64,000 bases of DNA from Macrocystis pyrifera (taxonomy: Eukaryota; Sar; Phaeophyceae; Laminariales; Laminariaceae), in assembly GCA_031763025.1 (NCBI GenBank), contig JASSKH010000021.1, positions 992,001 through 1,056,000 of the forward strand, read 5' to 3'. This document shows, piece by piece, positions 1 through 64,000 of this stretch (position 1 is its first letter; each line of letters begins with the position of its first letter). The translations under genes and the position numbers were made by a program. The notes under the pieces are model-generated. The model made no database searches, was not told the origin of the DNA, and saw nothing but the letters and a program-made list of their open reading frames with translations.

Positions 1-64
1 CTATCACAGCGGCAGGCGGTAATGATTCGGGTATCACTTTTTTGCGGAAGCTAGTGGCGTATGG
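1..64 (+). CDS. Possible upstream coronin exon (blade 1)
   Basis: The frame starting at base 3 reads ITAAGGNDSGITFLRKLVAY and ends in GG before a GTAGCG donor. Coronins have a Gly-rich GGG stretch at this place in blade 1. The phase fits the exon at 856, giving a Gly codon and then LVNGHRATV. The match is short, so this could be chance. Confidence 0.35.
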
Positions 65-3000
65 GTAGCGGTGTCCTCCGCTTATGAAATTTGCATACAT
101 TTCAACCATTCCCACGGCGGAACCTGTTTTCTTTTTTTCCAATGACGACTTTTTTACTTGAATTGAACATTATGCTAAGGTTACCATTGCGTACATACCA
201 ACTGCACGTTTAGGCTATTATTAGAACAATAATAGTAGCACGTGCCACATAATGATGCCGACAGCCTGACGCTCTAGTACTGTCGATCGCTATGTATGTA
301 TAGTATTAATAACTGCTTTCACCAAAGGTTACGTTACGTACATACCAACTACAGTTCTAGACTGACGTAATAGTGCAAGCTGGTGCACTGTCGGCCGCTA
401 TGTGTTTAACTACTTTCCTTCGCTGAAGGCTCCATTGCATACGTATCGACTGCTGTACACTTTTAGACTCCAGCAGTACTATAGAGTAAACGTATATGAC
501 ACAACATGTTACCGACAGGTTGACGCTCACGCGTTGTCGAGCGCAATCTGTTTCCTTCTACATTACATACTGTACCACTGTAGTCTACACGTTTAAATGA
601 AGTAATATGCAATATTAATATGCACCAGGTACACTACGTTACACATCTGTGAAAACAAATCACCCCAAAAACAATAATTCTGAAACGAAAAGGTGATATT
701 TCTGGGTCCGTATTACGTTCCTCCGTATTAGTACCGTCAGCCTGACGCGCCTGCATTGCCGCCCGCTATGTATTTATTAGCTATTAAAAATATGTATTGC
801 CGTCCGTTTTAACACGACGATCGAAATTGTGCCACCAGGTGGAACCAGACTGCAGCTTAGTGAACGGCCACCGCGCCACGGTGACCTCGATAGCCTTCTC
901 GCCGTTCCAGCCGTCACTCATGGCCACAGGTAAGCGTGGGAAATAAGATAACCCCATGGTGAACAGGTAGGCATATGAATACTCCCATGACAACAGATAA
1001 GCATGCGGCAAGAGCGTATTAGTCTAGTAGTGTATTGGTCTAGTTCATGACACTATTGTTGGTATAGCCCCATGACCAATGCTATGATAGTGGATTGTTT
1101 GTCACATGACCATTGCATGTAACCCCATGGTACAAAGGTAAGCATATAGCCTAAAGACAACACGCGCGCTTAAGTCGAGCTGTAGCCCCATGGCCCCATG
1201 CAGTGATTGAGTGATTGAGTGATACAGCCTAGCCCATGGCAACCCTAACGATACAACACCATGCCAAACGCTACTGGATTGATTGCCACGTTGTGTAGAG
1301 CGAATTAGTAGTGACGCAAGGAATGTTATCGTGTTATTGGTCATTTGTGATAATGTACGAGCGGGGTCAGCGCAAACACGGATAGAGTTCTTATCGTCGC
1401 ATGTAGTGAGTGAATCGCTGCAAGTCGAGACTTGAAAATGGGAAGTACTGACTCTCTGGCACAACAAATGTACACGCAAGTCCAAGCATTTTGAGGATCC
1501 GACTCGATCTTGCGAAGATACCCAAGAAAACTCAAAATTATAGTTTTTTGCCGACTTTTTGGCATATATTCCATATGACAGTTTTTTAAATCGTCGCTCC
1601 CGATCAAGGTACTTTTTGGGGTAGACAGTCCTGAAGACCAAGGAGACGATCGATATCAGTTGCATTGCCCAATTCGTCACCCATCAAGCGAAATGACAAA
1701 CAGAATAATTGCTATACATTGAACGAGTAGTGACGAGAACGAATGGCATTACTTCGATGCCTCGCTCAACTTGAATAAATTTGCTGTTGGCGCTTTTGCT
1801 GACTGTTGCTATTTACCGGCTTTCCTTGCACTGCTGTACTGCTGGCTGTTGACCGCAGGAAGTGAAGACAGCACCGTCAAGCTGTGGAGTCTTCCAGAGA
1901 GCGGTCTGAGTGAGGGCAGCATGGGTGTTGATGATGCCTTGGCAGATCTCACTTTTAGCTATACCTCGATCAGGCAAGGCGCCTATTGATAGGTCATTAC
2001 GTACTGTTTACATTACTGCTTATATTGCTGTTTACATTGCTGCTTCCGTTACTCAGGGCAGTCGTCTCTCACACTATGGTTGAATCTCGTACAGTAGTCA
2101 GTACTCGTGTCTTGTGCGCACAACATCAATACGTAGTTGTGCCTCGTACAACAGTTTTGTGTCTTGAACAGTAGTTACTACAATACTTTTATGCTGTACA
2201 ATATTTACGCCTCGTACACAATAATGTTGCGTCTCGTACAGTAGTTGTGTCTTGTACAATATAACAACAGTTGTGTATCGTACAATAGTTGTGCCTTGTG
2301 CAGTCGACAGTTGTGTGTCGTACAATTACCTCTGCCTGGTGCAATACGTGTACTTCGTGCAATGGATTTATTCTGCATCATTGTTGGCTTTCGACGTACT
2401 GTACCGCACACGGCGAAAAAAGTGTAGAGCAACCTCAGCGAACACAGGTAGACAGAGCGTTATGAAAGACTGGCTGAAGCTGCCAAGGTTTCAAAAACTA
2501 TATCATGTCACTCGAACCGTCTTCCCTTTTAACCTATTTTACTGCTGTAATTGCCCTTTTGATGTTTTAGAGTGGCTGCCGTTTCGATTGCTCTTTTTCT
2601 TTCGCAAGCCGTGTCCCCCAAGCTTCGCTATATGTTGTTCGATATCTCTGGCAGCCTCGGTGCCAGCTTGGAAAGATTTGTTCAAAGCGTGGCATTTTGA
2701 ACACGGCTGGGGAAAACGTATACAATACCGACCCTTTAGTAAGAGACCAAGATACTGATCCAGGCTAGATTGGTCGATTTCTTATTTAGGAACGGGTGTG
2801 TTCCACACTAATTTCAGTATAACCGCCCCAGAAGTCTTGTTTTCCCGGAAATGCTAGGCTGAGTTTCTTGTCGGTCTCTCTCTTTCTTATCATATTGGGC
2901 ATACCTTATCGGAGGGCCTGTGGTGCATGGTATGTGCTTTGCTGTCTGTATTCAGGCGGCAATGGATGCCTGGGCCGTTTCTCCGACGCCAGGCTTATTT

Positions 3001-6000
3001 CGCGGCCTACTTTTTCTTTTCTTTTTTTGGTGCGCACAGGTATGTGGAATTCAACCCAGTGGCCGAGAACGTGGTGATGACTACGAACGCCGACCATAGC
3101 GTGCAGCTCTGCGACGTGGCAGCGGCAACGGACACGGCGGCACTAACGATAGACGTCCACACTAGCTCCATCAACAGGTGATACAGACTATGTACCTATG
3201 TACCGTTACAACACGTGATGAGATCGATAAATAGCACACCCCCTCGGACGAATGTCACTGAGATTACAGTTGACTTTCTCGACAATGGGTAAGATGCAAA
3301 CGCCGAGCGATGCATCTGTGCAAATCCCTAGTCGAGATTTCTCCAAAGCCACCATTTTCGGTGAGTATGCCCCCCTTGGTTTTGAGAAACTCGGCTCGGA
3401 AAATCGTCGCAGGGGGTGTGTTATCTAATGTCATTCCCTGATATGCGATAGGCAGCACTCCTCCCTTATCCTGCCCTGACAGCAGACGTCCACAACCGCC
3501 CCGTCAACAGCTGATGTAGACTATTGTGCGATATGTCACTCCTCCCTTATCCTTCCCTAACAATAGGCGTCGACAGCCGCTTCATCAACAGCTGATGCAG
3601 ATTATTGTGCGATATGTCATTCTTCCCTAATCCTACCCTATCGACAGACGTCCGCACCAGCTCCACGAACAGCTCATGTAGACCAATGTGCTATAGGGCA
3701 GCACTCCTCCCTTGTCTGTCCACCACGAGCTTGGTGCAAGCAATGTCTGCTTGCTCGGTGAAAACCCGACGTGCTTCGTCTCGGCATTGTGGGGAATCCA
3801 TAGTAGATGGCCATACGACTACGGCCATGAAAAACAATGAGTACACCCCCCACCGAGGTCTCTTGGCCGAACAATGCAGCTCAGTGCGTAGGATTCAGTA
3901 TTTTTTTCCGACTAGACTGTATGGCCCTGTTCAGCATGATAATACTGCTTACCTTGAAGAATAATACGACGTAGACAAATCTAGCACGCATGCTGCACTT
4001 TATTCCTTCAAACCTGGACTATAGATCTGTACAGTGATAGTGATGCGACTGATGAGCATACCGATCTTTATCATGACCTTCTTCACGAGGTCATTCACAA
4101 CCCGTAGCGAGACGAAATCCTCGATCTCACAGCTGAGTTGTGTATACGTTATTTTTCAATACCGCACAACACTCCTCCGTACAAGGCAGTTTATTCCATT
4201 TATTGTATTCGCCTTTCTTTTTCCTCTCTCTTTTTCCTCCCTAGTTTATTCCATGTGCTCTATTCACATTTCTTCTCCCTCTCTCCCTCATAGCCGTAGC
4301 TCAGATCCGGGGTCACATAGCAGGCTCTCCTCCCCTCTGCCCACTTCGATTCGTGCCTTTTTTGTCTCAAGAATACTTCCGTACTTCAGTCCTTTGATCC
4401 CTCGGCGAATTGCGTCGAATTGCGCCTACCCACTCTAGACGCTCTAAGCAGTTGTTTCCGTTGTACTTTCGCACACTTTTTTTATTCTTGGTGCTAGAGT
4501 GCAGTGAGGCAGGCGGGTGATTAGTGATGAGCGCACTCGCTTTGGGCCGAGCACGGAATGTGCTTGCCCTCGATCGACTCTATCGACTACTGCTTCTTGT
4601 GACATGGACACAGCCTACCTCGATAACCTCGATCGACAATTAATAATCTTGCACTTTCGCACACAAAATTTTTTCCAGCACCTGAGGTGAATAGGTAGAT
4701 GTGCAGACACAGCCCGAAAGAGCGGGTTTGATGCGTACGGGGCGCCAAAGAGGTGACTGAAACTCCGTCACGTGGTACTTTCAAGCACGACAGGTTTCCG
4801 TAAATACGCTGCATATAACACAACGGGTTTCCGTAAATGCGTGACATTGGGCATCACGGGTTTCCGTTTGACAGAGAGCACAACGAATTTCCGTACGTGA
4901 CCTACTAATAGGGCATATATCAGAGTACCTGGTAACGATTTTCCGTACGAGGCATAGAGCATTTCAGATTTCCGTAAGCACCTAATGTAGAGCATCACGG
5001 ACTTCCGTGTGTGAGATACAACATATCAAGTAAGAGGTAATAGATGCCGGCTTTCCGTACATGACATGGGAGCACAACGGATTTCCGCATGTGACATGGT
5101 ATGGATCACGATGGCTTTCTGTACGCCAAGTAGACCACTCATTATACTGACCTCAGAGTTTATGTAACGCCGATACGCCTTTTGTTTTATTTTATCCGTC
5201 GCAGTGCTTGCTTCAACGGAGACGGCAGCTTAATTTCCACCACTTCTAGGGACGGCAAGATTCGAATCATCGACCCGAGGGCGGGGACGGTCGTATCCGA
5301 GGGGAAGGGCCACCAAGGGCGGAAGTCAATGAAGGCGGCCTGGTGCTTCGGCGCGGGCCGGCGGGAAGCGCTCGCCACGACGGGCTGCGCGGCCGCGGGG
5401 CACCGGCAGATCTGCCTGTGGGACCCGGTAAGAGCCATAACAAGAAGCAGAAGCAGAAGCAGCAATCAGTCGCCTTTTCTGTACAGTTTTTTTTTCAATT
5501 TAAAGTTTACTAGATGGTGTGTGGTGCTGGTTCCTACAGTAGCTTCCTTGGTTCCTGTGTATGGTGGAGAGTGTATAATGTTTTATCTTCCCTGGGTGTA
5601 CTACAATAGCAGGGCAGGGCACTGGGCAAAAACTGCTGCTTGTGTGTCGTGCGTGTGTTTGTGCTTGTGTGTGTGTTCGTTGTGTGTATTGTGCGTGTGT
5701 TGTGTGTTGGCTTCGCCGGAACGACTCCGCGAAACAAGACAACCCAAAGGAGCGTTGCGTGATGTTTTAGTACGGTACCACATACCAGGTATCAGGTATA
5801 ACCTGGATGCACCCCGGTGTCTACTATATACCGTGTTGTGCACCCCCTTGCAAATATGCTATTTTAGGAGACCGCGGCTTTACACCTTGACTGACCGCTC
5901 TCCCACACTAAAACTAGTATTTTAGGCCAAAGGAGGCCTCACCGCGCCCGAAAGGACCGGTCTTCTACGGTGGAACATATTAATAATAGTAATACATAGT

Positions 6001-9000
6001 AATCAGAAACAAATATGGTGTGTGAACATGGTGGGATACATGTTTTTTGGGTATATCGTGGGTTCTGATTCTTACTACATATGCCCACCCAGTAGTATCA
6101 GAGTTGCAGAGCACAGGCTGCGGAGTATTCTCTCTCCTCCGCCCCCTTTCTCTAAAGGCCGAAATAATGACTTCATATGTTCCCATATTCTATTTGTCGA
6201 ATGACTTTCGCCGTTCGAGTTTCATGAGCGCGTTCATGGGTATTCACTTGTAGCTATCCCCTCATGAATGTGGCTCAGCCTAGGGAGGTAGACGGCAATA
6301 AGTCGACGTCTACTCATGTTGAGGCCGGCTATTTCTCGTCCGGTCAGCCAGTGAAGGACTCTGACCCCCGAAACCTTTGAAATTATGTATGTTGCAGCTT
6401 GAGACAGTCCACGTTTCACCCTACTCACGGAGCTTCGGTCCACAGCCCCCCTGATTATGTAAAGGCAACGGTTGAGCTGCACGATGCGAATTGGTCCATG
6501 GCTGATACAAGCGCATGATGTATACACGCCCGGAGATGGTTGGGAAGAAACGGCATACTACCTGGTGCATGATTGGCATGATCACGATTCACACCCGCCA
6601 GTGAGGGTTGACCAACAGCACACTTTACATCCGCGGATGGTTGAAAGCACGATTTCCATGGGTATGCAGACGACCCGTGCTACGGTAGGCGTTGAAGTTA
6701 GGGATGCCGTAACACTTTTGAGCCCCAACAGTTGTCACTCACGGAGCTCCTCAACCATTTTAGCCATTGCAACTGACGAAGTACCCAGTAACTGTGGATT
6801 CATTGTTATTTCTTCAAAAGTGTCAGTATTTAGCCTATGGGATTGTGTACCGGCCTTACAGTAGCATGCTGTGCTCCTCAAGGTCGGTTGTTGTGTGCTA
6901 CGGCCTAGTGCAGGTGTTGAGGAATAGAGCTCAAGCGAGAAGCCTCACAAAAAATAAGTGATACTAAGTCACATGGTTGACATCATGCATCATGCCACCA
7001 ATGGTTGACTTACACCCGACAATGGATGACAGCGCTATTTCGCATCCGTCAATGCCCAACGATTTCCGTCCGTTGTTGGTTGACCCCACCCGTTGAGTCC
7101 GTGGATGGTTGTCCGTCGATGGTTGTCCGTCGATGGTTGACTCGACGGCTTCCATCCGTTCAGGGATAGCCCTACCAAATGAGAACATCCATGCTTAACA
7201 AGATTCATATTCCGCCAATGGGTGACGTCATTTGTTGGCATCACCATTGTCATCGGTTAGTGATTTGCAGAATGGTTCACATACAGCATCTATTCACATG
7301 TGATACACAACATATAACATATCAATCAATGGTTGACGCTACCCTTTACATAGGTAAATTGTTGAGACGAAGCACGATGTAACCCCCCCGGCGGTGGTTG
7401 ACAGAGAACGGCGTTTATGTATGTTGCATCTCTAGATGGTTGGGTTATTTAAAACGGTTGACATCGGCAAACCGATACCAACGCCACGATTCACACCCGC
7501 GTATGGTTGACGGCATTGTTATATTTGCATCGTTCCAAAGTTGACGTCACGGTCTATTTCCCTAAACCCGATCATTGAGACAGCGATTCCACCAGTTCAT
7601 GATTCACCGAACCCCTTCCCCCCCCCCCCCCCCCCGAAAACAATTGTCGTCTTGATGAGTGGGAGATCGATCCGGCTGAAGTTGAACAGAAGGAGGGGTG
7701 GCGGCCATGAATCTTTCACACCTTGGAAGGATCATCGAATCCCACAGACAGTTCACATCGAGATTTTTCACGGCAGCTCTATTCCCGATATTTGACGGTA
7801 TAGCTCATGTTGCCGGGTGGGAGCCGTACAATCTGTATGAGCTATTAGCACATGACATGTTTCCTGGGTTGGGCCTGTCTGTGCTATACAGATAGATCCT
7901 GTACAACAACCTATCATAACGGCAGGCGAGGAACCGAAGGGTCTACAGCTCATAATCTGTCCGAGGTGTGTTCACGCTCACCACCTCTCGTGTTGCCTTC
8001 CGTCCTCCGTATCCGTCGAACCCTTTCATTCAATCCCGCAGCGAGATTTATCTTCGCCTTACTCCACCAAGACCGTTGACAGTTCCAACGGTATTTTGCT
8101 GCCCATATTCTGCGAGGCCACGGGGTTGCTGCTCTTGGCTGGAAGGTGGGTTCGTGCAGAATACACTTGTCAGCTGGTTTTACGTTTGAGCAGAACTTGG
8201 AGCCGCTCCAGGATCTCTCCCAGCCAACACGTTTCGTGGTTTCGCTTATCCTGCGTCTCTTTTTTTATATTTTTCTTATCCTGCGCGTGCAGTCTAGACC
8301 AAGGTGTGTCGTTTAGGTCTTGGTGCTGTAGCTGCTTCGAGGTCCCCCCGCCAACACGTTTCGTGGTTTTGCTTATCCCTACGCTGAGTTGTGATCTGCG
8401 CTGACGTGTTTGACGTATTCTTCTTGTCCTCCGTGTGTAAAGTGTGTCATGTACCTGGTATGTCTTCTTGCTGGTGGGTGTGCATGATGCCAGCTTTCGA
8501 GCGATGGGTCTCCTTTCGATATGGCTCTTGCCTCATACCAAGGTATTCCGAGACAACAATATGCATATACGCAGAGCGAAACTGCCAGTGCCTGTCTGTG
8601 TATGCCCAGCTACAATACCGGGTACCTGGTGGCGCATGCTTGGACGGACCTTTTTGCTCCGTGTGGCGTCTTTCGTCCATTTCCTTTGCATGAATTCACC
8701 CTCATCCTGACATGCATGTTTGTCCTCGGTCTACTGTATTACTGATATTGTACACACGATAATTCACACAAGATATTGTGCACACGATAATGTAGACATG
8801 ATACTGCCACATGATACTGCACACTGATAATCTATACACGATAATCCACGCACGATAGTCTACGCGCGATAGTGCACACACGACGATCTACGCACGATAA
8901 TCTATGCACAATAATATACACACGATAACACACGATAATATACGCACGATGAGTTATGCACGACAATCTACACACAACAAAGAGCACAAGATAATCTACA

Positions 9001-12000
9001 CAAGGTGACACAGTCATACATTATCGACCGACTGTACTTCACAGGGGAGGGACGGGCGTAAAATACTACGAGCTGAGCGACGGCGACCGCCCGGGCTCTT
9101 CTCTGCCGGAGGTGCACTTTTGCCACGAGTACAAGGCTACGGGCCCGCCTCTGAGCGGCATGGCGCTCCTTCCACCACAGTGTCTGGATGTCGGCACCGT
9201 GGAGGTCGCGCGTGTGTTGAGGCTCACACCCACGACGGTCGAGCCAGGTGGGACACGCGATGCGCCATCGGCCCAAGGTCACTTTCGACACCTCGGTTAC
9301 TGTTGTTGCGGTCGTCGTTGTTGTGGTTGTTGTGGATTTTGTTGTGGATGTTGTTATTGTCGTTGTTGTTGTCGTTGTTGTTGCTGTTTTCACATGAACT
9401 AATCGCCGTTGGTAGCAAGACAGGCTTAAAAAAATTACGTAGTGGAAGCAAAATAATCAAAGTACGCAGGATGGGTGGTCGGCACCTACTTCGAAACTTC
9501 GTGCCCGCACCAAGAGAATATGCCGGGTTACGGTCTAGTTTTGACCCGTCAAGGCCTGTTTGGACTTAACGTACCATTTTTTGTGTGGGAAAGTCATTGA
9601 CGTCTGTTCTTGACGTCTGTCCTTGACGTCTATCCTTGACGTATGCCCTCGACGGCTGTACGTCAAACGACGAGAGTGCTGTCAACCACCGCATAATGTT
9701 CGAGTGCAAGCGGTCGACACCATGTATACCTGGTACGTATCTATGGTATCGGTTTTGTGAGGACGAAGCATCAGTTGTCGACGAAAGTCTCTTCAACCAA
9801 TTGAATTGGGTTTTTCCAGCAATATCGGCCTCAAGACAGGTACCCTTGGTTGTCCAGTGCACTACGTAGACGCAGCATAGAAGTTTGCCGTGCGCGCTAA
9901 CGCGTGCGGGGGTCTGCCCTTGATGGGTTATTTTTGTAGCTTTTCGGAGGTTTTCCTCTCCCAAAATGGCCTCATTTGTTGTGCAGTCCATCTGCTGTAG
10001 TCTCAAATGCGTTCATGTTTTTTTACGTACTGGGGCAGGGGGGACTTCAGCGTCATCCCGGGAGGTGTCGCCAACGCTAGCAACGCGAAGTCCACCGTGT
10101 CTAACATGCTCGTGTTGAGAACTTTTTGAACGCCCCACGAGCGTGCACGGTGACCCTTTCCCCCCAACCGTTGTACACATCGGACAGATCATCTACAGGT
10201 AGCTCACTCAGCGCAGATCCTAAGCTGCCGCTGTGAGATGTTGTGCAGGACTTCAATAAACCCAGGAAACACGCGCTAGGTCATGCGGATTTTACGGCTC
10301 CCAACCGGTAACATGAAAGCTAGATGATACAGATCAGAAATATATCTGCGCTGAAAGATCTACTAGAGCATGAAGTGGGGCTCTGCTTTATCTGATCTGT
10401 CCGATGTGTAAACCCTTCTGGCCGAGTGCGCGGTGCTCACCCCCCCCCCCCCGTGTTTTTATACCTTGAGTTGATAGTCCCATCCGCCGACTGACGTACG
10501 CTTCCTTTCTCCACGCTGCCGTTTTTTTTACGGCACTATAATAAATATTCGTAACAGTTTCTTTCATCCTGCCGCGATCCGGCGACCTGAAGGACTACTT
10601 CCAGGATGATGTGTACCGGTGAGTTGGGCCCACGTACTATGTGCTGTCCAAAGGATTAAGGTTGCCTTGTCAAAGCAACTACTTTTGTTTCCCATGTTGA
10701 TGGCTCGCGGTTCTGTCGTGCCTACGCAAATCGAAGGCTCATGACCTCTTGGCGGAATCCCCGAGGTGGGCGTGAGTGCGGAGCTCCTGAGTTACTGCAG
10801 GCAGCCCGCCGCAGTGGCAAGCATTGTGCCGCGTTGACGACTTGGTCTATTCAATAGCTGGTAGATTTTAGACAAATTTGTGGAAATGTTTTCCATTCCA
10901 AACTCTAACCCTAACCGGGAAAGCCTACCCAAGAACACCTGAGAAAGCTGTGCGAATGAAGCTGTTCTGAGAAGTTGGTGTACACTATTATATCAACTCT
11001 TGTTGTTCAAGCGGGGCCATGTCTAAATGTGCACATTGCATGTTTTACTGCAGTGAGTCCAGAATTGTGTGAATTCGGACGTGCTCGCCAATCGCATTGC
11101 TTGTTGATCAGCGGCTTGCGGCATCCCTCCCCCTTACACCGCATAAGCGTCGCGTGCTTTACCCCCGCTCCCTTCCCAACGCGCGTTTCTGCCTCAAGCA
11201 CTATAGACTGTTAAATAGACTACATATCCTGGTATGCACTCCGCCTTTTGCGCCAAAGTATAGGGTGTTGTGCTATTCGTCTGATGCAGCGTTGTGCTTT
11301 TGCGCGCATACGAGAAGAAGCCAGGAACTCCGAGGAAAGCAAAAACTTGCAAGCCATTTTTTGCTTATTTCCTCCCTGCAAATTGATTCCCTTCCCCGCA
11401 TACATCTGCATACATACACCCCGCTGTAACTGCAAATTGCGTTGCTGTGTATTTCCAGCATATCTTAACCCTGTTGGTTATGCACTAACTGTCCATAAAC
11501 CTGAATATAAGTCTAATTCCAAGCGTTTCGTCCCCACAATGGGAGTGAGTGCAGCCCTGAAGGGGTTAACATTTTCTGATGTTTTCGAGATCCGTGAGTG
11601 ACGGGCGTTGTTAAATCTCGCCTCTTCTGGCCCTATGCAGTCCGGTGCGTCCTTCTACCCCTTGCCTGAGCTCGGCGGAGTGGCTGAACGGTGGGAACCT
11701 GGCGGACGCCGAGGGGGGAAAGTACCAGTCGCTGTGCCCACCAGGTGTGTCACTCGAGTACAGGCTGGTTGAACCTGAATAATCCCATTTGTTTCTCCCC
11801 CACGACTGCTACGACTGTCGCTTGCGGCATCCATGACAAGTACCCGAATGTCACATATTTAGTATGCTGGTATGCAGTAACCGTCTTAATAACCCTGACG
11901 GTTCATAATCGACGATCGCGAAAAATAAAGCGTAAAAGGTGGGATAAATCGCGATTCAGAATCGACACTTGGATATCGATCTCCAACACCGCATCGCGGT

Positions 12001-14749
12001 GCCATAGCTGCGAAAACATTCCTAGCTCACACGGTGTTTATAACGGTATCGGTGGCAAACGCTGTGGATGTGTATTTACAATCAGGACCCTATCTTTCGA
12101 CTTGCTCTACTTCGAAAAAAATGGTTGAAACATGCTTGACCCTAAACCCTAACCCTCACTCGGATGGAGTCAAACGGAGGCGGGTTGCGATAGGGGTGCA
12201 GGGTACAGTACCTCTTTTTGCCCAAACTTTTGCTGGCTGAAGGTGATCCGCCCCGCCCAAACTAGTTTTTATATAGTAGTGTATTAATGTTGATCATGCC
12301 ACTATTTTTGCCAATTGTTTCATATTGTTTGACCGTTCGTACGGGAATGGCACTACCACCACAATAACGACCAATACCACCACCACCACCACCATTTCCA
12401 CCCCACCACCACCCCACCGCCACCAACAACGCAACCCCAACACCACCAACACCACTTCAATTGTGCACCAATGTATTGGCGACCTTAACAGGCATGGAGG
12501 CGTTGTCCGAGCGGCCTGCCCCTACGGAAGTGGCGGTGCCGAAGGCTGTCATGTTCAGAAACCAGATGGAGCAACGAGAAAAGGTGACACAACGCGGTCC
12601 AATGTGTACCCTTGACTTCATCACCACATCACTACTGGCTCAACGCCGTCTACTACTGATTTCATGACGTTGTCACTGACACCACCAGATCACTATTACG
12701 GGGGACCATAGTAAATAGGACCAAATATTGTTAGTAAAAATAGGTAAATATATAGATTTTGTGTGTACCGTAGGTCCTATTTACTATAGTCCTCCGTAAT
12801 ACTGACTTTACCACATCTGTATTGATTTCACGCTGTCTACTACTGACTTGACTGCACTGTGTACTACTGACACCACCACATCACTATGGAGATTACCACA
12901 TCACTACTAACTTCACGCTGTCTGCTAATGGCTTCAATACGCTGTGTACTACTGACATCACCACGTCACTGCTGACATAACCACATAACTACTGATTTTA
13001 CGCTGTCTACTACTAACTTCATTACTCTGTGTACTACTGACACCACCACATCACTGCTGACATGACTACAGTACATCACTACTGACTTCACGCTGTCTGC
13101 CACTGGCGTCATTATGCGGTCTACTCGTGCCACGTATTATTGACTCTGTTTTAAAACCATCTTTGTGCGGCGAAAGGCGCAAGCGGCACTGTAAAGCGCC
13201 CTTTATATTGTACTGAAGTGGCAGTTTGGGGCGTGTATGTGATGTCAGAGATGAGCACGATTAAGCACACCAAGCTTTAAGTATTTTGAGTGTCTTGTGT
13301 GTAGAACATAAAATATCACAGTCGGGCAGTGAGGCACCCATTCCGCTGTACGGGTACGTAGCTCTCCAGCTTTTAGCATTGCTCCTAAATCGTTGTTTTC
13401 AAGCGCCTCGTACGCAGAGCAGCAAAGTCGCGCATGGCATTGTGAGGCGTCATTTTCGCTGTACGAGTAGCTCTTCAGGTTCGAGTGCTTTGCCTAAATC
13501 GGAAAAAAAACTATCCAAACAGTATTTCAAGGTCACCCGTGCGATCAGAGCAGTTTGAGATGCTGTTGCAAATCGCTTTCGATTCTTCGCTTTGAGGCTT
13601 GCTAAATACCTGTACAGCATCCACCAGGGCGTTGGGTTCGAGCGCATGCGGTAGGAGTAAGCAAGCGCGTGGCTATGTTGACTTCGAACGCATCCCAAGC
13701 ATGCCTGCGTTGTGTTTTGTTGAGCGTGCTCCGCGCTGTCTAGCGGTATCTACTGTATTGATATGCTCAGTAGGCGTTGTATTCATTCGTATGAACGAGC
13801 GCACAGGTCGTCACCCCCCCCCCCCGGCCCCCGCCAACCTCCCTCCGCCAGCCCCCCCCCATATTATATACCTGGTATATATAGGTTGGGTTGGCGTCGG
13901 TTGGCGACGACGCTGTAAAACACGCCTCTCACTGCGTGAGCTAGACAGCCAGGGTACCGTTTTTTTTTTTTTTTTTTTTTACGGCTGGCGGTCGAGTTAG
14001 ATCATTTTTGTGCGGGGAGAACCTTTTCTACGCACAAGGGGAATGATCGTATCACGTAGTGTGTATATGGTGAGGCACCCACGAGGCAGTTACATAGTAA
14101 ACCCATTGCTGTTTCTGAAAGTGGCCACATCAGGAATTAAATCAATTCATTGACGCTATCATCCATAAGCAAGAAATTCGCCTCTAAAGCGGATCTTAGT
14201 AGGGTGCAGCTCATCCTTCATGCGACTCGCCCAACACCTCACGGTGCTTCTCGCTTGGTGCAAGCAATGTCTGCCTGGTCCGTGAAAACCCGACGTGCTC
14301 CGTCCCGGCATTGTAGGGATGCGAGGGTCTGTGGTCATACGAATACGGCCATGCATGATAATGAGTATCCCCCCCCCCCCAGCCCCTTCCCCCCTCCCAC
14401 CCATTTAGCGCGGTCTAGTGGTGTGTCGTAGGCGTCGTATTCGTACACGTGGACAAACGTACAGACCACCACCCCTGCCCCCCTATCCCCCCATTCCTTT
14501 CCTGTCTTTTTCGATGTCCATCTTTTGCTTGACTTGTTATCTCCATCTATATTTACGTTGCCTGTCTTCTTGGCCTGCATCTATTATGTATCTCAGGAAG
14601 AAAAAGAGGCGGCGAACACGATGGCGACGATGATGCGGCGAGCCAACGAAAACGCGGCTTACCACCCTAACCAGAGCGTCGGTGTTGTTATGGGCGTCGA
14701 CCAGCCCACCATCGCAGACTCCGGTTCTGAGGGAGACTGGTCGGACTGA
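1..14749 (+). CDS. Coronin (WD40 actin-binding protein), multi-exon, 5' end uncertain
   Basis: Coronins bind F-actin and tune Arp2/3 and cofilin activity at the cell cortex. Exons that join in phase: 856-929, 1859-1973, 3040-3177, 5205-5427, a small exon (6914-6957 preferred), 8083-8145, 9045-9247, 10558-10618, 11641-11744, 12492-12583, 14597-14749 (TGA at 14747). Family landmarks in order: NGHRATVTSIAFSPF then MATG-SEDSTVKLW (blade 2), YVEFNPVAENV, NGDGSLISTTSRDGKIRIID, CLWDP, SNGILLP, GVKYYELSD, PPQCLDVGTVEVARVLRL, SGDLKDYFQDDVYR, SSAEWLNG, and an acidic tail ending GSEGDWSD. The visible protein is about 440 residues. The conserved N-terminal basic segment is not found, so the gene probably begins left of the window. 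The tail after the propeller is short, and I see no clear long coiled coil. The intron 1974-3039 uses a GC donor. The exon chain is strong; individual ends rest on splice consensus only. Confidence 0.9.
856..929 (+). CDS. Coronin exon, blade 1-2 (GH...FSPF motif)
   Basis: Encodes LVNGHRATVTSIAFSPFQP then SLMAT, the GH-x-FSPF core of a coronin WD repeat. It ends in CCACAG before GTAAGC. The split Gly codon (G + GA) joins it exactly to SEDSTVKLW at 1859. The start is placed after CTGCAG; an alternative acceptor lies about 15 bp upstream. Confidence 0.8.
930..1858 (+). repeat. Coronin intron holding copies of the preceding exon edge
   Basis: The exon end CATGGCCACAG|GTAAGC recurs about 25 bp on as CATGGTGAACAG|GTAGGC, then CATGACAACAG|ATAAGC, and near 1122-1140 as CATGGTACAAAG|GTAAGC. 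The rest is AT-rich DNA with no coding signal that I recognise. Confidence 0.6.
2080..2360. repeat. Degenerate minisatellite, TCGTACAATAGTTGTG unit
   Basis: A 15-20 bp unit with CGTACA(A/G)TAGTTGTG and its variants repeats across the middle of the coronin intron. It produces several spurious open frames on both strands. Confidence 0.7.
3300..3456 (+). repeat. Dispersed repeat, second copy near 63403
   Basis: Shares stretches such as AAAGCC(A/G)CCAT, ACTCGGAAAATCGTC and GTG(T/C)TATCT, in the same order and spacing, with 63403-63560. Class unknown. Confidence 0.6.
3478..3712 (+). repeat. Three tandem copies of a coronin exon 3' junction, donors mutated
   Basis: A unit of about 79 bp repeats three times downstream of exon 3040-3177. 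Each copy resembles the exon end (real site ATCAACAG|GTGATACAGA). At the donor position the copies read AACAG|CTGATG, AACAG|CTGATG and AACAG|CTCATG, so GT is CT in every copy. Confidence 0.75.
3716..3852 (+). mobile_element. SINE-like C-tail element, 3' fragment
   Basis: Contains CTTGGTGCAAGCAATGTCTG, AAAACCCGACGTGCT and CATACGACTACGGCCATG, and ends AATGAGTAC before a C-rich run. This is the 3' end shared by the copies at 14 kb, 17.6 kb, 22.7 kb, 41 kb and 59.8 kb. Confidence 0.8.
4780..5130. repeat. Minisatellite with CGGNTTTCCGTA core
   Basis: About ten degenerate units carry (A)CGG(G/A)TTTCCGTA followed by TGACAT and (G)AGCA, spaced about 25-50 bp apart, in a coronin intron. Confidence 0.7.
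5862..5972 (-). mobile_element. Dispersed element with GGAGACC / GGTCTCC ends, overlapping a candidate exon
   Basis: In reverse complement it matches 24557-24665 and 15440-15580: GACCGGTC, AAGGCCTC or AGGCCTCC, TTTTAGTGT(G/T), GCGGTCAGTCAAG, then GGTCTCC. It contains the candidate coronin exon 5926-5969. Confidence 0.65.
5926..5969 (+). CDS. Alternative candidate for a 44-bp coronin exon, inside a repeat
   Basis: TTTTAG acceptor, frame AKGGLTAPERTGLL plus CG, then GTGGAA. Its length and phases (0 in, 2 out) would bridge CLWDP to SNGILLP. It lies wholly inside a dispersed element, so it would be an exonised transposon. The non-repeat candidate at 6914-6957 has the same length and phases. Confidence 0.25.
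6530..7570. repeat. Degenerate GGTTGAC minisatellite field
   Basis: Many copies of (G)ATGGTTGAC, often preceded by CACCCG or CCGTC, at irregular spacing through the intron, with the densest block near 7000-7150. Apart from the small exon candidate at 6914 I see no coding signal. Confidence 0.6.
6914..6957 (+). CDS. Preferred candidate for the 44-bp coronin exon
   Basis: Acceptor TAGTGCAG, frame VLRNRAQARSLTKN plus AA, donor GTGATA. It joins CLWDP (phase 0) to the T of exon 8083 (AAT, Asn), giving SLTKNNSNGILLP. This resembles the usual coronin run into (S)NG-x-LLP. It is not in an obvious repeat. The segment is poorly conserved in the family, so support is moderate. Confidence 0.45.
7800..7968. 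mobile_element. MITE-like element, CTCGGACAGAT family
   Basis: Carries the family core GCTCATGTTGCCGGGTGGGA, CATGTTTCCTGGGTTGG, GATCCTGTACA, CATAACGGCAGGCGAG, and ends CTGTCCGAGGTGTG. The left end is truncated. It matches 56450-56690 closely. Confidence 0.75.
8735..9010. repeat. Minisatellite, ACACGATAATCTAC unit
   Basis: A 12-15 bp unit (CACACGATAAT, CTACGCACGATA and variants) repeats about 18 times and ends about 35 bp before the acceptor of coronin exon 9045-9247. Confidence 0.8.
9298..9392. repeat. GTT/GTC trinucleotide repeat
   Basis: Impure GTTGTT/GTCGTT run about 50 bp into the coronin intron. It creates Thr-, Asn- or Cys-rich false frames. Confidence 0.85.
9595..9665. repeat. Short tandem repeat, TTGACGTCTGTCC unit
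   Basis: Four to five copies of (C)TTGACGTCTGTC in the coronin intron. Confidence 0.75.
10168..10414. mobile_element. MITE with terminal inverted repeats, full length
   Basis: Begins ACACATCGGACAGATCATC and ends TGATCTGTCCGATGTGT, an inverted-repeat pair of about 17-18 bp. The interior holds the family blocks CAGGAAACA, CTCCCAACCGGTAACATG and AGATCAGAAATATATCTG. It lies in a coronin intron. Confidence 0.85.
12600..13130. repeat. Minisatellite, ACCACATCACTACTGAC / CACGCTGTCTACTACTGAC
   Basis: Units of roughly 60-80 bp with ACCACATCAC, CTACTGACTTCACGCTGTCT and GTGTACTACTGACA repeat five to six times after the donor of exon 12492-12583. A foldback MITE interrupts the array at 12688-12806. Confidence 0.7.
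12688..12806. mobile_element. Foldback MITE, GGGGGACCATAGTAAATAGG ends
   Basis: The left arm ACGGGGGACCATAGTAAATA pairs with the right arm TATTTACTATAGTCCTCCGT. The interior has ACCAAATATTGTTAGTAAAA. A related copy in the opposite orientation is at 63055-63172. Confidence 0.85.
13870..14375 (+). mobile_element. SINE-like C-tail element, near full length
   Basis: About 500 bp: a 5' segment with CGCCTCTCACTGCGTGAGCT, a T tract, TTTGTGCGGGGAGAACC, GTGGCCACATCAGGAATTAA, AGGGTGCAGCTCATCCTTCA, and the 3' end CATGCATGATAATGAGTA before a C tract. It has no coding capacity. Confidence 0.8.
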
Positions 14750-15260
14750 CTAACGCCATCCATCGGACTCACGACATCCATTGGGCTATCGACATCAATG
14801 CCGCTCGTTCGAACAACCATCGTTCAATGAATTGAAGTGGACTCCATCCATCGTACTCACGACATCCATCCATACATTGGACTCACGATATGAATGACGC
14901 TCGTTCGAACAATGCTCGTTCAATGGATTGATTGATTGAAGTGATTGAAGTGGAAGCAAGCTTCGGAGGCAAGGGAGGGGGACTGGCAGGACTGGTCGCA
15001 CTGATGGCATCCATTGGACTGACTGACTGACTGGCGGTATCGATCCTCTTGTGACCCTCGTTCGACCATTTGAGGGCGAAACAAGCTAGGTCCTTGTTTC
15101 CAAAGATGCTATGCATACGTATCTACGAGGTACGAGACCGAGACTGCGGTTAGGAAGGAGACTGGTCGGACTTATTGGCGACACCCGTCGGACTGGCTGG
15201 CGGTCTCCATCAGATTGACTGGCGACGTCCATTCATAGGAGAGATGACAGACATCCACCG
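14750..15260 (+). repeat. Minisatellite seeded by the end of the coronin coding region
   Basis: The final coronin codons read GAGACTGGTCGGACTGACTA. Copies of GAGACTGGTCGGACT or GGACTGGTCGCACTGA plus GACATCCAT(C/T)GGACT recur about every 20-60 bp in the 3' flank. Confidence 0.7.
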
Positions 15261-15439
15261 CACTGACTCACTGACGACATCCACTCGTTCGATCAGTATT
15301 TGCAGTCAAAACGAGCAAGACTCTCTTGTTACCAAAGATGGTTATGATGCACCCCTTTGTCCCTTGAATATGTAACATTTTATCCAAACAATCCGTATTT
15401 TCAGGGCCGGAGAGAGACAGAGTGGTATACCTGTATGTC

Positions 15440-15580
15440 ATCAGGACACCGGTCTTTTTGGACGCGCCAAGGCCTCTTGTGGCCTTATTATCCTGTTTTT
15501 AGTGTAGCGGGCGCTTATTACACTGTTTTTAGTGCAGGGGGCGGTCACTCAAGAGTTTCAGACAGCGGGCTCTTGGCCTA
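15440..15580 (+). mobile_element. Dispersed element, ACACCGGTCTTTTTG family
   Basis: Matches 24557-24665 and the reverse of 5862-5972 through CACCGGTCT, GCCAAGGCCTC, TTTTAGTG and GCGGTCACTCAAG. An internal block of about 35 bp is duplicated. Confidence 0.6.
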
Positions 15581-16204
15581 TGTTCTGGTCTCGATCGCTG
15601 GGTCAGTTGAGATCGAAGTATGCAAGACCCTCTTGCTTGCGGCTCCTTGTAGCTCTCGCTCGACCGAAGGAAGCGGAGCTGTCTTCTTGCGCGTTTTTAG
15701 TTGTTGATGGAAGTCATCAACACGTAGGGGTTCCGTTTTTGTTTGGTGACCTTAACTTAACCCCTAGGACTTGAGAGAGGGGAAGATTGACATTGACGGT
15801 AAAAACTGGCGATTACAGCAACGGTCACTGCGTGTTTGGGGGCTGATACAAAGGTTGGTGTCCGAACTACAATGGTTGAATGCAAGGAGTCGTACGGCAC
15901 GGGCGAGCGCAAGATTACCTTATATACCATACCCCTACTGCTGGGCAGTCACGCAGCAGGTCGTAGACGGTATATAGCATTAAAGCTACTAACCATTGTT
16001 TCGGTCGCTATCGATCATTGGTCCCGAAGAGGTCCAAACCCCGTGAGAGCCCCACCTACGTTTTAGGGACGACTAACTGCAAACTAATGTAACTTGATTC
16101 GTTGCGACAGTAGTGATATACTGGTAAGGGCTAGTACGTAATCCTCTCAGAAATGCTCACGCGTTTTTTTTGCGGGTGAACTACTTGGGTTTAGTGTGGG
16201 ATAT

Positions 16205-16391
16205 TTTTAGGGGCTGGATCGACGCGCATGGCATCTAACCATTGTGCGTGGTTTTGATGCTGTTTTTTTTTTTTGGTGACCTCGATCGACGCGCATGGAG
16301 TGTAGCCATTGTCCGTTTGTTTTTTGGTTGTTATTTTTTCGGCGACCTTAATCGACGCGCATGCAACCGATCCAAGTCAACCCGCGTCCGC

Positions 16392-16423
<32 letters not shown>

Positions 16424-16700
16424 CGGCGACCTTAACCTCTGCAGAAGTGCACCCACGTTTATGATGGGAAACTACTTGGATTTAATCTGGGATAAAATTT
16501 GCAGCGGGAATTAGTCGACGTCGATGCAACCATTGTCCGTTTTGTTTTTTCGGCGACCTCAATGGACGCGCATGCAACCTATGTCTTTCTTAAAAATATT
16601 TTTTTCGGCGTCCTCAATCAACGCGCGCATGCAATAATTTTCCGTCTGTTGTGTCTTGTTTTTGCGGCGACGTTAATCGACACGCATGCTACGCAACCGT
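16205..16700. repeat. Tandem repeat, ATCGACGCGCATGCAACC unit of about 60 bp
   Basis: Seven to eight units of CGGCGACCT(C/T)AATCGACGCGCATG, (C)AACCATTGTCCGTTTG and a T tract. Intergenic. Confidence 0.8.
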
Positions 16701-17589
16701 TGACGGATTTTGACAGCTGGCTGCCTGCTATGTCAGAGCCGGAAGGTAAGCGAGCACCCGACAAGGGAAGGATTTGCCCTCGTATGTAGCCTACACGTAG
16801 TGTACCGTACTGTAAGTGTTTTTCGATTTTCGGTGATTGATGTTCAAGTTAATTTACTTTTTTTTTTCCTGTTTTGTTCTACCACTCCAGAATTATTGGA
16901 GCTTTTCCATGTCTTGTGATCACCACGGACTAGATTATGGCGATGAGGTCCTGTGAGAACAACCACAATGGTGCTGATGGTGCTGGCAGTATCTCGGCAA
17001 TCCTCGTGGGAGTAATGGACATGAAGGATATCGAAACAAAACCAATTTCGGAGTAACGGACATGGATGGGATGACACAAAAGTAACCAACCTCTCGGCCC
17101 CCGTGACCACGTAAATTCTGGTTCACGCCAATTGCCGGACGGTGCCACGGTATCATTTTTAAGTTTGCTACCCAGGTGCTACCTGGTATATTTTAAACCA
17201 CATCCCACCTATTATCCCTCCTTAGCGTAACTCATGTGCGGGGGATCACATCGGGCACTCCCCCCCCCTCCGCACTACAATACGATATGTCTCCATTCTT
17301 ATCACGCGAAGGTTTCAGCTTTTTCTTCCCTCCTCGTCAACTGGCGTGGAATTGTGCGTGCACACGCATAGGCTTGCTGCGGTCAATTTCGTCTGCCCGA
17401 ACTCGGAAAATAAACAAGCAACTCTATTTCCAGTACGAAATACGGAAGTTGGACATTTCTATTATTTAACACCTGGTATTAATACGATCTATGTTTCCCG
17501 AGGTCAATGAGAAACAATCCACGAATTGTGAGATTTCTGGACGACTAAAAAAATATATATATATATTTTCATGTTTGCTTGGTTTTAGT

Positions 17590-17955
17590 TTACCTCACGT
17601 GTCGGGTGGAGAACCTTGAGGGGAACGATCATACTATGTGTGTTACATAGTACTAAGTGTACCCATTACTGTCTCTGGAAGTGGCCACACCAGAACACAA
17701 ATACCAGTAAACCACTAGTAGTTCGACGCTACAGTAGCATCCATTTGCAAGAAAGTCCGCCCCACAAGCGGTTCTTAGCCGGATGCAGCTCACCCTTCGT
17801 GCGACTCGCCGAGCACCTCACGGCGCATCGCGCTTGGTGCAAACAATGTCTGCCTGGTTGGTGAAAACCCGGCATGCTCCGTCCCTGCGTTGTAGGGATG
17901 CGGGGGTCCATGGTCATACGACTACGGCCATGCAGGACATGAGTACACCCCCCGC
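17590..17955 (+). mobile_element. SINE-like C-tail element, 5' truncated
   Basis: Shares GTGGAGAACC, GGATGCAGCTCACCCTTC, CGCTTGGTGCAAACAATG and CATACGACTACGGCCATGCA, and ends ATGAGTACACCCCCCGCCCC. Confidence 0.8.
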
Positions 17956-18394
17956 CCCTGTCTGTGACTAGATCCAAAAAAGTGTTGTATGTACCTGCTA
18001 TGTCATTTTCTTTACCGAATATTCCTGGACAGGTGGACACGTACAAAATAATGACACGGGGGGCGTGGACACCCCATCCAAACTCACTTGAGAGCATCTC
18101 CGCGTCCAAAGCTGACCTGAAGAAGAGATACACCACCCAAAGGGACTATTAATAGGTACCGATATGCTTCTTTCTTGCGCAGGAACAAAAAAACGCACAC
18201 TTTTTATCATTTTTCGTGTACTCTCGTGTCCATCCGTCCGTCTGCCCGATCAAATCGCACGTCGGGCATGACTTACGCCTTTTCCGTCTGACCACACGAT
18301 CCCTAACTGTTGTGGTTGTATTACTCCATCATGGTCAATGTTGTTAGTGTCACACGATTCCTGGATTACAGTAGATGATCTGTACTGTAGGGTG

Positions 18395-18660
18395 GAACAC
18401 CTCGGACGGACAGATCATGTACAGATCATTCACATTTGATGATTTAGATCTCAGGGCAGATAGATCAGATATATCCATTCCTGAGCTGTACGATGTAGCT
18501 CATGTTGCCGGGGGGGAGCCGTCTGCATGATGACCTAGGCTATGTTTCCTGTGGGTTGGATCTGTGCAATACAGATCCTGCACTGCACGGCGGTTAGATT
18601 ATGTATCATCCTTTTGAAGTACAGCACGTAGATCATGATCCACCAATCCGACTTGTGTAG
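18395..18660. mobile_element. MITE, CTCGGACAGAT family
   Basis: Starts AACACCTCGGACGGACAGAT and contains GTAGCTCATGTTGCCGGG, ATGTTTCCTGTGGGTTGG and AGATCCTGCACTGCA. The right terminus has decayed. Confidence 0.7.
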
Positions 18661-19084
18661 GGTTATGACTAGTAACAGAAGACGGCGACAATCCGCTCAG
18701 CGAGGAATATGGGGATGGAGGGCAGAACACGTTTGACATGCCGTGCATTGATTTCTTCGCTTGATTTTTTCGGTATATCGAAATCTTTCGATAAAAATCC
18801 AACACAAACAATGACACCACTCGCGGCACTACAAGAAAGTCCGGGCAGAACTTTCCGCAACACTTAACTGCGGGAAAACGCCCACCGTTGTGTTGTGGAA
18901 AAACGCCCACCACAGTTCCATGCTATTAAAAAACATCATTAATACTTGTATGCAGATCCATCTCGGGGCATCCGCCGTGGAACATTCAAGGCATATATAC
19001 ACCCAGCCGTCATCCCTCAGCCAAGTAAACATGCCCAATATATTCCTACTGTAGTGTACTGCTGCCGACATACAAAATCTCGGC

Positions 19085-19560
19085 AGGCACAACTGCTCGA
19101 CCCGTACCGGAAATGCTTCTTAGCATGTACCGGCAGCATACCGGCAATAATGTTCTCAACACGTACCGGCAACGTGCGGGTATTGCTGCTGCTCAACACG
19201 CACCGACAACCTGCCACTAATGCTGCTCAACACGTACCGGGAACGTACCGGCAACGCTTGCTGCTCAACAACAACGGTTATGAACACGTGCCATTAACGC
19301 ACCGGCAATAACGGCAATGCTTCGCAAAACCTACTGGCAATGGTTCTCAACAAGTACCGGCAATGGTGCTCAAAACGTACTGCCAATGCTTCAACACGTA
19401 CCGGCAATACTTCTCAACACGTACCGGCAATGCTTCTCAACACATACGTGGCTACAACGTACCGATTAAGAATCCCAACACGTACAAGGCAATGCTTCTC
19501 AACACGTACCGGCAATGCTGTTCAACACGTACCGGACATACACCGAACACACAGCTTCGC
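19085..19560. repeat. Tandem array, CTCAACACGTACCGGCAATG unit
   Basis: About 18 units of 20-26 bp, CT(T)CTCAACACGTACCGGCAA and variants, with little spacer. The irregular units and lack of unique spacers rule out CRISPR. Intergenic. Confidence 0.85.
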
Positions 19561-20024
19561 TAGATATCGGGGCTTCCACAGCAGCCGTCAAATAGTATAG
19601 TTGCACGCTTGGTAGCCAAGCAGGGGTACCCGCGGACTCTTCCATGCAGCCACTCCATGTGTACCCGGTCCACGTGGACGTGGCCTACCCACAAATTATC
19701 GGCCAAATCGAAATTAATCCAAACTCAAAAGGGTTGCGCTTCCTTTTACCCTACCTGGTACCTGGTACTCATTTAGACGTACACGCCCAAGGCAAGAGGT
19801 TCCCCTGCAGCTACATCGTCCGACACGAACACTAACATCTAACCAACAGCGACCTGAAATATGAAGACCAATCGTGATAATCTGCTACTATTTTTTTGTA
19901 CACACACATGAACCGTCAAGAGGCGCTTCGGCTTATATAAAACCTCATGTGTGTCAATCCCTCTTGCCTGACACTTGCTTGCCAAAGCCCCCCCCCCCCC
20001 CCCCCCTCCCTGCTCCCTCTCGAA

Positions 20025-20130
20025 AGGGCGGCGTGGTCAATGGTCAAATGACTAAGGCAAGCAACAAAAGAGTACGCCCCTCTCCCCCCCCCCTTCCCCA
20101 TGGTCACACGACTGCGGCCATGCATGAAAT
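20025..20130 (+). mobile_element. LINE 3' end fused to a SINE-like 3' end
   Basis: GTGGTCAATGGTCAAATGAC then AAGGCAAGCAAC and GAGTACGCCCCTC is the 3' terminus of the LINE found at 60.4 kb. After a C tract comes CACGACTGCGGCCATGCATG from the SINE-like family. Confidence 0.7.
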
Positions 20131-20139
20131 CGCTATCAA

Positions 20140-20440
20140 TTACGTACCGCTAGATAGGTTACTGGTGTCATTCTCTCCTCCCCGTCCTTAATCGTAACTA
20201 CTGCTGCAAGTATGTACCGCCATACATGTTCCTGTTCTCCCTCCCGCCCTCACTAGAGTAGCAACTACTGCTGCCATCAATACATACCGCTAGATATGTT
20301 ACTCGTGCTGTCATCCTCTCCTCCCCGCTCTCAAAAACTACTGCTGCTATCGATACGCACCGCTAGATATGATACTCCATTCAGCCCGCCCTCTCCGACC
20401 ACTGTTATCAATACACGTAATCATACCGCTTATATAGATA
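20140..20440. repeat. Tandem repeat of about 70 bp
   Basis: Four degenerate units carrying ATCAATACATACCGCTAGAT, GTTACT, CTCTCCTCCCCG and AACTACTGCTG. Confidence 0.7.
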
Positions 20441-20534
20441 ACTTATTGTCCACCGTAGTAGTGTAACGAAAATAATAACTAAAAAAATCGTTCGTTTCAC
20501 AATACCCTGGTATTAATAGTACACACATAAGCAC

Positions 20535-20835
20535 ATAAAAAATCAGACAGATCATACAGAGCATTCCCAGTTGATGGTCTAGACCTTTCAGGGCAGATAG
20601 ATTTGATAGATCCCTGATCTGTATCATCTGCTGATATATCATATTTCCCCGTTGGAGCCGTTTGACCTGCATAATCTAGCGCATGTTTCCTGGATTGGAA
20701 CTGTACTGTACAGATCCTGCACCACATCACATAACGGCAGATACAAAATCTACAATAGATGATCTACATCGTGATCTGTTCGATGATAGCATAGATGATC
20801 TAGATGATTTAGATCGTGTGTGCAAGTGATACTAC
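20535..20835. mobile_element. MITE, CTCGGACAGAT family, diverged
   Basis: Contains CAGATCATACAGAGC, GCATGTTTCCTGGATTGG, ACAGATCCTGCACCACATC and ATAACGGCAGATAC. The termini have decayed. Confidence 0.6.
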
Positions 20836-21224
20836 ATAGTACACCCATAGCGGGTTAGAAAACGTCAAGCCTTGCCAGCGCGGCTGCCGCTTGTTACCCT
20901 TCAATCTTAGCCCCCGAGGCGATGCCTGACATAGAAACAACTAAGGGTGGGTTTAGTACCAGGCTGGGTATAAAGTATTACCTCATGGGTACCCGGATAT
21001 CAAACCTGGTTGTTTGGGTCATATTCGTCTATGTACCCGGGTACATACCCCCAAAGTTTATGCCTTCACTCTTACCAAACACTTCCTTGAAAACTTGCAG
21101 CTGTTTGTGGCCACAGCTCTAACGCGTGTGCCACAGAAACACGCTACCATTAGCTGAAATCAAAGCAAAAAAAAAAACAATACTATCGTGTTGCGAAAAA
21201 AAGGCTTCATCTAAGAGCGGTATC

Positions 21225-21450
21225 AATCGAATCAGCCCATAGGCATCACCACTTAATAGATTCGACCGCCTAGAAATGAAAAGCATACGAAAATCTAGAG
21301 GCAAAAGCCCGTCAACCAGCTGATAGGCATCGTTCCTCAATAGATTATAGACCCCCTTGCAACGCAGGAAACAAAATTCAAATCTACTTGCAGTTATGTC
21401 GCCGTGAATCAGCTGGAAGGCATCACTCAATAGATTCGACCGCCTAGCTC
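21225..21450. repeat. Tandem repeat of 80-100 bp (AATAGATTCGACCGCCTAG)
   Basis: Two to three units with AGCTGATAGGCATC, AATAGATTCGACCGCCTAG and aligned flanks. No coding support. Confidence 0.6.
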
Positions 21451-22149
21451 TAAAGCAGTATCAACCTACGACTATCGGTGTCCACCAGTTCATGGGCATT
21501 GCCCGTCAAATACACCAACCGCACAGGGGAAAGCAGCAGCCATCCTTCCGCAGGCAAACCCCAGGTCGCTCTTCGCACCACAGCATCATACACACACCTA
21601 CCTTACCCTACCTCAGCCCGAAGAAATACAAAAGCGTAGTAATGTCACCACGCAATGTCACCATGGATGATATATGACTTCAACTTCAACCCACGGATGA
21701 ACTTCAAATTCAACTCCCAACGACAACCCAAGGATTAAATTCGACTTCAACTCGACCCATGGGGCTTTGCAGAAACTATCCCACGCTAAATCCAAGTACT
21801 TCTCACACACGGGTGCAGCGCTAAGGGGTTAACGTTCATTTTCCACTGTAGACGGATGAACTTTACTCCAACTTCAACCTGACCCTTTTGCCACTGCAGA
21901 AAAGTTCCCACTCTATTTCCAGTACTTTTCACCCAAGAACGTGGGTGCAGGCACGGTAGTGCCAAAGGGCTTAACGTTGAATTTCCACTGCAGGCTGTAG
22001 GCGGCCTGACCTGCCAACCCAGCACGAAGGGGTCCAAAATGAAGGCTTATCCGTCTCGTGAACCGCGAACGACCTATCCAAATCACCATGACCGCCCCAG
22101 CGATCTCCGTAGAGATACGTTTATGGGAGAATCGCAAAGGTGTGCATAC

Positions 22150-22335
22150 CCGGGCACCACACCTGCTTATTTCGGTCATACTCGGGTACCTACCCAGTTA
22201 TTCGGGTAGATACCCGGGTACTCCGGTAGATACCCGTGTACCCGCATCGTATATTCCCGCTTACTCAAGAATATACCCAATTCCCGGGTAAATACCCGGG
22301 TAATCGGGTAGGTAACCGGGTACCCGCAGGCTGTA
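22150..22335. repeat. CGGGTA/TACCCG minisatellite
   Basis: A dozen TACCCGGGTA or CGGGTAGATACC units in a row. Related units lie at 20985-21055. Confidence 0.8.
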
Positions 22336-22369
22336 TACCCAACTAAATACGCCCTTCAAGAAATGGTCG

Positions 22370-22490
22370 ATCACACCCTGGACGAAGCCCTGGGGTTGCT
22401 TCCTGTAGCGCCGTTGCGGTTGACCGGTTGCTTGGGGGCATCAGGAGACGCCATCATCGGCTTGACCACTATAACAAGGTCATCGTCAGT
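22370..22490 (-). other. Possible terminal coding exon on the minus strand
   Basis: After a TTATAG acceptor on the minus strand one frame reads VKPMMASPDAPKQPVNRNGA and ends SSRV-stop; another phase reads GQADDGVS-stop. The latter fits the phase left by exon 24997-25091. Either could be the C-terminus of the membrane-protein gene, or chance. Confidence 0.2.
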
Positions 22491-22714
22491 AGTAAACCAA
22501 CGTCCAGGTCGAGCCAAAGACCATGGGGGGGGGCGAAAAAGGGGCGGGTACGGGGGGGGGGGGGCGAGGAGGCGGGGGGGGGGGGGGGGCGGGGGTGGAG
22601 AGGGAAGATGCAGACACAAGACAAAATCAGCAAAAGAGGCGAGGGGCGCGAGGGTGGGGGAGAAACAAGACAAGAGCAACAAAAAAATGCGTGGAGGGGG
22701 AGGGGGAGGGGGAG

Positions 22715-23240
22715 GGGGGCGTACTCATCATTATGCATGGCCGTAGTAGTATGACCATAGACCCTCGCATCCCTACTTGTACAATGCCGGGACGGAGCTC
22801 GTCGGGTTTTCACCGACCAGGCAGACATTGCTTGCACTCAGCGCGAAGCGCCGTGAGGCGCTGGGCGAGTCGCATGAAGGGTGAGCTGCATCCTACTAGG
22901 AAGCGCTTTTGAGGCGGATTTTCTTGCATATGGATGACAGCGTCAAATAATCGATTTAATTTCTGGTGTGGCCAGTTCCAGAGACAGCAATGGGTTCACT
23001 ATGTATCTGCCTCGTGGGTGCCTTGCCATATACACACTACGTGATACGATCATCCCCCTTGTGCGGAGGGAAGGTTCTCCCCGCACAAAAATGATCTAAC
23101 TCGACCGCCAGCCGTGGTGACCACGAAAAAAAAAAAAAAGAAAAAAAACAGTGCCCTGGCTGTCTAGCTCACGTAGTGAGAGGCGTGTTTCACGGCGTTG
23201 TCGCCAACCGACACCAACCCAACCTATAATATACCAGGTA
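22715..23240 (-). mobile_element. SINE-like C-tail element, full length, reversed
   Basis: The G-rich tract GGGGGGCGTACTCATCATTA is the reversed 3' end, followed by CATGGCCGTAGTAGTATGAC, AGGGTGAGCTGCATCC, GTGTGGCCAGTTCCAGAGAC, an A tract and CTAGCTCACGTAGTGAGAGG. Confidence 0.85.
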
Positions 23241-23324
23241 TACACTTTGGGGGGGGGCAAAAGGGAACGTGCAGACAACAAAAATGAGCGGAGGGGGGAA
23301 AGTCGAAATGTAAACAACTTGTAT

Positions 23325-23665
23325 TGGCGACAAGTGGCTCAACAGGTTAAATTTCACCTCTGCTGGCGTGCGGAGGGCCTTGGTTCGATACTTGGCGGGT
23401 TAAAAAAACAAAAAAAGGTGCTTTCCCGTGCCTTTCTACCGTGTCGCGGAAGGCGCGACAGCGTGAGTTAGCACAATTCGATGAAAATCGACGAGCAATG
23501 GGAACGCTGAACGAACTCTATTCGCGACAAAAAAAGAAGGCACGTACCGGGGGGGGGGGGAAAGGAAAAGACACCTGTGACTGCGGTTTGTCCAGAAGGT
23601 CGGCGACTGTAAATAAAAGTTCCACGAGTTGAGCTGGGAAGTAAAAGCGACGACTACAAGAAAAA
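23325..23665 (+). mobile_element. tRNA-derived SINE, head type 1
   Basis: The head has an A-box-like AAGTGGCTCAACAGGTTAA and a B-box-like TTGGTTCGATACTTGGC. The body (GCGACAGCGTGAGTTAGC, ATTCGATGAAAATCGACGAG, GGCACGTACCGGGG, TTGTCCAGAAGGTCG) is shared with the SINEs at 43.4 and 49.6 kb, whose heads differ. Confidence 0.8.
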
Positions 23666-24556
23666 CTGACGCTAACGAAAAAAAGCGACGCTCACAACAA
23701 AAGGCGAGAACAACAAATGACGATGAAAAAAGTGACGATTGAACAACACAAAAGCGACGATAGAACAAGAAACGGCACCCCAAAACAAAGTGGCGATGAA
23801 AAACACAAAATACACCCTGGTATGCGACACTGACCAAAGCGTTCCTTTGCTTGGTAGGACTCGTGCCCGAAAAGTGGCACTAAAAGATAAAAAAGTGACG
23901 CAAAAACAAGAAAAAAAACATAAAAAGAGGGTGACGCAAACAAAAAAAGTGCCGGAGAAAAGCACTGACCTGACCGTCCCCGTGCTTGGTATGCCTCGCC
24001 CCCAGTCGAAGCTGGCGACGCCACTGGGGCGCGTGCTCTGTTTTGGTTGGTTTGGTAGGTGGACGTGGGGGACCTTACCGGACGACTAGCGGACTGCGGC
24101 CTATTCCTGGGCGTTTAGAAAGCGATCGCAGGTGAGGGTGAGCGTGAGGGGAAGGGTCGTTCAAAGCAAATTAGTGCACAAGTGTCGGTAGAATTGATGC
24201 CCCCATCATTTTTATATTTATATGTTTCTTAACTTTTTCGCTCCTATTTAATAGCTTCGCTTTCTCTCTTATACCTACAGTATACAGTATAGATAGTCGC
24301 AACACAGAATCGGGATCACACGGCAGGCAGGCTCATTTCCCCCCTCGCCACTACAGGCAAATCGTGACTTCTTTTCTATCAGCGCTTTCTGTACACTCAG
24401 AATGCCAGCATTTACATACGAACAAAATGCCAGCATGTACATACGTATATATATATGCACGCGTTGATGCCGCCAAGCCCACAAACTTGCAAGACCAGCA
24501 TGTACACAGGGTTAGGGTTGCACGCAAGAAACAAAAAACCCCGACACCCAGACGCT

Positions 24557-24665
24557 ACGAGTAGGAGACCGGTCTCTTTGTGCTCGCCAAGGCCTCATTT
24601 CGCCTCAACATACCACTTTTAGTGTTGAAGCGGTCAGTCAAGCGGTCAACCCGGGGTCTCCTATT
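24557..24665 (+). mobile_element. Dispersed element with GGAGACCGG / GGGGTCTCC ends
   Basis: About 105 bp, bounded by TAGGAGACCGGTCTC and CCCGGGGTCTCCTATTA. The interior has GCCAAGGCCTCA, CCACTTTTAGTGTT and GCGGTCAGTCAAGCGGTCA. It lies downstream of the membrane-protein gene. Confidence 0.65.
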
Positions 24666-24996
24666 AATAGCGTATTTGTGTTGTCCTCAAGATCGTTGCA
24701 TTCGCACAGGGTCAGGTAGGGTGATATCGATCGTTTTTCGGCGCTATCATGTTGTCATATTGATAATTTTTCTCGACAACGGTAAGGTCCAACATCAACC
24801 ATTTTCGGAAGGCTCTATACCAGATCTTTCCTTAAACACCTTAATCTTGATGTCGTTGTTGTTGTTCGGATTTGCTGACCTTCTCGTTCCGGAAAAAATC
24901 GAGCGCTAAAAAACGATCTGACTTCTAAGCGAACTCAACGGTCTCAATCAAGTTACGGTAAAAAATAAGGCATTCGGCATTCGAATGTAAACTCAC

Positions 24997-27900
24997 CGTG
25001 ATCTCGGTCTTTCTTTGTTGATGGGCTGGAAGCGCGCGCCCATAGCGTCGTCCCATTTCTCCTTCATGTATTCGCTCGTGGTCCAAAGGAGCTGAGTTGC
25101 CACGTGCGGCGACAGGACAACGAGGACGTGCAGCTTCATTTTCAGCAAACAGGAAAATTTGCTACCAGGTACACAGTACTGGTACTACTGTAGGTATTAG
25201 TGTTGGATATCGTAGCGAGCGTGTTTTGCCCTCCATACCCTGGTATCCCCGTGTTTTTCATGCAGCTTCTGAACGAAAGCTCCTACGAGTATGTATCAAA
25301 TATCGAAATCGTATCGATTACGAAGTGGTTCTTGTGTTTATCGGTATCGTGTCCACCTCCATTCTCGTTCGATGTCCAACACTACTGAATAGTGCTACTA
25401 CTAACATACCTGCTAAGGAACACCAGTTAGGGATCTAACAACAGCTTCATTTGAGCAGCATCGCATCGACGGAACAGCACCGAGGAAAACACACTCCAAT
25501 ATCAGGACACAGTCTACTCGGTGGAACACCGGATTAAACTACCGGATGGAATCACGGGCTACCCTACTGGATGGAATCACGGTTTTAACTACCGGATGGC
25601 ATAACGATAGAACAAAAAGAAGTGGATGGAATCACCGTCGTTGTCACCGATTGAACTCAAACAGGGGGCAGTTTTATTTCTATGTTCTCGCCTGGAACGC
25701 CGCCAAGCCGAGAAGCGCCGCATTCATGAAGGACAGGATGATGCCCAAAGCTACGGTGTCGTAGCTGCAGGCACAGGACAAACGTTCGAGGGTGACACAA
25801 AACGGTCGTGGAAAGCAAAACAAAGAGGTCAGATAAATGTCCGAGCCGCATAACATGATCGAAGCACGTATGATAGCAAGTATCAACGACGGCAGCTCCA
25901 GCTGCAGAACAAAATCTGAGGACAACACGCGTTCGCACGCAACATTGATACAAAAGCGATACCTTGCCAAAAAACAGCCAAACATAGGCTTCTGCTTAAC
26001 ACGGACCGCATCTGCCGCGTGCTGCGCTGATCACATGAGAGAGGCATGCAACGCGCAGCTTGCCCAAGCTATTGTTATCCCAAGTAATCCTTTTTCTGAC
26101 TTCTACCAGGCATTAATCTGAGGTATCAACATCCTAGGCTATGCTTATCTTAGGCTATCCGTAAATCCGTATCCTCCTGTAAGTCATCCTTATCCTACTT
26201 TTGACCTATCATTTTCTTACTGTAACATGTCCTCCCCCTAAGATATATACCTGGTATACATTACCTGGCAATAGTTTCTAAACATCATCTTTACTTTCCA
26301 GCTCTCTGGATAAGCCGCAGTCACAGGTGTCTTCCCTCCTCCCCCCAGGTATAAACATGCCTTCATGTTTATCGCGCATAGGTTGAATGCAGCATTCCCA
26401 CTGCCCGTTGATTTTCATCAATTTTATGCATCCTTATCCTCAACTGCGTACCCATGTCCCACGTTTTCCTCATCCTAAGCTGCAGTATCCTGTATCTTAA
26501 GCTACTCTCATCCTACGTTATCAATATAATGATCCCAAAGTCATCCTTATTTTCGCCGTACAAGCTGTCTCACCCGTCTTCTTCCGCCACTTGTGATTTG
26601 ATCAGGAGACCCGCGAACCTGAGGGATCATGACACATCGTTCGTTCGTTGTCAAAGTGCGTGTCGAACAAAAAAAAGAGAGCAAGAGAAGGACGGGATAT
26701 CAAAGGAACACGGCGGAGGCGAAGAAATATCAAAGGAATACGGCAGAGGCGATGTAAGAAGGACGCGTCAGAGCTGAATCAGATCAACATTTCACAAGTC
26801 GGACAGATGACGATTTATCTATCTACCTAAATATCAGATAGATTATCTAGATCCTCTAGATCCTATGTTTGCCGTGATGATGTGATATGTACGACCTATC
26901 TGGTACATATCTACCTCAGGAAATATGCCACGGATCATGCCCGTTGTATGTACTGCACGGCTTCCACCAGGCAACATGAGCTAGATCATACAGATCAGGA
27001 ATATATCTATCTGCCCTGAGACTGAGATCTGAATCATCAAGTAGGAATCGATCATCTGTCCGAGGTGTTCAATGTTACAACATTTCAATATTGGAAAGTT
27101 AGGCTCTTCTCGGGTCATCCCACGGGTCGGGCTAAGAATAATCTGAAAGATCACTGGTCGCGTCGGGTCGGATCGAGTCGGAGCGGGAGGTTTTCAAACC
27201 CTCAAGGGTCAGGTCAGGTCCGACCCGACCCGACCCGACCCGCGAGGTTAGACCCCACCGGTGAACAGGCAGTGCAGTAAGCATATCTACAACAATATCG
27301 TACGTGAGGAATGGACCTCCAGCTCGACTCGGCGCCTGTGTCACTTTCCTATCTTGGCTTGGTATGTTATATCGTCAACGGCGAGCCGGGTGTTGGTAGG
27401 ATGAAGCACGGGCTTAATCCGCGATATTGGCAATGCATCCGAGTGCCATAGATGTCGAGTCGAATCGTGGATCCATCGCTTATTGGCGTCGACCGGCTAC
27501 CAACCTGCGCACGAAATCGCAACTGGATTACTTCCAAAAAGTGTGAGGGTTTTCACCACAGCTGTCTGTCTATGGGGCTATCCACTTAAAGCTGCCCTGG
27601 GCTACGGCTGTACCAGGCATAGCGTTGGATATCGTATCAAAGGTTTCGATTTATCAAATATCGGGCTTTCGGTATATCGAAATAGCGCACGTGTTTTGCC
27701 CTCCATCCCCTGGTATCCCCGTGTTTTTCGTGCGGATACTGAACGAAAGCCTTCATGTATCAGATATCGAAATCGTATTATCAGTTTTTTTTCTTTATCG
27801 GTACCGTAGTCACGCAACACTAACCAAGTGTGATAACTCACAGAGTCAAGAAGGTGACCCACAACGACGCCTCCGCGAGATTGTTCTCATCTCCCTGACG

Positions 27901-30900
27901 GTAGGGCTGCAAGCCTGATAGAACGCGCAGGCCCGCTAGCGTGATGATCATCGCGATCACCACCTGCAACGCGCGGCGTAAATCAAGGAAGGAAGCCAAA
28001 ATATCCGGCGTTCCGCAAACGGCAACAGATATCAATAACATAAAATATTGGTTTCGGCGTCCGGAGCCCAGGGAACTGTGTCGATCGGTGTGTGCATGTT
28101 TGTGATGGATATTGGATATCGATAAACAAAAAAATATACCAGGAATACCATTTCGATCGTCGATATACAACAGTGGTTTGGTACACGGTACAGATAAAAG
28201 AAAAAAAAATATATATCACATGATACGATTTCGATAGTCGACATACAGTGGTTCGATATGATATTGGTGAACGAAAAATCATAATGGATGTTGTACCATT
28301 TCGATAGTCCACATACAGTTATTCGATACGATATCGATACAAGAACAATCAAATCGATACCATTTCGATAGTCGATACGTCGAAAATATCGTACTGTATC
28401 AGCATAAGCTATACGGGGATGCCAGGGGGTGGAAGGTAAAACGCGCTCGATATGATATATCTGAAGTTCGACAGAAATATATATCGATAAATCGAACCTT
28501 GCGACACAATACCCAACACTAGTGCATGTGAGGTCTGTCTAGTCTGTTCGGAGAAGGGGTCAAAATCTTCGAATCGTTGAACCACGGAAATTAGTAATCA
28601 ATAAATCAAGCAACCATCAATCAACCAATCACTCCAGCAATGATTACATTGTTTTTTCCCCAGAAAATACGAAAAAAGTCAGTTTGTTGGCTCACTTCAT
28701 ACTTAACTAAGCCAACTGATCACACTAACAACTAGCCGTGACGTCCAGCCAAGCTACTCACTGCCCTAGAATTGAGTCAACTAATCAACCAATCACTCAA
28801 GCGAGCAACCAACCAACCAATCAAAGCAATCGCTCAACCAAATCAACCAACCAAAGGAATCAACGAAACCAACCAACCACTGAAAGCTATTAATAGCAAT
28901 CAACCAACCAAGACAACAACACATTAATCAGGCAAAATATGTTTTTGACGTCCTGTATACCAGGTGCTATGCAATAAACATCACACTTTGTACAGCTTTA
29001 ATCGAGTACCAGGTACCAGGTATTCGCAGTCTCGACATAGGCATGTTAAATATTTTCGGCTCAACACAACAGTAGCACCGCACTGTTGAACGTGGTCCTG
29101 CAACACAGTGCTAACCGACGGAAAGCCGCGGTGACTCCTATTGGTTCACCTGGGTGGATGTTCCTTCCTCGAAGTAAACCAACAATCCCGTGAGGAAGAG
29201 CTTTCGGATGCATTCCCACACCTCGTAGTAGTAGACGTTGGGTCGGTACGTGCCCCACAGGAACCTGAACGGGAAGGAAACGCGGAGTTGGATTCGATCG
29301 AGCGAGCCGTGAGCGTGTTGCTGGTACGCGATAGTATACGATAGCGCAAATGTACGTAGGTGGCAGTCATCGTCGGTGGCAGTATGTGGCAGTCGTCCAG
29401 CAGTAGGTAGCAGTCATCGTCCAGCAGTAGGCGGAAATAATCGTATTGAGGTGGGTGGGCGGGCGAACGATGCATTCGTGCACAACCGTTGACCGTTACT
29501 GCTGATGTTCAACTGCTTTTTTTATAGTGGTATTTTCAATTGACAGTTGTTGTTGGTCATCGCAACACACAATTGCTTCTGATCATTGTTACTGGCGTAT
29601 TTCACCTGTCGAAACCGGGGTGGCGAGGTTTGCGTCGGTACAAAAAGCACCCGCAAAAACAACTGGCATGGAGTTCAGTAGTAGGTAGCAGCAGTAGTTT
29701 CCCCAACTACTTGTATAGAGCAGCAGTTGGTCGTTCGTGCTTTTCTCACACTGACTCATGGCCAATCTGGTCCAGCTACAAGACATTTGTAACAGGCAAC
29801 GCATTAATACACCACTACTGTATATACGAATAAAGACCTACTCTACCACTACAGTAGTGTAATGTTGTAATACTCACTTAGTTTTCTGGATGGTCGGGTC
29901 CATATCCCTCTTTAGGTACGAGACCTCGGGGTCCAGAGGCTCGGGGTTGATACGCTCCTTCCCCAGGTGAAGCACGACGAGGTAGGTCAGCGGGATCCCG
30001 ACAGGGTAGACGATAGCCATCGCAACAGCGTACCCCTGCACACCACGTGTCATACAACAAAGGGATAAAAAAAGGATACAGCACGATAAAAGTACTGTAG
30101 TGCAAACTTTAAGTTGTCTGGAAAGGTCCCACACGTCGAATAGATCAGATAGGTCAGATAGATAATTATCTGCCTGTCATTATGAGAATTGCGTACTAAT
30201 AGGATCTGTATACAGTATGGTAGTACATATCCTGCCCAGGAAAATTGTCCAAGATGATGCAGATTATACGGCTCCCACGCGGCAACATGGGCTAGATCAT
30301 ACAAATCCTACAGATCATACAGATCAGCCCTGAAATATGTAGATAATAAAGTGGGATCGATGATCTATCCGAGGTGTGAAAGGTGCAACACTAAGAAATG
30401 TGCAAAAGAGGGATACACCTCCGTAAATTTACGGTAAATCGCTTTGGTTTCGCACAGAGCTGCAGTCGTATATCTCGGGCGCCCGTTTTCACGAGAACGG
30501 ACAGAGTGAGAGGGTGCCAGAGTTGAGCAATAAGATTCCGGAAAGCTTTTGAATAAATATTTCCGAAACCAACCTTGTTCAGCGTTAGCAACCTTCTTTA
30601 CACGCCTGACAGATGATGATCTACCTATCTAATCTACTGCTGTACAACATCTAGTTCCTCAGCTGCCGTTGTGAAAGGCCAAGCAGGATCTATCTATCTG
30701 TATAGCACAGATCCAACCCAGGAAACATGTGCTAGATCATGCAGATTATACGGCTCTCGCCCGGCAACATGAGCTAGATCATACAGACCATACAGATCAG
30801 GAATCTATGTTCCCTGAAATATCTACTGTAGATGATGGTGATGATGATTACGTGGGAATGGACTATCTATACTATCTATTTGATCTGTCTGAGGTGCGCA

Positions 30901-33900
30901 ACCTTCAACTGCGGAAGAGTCGGGCACCAAAAAACGATCATACCTCTGTGCGAAACCAAAGCGTTTTAAGGTCGTACAACTTGTCTGGAACATTAGTTTA
31001 TGGTGAAGTGGTCGTTGTCGTGGTCGTTGTCTTCATCATTGTTGTGTTCACTGCCAATGCTGTGGTCGTTGTCGTGGTCGTTGTCATTTTCGTGGTGTTT
31101 TCCCCCATAGAGGTATTTTTAGCTATAAACGGTCTACCAGGTAAGGTTTAGTCCCACCGCGGATTCGACCCAACACCACCCAAGCTCACGTATACGAACT
31201 TGTACTTGTTGCTGTCGCAGCTGATACGGTAGTCCGCCTTCATGTAGCTAGACCCGTCTTCGAAATCTTGGCAATCGAATGCCTGTAGAATCTGTTGCGG
31301 TGTGCATGAAGCGAGGGCAGGAGGGGGGAGGTTACGTGGAGTTGTAGGCTTTAGAGTCAAAGTACTTCTTCAACCATGTTGTCCGTGAACATAACATGCC
31401 TCGTGAGGGGGGCGAGTGGGGGTATTCATGTCATCCATGGCCGTAGTCGTACGACCATACACCTTCGCATCTCTACAATACCGGGACGGCGAGCGGGGAA
31501 GTTGGGGTTGTGAAGTTTAGAGTCGAGAATAAGCTTTCAACCATATCGTCGTACGCACGCCTCCTAGGGGGGGTTTAGAGTTGTAGGGTTTAGAGTCAAG
31601 TACACTGCTTCAACCATTTTGTCCGTAAACACGGCTCGTAGAGAGAGGAGGCGGGGCTCACGAGTGTGCTTGTCACGATGTAGAAGAAAAAGCCTGTCAG
31701 CAGCACCCCGCCCGCCGTTCTGTCCCATGCAGCCCGCCTCTTGGCCACGTCCGATCCTGCCTTCCTGCGACACACAAAAACAACGGCAACCACGGTCTCA
31801 GCCGATTGCTGTTTACTTTACCATAAAAAAAGTACAGATGTACAATGCAACAGTCATTCCAATATACCAAGTACAGAAAGGAATACTCGTGTCCCTTTCC
31901 GGCGGTACACAACAAGAAAGCCGACGAAACAATTTACCTAATTGTCATGTTACATACTCCCGTATTTCCTCTATTGTTATGTACCTGGTACGCGTTACTG
32001 TCGTTTCTTGGAAGGAAACGACTTGCCCTGTAGTTCTCACAGCGGAGCAAGAGCAAGCTAATGGACTACCAACACGAACACATGTGTGAGTGATCAAGAG
32101 AACCCAGGGACAACCTGTATAGTGGTCGGGCCTGTCCCATACTATGCTACTACCACTACTACTAACACTCTAACAATAAGGCCGGTGGTATTGTAACACC
32201 AATACAATGGTATTAATAGTGCAATAGTCTTTACTAATACCACTATGAATCGTGACTATAAGTCGGAAGCTGACAATCCGTTTTTTTCATAGCAAAAACA
32301 CACTGGTACGGCATCTCACTTGATAGTCCTGGCGTAATACACGACGAGAGCGGCCACGATGCTCAGCGGTAGCACGGTGGTGAAGACAAGCTGCTTGAGG
32401 TAGTCGGGCCGGAAAAAGCAGCTCTGACTCAGGATGCCCCAGAAGTTCAGGCTGATCACGGATACCTTGTCCGCATACCTGATGCATGGTATACGGTACA
32501 CGGTATATTAGAAAATGGTAAATAGTACCTGGTACCAGGCATACGGAAACCTTATCCGCATACCTGACATATGGTACACGGTATACGGAATGTGAACTAT
32601 GGTACACGGTATAGGGTATGTGAAATATGGTAGAGGGTACACGGGTATATGGTATACGGTTCGGGTATGTTGAAGATGGCGTACCAGGTATTGCCTATGT
32701 TATGCGGTATCTGGCACATGATACGGGATACACCGGTATAGGGCATACGGTACTGGTATGTGAAAATTGTATACTAGGTACGGTATGCTTCGTCATGGTA
32801 TACTGTGTGTGGTATACGGTATGTGACATATGGTACATGGTACGAAGTATATGGAATACGGTACTAACACGTGAATGAGGTCTTCCAGGCACCAGGTATG
32901 GTTCGTACGAAGCAGGGAGATGTTACGGCAAGGCAAAGCAAGGCAAGGCAATTCACACAGCATCATACGACATACACAAGACAGAGACACCAACGCACCT
33001 ATTGAAAGCCTCCGGCCATTGCACATCCAGCACGGCAGGGAAGGTGGTGACGATCTGGAAATGGGCAACGATGATCTTGAAGCGCACGATGAGGGTGTCC
33101 TTCCACTTTTTGAAGAACGCGACAAGCCTAATGGGATGGGTATAGACAGAGAGACAAATTTACGACATACCACTTCACACTTTTGGGGACATCTATTCAT
33201 TACTAGAAGCTACTGTAGAGTTGAAAAAAAATTGGTCCAAGGTTAACCGGTGCATACATCGTATTGTTTTGAAGTGTTAACTCTTTCGTGACTTGCATAT
33301 AGAACAGTGACTTGAAAAGCGTTAAGTGCGGTCTAGGAAGAGCGTACTATAGTGCGAGGCTCATCATGCTGCGCGCGTGTTGTACATCTCCCTAAGTTCA
33401 CCATGACGTCCTTCGGACACATCTCGTACCTCAGTACAGCCCGGCATGTTTCGTGTGGCCGGTGCTATGTACATATAACCGTCATTGTTTTCGAGGTTTT
33501 TCACCTCTGTCCAAAAGGGCGACGCTCGGCTCGGTAGTTGTCCTATATTGAGCTACGACGGACGACGGCATTGAGACCCACACCCTTCACCGCGATGAAA
33601 AGACCCCTAAATCCTTTAAAAACGGCCGAAAAAAAGGCCCAAATCCTCTAAAAACGGTCACAAAAATCCCCGCAGTCTTACCACACGAGGACAACATGGA
33701 CCATAGCCTTCATCCAACGCGAGGGAAAAACCACGAGGGCAATGGACACATGTTAACAGCAGCAAAAGCTATCAACAAGGTGCCTCTGTGCATACAGAGG
33801 AAGACCGGTTGGCGTCCATGTGCGGCGTGGGTGTGGGAAGAAGCATCGGCAATGCTTTCTTGTGGATCAGAGGTCTTTGCACGCCTGCTGTGGCTCGTGT

Positions 33901-36900
33901 TACCATATCATGTCCTTCATCTCCTCCTGCTTCTTCTCTCTCAAGCCTCTATGCACGTGTTTGTGTACGTTGTGTCCACAATCTCACTTGCTGCTCATCC
34001 CAGCGGACACATCTCCTATATACCCCAGCAGCCTGAGCTGGACTCTCGTGGCTGATGTTATCATCGCAATTTAAAGTCAACCAACGCTCCTTCTATAGTC
34101 ACAGAGGGGATTATCAAGCACACAAACAGGGCGCTACTGCCCATTGTTTCCCTTTCAAGACTCAAACGGGGTTAATAAGCTGTGGACTACAGAGGAGGGC
34201 CACACGGCGTTGGTGTGAGCATCTCACTTGCTGGACATCCCAGCGTTCACCGCGTTCTGTGCCGCGGACTCGTTAGCAGCATCTTCCGTGTCCCTTGCGG
34301 TATCCTCCACAGTCGCGGCAGCCTTGAGCACCACTACCAGGAAAAGCGTCAGCACGGCAAGGAAAAAGCTGCATGCGTATATCCAGGCAGCGCAAACGGA
34401 CACGGGGGTTTCATCACGTAGAGGGAGGGGAGGGGTGGGGAGGGGGGGGGGGAGGGTGCGCGAATGAAAACAGCGATTTCAACGGGTGGGGTGAGGACAT
34501 CATCGAGGAAGGAAGGGAGGAGGGGAGTGGGGGGGGAGGGCGTCCAGAGGTGTTTCCCCGCAAATTATGGTGATGATTGTAATCATGTTATGATGGTCAA
34601 TAACTCCTTACACGTTTACGATTACACCTGGTAGTTCGCTAACATGAGACAGTACATGGTGGGATGGTGATGATCGGTTACATAACCGCTCATGAATGCG
34701 ATTGCATGATGGTTATGGCATACATGGTGATGATTCGAATATTGCTCACAAAATGGTGGTGACTGCCTACGCGATGGAAATCATCGCTTGCGTGATTGCT
34801 TATGGTTTCAATTACATGGTTACACTTGCTGCTCACATTATGAGGGTTCGTAGCGCACAGTTATTCGACATCATGATTGACGGAACCTGCGCACGACACA
34901 AAGCGGACTAACCCAAACCCTAAACCCAACCCATTCAAACATCACTATATCACCAACGAAACAACAGTTTTTTTTGTTCTCCGAACAAATAGTGCCAGGT
35001 ACCTGGTAAGCTCTAATGTACGCGGTGCTGGTGACTGCTTACACGCAAGGTTGGTAATGAGTGCATACACGATCGCCTATGATTGCCCAACTACATCATG
35101 ATGATCGCTGACATGGTCGTTTGTTTCAATGATAATTATTACTTGTGGTGCAGTGATGATTGATTAGACCGACATGTTGATGTTATACTTGCTGCTACTA
35201 TGGGTTTGTGAATATTGGTCATGATGGGTTTGCTATGATTGTGATACCTCATGAGATGCCTTGTGATTGCTTACATGATGGTGAGGAGTGCCGACGCAGC
35301 GTTGCCCTCCGTGCATTCGAAGCACTCGTAGCTCCCGCTGGGGTAATAGTCATTCGTGCAAACCGCGCAAACTGCGAGACGATTCATGGCCGACCGTTGG
35401 AAGAAGGGGCGAAGGCATGACGCGTGACACATCAAGACATGAGGCATGAGACATGGCGAGGCGTGTGTTATGCTCACTAGGAGAAACGGCCTCAACTCAA
35501 AAGTTAGCTGTAGATATGGCAAGGGGAGGGAAGTAAAGGAAATAAAGGTAAGGTCAGATAAAGTAAGTTAAGATGGTACGGAAAATTAAGGGAAGGCACG
35601 GAGAGGTAAACTAGAGTACTGATCCGCAGTGCCAACCGAGACGGAAACGCTTCCGATGTAGCAAGGCAGAGCGATAAAAAGGATCCAAAACCAACCCGAA
35701 AGTGCCACACACCGTCCGGAAATCCCATGTCACCCAACAGAGCCCACACTCTGCCCGAAGTTCACAAGGACCACTTTTGCCGTAGCTTGGCCCAGCGAGC
35801 GTCGAAAAACAAGCTCACAAGACTGCACCTGTAAGCCAACGTCAACTCCAACTTCAAGTACAACTTCACGTTCAGGTTGAAGTTCAACTCACGTGACCCG
35901 TTGAAGCCTTTCCTTCAAGTTCAGGTTCAATGAACCCTTAAAGCTTTCCCATCAAATTCAACTTCAAGTTCAAATTCAAGGTTAACTTCAAGTTTAACTC
36001 ACGTGACCCCTTGAAGCCTTCCCGTCGATTCACGTTCAAGTTCAAGCTTAACTCACGTGGACTCTTGAAGCCTTCCACTCAACTTCAAGTTCAAGTTCAA
36101 CTCATAAGCCTTCCCGCCAAGTTTAACTTCAACTTCAATTCACGGTCAACTCACGTGGCCCCTTGAAGCCTTCCGCGCAGTAGGAAGTCGAGTCGGACCC
36201 ACCGATGCACGCGTCCGCATTGGGGCACTCATATACCGTCAGGGAACCTGCCGCATGCGCACACAAGGAAAAGTGTGGCATAGGAGAGGGGCGAAACACC
36301 AATCAGCTAATCAGCAACATCGATAGCCAATCAGCAACATCGATATTCAGCCAATCACCACAATCGCAAAACAACATCGATGTACGTACACGTGCATGTC
36401 AACGGGAGGGACCTCCCAAGGCCCTCGCCGAAACGACGAGGCATTAACCCCTCATTACTACTATTAATATATACGTATTGTACTGATACTTTTGACTCGC
36501 CACGATACGACTACCGGGTATTTGTACTGGTAGTTGTATACTCGAATATACACTGGTACATACACAGGTATTTATCTATCGGTATTTATGTATTTATACC
36601 AGCACACTGGTACATGTGAACTCACTGTCGTCGACTCTCCAGAAACCCTCCTCCAGCGAGCACTCAGAAGCAGTCCCGTTCGACACCAAGCCGTCGGGGC
36701 ACATCGTACACGGTCTGGCACGCAAGAACACAACACAAACATCGAGGGCGCAATCTAGGTTAGTGTACTGTAAAGCGCTCAAATAATCACGGTATCAGTT
36801 GCATGCTGTCCTCCTGTCCGAGGCAAATTCGGCAGCATGGCTCATCGTACAAGCTCCGACACAAAGGGCAACCACAGGGAGCATGATCAAAACTAAGTTT

Positions 36901-38676
36901 CGGAGAAACACGGTATCAGGATCCCTTGCCCGCACATATTATCTCGAGACCAAGCTGCCACGGCACAGGCTACAACCTCTCGACACAAAATAAAAACGCG
37001 TTGACATCATCGAACTAGTTGAGGAGAACCACGGTATCATTTTCACATGTCGTTCTATCAACCCGTCCGGGCACACGGTACAAGCTTTGACACCCAACGC
37101 AAACATCGGGGGCATGATCTCCTATAGTTTACAGTAAAGGGCTGCTAATAATCGCGGTATCGGCTACATGTTTTTTCTGCTTTCGAGACCAAGCCGTCGG
37201 GGAACAAGGTACAAGCTCTGACACAAAACGAAAACATCCGGGTATGGTCTGGATTACTTTACAGGAAAGTGCTGCTGAGAATCCTCCATGGTATCATTTC
37301 GTTACCAGACGCTCGCTGTATGTATCCATCACATAATAAGCTATCAAGATACCCGGAAATCATGAGGCGGCATGAGTGTTGAGTGTGGGATGCTGAAAAT
37401 CGCGTGATTAGAGTATCGTTATTTAGACATCGCTGGGTAGTATTAATAGTCATCACTATTAATATTATTAGACGGGTTACCTGGTACGTACCCTGGTATC
37501 ATTATACCTAATTGTATCAGTCAATCATGCGAAGCTGAGCGTGGTTTGCTGAAAATCACATGATGCAGGGACACAGCATCAGCTATAAGCTGTATGTACC
37601 TGGTAACACTTGACACCATAATTTCATCAGCCCTCGCAAAACCACAAACCACAAAACAACCGCCGTGCTTGCCCCGGACCGAACAGCGACGGTAGCAACG
37701 AGTTAAATTGACACAAGACGCCGATTTTCCATGCGCCAGTGTGGTGAGCTCAAGCTAGAATCTTATTGACACTTTACCAATCCGCCGGGGGATGAAACAC
37801 AAACAAGTAGGAATTGTCCTTGTGCCAGGTCAACATGTTAACAGAAACACAACAGTAGTGGTGCCAGGTGACAGGTTTGCTGTTCTACTGTTGTTCTGCT
37901 GTCCCAGCTGTTTCATCTCTAGCCTCTCCAAGCTGACTACTGTAGTCTTAATAGTCTAGGGACATACATAGGGCATGCCTTGACACTTTTAGGACTGTAA
38001 GAGTGCAGTCCCGTTTGGGGGACAAACTACTTGGAATTTGAGTGGTTTGTCCCCGACACGAGACTGCAGTTCTAAAAGGGTTAATGCGTTACCACGGCAT
38101 GCTTTAATGCCTCACTAAGGCATGACTGGCTTTTGATCTGGGTGAAGCCGGGGATCCTATAGAAAAACACAAGCCGGAAATCCACGGCGTCCGCCTAAAA
38201 TCTCCGGACACATATTTGCTGAATGTCTTTCACCAGCGCACACAGTTTACGAATAAACACAAAATAATCGATACATCATGTATACGAAGACTGTACCAGC
38301 GCGACGTCTTACTAATAAAGAGTTACCTTATCTTAGTTATTAAAATGTGGTCGCCAATCTCAACGGGTAAATGCGGAACAAAAATGACGGGACTATAATA
38401 CGAAGCGGGTATTATACTTCATCCAAAAAAAAATAGCTACAATGTGATTAGTGCGAGTGTTCTTCACATTAAACCGTCCGTGCCATATACCCATTCAGCA
38501 CACCCGGTGTCCGTGCTGAGATTTGCCAGCACCACGTGACAGGGAGAAAATACATGGCGAATAAGGAGATTAGCCAATGCAATGCCGAGCGCACTGGATG
38601 CGAAAAACTTATCGTACACAAATCAGATGTATTGCAGGAGAAAAATACGGAAGTAGTAGTACAGATAGACTAGATG

Positions 38677-38714
<38 letters not shown>

Positions 38715-40436
38715 GGCGATCTTGTGCGGACTTTTGACAAGCATGGTCTTTCGAACAGCATATTTCAAAGTATGAACCGCTTTCGGCCTCGAAGTGGTCT
38801 TCTGTACGTAGTCATTGGACAAAACAGGTGCATGCTGGGCATTATAAAACAGGATGGGGAGTACGAGAACGAAACAAGGAAGCGCCCAGCTGGAAACAGC
38901 GACGTGTTTATCCTACTTGGTACCTGGTATATGATGACCATCGTTTTCTCTCTGAACCGCGTATGTTGAAATAAAATTATCGTTTTCTTACTCTGAGCCG
39001 CTTTCGGCCTTGAAGTGGTCGACCTCGCACGGGTCGCAGACGATCACCAAGCTACCGGAGGAAAGGCTGACCTCCAGTTCGTACCCGGGGTCACTGTAAA
39101 CAAAAACACACACAAAAAAAAAACATGCGCGCAGAAGCACAGAAAATTAGCAGGTAACAGTTATTAACAGTATTGCTCAAGGTATTACATGGAAACGTAA
39201 CTATGGTACCTGGTACGCAGCAACAGGCCGAGAGGATCGGGGTAACAAGAAATAAGAGCTAACAGTAAAAACTTTAATACATATACAATACATATGTACT
39301 GGTACACTGGTAACATACACCTGTCATACAAACTTTGTATCATATCATGAGCAGGAACGTGGAACAAAGGCATCAACGGCAGTATGAACGAGTACTTCTA
39401 CTGATGTACCCGCGTGCCTGCAGGTTATCGTTCAGTTGTTGTACGAGTATATACCAGGTGTATAAATATCCTAAATATAATCGTAGTAGCAGCAGTGCTA
39501 ACAGTAATACTCATAGATACAGGTGTAGACGTGCGGTACCATATCGGCAGAAAAAATACAGTAGGAGCATGTGCAAGGGCATTCATTAGGGTTCAGTGTC
39601 TGCTGGCCCCTCGCGTAGGGCCTCCCAGAGGCCAAAACCTGCGATATGTGCGTGATTCTATGCTCGGAAACCACTTCACTAAGTATGTTCAGACGCCTGA
39701 TTTTTTTTTTTTTTTTTCGCTACGGCGAGCGCCAAAGGTGTGCCTCAATCTGTTTTCATACCCTCCGGCGAAAATGACGCGCGCAAGATTTATTTTCGCC
39801 TACAGCCAAAAAGGCTGCGCGGTGCGAAACCCGTGTTGAGCTAAGCGGGTGCCCGGTACTTGCATCCTGCACAGACAATTTTTTGTGCAGAACGTGTGTC
39901 GTCAATTTCAACCTTGCACGTGGACCTAGAGCAACCCAACCCCAGACCTGACCCTAACCCTAACCCGTGCACGTGGACCAAGACCAACCCAACCCCAGGC
40001 CTGACTCTAACCCGAACCCGAACCCGAACCCGAATCCGAACCCTTTGGGGGGCTCGACGTGGGCAGTGGCAGTCACGCGGCTTCGTCGAGTGTTTCGGTG
40101 GCGTTTTGAAAAAAAAAAAACGAGCGGCCGAAAGACCCGCCTTGACCAATAAATAAGACCCGCACCCTGCACAAAGTTTTGTGCAGGATGCAGCTGCACA
40201 TAGGTGGAGTCAGGTAAGTGCACCACGCCTTACGGCGCCTGTCGTGCAAGACCGCAGTTCCGACCAAATCTGGTGCGCCCATGCAACAGAGCAACAAAGA
40301 ATTAATGCCCTGGCACGTACATCTGATATCTGAATACGTACCAGGGGAGGATTTGGCGGGATAGAATAGCTACACAAATATCAAGGGAACGTCAGCAGAC
40401 AGCAGTGGGTCTCGTAGTTGCCCGAAGCAATGCGCA
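24997..40436 (-). CDS. Polytopic membrane protein with Cys-rich ectodomain, 15 phased exons
   Basis: Exons in transcript order (all minus): 40391-40436, 38992-39093, 36626-36714, 36155-36247, 35275-35371, 34228-34368, 32999-33127, 32320-32478, 31662-31764, 31190-31291, 29878-30035, 29150-29264, 27842-27963, 25692-25764, 24997-25091. Every junction is in phase, giving about 540 residues. The first part is Cys-rich and extracellular-like ([51 protein letters not shown]), in the style of GCC2/GCC3 or ephrin-receptor-like repeats. The second part has about eight hydrophobic helices and family motifs ([53 protein letters not shown]). I recall this architecture from large stramenopile surface proteins of unknown function. 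The last junction (25692 to 25091) uses a GC donor. Neither end is certain: CGG is followed by TGA overlapping a GTGAGT donor at 24997, and N-terminal exons lie above 40436. Confidence 0.85.
26800..27072. mobile_element. MITE, CTCGGACAGAT family
   Basis: Left end CAAGTCGGACAGATGACGAT, right end GATCATCTGTCCGAGGTGTT. The interior has GGCAACATGAGCTAGATCAT and ACAGATCAGGAATATATCT. Confidence 0.8.
27160..27245. repeat. GACCC / GGGTC short repeat
   Basis: GTCGGGTCGGATCGAGTCGG and, after a short gap, GACCCGACCCGACCCG form an inverted, partly tandem block. Confidence 0.7.
28100..28400. repeat. Tandem repeat of about 65 bp, CCATTTCGATAGTCGACATACAG
   Basis: Four to five units of ACCATTTCGATAGTC(G/C)ACA, TACAGT and TTCGATA(T/C)GATAT lie in the intron between exons 29150 and 27963. 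Confidence 0.75.
28590..28930. repeat. AACCAATCA simple-sequence field
   Basis: Dense impure AACCAACCAATCA repeats in an intron of the membrane-protein gene. Confidence 0.8.
30130..30388. mobile_element. MITE, CTCGGACAGAT family
   Basis: Right end GATGATCTATCCGAGGTGTG. The interior has CGGCTCCCACGCGGCAACAT and ACAGATCAGCCCTGAAATAT. It lies in the intron beside exon 29878-30035. Confidence 0.8.
30600..30900. mobile_element. MITE, CTCGGACAGAT family
   Basis: Left end ACGCCTGACAGATGATGATC, right end TTTGATCTGTCTGAGGTGCG. The interior has CCCAGGAAACATGTGCTAGA and CTCGCCCGGCAACATGAGCT. This is a second copy in the same intron as 30130-30388. Confidence 0.8.
31405..31500 (-). mobile_element. SINE-like C-tail element, 3' fragment
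   Basis: Reversed: G-rich run, TATTCATGTCATCCATGGCC, GTAGTCGTACGACCATACAC, CGGGACGG. It sits inside an intron. Confidence 0.7.
32479..32870. repeat. Intronic GGTATACGGTA array with a copy of the adjacent 3' splice site
   Basis: Just upstream (in transcript sense) of exon 32320-32478, units of GGTA(T/C)ACGGTAT(A/G)TG repeat. A copy at 32545-32590 repeats the acceptor and exon start: minus strand TCAG|GTATGCGGATAAGG against the real TCAG|GTATGCGGACAAGG. Confidence 0.7.
33980..34015 (-). repeat. Copy of the donor end of exon 34228-34368
   Basis: On the minus strand CGCTGGGATGAGCAGCAAGT then GAGAT, against the real exon end CGCTGGGATGTCCAGCAA|GT then GAGAT about 245 bp away. Confidence 0.6.
34560..35274. 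repeat. Degenerate ATGGTGATGATTGCTTACAT field next to a splice donor
   Basis: Units with ATGGTGATGA, GATTGCTTA(T/C) and ACATGGT fill the intron beside exon 35275-35371. That exon's own donor region in the same sense is GTGATTGCTTACATGATGGT, so the array looks derived from it. Confidence 0.55.
35830..36154. repeat. Intronic minisatellite made of the donor junction of exon 36155-36247
   Basis: Minus-strand exon end: GGAAGGCTTCAAGGGGCCAC|GTGAGTTGA. The adjoining intron repeats GGCTTCAAGGGGTCACGTGA, GGCTTCAAGAGTCCACGTGA and GGCTTCAACGGGTCACGTGA at 50-60 bp intervals, with TTCAAGTTGAA filler. At least four junction copies, most with GTGAGTT kept. Confidence 0.8.
36715..37460. repeat. Intronic array of copies of the acceptor junction of exon 36626-36714
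   Basis: Units of about 110-135 bp each carry a version of the exon start and its acceptor; plus strand, real site: AGCCGTCGGGGCACATCGTA then CACGGTCTGG. Copies lie near 36840, 36955, 37062 and 37195, followed by (G)ACAC(A)AA and ACGGTATCA. The copy near 37195 translates as [12 protein letters not shown], against [12 protein letters not shown] in the exon. Confidence 0.8.
37985..38085. mobile_element. Foldback MITE, ACTGCAGTCCCGTTTTGGGG arms
   Basis: The left arm CTTTTAGGACTGTAAGAGTG then CAGTCCCGTTTGGGGGACAA pairs with TTGTCCCCGACACGAGACTG then CAGTTCTAAAAGGG. A second copy is at 54135-54225. Confidence 0.85.
38460..38720 (+). repeat. Dispersed repeat plus CAG run
   Basis: Shares CACATT(A/G)AACC, CCCATTCAGCACAC and GCAATGCC(G/A)AGCG(C/T)ACTGGA with 56815-57085. 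A CAGCAA/CAG repeat at about 38677-38714 creates a poly-Gln false frame. Confidence 0.6.
38765..38810 (-). repeat. Copy of the 3' end of exon 38992-39093
   Basis: Plus strand CCGCTTTCGGCCTCGAAGTG, against CCGCTTTCGGCCTTGAAGTG at the exon, about 215 bp into the downstream intron. Confidence 0.65.
39935..40045. repeat. Interstitial telomere-like block, CCCTAA/CCCGAA
   Basis: ACCCTAACCCTAACCC, then ACCCGAACCCGAACCC, inside a duplicated GTGCACGTGGACC(T/A)AGA context. Confidence 0.8.
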
Positions 40437-41084
40437 CTAAACCTACGACAAAAAAATGAGTATACACAAATACGAGCTTCAATGGGGCAAATTATCAGTC
40501 AAGTGTCATACCAGGCGATCATCATCATCATTATCATCATCATCATCACTCGCACCTTTACTTTAGTTTTCCATTTCTCAACTCGCGTGAGATTTTAAGC
40601 TCGGCGACCTTTCGGACAAGCCGTGGTCACAGCCAGCGTATCAACATTATTGGTGTCTTCCCTTCTCATTTCGACATAAAAACATGAGCAATATATTGAT
40701 ACCGGTGTAAACAGAGATGAGAGGTCTTCCCGTCTCTCAACTCGAATGAGATGTTGCGCTCGGTCACTTCCTGGACAAGCCGTGGTCACAGGTTACGCAT
40801 GTCTCCCCTTCCCATCAAAATATCTCAACATGCTTGATAACTATATTAACATGTAACATGACAAATAAATGTACCTCAAGTACAGCAACATGCACCAGGT
40901 AACTATTCATAAATGTACTATAAATAACAATATTCATATCGCATTGATATTAATTACACTGATAGTATACACCAGGGTACCAGGTAATCGCAAGAATGAG
41001 AGGTATGATCGCATGCTGTACAACATACTTCAAAATATTTCGTACCAGGTATGTTGGTAATGCTGATATTTTATACGTAGAGCG

Positions 41085-41530
41085 GGGAGGTAGGGGATGT
41101 ACTTCTTATCATGCATGACCGTAGTCGTATGACCATAGGCCCTCGCATCCCTACAACGCCGGGACGGAGCACGTCGGGTGTTCACCGACCAGGCAGACAT
41201 TGCTTGCACCAAGCGCGAAGCGTCGTGAGGTGTTCGGCAAGTCGCATGAAGGGTGAGCTGCGTCCTACTAAGAATCGCTGGTAAGGCGGACTCGTATGGA
41301 TGACAGCGTCAATGGGTTGGTGTGCGGGGGGGGGATGTACTCATTATCATGCATGGCCGTAGTCGTATGACCATAGACCCTCGCATCCCTACAATGCCGG
41401 GACGGAGCAGGTCGGGTTTTCACCGACCAGGCAGACATTGCGGGCACCAAGCGCGAAGCGCCGTGAGGTGTTGGGTGAGTCGCATGAAGGGTGAGCTGCA
41501 TCCTGGTGTGCGCGCGGGGGGGGGGTACTC
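41085..41530 (-). mobile_element. Two SINE-like C-tail elements in tandem
   Basis: Both copies are reversed: GATGTACT(T/C)(A)TTATCATGCATG, GTCGTATGACCATAG, CCGACCAGGCAGACATTG and AAGGGTGAGCTGC. The second is flanked by G runs on both sides (41326 and 41515) and is cut short of the usual 5' part. Confidence 0.8.
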
Positions 41531-43372
41531 ATATAATGTTCGCCTTGGTCCTTCGACCCTTGTCTACCGTGTAACTTTTGAAACTGACTACCGAACCCCA
41601 TACTAGGTCTGTGAGTGCCGTGAAGTGGATTAACTTCACGGTTAGATACTAGTTCGGCGGCGAAGCCAGACAATGAGCTAGCTCTAGTCAACTATAGTTC
41701 GGCGAAGCGAGTCTGAACGTAACGGCTGCACTCACCGGAAGTTAAGTGAAAGTTCTTCATTTATGTGTTGATGGAAATCACCGCTGCTGCTTGCACTTTT
41801 AATCTACAAGCAGTAATGTATATACGTCGGCACAATCTCCCTGGTGAGTAGCAGTTATCAGGCAAAATGGACGCAGCGAAGGACGCTTTCGAATATGAAC
41901 GCTTTTGGGACAGAAGTAATTTGGTACAACAGCAGTATTTCGACCAAGGGAATAACCATCGGCAGTTTTTAGTGCAGTCTCCTCAAACTCCTGCTCGCAC
42001 TTTGAATCTGCACATGCAACGGACAAGTCCGTGCGTCGTGGTTCGGGCACTATTAATAACATAAATCTATCATCCCATCATTCCCGAACCCAGCAAGTAG
42101 CTCATGCAACTCACTGGCTGACTCAGTCAGCAGCTAATGTGTTGTCGTCAAAATCAAGCAGTATATTGGATTGCGGCGGTGATCTCTCCTCTCTTCTCTC
42201 TCGTCCGGAAACGCGTTTAGTGGGTTTCCGTACTATAATATGGCGTGTTTCATGGGCGTACGTAAGATAAAACTACTGGTGAATATACTGGCCAGGTCAA
42301 TCAGTAGATTATTACTGCCAGTCGATTACTACTGCCAGTGCCCAGCCCTAATTATCAACTTTATAGCCCCGAAACTGGTGATTTTTTCCGGTCAATTTTT
42401 ATCGGGTATCATTTTCGGGGCGGCCGCGCGTCCGAAACTGGCATCTGTATTTGCATCGTGACAGGTTTCCACACATCGTGCGAGGCAACAAGCGCCCAAA
42501 AATGTTGACAACACCAGCACCGGGGGGGCGCATCTATCTGCCAAGCAAGCAACTGGAGCTGTGCTGCTTGCCGTGTCCCGCTACGCACCTCCGCGCGCCT
42601 CACAGGCATCAACCACGAGCCAATGGGATCGAATTGTGACGGCGGTGTCGACTCCTATTAATAGATCCTTTGCCACTATAGTGTGTGCAATTAATAGCAG
42701 TTGCGATTTTGAGCAACCACAACTTTCTTGTCGAGGAATATGGTAGTCGCCATCTGAGAGATAGATGAACGAGAGCAACACTAGGCAGCGAGGAGGAAAT
42801 TGCAAATTACGACTCCCAAAGACAATCCTACTTCAATAGTGTGTAGGGCACGTGTCGTGTTTCCCTCGTCGCGAGTTCCAGGTACCGTGCTCGTGCGTGG
42901 GCTCAGATGCTCCGGTGCGACGAAGCGACGTACAACATGTAGCCTATCATAGGGAGGGAGCGAAACTCTCTCGGAGGCGCTTTCGCGTACCGCATGCTGC
43001 TGCAGTAGCTATCTTCCTGTTGTTGACTGTTGAACACCTGGTACGTTTGAGAACTTACTGCACAAATACGATCTGAAAAATTAAGGGTATGATAAAGGTT
43101 GTCAGCCAATTCTGCGCGTCTGGTTTTGAGGCCCGAAAAATCCAGCAATTTTTCGGTTCTCAAAAACTTGACGTACATACGAGTACCAGGTATACTATTA
43201 TTAGTATATCCGTACGTACATATCAGGTATATATACGAGCATAGAGATGGCCTAAGAAAGCGAGACCAAACCAAAGCCAAGCTGAGATTTACACGAAAGC
43301 GAGTCGGGAGCCGTTACACTGAACACTAAAGTTACTATTAAATAATACCAGGTATACAGCAGTATGGAGCCG

Positions 43373-43710
43373 GCGTCCCCGGTGGCTTGGTAGGTGGTCC
43401 GCGTGCCTGTCAAGATCAATTTCGTGGGTTCGAGTCTCACCGAGTGCATGCTCGTAGGGGCTGTTTCTTGCATTAAATAGATTGATTAGCGGAAAGCGCG
43501 AGAGCGTGAGTCAGCTACATTCGATGAAAATCGACGAGCAGTGGGAATGCTGAACCCTATGCGCGATAAAAAATAAAGGCACGTACCGGGGGGGAGATCG
43601 GAAGACACCTGTGACCACGGCTTGTCCAGAAGGTCGTCGAGGGTAACACCTCTTACGAATTAGGCTGGAAAGTGAAAGTGATGAGTAAAATATATATATA
43701 TATATATACA
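43373..43710 (+). mobile_element. tRNA-derived SINE, head type 2
   Basis: Head: A-box-like GTGGCTTGGTAGGTGG and T-arm GTGGGTTCGAGTCTCAC. The body GAGAGCGTGAGTCAGC, TTCGATGAAAATCGACGAG, GGCACGTACCGGGGGG and CTTGTCCAGAAGGTCG matches 49633-49980. It ends in a TA microsatellite. Confidence 0.85.
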
Positions 43711-45111
43711 TACACGTACATAATACCTGGTAAATAATACATGGTACGTACGTCTATTGCTCGTATACTCGTATTACTACGAAGTACGCACCAGGTATGT
43801 AATACTGCTCAGTGCTGTAATATATCGAGTCATCCTGCATCAGGTCTCATCATCAGATTTCAGCTGGACGTATCATATATACCTGGTATACCTGGTACGT
43901 ACATATCATAGGACTGATCGTACTGCTGTACCAGCAAACGGGAACCTTGTCCTCGGGACTCGGCCTGCGCCCTGACGCATGCTTGCTTCGTTTTCTTTCT
44001 TTTCTCTTTCCCTTCCTTTCTTCTTCCTGTTCCCTCCTCCTCGTGTTTTTCCTCTTCCTTATTTTTAGGAGTGTACATATAATACCAGGTATAAACTTGT
44101 AATACCATGGATTATTTTTTCTTTCGATTTGTGTTCTATACACAGTATTTTCCTTGTTTTTTGTTTGTTTTCTTTCGTTTTCTCTCTGTCATAGAATGTG
44201 TATGTTGTACCTGTCATCCAGTATGATGACATGCCATTGGATTGCACAAGTACCACATCCCTGCTGTACTTTCTCCATACCTGGTACGTAACAATGTACA
44301 TGTTGATTGTACTCAGAAACACGACATGTAAGATCCATCGTAGATTGAGGAGTTTCATGCTGAAAAGGGATTCTGGCAGTAGGGCATTGGGATATCGGGG
44401 TACAAGAGTAGTATCTCTGTGGCATGGTTTTTATAAAACTATGCCTGCCACGTCAGCTGCGAGTTCGAGTTGATACGAGTACTCAACTTTGCAAGCTGCG
44501 CAATACGTCTCGTCTATATCCCATTTTTACTGAATTTTACAAGTGTCATAATAAGCCGAACGCGCGTGGTTCTATTCCAGTATGTAATTCCTCTGCTGTA
44601 TAGGCCAGTGGGCTCCCCTGGATGCTGCCCGGGTCAGGACATTTTAAGTAATCATTCTGCGCACTGATGCTAATAATATATGACCCGAATAAGGGAGAAT
44701 GAATGATACGACGTTGCAGCATGTCGAAACCTTTTCATTTTTGAAGTATTGATTGAGTGTTGCTGAATTCTTGTATGGTATGGTTCTAAATGTGAGTAAT
44801 TCTTCCGGGGATGAGCTGCTGCCGTTATTGTTGCTGTTGCTGTGGTGCCTAGATTTTGTTTGATATGGCTCGAGGTGGTACCTAAATCAGGCAGGCGTAG
44901 TTTGGTGACGACAGAACTTGCACTCTAGGATTGAAGAATAGGTTTTGCAATCTGGGAGGTAGCATCTTTAGGGGTGTTTTTGACTTGAAAATTGCGTAGC
45001 GCGGTCTGCACTTGCGAATCATCGTCCGCAGTTGAGAAATTTCCTGGTTCGATGCAAACGCGGCGGGGGCCGCGTTTATGGCCAGTTTTGGCCCGTTTTG
45101 GCTGCGGTTTG

Positions 45112-45168
45112 GGGTCAGGGTTAGGGTTAGAAAGGGTTAGGGTTAGGGTTAGGGGTTGGGTTGGGTCT
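45112..45168. repeat. Interstitial TTAGGG block
   Basis: GGGTTAGGGTTAG, AAAGGGTTAGGG and TTAGGGTTAGGGGTTGGG in a row. Unique DNA on both sides, so not a chromosome end. Confidence 0.85.
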
Positions 45169-46289
45169 TCGCCCGTACCTTGATCCCTACAGGAACCAAA
45201 ATACCTGAACAGCTTACCAACCTGAAGATCCTACCTCCCAGAGAGTAACGGGACCTCTGGTTATGCTGGATGTCGACGGGTAGGGAGAAGAACACACACA
45301 CAAATGTTCCTGGTATTATTTGCTTGCAAGTGATAAGAGGATGGTATACCACAGCTCGTTATAGTACCTGTACTGTCGTGCGAGCTATCATAGGGTTAGG
45401 ACCTTTAGTTTTTGGCGGACACGTCTCAGCACGAGCACGAGACGCGTCCGAGTTGCGCCATCGTCTATGCCAAGAGCCAAATCCATGGTGTACGCGGGCC
45501 TGCCGAGCTACATTCAGAAGCAGCTGCTGCAGCAGCAGCGACGTCCTCCAGCCCATGCGATGTTCTACGTGTTTGTGCACTTGCCGCCTATTGTATTTCA
45601 CCCATGTTTTATCTCACGTTGTTCTGGCAAGAAATCCGATATTGAGTTTTATATCGAGGGATTTGCGTGTACGAAAATCGCAATATTGAATTCGGCGCAA
45701 AGGGTCGAAATATCGCCCTCTGTTGAGTTTTATACTGGTATATGTCTAATACGAGTATAACGTACTTGTGCGTTTTCTGGCATCGAGCTTTTTGTTACAG
45801 CCTCTTTTGTGACCACAGGCAGGATATCAGGGAAGTGTGCTAATTGAGCTCATCATCATAATCGTACTCGACTTTGTACTGTTGTTTTGTTTTACTACAG
45901 TATACTGCGCTGTAGTGCTGCTGCTGTTGGTACATACGACTTGAAGTTTATTTTACAGCAAAATGCTACAGACAGACACGCATTTATTTTTACCAGCAAA
46001 AAAAAAAAATCCAGCCTATGGATCGATCGAAGAAAATGTCTGGCATTTGATTATATTTGTTCCGAAATTAGACCGTATGCACAGATGGCATAGAAGTTGT
46101 ACCTGCGGCTGTGGTCTAATAGTCTACCGGGGTGTACGAGTAGTTGTTGGTTGGGGTGTTAGCGAGGTGTTATGTTGTTCAGCGGTTGTTGCTGATTTGA
46201 TGTTTGATGTAAATCACGGCGGCTGCTGCTGCAGGCTGGTTTACATTCATTAGACAAAAAAATGTCAACAGCCAGCCAGCCGAAAGCTG

Positions 46290-46780
46290 ACGGCCGTGCA
46301 ATATACTAGGTACAGAATACACAAAAACAAATTCACAGATTTTGTTGTATCAAGATTACTCTTGTAGCTCCTTGAGACACTCACTTCTTCCATCTGAACA
46401 TTGCAGTGCCATATTAGCCATGTTCTACGCGTGGGCATGCCGTGCGTAGTCAAGCTGAGGGCACATGGCCCAACAGCTATGGTAGGTAGTACAGGACAGC
46501 AGACAGTAGACTCGGGCGTTGTCGTCGTGATCACAGCAGTGCTGTCAGCACAGCATCGCAAAAAACTATTAATATTGATACTAAAAGTCGAAAGCCTATA
46601 CCGGGCAGTACAGAGAGCACGAAAACAATTTCTCAGATTTAGCTCCTAGATAATACTCAATCGAACGTAGAGTTGCCCAATTCTTCCATCTGGCACTGCG
46701 ACACCATATACAACGTGCGGGCATGCCGTGCAAGCTGATAGCAGTCAGCTGAACAAGTACTCCTAAGGCGGGACAGCAGG
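46290..46780 (-). repeat. Tandem pair of exon-like blocks, 300 bp apart
   Basis: On the minus strand, 46375-46450 and 46672-46740 both read TCAG|CTTG, GCACGGCATGCCC and CAGATGGAAGAA. The first ends GAAGAA|GTGAGT and encodes LTTHGMPTRRTWLIWHC with phase suited to exon 47234-47346. The second has a shifted frame (LHGMPARCIWC). This may be a duplicated exon or a decayed copy. Confidence 0.4.
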
Positions 46781-47233
46781 GGTTGGCGTACCCGGGATGT
46801 GTACCAGGTACTTTTTACCGCAGGTATTATAGAATTAACATATAAATATCAATAGTATTCTGCAGTCTGTGGGTGAGACTAGGGACCTTTTCCCCCTGCA
46901 CGTAGAAATCGAACAAAAAGAATAAACCGGAGTGTGCAATTTCGTTGAATACGTATCGAGAAATGGCGGCGGGAACTTGAGCGAGTACATGAACTACACT
47001 CGGACTACAGACAGCATCGCCAGTCGAACAGAACGCATGTGACACACAACCAGGGTAAAGGTGCCGCAAGCAAGTCGACACAGCAGTCGGCCAGCATTGC
47101 CGGGTGTGCTTCGTACGTAGTCTGCAAAGCGAAAACAACGAACTCAGGCCAAATCACACCAATCACCCGACCACAAAAATCGGCAAATCTCAATGTCAAT
47201 ACAGCAGAAGCAGTAGTCGGTTGGGACTCTCAC

Positions 47234-47346
47234 CATGACTCAACTCCACAGCTCTCAGTGGTGCACGTCTGGTTATCCTGGCCATTCACGCACAGCCACG
47301 CAAGCGTACCAATCCAAGTAGTCAAGACCACGCCTCTACGCGCCAT
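47234..47346 (-). CDS. Candidate first exon with signal peptide
   Basis: An ATG at 47346 opens MARRGVVLTTWIGTLAWLCV then NGQDNQTCTTESCGVES and TG, followed by a GTGAGA donor. The basic start, hydrophobic core and small residues look like a secretion signal, and the Cys residues suit an ectodomain. It lies upstream of the membrane-protein chain on the same strand, with no other minus-strand gene between. Linking exons between 40.4 and 46.5 kb were not found, so membership is inferred. Confidence 0.45.
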
Positions 47347-47834
47347 CGCAGCCTATCTTGGGTAGTGCAGTTGATACTGAATGTACTGTCACAACACAAG
47401 TTGGTACCAAAGTATATACCTCAGATCTCCCAAACAGAACCCCTGCTACAAAACGCCGTAAAATTATTACTAGTACGTGCGAGGAGCGAGGTGGAGATGA
47501 GCGGATGAGCCGGAACACAAATGATTTTTTTTTTTTAAATTCGGCAAAAATACATCATCTTGAACACGTGGGCATGGAATTTGGTTGATCATGGTCGCTC
47601 AACTCGCTCATCGCTCATACACATACAACAACCAACCGTGACATAGAACAACAAGTAACCTCATCATGATAGAAACATGCTTCTCAACGCCGGCGGCGTC
47701 GCATCCACCCGTCTGTGAAGGGTATGCATAGAGTTGAAGGTCCGAGTTGAAACAAGAGTATTAAGAGTTGGTGGGTCGACGCAGTGAGGACTGCCGAGCA
47801 AGGATCCTAAAATAACGTGGTTGTAATAATCTTG

Positions 47835-48006
47835 TCATCTTGTCTCGCCTGTGGGGCCGCACCGCGACGCGGAGAGACTTACAAATACGGGGCCTTCGTG
47901 CATGGTGGAAACCCCCAGCGCGCAGTACGGCAAAGCATCCGCAGTTCAAAGGAGACAGGCCCGTGGAATTCGACACGGTGACCCCGCTGTCTGCTCTCCC
48001 CAGCAA
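47835..48006 (+). pseudogene. Orphan coding-like fragment upstream of the ankyrin gene
   Basis: An open frame reads RLWGRTATRRDLQIRGLRAW, WKPPARSTAKHPQFKGDRPV and EFDTVTPLSALPSK, then an AAG|GTACCT donor-like site. Composition is GC-rich and codon-like, unlike the AT-rich flanks. It is out of frame with the ankyrin ORF, and the gap to the nearest acceptor there (about 16 bp) is too short for an intron. It may be the last exon of a decayed neighbour or an alternative 5' exon. Confidence 0.4.
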
Positions 48007-48026
48007 GGTACCTCCATCTTTAGCAC

Positions 48027-49364
48027 ATGCCACGTCTAGTCCCGCAGTTGTATGGCGACGAAGCCAATGCCGCCGATGCACAGCTTGCACTGGCAGCGGA
48101 GGCGGATGACCTTAGAGCTGCCCAGAATGCTATTGATGCCGGGGCACACATTGACGGATCCAATCAGCTACTGCAGTACCGACCCCTCATGATGGCAGCC
48201 GGAATGGGAAATGTCAGCATAGTGAAGCTCTTGATCGAAAAAGGTGCCAATATCAGTGCCAAGTGTGAGCGTACAAGAGGTTCTATGGAGAAAGACATGG
48301 AGGGATCCCAGGCCACACATTTCGCGGTCCACAACAACGAGGTTGCCATCCTTCGCTTACTCCTGGAAGCTGGCGCTGACCCCAACGCACACACTAGTAA
48401 TCGACAGCACACGCTGCTGGAGATGGCATGCGACGGGGCGGATGCACCGAAGAATATGACCATGGTACGAGATCTGCTGAAGGCGGGCGCCGACCCCACC
48501 CGTGCGAACGCCATCGGCTGCATTGCCCTGCACGCAGCTGCGACGCGCGGATTTGTGGACGTCATCGACGTGCTCCTGGCGCACTCCCCGAAATCGGTGA
48601 ACTGCTATGGCAACGACGGTTGTACGCCTCTTTGTTTGGCGGCGCTGGGGGGTCACGAGGGGGCAGTCCGTCACCTTCTGGCTGCCGGAGCGAGGAACAA
48701 AGAGATAACTGAAATGGACGATCTTACTCTGGGGTTCATGCCGGGCGAGGTCTATCCCATCGTCCAGGCGGCATACCACGGCCAATTGAACACCGTGCGC
48801 ATCCTTCTTGCAGCAGATTTGCAGGTGATCGGAGGCGTTCGCGTGATCCCGCGTGCTTTGTGCGCCGCCGTCCGGACAAGGCGCGCCAAGCTCGTCCGGC
48901 TACTGCTGTCCTTTGGGGGACATAAGATGAAGAAAGAGTGGGCGAACTGCTGCTCCAAGCAAGCACCGATGCTCATGTACGCCATTTCGTTCAGCACTCT
49001 CGCCGTCATCCACATCCTCCTCGAGGCAGGGGCAGACGAAAAAGCGATGCTTGCTGCCCAAGGCGTGCATCCCACGGTACAATTTTCTTCACTAGGGGGA
49101 ATACCCGGCCCGGACGCTGCCACGAGAAGCCCCATGGAGGAAGTGGCAATTCGCCGAATGCTGGCGCGGACCCCAGCATACCGTGCTCGATCGTGGGCGT
49201 GGCCAACCAAAAACTTCAGCGCGACTCACGGTGGTGGTGGTGGTGTTGGTGTTTGTACGGGGGGGGCCCTCTCGCCGAGTCGAGCGCCAGGTGCCTTCCC
49301 GAACTTGTGCGTCTTCCGGCCGAAGAACAAAATGACGGTATCCGTCGACGTTTTCGCTAGGTGA
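48027..49364 (+). CDS. Ankyrin-repeat protein, single exon
   Basis: A 445-residue ORF in GC-rich sequence. Eight to nine ankyrin repeats run from about residue 45 to 390, with typical cores: PLMMAAGMGNVSIVKLLIEK, ATHFAVHNNEVAILRLLLEA, CIALHAAATRGFVDVIDVLL, TPLCLAALGGHEGAVRHLLA, VQAAYHGQLNTVRILLAA, LCAAVRTRRAKLVRLLLSF, LMYAISFSTLAVIHILLEAG. The start is the ATG at 48027; MPRLVPQLYGDEANAADAQL is a plausible capping helix. No signal peptide or membrane helix is seen, so it is probably cytosolic and serves protein binding. The last 55-60 residues include a GGT repeat (Gly/Val run) and are not ankyrin-like; they may be read-through into an intron or UTR. It is intronless beside intron-rich neighbours, so retroposition is possible. 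Partner unknown. Confidence 0.85.
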   Translation: MPRLVPQLYGDEANAADAQLALAAEADDLRAAQNAIDAGAHIDGSNQLLQYRPLMMAAGMGNVSIVKLLIEKGANISAKCERTRGSMEKDMEGSQATHFAVHNNEVAILRLLLEAGADPNAHTSNRQHTLLEMACDGADAPKNMTMVRDLLKAGADPTRANAIGCIALHAAATRGFVDVIDVLLAHSPKSVNCYGNDGCTPLCLAALGGHEGAVRHLLAAGARNKEITEMDDLTLGFMPGEVYPIVQAAYHGQLNTVRILLAADLQVIGGVRVIPRALCAAVRTRRAKLVRLLLSFGGHKMKKEWANCCSKQAPMLMYAISFSTLAVIHILLEAGADEKAMLAAQGVHPTVQFSSLGGIPGPDAATRSPMEEVAIRRMLARTPAYRARSWAWPTKNFSATHGGGGGVGVCTGGALSPSRAPGAFPNLCVFRPKNKMTVSVDVFAR

Positions 49365-49632
49365 GGCGGGGGGGGGCAACAACAGCTGTCAACACATAAA
49401 TACAGCAGGGCAGGACAACTACGATAGTGAACACATTATTAATACAGCGAAGGACAACTACTAGTAATTGGTGGTAATGAGGCGCGACCTCAGCAATACC
49501 TGCAGTAGTCATATCTGCGATGCATCATGCACAACATTTGTGCTGAACCAACACGAACGAACATCTACTGCTGCTGCTGTACCTACTACCTATACGCCGT
49601 CGTTGGTGAATCTCATAACCGTAAATATTCTT

Positions 49633-49980
49633 GGCATCCCCGGTGGCTTGGTAGGTGGTCCGCGAGCCTGTCAAGATCAATTTCGTGAGTTCGAGTCTCA
49701 CCGAGTAGTAGGGACTTTTTCTTGCATAAAAAATTGATAAGCGGAAAGCGCGAAAGCGTGAGTTGGCTACATTCGATGAAAATCGACGAGCAGTGGGAAT
49801 GCTGAACCCTATGCGCGATAAAAACTAAAGGCACGTACCGGGGGGGGAGAAGGGACGACACCTGTGACCACGGCTTGTCCAGAAGATCGTCGAGGGTAAA
49901 AACCTCCTACGAGTGGGCTGGAAAGTAAAAGTGATGATTAAAAAAAATAAAATAAAAAAAAAAAAAAAAAATATATATAT
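49633..49980 (+). mobile_element. tRNA-derived SINE, head type 2
   Basis: The head has GTGGCTTGGTAGGTGG and a perfect T-arm GTGAGTTCGAGTCTCAC. No 3' acceptor-stem match is present, so it is not a functional tRNA. The body matches the 43.4 kb copy almost throughout. It ends in an A-rich then TA tail. Confidence 0.85.
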
Positions 49981-51569
49981 CCTGCTCTTGAAAAACACAG
50001 ACAGCACAGCAGTACGGACACACCTGTAACAAATACCAGGCACTGGATTTTGTCGTGTGTATCCTGGTATTTCCACCTCGAAATCCGGCATAATAATTTG
50101 AAGACGAAAAATATGTACTACTGCTGTGTGACCACAGAAGTTATTACTTGTAGTCGTATCGTATCTCTCGGGAATTCAAGAATCGGCACAGACACTAGAG
50201 TGTTAGCGCTTTGTGAAAAATTGACTATAACGACCACTTGTATTCCCCCGTTACCGACGGATAGCAAATAACTATTTCCAAATTTACTCAAATTTACTCA
50301 AATATGGCCGCGTTATGTATATTTGAAAGGCAAATATACATAGAGCCAGAAAAATATATATAGAGCCGAAAACGAAACGACAACGACCACGTTAGACGGT
50401 TGGTCTACATCTCCCCGAGCCTCCGTGGTTGGTCAAGCACACCCGAAACAATACTGTGTAGGCGCGACCAAATGGAGCTGGCTGACCACCTGAGGCATGT
50501 GACCACACGCCCTTGCGTCGTTGCCTCGCGACATCGTTTGACCTCCACGTGTCGAGACGGCCCCCGTGCGATAGGCGTGCGGTCTGAGCCATATGTCACG
50601 GTGGGGGACAGGGCTGGTGATGTGGAAACGGCGGATCCCCTGCGCTTTTGCGCCTTTTTTGCTCGTTGACCTTGCTGTTTACAAGACCCGTAGCAACAGC
50701 AGCAGCAGCAGCTAGCTATAGCTAGCTGTGTGCAGATATGTGGCAGTGGGAAAACTCTTCCTCGGCCAGCTCCGACGAGACAGGCGACACAGCTCCTCTG
50801 AGGATCAAGTACGCTTGTCTTTCTCTCTGGTGGTTCTCCTGCCTCCTTCTCTGTCTCGTGTTTTCGTGCGTAGTGTGTCCGAAGCCGCGCTCTTCTATCG
50901 TGATCATATACCGGTACCTGGAACCTTGGTACCACGAAACCTACTTTATTAGGGTTAAAGTACGAGTACACACGTACATACAGCAGGTGCAGCATCTTGC
51001 TGCTTTTTTTTGTTCCTTGCTGCTACGTGTTGGGAGAGCGGCAGGGCACGGAGAAGATATGAAACGCAGCCCGCCAGAAGGTTTATTTACTGTATGCACT
51101 CTGCTGCTTTGCTGTGCTGATGTCGGGTTCGGCGCGGTGCCTTTATTTGGAGGGCTCGCCGCAGCGCTGTGTATCAAGCCGCACACTCAGGAACACCACG
51201 ACAACAGCAGCGACGTTTGATTCGGGTACACAGCGCACAGCGCTCATCCATCGTATACGAGATTGGTACAGCATACCACGTACTTGCAAATTATTGCACA
51301 TCGACACCCATCCGTTCTCGTTTTCCGAGAAGATCTTAAATTCATGCCAATATTTAAAAATTGATCAAGCGCATGCCGGAGAGACATCATTTTTGGATAA
51401 GTTTACCGACGAAAACACCCTATTAAATTTTCGTTCTGCGCTAACACTCTACTGACTGGTTGTGCTGGATGTCGACGGGTGGAAAGAACAAGACGACAAA
51501 TAGACACACACCTGATATATTTTTTTTTTTTTTTTTCTGTTTTTCCAACAGCAAGTGTTTTCTGGTTGA

Positions 51570-52340
51570 ATTTCGGCATAATTAATTTGAACACGAAAAA
51601 TCTGCACCTGAAAATATTTGTCCAACAGACGGCGCTTCTTTCTCGTGGCAGGTGCCACCACTACTTGCTTGTACTCATGTACGACATCTATATACAGCAG
51701 CAGTGTTTCTCCAGCAACAAAAACAGCAGCAGCAGTAGCAGTGGGACGCACGAGGCCAGGGTCAGCGTCGCTGTACGCTCGGCGGCTCGGCTTGTCAATC
51801 TAACCCTTGAACCCTTTGTACACATGTACAGCAGCAGCAGTGTTTCTCCAGCAACAAAACAGCAGCAGCAGTAGCAGTAGGACACACGACGCCAGGGTCA
51901 GCGTCGCTGTACGCTCGGCTTGTCAATCTCACCCCTTGAACCCTTTGTACACGTAGTCGATTTGTCCTGTGTTGGTTTTGAACTCGAAATTCGGCATAAT
52001 AATTTCAAGACGAAAAATCTGCACTCGACGTGCTCTGTCCAAGAGAGAACTTCTCGTAGCAGGTAGCAGGTGCCACCGCTACTACTGATGAAGTACGACA
52101 TCTATCTACAGTAGAGCTTCTCCAGCAGCAAAACAGCAGCAGCAGTAGGACACACGAGGCCAGGTCAGCGTCGCTGTACGCTCGGCTTGTGTGTGAACCC
52201 TTCGTACATGTGTTTCCTGGTCCCGAACTCATAATTTGAAGACGAAAAATGTACAATCTGACGTGTGTCCAGCAGAGCTTCTTCTAGCAGTGCCACCACT
52301 ACTACTACTGCTGTACAACAACTATTATACAACAGATACT
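51570..52340. repeat. Tandem repeat of about 250 bp with CAG tracts
   Basis: Three to four units contain ATTCGGCATAATAATTT, GAAGACGAAAAAT, (G)TCCAACAG or GTCCAGCAG, GCAGGTGCCACC, CTCCAGCAACAAAACAGCAG, GGCCAGGGTCAGCGTCGCTG and CTTGAACCCTTTGTACA. A partial unit is near 50080-50115. Confidence 0.75.
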
Positions 52341-52794
52341 CTCCTGCTTCTCAGTCCCCTCATCAGCAGGAGGGTGGGCCTGCAGCATGTCTCGGGGACA
52401 TGGCCCGAACGCTCGTTGCTGTGGACAGGCACAGTCTGCCTACCTACGAGTACTCGTAGAGCTAGCTGGGTTTCAAAATATAATGTGTTGTTGGTTCTGT
52501 GTTTTTTCAACATGGCCCAGCACCAACATGTGCCTACACACGTTGCCACACCTAGCTCGAGCTGCTGTGAACGACTTACCACCGCACCAGCACCAGGAGA
52601 TCTGTTTTGTGTGTGCGCGTCCACAGAGCCCCCCGGGACTGGAATTGGTGCGGTGTGCGTCGAGGGCGGTGGTCAAACGTTGCCCCAAAAAATGTTGAAT
52701 CACACACACACACACACACCCCACCACACACACATACAGAAAAACTCAAAACAAGGCACCATGCTCGTATCCGAGCCGCTATGAAGAGGCTTTT

Positions 52795-52840
52795 TTTTTC
52801 TTGGAAAATTCCAAGAAAAAAAAGGCTCGCCCGCTTTTTG
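52795..52840. repeat. Short perfect hairpin
   Basis: GGCTTTTTTTTTCTTGGAA, then TTCCAAGAAAAAAAAGGCTC: about 18 bp arms with a 1-3 base loop. Confidence 0.7.
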
Positions 52841-52859
52841 CGCGCTTCGCGCGCCTCAT

Positions 52860-53042
52860 TATTATTAATATCATATTAATATTATGATTAATGCTGTATG
52901 TAGATATTCGTATTTATAGTAAGAAACAGGGATGCCGACCCAGGCTGTATTTATTAATATCATATTAATATTATGATTGATACTGTATGTAGATATTCGT
53001 ATTTATAGTAAGAAACAGGGATGCCGACCCAGGCTGTATTTA
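52860..53042. repeat. 91-bp tandem duplication, near identical
   Basis: Two units from ATATCATATTAATATTATGA to CCGACCCAGGCTGTATTTAT differ at about two positions, so the duplication is recent. Confidence 0.9.
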
Positions 53043-54134
53043 TTACTACAGCGCCAGTAGTCGTTTACTGCAGTTTGGTTGCTCCCCCCCCACCGTGAAC
53101 TCCGAGAAGAGTCAACACTTTAGGGACCCACGCAGACCAAAAGATGTATTTTGTAGCGATAGGCTGGTGCGAACGCGAAACAGCAGCATGAGTGCATGGG
53201 CGGTGCCATGCTGGGCGTGTGTTGTGCTACTCCCTGTATCCCAGTCCCACCAAAGTACCTGGTATGTGCTGAATTGTCATGCCTTGCTCCGACAGCCTCT
53301 GGGCTGCTGCGTACGGCCGATGCTGCATGTACAAAACACTGGCTTTTGAGATGGCCTACACTGCGTGGGAAAACTTGTGTTTCTTTATTTCGCCGTATCG
53401 TCCGTGGGACTGTCACCGAATGGACCTCCTTTGGGATTCCGATGACTCGACTATCAACTTACAATCGGAAGAACTTGAAAAAAAAACACGCCTCGGCGCT
53501 ACAAAATTCCTTGCTCCGACCCGCGGCCTTAACCGAGAGTGCAGCAGTAGCATACAGCACAATTATAGGAATACTCAGAAACGGGAAAGGTGGTCCAGAC
53601 TAGGTTGCTTGCTTGGGACTGGGCGCGTGCTACACCAACTGCAGTCTAGCGACTCTTTTTTTTTTTCTCCCCGTGAATTGTTGGCCTGGCTTTTTGATTT
53701 TTCGTTTTCTTAGTGTGTAGGTTAAAAAATAGGTGTGATATACATATTGTACTATTCTACTGATCATTTGAGGCATGTGCTGAGATCGGGGTATTATTTC
53801 AACTAGCAATTTTCGGCCGAAACGTTTCCGACTGACGGAGCTTAGCCGAGGAGCTACCCAATAGTTATGAAACGAGCATCACAACAGCCGGGGGATTGAA
53901 AACAGCCAACTAACTGCGGGTTTATTTCCGGATCGCCCGCAATACAAACAAAAACACCGCCAATCCTGGCATTGCAGGCAACACCCCCGGATGTACATGA
54001 TTCGTTGAATATACTACAGTAAGTATATACTGTACCTAAGCCGTAGGATAGTTCATCGCGTTATTACTTTTTTTTTACCAAGATCTGTTTGGTGCGAGGA
54101 GGTTTTGGGTGAGGTAAAAAGCTATTTAGCCCTT

Positions 54135-54225
54135 TTAGGGCAAACTGGAGTCCCGTTTTGGGGATAAACCAGTCAAATTGTAAGCAGTTTGTCCCCAAAA
54201 CGGGACTGCAGTCCTAACAATAGGA
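54135..54225. mobile_element. Foldback MITE, second copy
   Basis: CCCTTTTAGGGCAAACTGGA then GTCCCGTTTTGGGGATAAAC pairs with GTTTGTCCCCAAAACGGGAC then TGCAGTCCTAACAA. Same family as 37985-38085. Confidence 0.85.
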
Positions 54226-56449
54226 GGCTCGGAAAAATAAGGTGCTACCCCGACCGCGTCATGTTTTTTTTCTCTCTGGAGAGGTGAGTAAAATCCCAAA
54301 ACGCCAGAAGAGTTAAGAAGGATTAATCTATGTCCGACAATTAGAGAAAACGATATCACACTCCACACCAGGTAATACTGAAAAATAACCCAGCGGGGTG
54401 GGATTTCTGTACAAATTTGATCAAGAGTGTTATTGTATGTATCACGTTTTGGACATGTTTTTATAGCACCCCATCTGTTTAGGTATCGGGATGTTGTTTT
54501 GGCGTGTCGATTTTTTTTGTTTTGTGGATATCTTGGTAACTGTGAGCACTTCTATATTTGGTTAATGATATGCCGTTTCATGCTGCTGCCGTCTGTATCA
54601 TGTCTGCTGTGCATTGTGTGTTCTGTCTCAGGTACGTCCAGAAGGACTAAACGACAGGAGGCGCTCTAGAGACTTCCCAGAAGTCTGAGCGCGAGCTCCG
54701 AGGCGTGTTTTTTTACCCAGCGTTGACACAATAGTTGATAGCTCACACTATTATTAACTCCCAATTGTGTCTTCCGTTCCGAGAAAATTCCCGGACGGTC
54801 GGGGCTAGGCTGTTCATCACTCCTCATTACGTCTTCGTTCCAAGCAAATCCCAGGCGGTCAGGGTTAGGGTTACGTAGGTTTTTAGGTCAAAGATAATTG
54901 ACTTTTTTGCTCGAAGCTGAGCCAAGGTTTTTATAGTTCTCCTTTCTCAGGTGGTCGGGGTTAAGATACTAAAATCTCCTCGTTACGGCTCATCTCCGAG
55001 AAAAATCCCAGACGATAGGGGTTATGGTTAGGGCCACTGTAGGTTAAAAATAAACTATTAATAGTACATGTATATTGACTTTTTGTCATAGCTGGGCCAA
55101 GGTGTGTATATGGCCCTTTTTTCCGGGGGGTGGTGTCACTGATGATCACATTGGCACCTGCTTTGTGGCCACATAAACATTGTACTGCTGCTTATGGACA
55201 GCAGTTTGGAGTTGATTCCACTTGATTGAGTACTTGTCTGCGAGTACGAGATGCAGCACCTATTTATATCAAACCAAGGGTACAGCACCTGTACCAAGAA
55301 GCAGAGTTCTGGTCAACATTAATGTACCGGTATGTATATGGATGTTCGCACCGGGTACCTTGAATATTTAAATTGTATCAGGCACACATGGTACCCTGTA
55401 CAAAGCACGTGGTAGACAGCAGATCAGCACGTAAACTACGTAAAGGTAGAGACCCCCTGTCGAGGGGTTTTGGGACAGAGGGGAGGGTGATCTGCGGCTA
55501 GGGTCAGGTTTTGGGGAATTTTGCCTCGTTATTTGCCTTCTCGCTGTGTGCTGCAACCGAGTTGAAACTGACACGACATGGAAATATGTGGAAGACTTTC
55601 AATTGATCCTGGGGAGCTTTTGCTTTATTATTGTGTCTGTGAGGACATTTATACTGTTTGCTCAAAGACTCTACGGGGCATGCTCAAAGACTCTACGGGG
55701 CACGCGCAGAAGCGATGCATGCCTACATATCAGTAAGAAGAAACCCGCTAGGATATCCTAGGATAGCGCAGACGCCACAGGACATTTGCAAACATTATCC
55801 AACACTGGATCCGAGTAATTTGTCCCAAAAAAAAACATGGGCAGGTGCAGTTCTGAACGTGTCACTACAGCAGTACGTACACGCGGCCCTTTTCAGGGAA
55901 AACTGACAAAAAAATTTTACAGCATCGGCAACAACACAAAATCAGCCCGGGCTACTGAGGTAGGGGATAGGGGGTGTACCCGAACTACAGTACACAGATA
56001 TTTCCGAGACGAGCGCAGCATGATACTGCTGTCACTGCATGTTTTAAAAAATATATTTAGAGGCGTTCTGCGGCGCTTCGACTACGTACATAACTCGTAA
56101 ACGGTTGGTAAGACCGGATGTCCCTGACATACTTTTGGTCGTTACAAGTCTACCCTGGGTCCCATTTAAGTGCGTTACACACGCCGCATTTGCAGACTCA
56201 AACTCCTTGCAACCGGGTGTCCAAATGCGTCCAACCCTCAGTGATTGCATGGAGATGCAATGCCCACGTAAATGCCGACGTACGGTTTAAAGGGCCACGC
56301 CCGATAAAGGTGCCTGCAGAATCAAGATTCACAGTAAGTGTACTTCTGCTGTATGTTCGTTCGTTCGTTAATTTGTGTCCGCTTTTAAATTAGTTTTGAC
56401 TGGACAACCCGTCCGTGTCATGATATGTTGCCCACCTTGGATAAGTCAT

Positions 56450-56692
56450 CGATTCCCACATCATCATCTACAGGATCCCTCAAGTCAGATCTATTATTCG
56501 TGATCTTGCCGTATGATCTATATGTAGCTCAGGTTGCCGGGTGGGAGTCATACAATCTGTATGAGCTATTAGCACATGTCATGTTTCCTGGGTTGGACCT
56601 GTCTGTGCTATACAGATAGATCCTGTACAACCTCTCATAACGGCAGGCGAGAAACCGAAGGGTGCACAGCTCATAATCTGTCCGAGGTGGGT
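56450..56692. mobile_element. MITE, CTCGGACAGAT family
   Basis: Nearly the same as 7800-7968 through GTTGCCGGGTGGGA(G), CAATCTGTATGAGCTATTAG, ATGTTTCCTGGGTTGG and CATAACGGCAGGCGAG; ends AATCTGTCCGAGGTGG. Confidence 0.8.
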
Positions 56693-56814
56693 ACTATTGA
56701 TACACGAACAACAGCCGTTGCATGCTCTTCCTCGGCCACACCTGTCGCTTTTTAGGTCGCTATACTTGGCGGTAGAGCAAGTCTTGAAAGGGATGCTACA
56801 AAGTTAGGGTGTGT

Positions 56815-57085
56815 GATCCTCACATTGAACCATTCTTTCTACCCATCGATATCCAGCACACTCAGTGTCGTTGCTGCTTCTTCGCCCTAGAGAGGCACCC
56901 GCTGCAGTCGCAGTCAGTATGCGGATACCAAACTATAAAACAGAGACAGCACCTCGCCAAAATCAAGACATTCGTCGACGCAATGCCAAGCGTACTGGAT
57001 GCGCAAAGCAGACGACACACAAACTACAGGCACAATTGCAGAAGGGAAAGGAAGGACAGCAGTACGCAAACTATTTTTAGGAGGT
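56815..57085 (+). repeat. Dispersed repeat shared with 38460
   Basis: CACATTGAACCATTCTTTCT, ACCCATCGATATCCAGCACA and GCAATGCCAAGCGTACTGGA. Short reversed fragments with GTGCTGGATGTCGACGGGT(G) occur near 51465 and 45265. Confidence 0.6.
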
Positions 57086-57265
57086 GCAACATGTAACAAG
57101 GATCGAAATACGTCGGTTGACCTACGATTTGCTTTTGGGGTGTCAAGGTCTCTTTAAACCAAATATGATAATTTTAATGTGGGGGGTTCCTTGGCGGCTG
57201 TCGTCAAGGGGGCATGAGCGCCGTTAACCATCGCATCATTTTTGTCCTTCATGTCGCGCCAAGCG

Positions 57266-57500
57266 CTTCAACTACCCGGAAAGCTCGCCCTCGACCGTGA
57301 ACATGTCTTCGGCGATGAGAGACCACACAGGGACACCCGAAGAAAACAAGGAAGAAACAACAACAGATTAGCATCTGCAGCTACCAAATAATAGTACGCG
57401 CAGATAGCATGTGAAGCGTTTGACAACTCGGCCTAAGGTCACCCTTTACAGTGAGCATGTCTTCGCTGATGAGGGATCACACCGGCACATCCAGAGAAAA
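57266..57500 (-). repeat. Two decayed copies of the APRT stop-codon region
   Basis: Copies at 57266-57340 and 57421-57500 repeat the end of the last APRT exon; plus strand GCTCGCCCTCGACCGTGAAC and ATGTCTTCGGCGATGAGAGA, against GCTCGCCCTTGACTGTGAGT and ATGTCTTCGCTGATGAGAGA in the gene. Spacing is about 155-165 bp. Both lie downstream of the stop. Confidence 0.8.
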
Positions 57501-57591
57501 AAGCGAAGAAACAACTTGGGGCAGCAATTATTAGCGTGTGTAGCAGCTATTTGTATTAATAGCATGTTCAGCTGCGATAGCAGCGTTTCGA

Positions 57592-60500
57592 CTACTCGGT
57601 AGTCAGCTCGCCCTTGACTGTGAGTATGTCTTCGCTGATGAGAGACCACACCGGGACATCCGCGTGAACCTCGTGCAACTTGCCCACTCCGTTCAAAGCT
57701 TTCAGCTCGATCATGCATGCGCACTCCACCACCTCAACCCCCTGCAAGGGACAGACGGAGCAATGAGGCCCATGATTTTCGAACGGTTTTGTTTACTTTA
57801 ACGTTGTTTGGGGCGAAAACAACAGGACAATACAGGAATTTCCAAAACTAAAAAGAAATTTGACGGCGCGAATAAAAATCAGAAAGCTTACGTAGCCTTC
57901 GCAGTTGTAAACGGGTTTCTCAAGCACGCGGCGTCACCGCCCATCGGGACAGCACGGCAACACCAATGGGCGGGACATCCATCAACAAGGTTGAACTGAA
58001 CTCGATTTTTGGGCGTGGCGAGGGCCAAAAAAACAATTTCTCACCAATCCTTTCACGAGATCAACGCCAGCGATGAGCGTTCCACCGGTGGCGACCAGAT
58101 CGTCGACGAGAACCACGCGTTGGCCCGGAGTTGCCGCCGAACGCTGCACGCACAACGCGTCTAGACCCGCATCGTCGTCCCCCTTGTACTCCTTGGAGTA
58201 CGTCTTACCGTCGACCACGTTCGGCATCTTCCCCTGAACATATGATATATGTTATGTATTATAAGAGGGTATGAGCGCGGAGGTCCAGGTAAGAACCACC
58301 GCATAAAACATATTCAATGAATGCATAGGGAAATATCAGCAGTCTAGTTATGAGTCATAGCAAAAAGCGCGTTCAAATGTATAGGGGATTATAGCACCCT
58401 CACGACCGATGTACGAGTACTATATGTACAACACACACCCAGCTAGCAAAGACGAAAGCCGGTATCTATCAACCACTTTGGTTGAACTCCCAGCTAACGC
58501 GCTGCTTCAAAAACACTACTGTAAGTCGAGTACAAACTGCTACCATCCCACAACCCAGCAAGCACGACGGATTTATGTGGCCAACGTTGTAACCGTCGTT
58601 TGTTTTCGTCGCTCAACATTTCCATTCCCAAGTGTGTAGTTAATCCTCTCAAGTCCCAGGACCTGCCAGAGGCGCATGACATCCATCTTTCACATACCGG
58701 ATCGACATGATATGTTACGTCTGGTCCAGCAAGATGCAGCAACTGGCGATACAGGTGCAACAGTAGAGGCAGTGATGATGCCTGTTCGCGTGTTCTAGCG
58801 GTCTGCCAGCACCGTCCCGTGATGAACCCATTTGGTGTTTCCATTCACTCAAGCAATGCACCAAAGCAATGCCCACCATGAAGGTCACTTCTTCAAACAA
58901 GCTCAGAGTATGTATGAATCAACACGCCTTTCTCCAGCAAAAAAACACAGATTATGCTCCGTTCGGTTCCCGATCTCAAATAAACTAGGGCTGTGATTTG
59001 GCTGACTCTTAAGTCGCCTACTAGGTATCACAGCAGTTGGGTATTAGGTGCTAGGTCTTACATTACATTCAGTTACGTGCGGTCATTTACGGAGTTCTGC
59101 CTCCTTGTAACTGACCCTCGGGTCATTTACGGAGTTCTGCGTCCTTTTAACTGACTGGCGCATTTGAAAGTCGACTTACGTGTATTATTGATAAATACTT
59201 CCTGTATTAACAAGTCAACTATTAATAGTCGGCTTACTTTTGTCACCCAACTACTGTAGTGACTATCCATCAACTGACAAGTAAGAAACCCACCACCTTA
59301 CTCATAATCCTCCACAACTCGGAGAGATCATCGATCCCCAGAGGATGATCTAGATCTTTTGAGACAGATCTATTCCCGATGAGGTATCATATGATCTAGC
59401 TCGTGTTGCCTGATGGGAACCGTACAATCTGCAGGATCTAGCACATGTTTCCTGGGTTGGATCTGTACTGTACAGAACCTGCACAGCATCTCATAACGGC
59501 AGGTGAGGAACTAGATTATCTACTGTAGAAAGATAGATCAGCTAGATCATCATCTGTCTGTCTGTCCGAGGTGTGTAATCGTCTCCCTTATGGTTCACGG
59601 ACCTTTTTCCTCAGCATGAAGAACGGGATGTTGAGGGCGAGTGCTACCGGAGGACCGATAATAAAACCGCGAGCATCGAACCCCCCGATAGCGTCGATGT
59701 TCATGCCCCTGCAAGCACCAGAAAAAAAATCGTGAGAAAAGTAGGCAATAGCAGTATCATAATGGGGTGTGACAGCAGAGGGGGGTGGGGCAATAAGGTG
59801 GATGTACTAAAGGGTGGTAAGACGGTAAAGGGGGTGTACTCGATAGGAGAGATGCGCTCGATCTCATGCATGGCCGTAGTCGTATGACCATAGACCCTCG
59901 CATCTCTGCAATGCCGGGACGGAGCATGTCGGGTTTTCACCGACCAGGCAGACATTGCTTGCACCAAGCGCGAAGCGCCGTAAGGTGCCCGACGAGTCGC
60001 ATGAAGGGCGAGCTGCATCCTACTAAGAACCGCTTATGAGGCGGACTTGCATATGGGTGACAGCTTCAATGAGTTAATTCCATTTCCGGTGTAGCCACTT
60101 CCAGAGACAGCAATCGGAGTACTATGTATCTGCCTCTTGGGTGCCTCACCATAGACGTGACACGATCATTCCCACTTGTGCGGAGTAAAGGTTGTTCACC
60201 CCGCACAAATGGTCTACTCGACAACCAGCTGTGACCGACCGCGAAAAAAAAAAGAAGCGATACCCTGGTTGTCTAGCTCAACTAGTGAGCGGCATGTTTT
60301 ACATTGTCGTTGCCAACCGACGCCAACCCCCAACCTATATATAATGGGGGGACGGGGGGACAGTAAGGGGGGGGGGGGTACTCATTGGTTGCTTGCCTTA
60401 GTCATTTGATCATTGACCACACATCCCTTTCGAGACGGAACACCGTTCCTACTCCAAATAGAGACACCTCCAACAATTGGGCGCTTATTACGTTGTTTCC

Positions 60501-63500
60501 ATATATTACATAGAAACTTTTTGCTCATCTTATCCCCTTCCTGTTTGGCCGCCTGTGGCCACCATCTATCTCCTAGGATAGCGATCGTTTTCTCGCTGCT
60601 ATCTAGCGTACCAAACTCCTCCATGTCACATTCGTCTATTTCCCCCATTTCCTATCCTAACACATCCCGTTCCCCTTGTACATTTCACATTCTCCTACTA
60701 TGGGAGTTCTACTCTATATTGCTTTGGCACACGGGCACATTCGTGCATCTACTTCCTCCTCCTCCCGGCTACTGGTATACCTTTCTTCTTTCTGGCAGGT
60801 CCAGGTCACCCACATGTAATCGCAGTTTCAGCGTTTTCACGAACTCCATTGGGTCGTGAAAATACGTTTTCAAACCTATTCCTTCCCTCAATCCCCAATA
60901 TATCTCCAAGTGTTTTCCGATTCCACCTTGTTTCTTAGCGCTAACCTTTTCCTTCTTTCTATCCTTTCTTCTACTTCTGCCTTATAGCTTCCAAACTTCC
61001 CGGCGGACATCACCTCTGCTTGGTTTCCCCCTACATCCTTCCATACTTGCTCAACTACGCCATCCCACCGTATTCCAGCTCGCCCTTTTGTTACTTTCTC
61101 CCAAATAGCTCCAACTATGGCAACCTATTTTTTGGCATGTTCCTTACTTTATATTGCCATTTCCACTTTCTCGTGTCTCTATTTGTCTTGAGTGGGTGCA
61201 TTCTCAGTTCTGCCCTTGATACTGTATTATTAGTCGTACTTGAGAATCTTCGGATTTTTTTAGCTGTCATCTGCACTGTTTCCAACTGTTTTACGAGCTT
61301 CGCGTTCTCTTCCCATGTTCCTCCTGCATATTCTAGCTTTGGTACTTATCACCTTCATCAGGATACATCTCTCAATCCTAGTGTCAAGGTGCGAGTCTGT
61401 TAGGATCGCATCCATCTTGCCTACGAGTGCTTTACACTTTCCTATTACTTTTGCTATACTCTATGTGTATCCCAAGGGCAGTCTTTTGATATCCCTACGC
61501 CAAGGTATGTATACTGGTCTACGATCGGCAATTCATCTTCTCCCCACTTCCAACTGAATTTTATCGAGTTCACCTTATCTTCGCTACAAACAACTATTAA
61601 TACTGCGCATTTCTTGACGTTCGCCGTCACCCTCGATTTCCTAGTGTATTCTAGTGCCTTCTCTATTTGTTTCTGCAATCCTTCGGGTGTTTCTAATATC
61701 TCCACGAAGTCATCCGCAAACATCAATCCCGATACCGTATCTTCCCCTACCGTGACTCCCTCCTTTGCTGCCTCGACTGTTACTATCAGGTCGTTAATAT
61801 ATATCTTGAATAGGTTATGTGACAACGTACATCCCTGTGCAACTCCTTTTAAAATATCAACATACTTCGATATTTTCCCCGTCCAGCATCACAGCACTTC
61901 TCGCACATTCCGTTCCGTCATATTGTTCACCATTCTCCACATCTTTCCTCTGATTCCTATTTCCCACAAATGTTTCGACAAATCCATTTCCTCCATACTG
62001 TGTCGTACGCTTTCTGTGCGTCTAGAATGAAACTGTACGTTGTTAGTCCCGCGTCTTCCCTGCCTTGGATTATCTTACCTAAGGTGTACACATGGTCTAC
62101 GCAGCTACGGTTTGGCCTAAACCCTGCTTGCCCTTCGCTTACGTTGTCTTCCTTCTCCATCATTATTCCCATTCTATCGTTCAAAATCTTACAAAATGTT
62201 TGCGTGTTGTTCTTAGTAGCGTCATCCCTCTATAGTTCCCCGGGTCAGCCTTAACTCCTGTCTCGAATGGACATACTACTACATCTCTCCACCTCCTACT
62301 GTAGGTGCGTACTCGTTTTGCCGGGGGTGTTAATAAGAGCTACGGTAACACAGTAAGGGGGGTCATACTAAAGGGTGGTACTGTCATAAGGAAGCGTGAC
62401 ACTACCGGGGGGGGGGGGGGGGGGTAATATCATAATATCATAAGGGGGGTGATAAATAGGGGGGGGGGGGGGGGGGGTAAGACAACAAGGGGGCGTGGCA
62501 AGATAATAAGGGGGTTGCTAATAAAGAGGGGGTATTACATTAAAACCCTTTCGGGATTTTTTCGGGACTTGGAAGGCGAAAAAGGACGAAGAAAACGGCG
62601 ATTACAACAGCGGCCACACACAGCAACCCGGCGCTGCTGGGCCAGGGAATGAAACGTTCAGTGCCGGAACTACCCAGTAACTTGTCACACAACACGGTCG
62701 CATCGTGGTACTTCTCGTACCGCAGATCGCTATAACCCTAGAGTCTACTGCAGAGGATTGGTGATACCGCGCTTCTCCACTTCCCGGTCGATGGAATGTA
62801 CGAGCGTTTCTTTCACGCTGACCTGGTACCAGCATGTTTTCGTCTGAGGTGTACAGCACTGGTATGAATCAGGTGTCCCATCAGGTATGTGCATTATTAG
62901 GTTTTATGTTTTCTTTCCTGAGGTGTTTGTTCAAGTCCGTATTGGAGCGTGTCTTGAGACCACGCCCTACAGCAGATGGTGTCGATGTTCGATGAGCTCA
63001 TGTGAGAACAACAACGACAATACCAGCAACTACAGTATCATGCCAACTATGCCAACTATTATGGGGGTCTATAGTTAACATGACCTATGGCATAGATAAA
63101 AACCTATATATTTAGGTATTTTTACTAACAATATTTGGTCCTGTTAACTATGGACCCCCGAAATAGCATGTCAGGGTGCCATAAGGGTCAACAATGCTGG
63201 TCTTGTTGCTGCGTTCCGGTCGAAGGAACGTGCAAGCGCTCCGCTTCTATCACACTTACCGAATCACAATGCTGATATTGTCGTTGCGTTCCGGCCGAAG
63301 GAACGTGCAAGCGTTTCGCTTCTATCACACTTACCGTCGTGTCACACGGGTGATAATATGGACGATTTTCCATGTTGGTTTTCTCAGCAATCGGGGGAGT
63401 GCAAATGCCAAGAAATGTGTCTACGGAAATATTTCAACGAGATGATCCCAAAGCCGCCATTTTTCGTTGCGTGTGTGTGTCTCCCGTGTTTTGGAGAGGA

Positions 63501-63956
63501 TAGACTCGGAAAATCGTCCCGGGGCGTGTGCTATCTGGCGTGTTCCGCGATAGTCGAGACATGGCCTTCGTGGGCAGTGGGAAGGCAAACAAAAAACATA
63601 AAAAAAAAGAAATGTTACGGGCGAGTACGAGTTCCTTTTGTGCACCGCGCCAAAAAAAAGAGGTACTTTACCCCTTTCGAGCTGGCTGATGCCAGGTTCT
63701 ACGACCAACCGCCGACCGAGATTCATACACACGATTCTGCAAACCCTTCAAATCAACCAACGCACACAACTTCACGACAGTTTCAAAAGTCCTGGTGCGC
63801 GAGTTACTGGCAACAGCTATAAATGTGATACGTACACCATATATTAAGAGCTTAAACGGGAGGAAAATCTGACTAAGAAATACGAGGGTATGTACCTGTA
63901 TCTGTCGGCGAATACTTTGACCGCCAGAGCAAAAGCCTCCGGGTCGGCGCACATAC
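57592..63956 (-). CDS. APRT: Adenine phosphoribosyltransferase, 5' end off the window
   Basis: Catalyses adenine + PRPP to AMP + PPi in cytosolic purine salvage. Minus-strand exons in order: 63896-63956 (MCADPEAFALAVKVFADRY), 59603-59708 (GMNIDAIGGFDARGFIIGPP, VALALNIPFFMLRKK), 58045-58233 (GKMPNVVDGKTYSKEYKGDD, then CVQRSAATPGQRVVLVDDLV, ATGGTLIAGVDLVKGL), 57592-57741 (GVEVVECACMIELKALNG to the stop, KGELTTE). All phases match. VVLVDDLVATGGT is the PRPP-binding signature; ARGF and the VVECACMIEL strand are typical of the family. About 168 residues are visible, so roughly the first 25-40 residues (PDFP-type start) lie beyond 64000. The donor after 59603 is weak (AAG|GTCCGT). The 4.2-kb first visible intron holds a LINE and a SINE-like element. 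Frames are intact, so the gene is probably functional. Confidence 0.93.
59320..59580. mobile_element. MITE, CTCGGACAGAT family
   Basis: Left end CACAACTCGGAGAGATCATC, right end CATCTGTCTGTCTGTCCGAG then GTGTG. The interior has GTTGCCTGATGGGAACCG, CATGTTTCCTGGGTTGG and ATAACGGCAGGTGAG. It abuts APRT exon 59603-59708. Confidence 0.8.
59815..60335 (-). mobile_element. SINE-like C-tail element, full length, in an APRT intron
   Basis: Reversed copy: GGGGGTGTACTC, CATGCATGGCCGTAGTCGTA, CCGACCAGGCAGACATTGCT, GGGCGAGCTGCATCC, CACTTCCAGAGACAGCAATC, an A tract and CTAGCTCAACTAGTGAGCGG. Confidence 0.85.
60385..62325 (-). mobile_element. Non-LTR retrotransposon (LINE), 5' truncated and frameshifted
   Basis: Reverse-transcriptase fragments read in order on the minus strand: PGNYRGMTLL, NVSEGQAGFRPNRSCVDHV, FILDAQKAYDTVWR, HNLFKIYINDLIVTVEAAKE, GLMFADDFVEILETPEGLQK (the [FY]xDD catalytic motif), PIVDQYTYLGVGISKDCPWD, CKALVGKMDAILTDSHLDTR, then a C-terminal part with GAIWEKVTKGRAGIRWDGVV. 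At least three frameshifts or stops interrupt it and the 5' half (endonuclease) is missing, so it is dead. The 3' end reads GTGGTCAATGATCAAATGAC then AAGGCAAGCAACCAATGAGT and a C tract. It lies inside an APRT intron, in gene orientation. Confidence 0.9.
62396..62535. repeat. G-tract minisatellite
   Basis: Runs of 5-20 G separated by TAATATCATAA, TGATAAATA, TAAGACAACAA and TGGCAAGATAATAA. Similar GGGGTG(G)TAA units are at 59770-59835. Confidence 0.8.
63055..63172. mobile_element. Foldback MITE, GGGGGTCTATAGTTAACATG arms
   Basis: TATGGGGGTCTATAGTTAAC pairs with GTTAACTATGGACCCCCGAA. The interior TACTAACAATATTTGGTCC is the reverse of that in 12688-12806, so they are the same family with diverged arms. 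Confidence 0.85.
63190..63345. repeat. Tandem duplication of about 73 bp
   Basis: Two units with TTGCGTTCCGG(T/C)CGAAGGAAC, GTGCAAGCG and CGCTTCTATCACACTTACCG. Confidence 0.85.
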
Positions 63957-64000
63957 CTGTCGTACAAACGTTCACGTTACGCGGGCCGGGGGGGTGTTCG

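Follow-up and report, generated by a model that had tools for sequence, protein, structure and literature searches.

Exon-edge copies in introns and flanks of the kelp Macrocystis pyrifera: short-range tandem duplication and the exon border

Genes of the window and their copied edges

The window, i.e., the whole stretch of 64,000 nucleotides of Macrocystis pyrifera DNA analysed here (contig JASSKH010000021.1, positions 992,001 to 1,056,000), carries three genes whose exon edges were followed. The coronin gene lies on the plus strand. Five of its exons, numbered from the window start, were used, up to position 9247; exons 1-4 are backed by the reading frame and, joined, match coronin-1A (2aq5) with an E value of 2.6e-27. 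A gene of five exons on the minus strand encodes a protein that looks multi-span, and it is called a membrane protein by appearance only, since a Pfam search gave no family at E 0.01. The APRT gene, also on the minus strand, is modelled with exons A to D, of which B-D match Pribosyltran (PF00156, E 8.7e-17). An Rfam scan of the whole window at gathering scores returned 0 matches. An uninterrupted frame of 446 codons with ankyrin-like repeats (judged by eye) occupies 48024-49364 of the plus strand. A dispersed repeat forms two stretches at about 10171-10417 and 10687-10831; a search with 10000-12000 found 41 genomic places at 70-83% identity, its own among them, with 40 candidates scored.

Copies of exon edges were scored in two ways. 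In the single-copy test, 25 exon bases and 25 intron bases were aligned to the intron-side flank; its first run covered 16 edges. In the multi-copy test, copies of a 32-base edge were sought within 500 bp, and the scores of its four best ones were summed and compared with 60 controls. As controls, each query was also aligned to non-cognate targets of equal length. In the APRT, exon 3 and exon 1 sets, the first alignment is a trivial self-match and was left uncounted. The exon finder had window exons in its training set, and the window edges used in the final edge tests were set by hand.

In the multi-copy test, 4/27 window edges exceeded all 60 controls (4/28 when the acceptor of APRT exon A is included): the donors of coronin exons 1 and 3, the acceptor of a membrane-protein exon and the APRT stop. 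The remaining 23/27 did not exceed all 60 controls. The initial annotation had placed copies at about nine exon edges and held that chance could not explain them. The copies are real and the number was too high, at 4 of 28 edges; the argument against chance holds for the four edges above all controls and for those only. Its statement that donors, acceptors and stop codons are all represented stands, with two donors, one acceptor and one stop among the copied edges.

Coronin exon 1, the first in the window (839..929, plus strand), was placed by six-frame translation and sequence and ends in CACAG, followed by the donor GTAAGC after 929. Its donor edge recurs as a degenerate family at 950..1140 of the same strand, recognized by the multi-copy test and by alignments. 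The best aligned copy (981-1011) is identical at 23/31 positions, and kindred pieces lie near 950-969 and 1120-1140; by eye, GT after AG is retained in 2/3. The four best copies sum to 84 against a control maximum of 66, and the edge is significant only as a family, the best single copy not reaching significance (p = 0.093). The acceptor of this exon gave a weak single-copy score of 26 (p 0.013) and was rejected, as later tests did not place it above all controls.

Coronin exon 2 (1859..1973, plus strand), set by reading frame and homology, showed no edge copy in the multi-copy test (rank p 0.25 for the acceptor and 0.97 for the donor). Intron 2 (1974-3039, plus strand) apparently starts with a GC donor, with ATCAG before GCAAGG at its beginning and CACAG at its end.

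The donor edge of coronin exon 3 (3040..3177, plus strand; six-frame translation, homology and sequence) is copied within an 81-bp minisatellite of three units found by TRF and alignments at 3456..3695 of the same strand. Each unit holds one copy (3473-3536, 3557-3617 and 3638-3694), identical at 47/64, 47/61 and 44/58 positions, respectively. The copies span the last 35-38 bp of the exon and the first 22-24 intron bases, and by eye the donor GT reads CT in 3/3. The edge scores 50, with a control maximum of 36 in the first single-copy test and 28 in the run with 1500-bp flanks.

The membrane-protein exon at 32320..32478 (minus strand) has an acceptor reading GCATCAG before GTATGCGG. An alignment places a copy of this edge at 32536..32618 of the same strand, with 66/88 positions identical and the AG kept (by eye); of the query, it covers 31 exon and 56 intron bases. 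The copy adjoins a degenerate array extending to about 32864. This edge scores 64 against a control maximum of 28 in the run with 1500-bp flanks.

The last APRT exon (57592..57741, minus strand, from the gene model) ends in TAG. Alignments and edge tests revealed two further copies of the coding 3' end and the 3' flank downstream of the stop, at 57269..57588 of the minus strand, with the stop copies spaced at 169 and 154 bp. Compared with one another, the two share a longer unit (116/171). The stop edge scores 36, with control maxima of 24 in the first single-copy test and 32 in the run with 1500-bp flanks. The copies were compared codon by codon over 57 bp each, 57435-57491 and 57281-57337. 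The first differs from the last exon at 9/57 sites, 9/9 of them at third codon positions, and contains an in-frame TGA. The second also has 9 differing sites, distributed 3, 2 and 4 among the codon positions; its frame is open across the 57 bases and meets a stop soon after. By eye, neither copy has an AG directly before the aligned part. To judge from these 57 bases, in a pattern noticed post hoc, the first copy may be former coding sequence or an alternative last exon.

In APRT exon A (63895..63956, minus strand, from the gene model), neither edge is copied above controls: the donor has a rank p of 0.93, and the acceptor at 63956, with flank beyond the window included, scores 18 against a control maximum of 26. 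The acceptor of exon D scored 26, with 0/300 controls as high, and was dropped when later tests did not place it above all controls. The intron between exons A and B contains broken open frames at about 60700-62300 (minus strand), which by eye and by motif look like a reverse transcriptase.

Exon edges compared with the interior of flanks

Sampling comprised the window, seven kinesin loci and 20 loci taken at a fixed position, 2.0 Mb, on each of 20 contigs, which together amount to 327.5 kb out of 537 Mb (genome of 537,376,219 bases in 223 contigs). The kinesin set consists of the 27 of 131 genome matches that fall inside the seven fetched loci. Some of its edges are uncertain, with weak splice scores, and were retained; one donor near a locus end was dropped for too short a flank, which reduced the set from 54 to 53. 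Ab initio prediction supplied 124 edges; the 250-bp test lost 2 of them and the 500-bp test 4. At a score of at least 15, there were 116 predicted exons against 38 in reversed sequence (all loci), and the 122 ab initio edges thus include false exons that pull the edge rate towards background. One predicted exon at L009:802 (plus strand) has its donor edge copied about 400 bp downstream with 21/22 positions identical; this exon resembles the final part of a class II lysyl-tRNA synthetase motif.

With 100 controls per edge, a copy within 250 bp outscored all controls at 16 of the 202 pooled edges from the window, the kinesin loci and the 20 sampled loci (7.9%); chance would give about 1%. The same test at intron-side positions 75-675 bp into the same flanks gave 277/2555 (10.8%), the flanks being unmasked so that neighbouring exons may fall among these positions. 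Exon interiors gave 19/404, and anchored exon interiors 4/160, within 250 bp. The ratio of edge to intron rates is 0.73 within 250 bp (95% interval 0.40-1.18) and 0.67 within 500 bp (0.43-0.95), both from a bootstrap by locus, chosen because neighbouring positions are not independent. Fisher odds ratios of edge against intron range over 0.64-0.71 in four versions (p 0.145-0.235). The pooled edge frequency is not above that of flank positions, and the exon border, taken as the seed in the initial annotation, consequently appears to have no special seeding role.

The subsets vary around this result. Within 250 bp, copies were found for 2/27 window edges against 61/348 flank positions, and for 6/122 ab initio edges against 169/1525. 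The kinesin edges are higher than their flanks in this test (8/53 against 47/682, above all 100 controls); the figures are 4/53 and 39/682 at a stricter score margin of 4, and 3/53 and 43/668 within 500 bp. The 80 anchored edges gave 10/80 against 108/1030 within 250 bp and 6/80 against 99/1011 within 500 bp, values that leave a modest edge excess possible. With 1500-bp flanks and a margin of 4, copies occurred at 3/27 window edges against 49/395 positions and at 3/53 kinesin edges against 47/764. The multi-copy test gave 4/27 against 34/185 in the window and 4/53 against 36/361 in the kinesin loci. A first ab initio run with a margin of 10 found 6/44 window edges against 15/132 positions at 100-300 bp, and 6/140 edges of the sampled loci against 24/410 positions.

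Along the offset from the border, the copy rate rises from 3.5-5.9% within the exon to 7.9% at the edge itself and 14.5% at 75 bp; positions deeper in give 9.0-13.8%. Of this profile, only the peak at 75 bp, the first offset sampled, could be put down to a border effect. TRF arrays with a period of at least 9 span predicted exon edges in 7 cases, while random placement predicts 12.1 (136 exons), and in 5 against 8.8 (95 exons), which likewise speaks against the border as the seed.

The comparison of cognate with random introns had been named beforehand as the one able to refute the idea of junction seeding. In this comparison the edges are copied well above expectation, at 16/202 against about 1%. 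A uniform process gives the same outcome as seeding, and this comparison cannot tell the two apart; used alone, it would wrongly suggest junction seeding.

Local duplication and competing explanations

Direct copies of 50-mers were found in 13.1% of cases within 250 bp, in 5.8% at 250-500 bp and in 3.0% at 2-3 kb (n=1567, all loci), and inverted copies fall from 4.2% to 2.8% over the same distances. In the 20 fixed-position loci, a strong copy lies within 2 kb downstream for 8.4% of 1160 test segments and upstream for 9.1%, with 0.7% in the pseudo-control. The copying is local, direct and distance-dependent. Arrays of a period of at least 9 number 171 and cover 21,290 of 327,500 bp (6.5%), with a median period of 24 bp and a median match of 83%. 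Among the 15 exact young duplications checked for microhomology, several are simple repeats, and the number is too small to support a claim; extra homology is absent from three exact non-simple units (22 bp at 55659 of the window, 21 bp at L028:1525 and 41 bp at L033:7765).

TRF arrays lie inside predicted exons in 11 cases where 6.5 were expected, and in 10 against 5.3. This excess counts against removal by selection, unless it stems from low-complexity false exons, which is probably the case. The claim that duplications are lost from exons therefore rests mainly on the anchored exons, whose interiors have the low copy rate given above.

Repeated slippage or break repair at the border had been proposed as the way in which introns grow here. 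The copies are indeed local, direct and beyond chance; the border as their source is the part that was not supported. With 13% of 50-mers copied directly within 250 bp, local duplication is common enough to make intron growth through repeated short duplication plausible, as far as sequence can tell.

The edge copies are probably best explained by pervasive short-range tandem duplication that captures exon edges passively, the border itself not being special. Short direct duplications of tens of bp to about 160 bp, on the same strand and mostly within 250 bp, would arise in kelp non-coding DNA and could start anywhere. When such a unit straddles a border, the original border in use would stay intact and the copy would be left in the intron or the 3' flank, where it would drift and might be further amplified with an array. 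Duplications lying wholly within exons would mostly be purged by selection. We infer that duplication arises through slippage during replication or through staggered breaks that are filled in and joined, and that selection acts in exons; the pattern of arrays and copies fits slippage or the joining of filled-in staggered ends.

It is quite improbable that the border itself seeds the repeats, for instance through breaks or polymerase stalling concentrated at splice junctions. The four clear cases in the window, at three kinds of edge, would accord with such seeding, as would the advantage of edges over mismatched targets (16/202 against 1% expected), the kinesin result of 8/53 against 47/682 in one test and the peak of the flank rate (14.5%) at 75 bp. 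Against it stand the pooled set, in which edges are copied no more often than flank positions and the 500-bp ratio is below 1, the 24/28 window edges without a copy above all controls, and the array-edge overlaps, 7 against 12.1 expected.

Another explanation, which sees in the edge copies what is left of duplicated or alternative exons and not copied junctions, is decidedly improbable. The first APRT copy, with differences at third codon positions only (9/57 sites), is what once-coding sequence would look like, and the second is open over 57 bases with a stop soon after; however, the former has an in-frame TGA, the differences in the latter are spread 3, 2, 4 across codon positions, and no AG directly precedes the aligned part of either. 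Moreover, the coronin exon 3 copies hold only 35-38 exon bases and the membrane-protein copy about 31. Chance similarity arising from the splice consensus and low-complexity sequence is an exceedingly improbable source of the edge copies. Several weaker edge hits are in fact simple repeats (CTCCTC in L034; GGGGCT, GTGGTG and GCAGCA in ab initio exons), but the controls are matched in query and in target length, and in the multi-copy test all 60 of them score below each of the four window cases.

Relation to mirage minisatellites and duplication-born introns

Amphioxus has minisatellites, called 'mirages', in which the repeat unit extends across an exon-intron boundary. According to the accessible parts of two reports (PMC3087553, PMC3902484), they were named in Adh3 and occur also in the globins BflGb6 and BflGb9, in PGBD5 and in troponin C. 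Both 5' and 3' boundaries are involved, the units measure tens to about 160 bp, and AG/GT is kept in some copies. The BflGb6 units are 81-100% identical, while the PGBD5 repeats are called imperfect. Among the marks of mirages are length polymorphism or somatic instability and regular splicing that goes undisturbed. The initial annotation knew of no description of such copying as a genome-wide process; to judge from those parts of the reports, the amphioxus mirages are the same kind of structure. Among the matches listed in the open-access literature, no report of border-spanning repeats in a brown alga was found.

If uniform short duplication supplies much of the kelp intron DNA, exon edges would act as built-in clocks, the copy in use being held by selection and the intronic copy being free, and both the age of duplications and the supply of cryptic splice sites would become measurable. 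A wider proposal is that short tandem duplication is a main builder of kelp intron DNA genome-wide and that some edge copies, such as the APRT copy, pass through a working-exon phase before decay, so that mirages would supply alternative exon ends; this is unlikely at present.

Creation of introns by internal gene duplication with AG adjoining GT is attributed to Rogers, Zhuo 2007 and Gao and Lynch 2009 in the available text of PMC3087553, and a potato RdRp case is given in that of PMC4974935. As in such duplication-born introns, a segment with splice signals is duplicated inside the gene in kelp; unlike them, the kelp copies accrue in existing introns. Small tandem duplications from the repair of staggered breaks are described in the part of PMC8355091 available, and the short direct duplications of kelp similarly adjoin their source; the three exact non-simple units free of extra homology belong to this comparison, and a link may exist.

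The comparison between kelp and mirages rests on one assembly. As in mirages, kelp units span the exon-intron boundary, at 3 splice edges (and 1 stop) among 28 edges tested, and both boundary types are copied, with two donors and one acceptor. At 73-77% identity, the copies of splice edges in kelp have decayed further than the BflGb6 units; since the imperfect PGBD5 repeats are filed with mirages, we take high unit identity as a property of one gene that does not define the kind. Unlike in mirages, the host is a brown alga and a stop-codon edge is also copied. Unlike the mirage reports, the kelp analysis includes a control, in which edges are not preferred over introns. Thus, kelp is a new host of the known mirage kind, to which it adds a control speaking against the border as seed.
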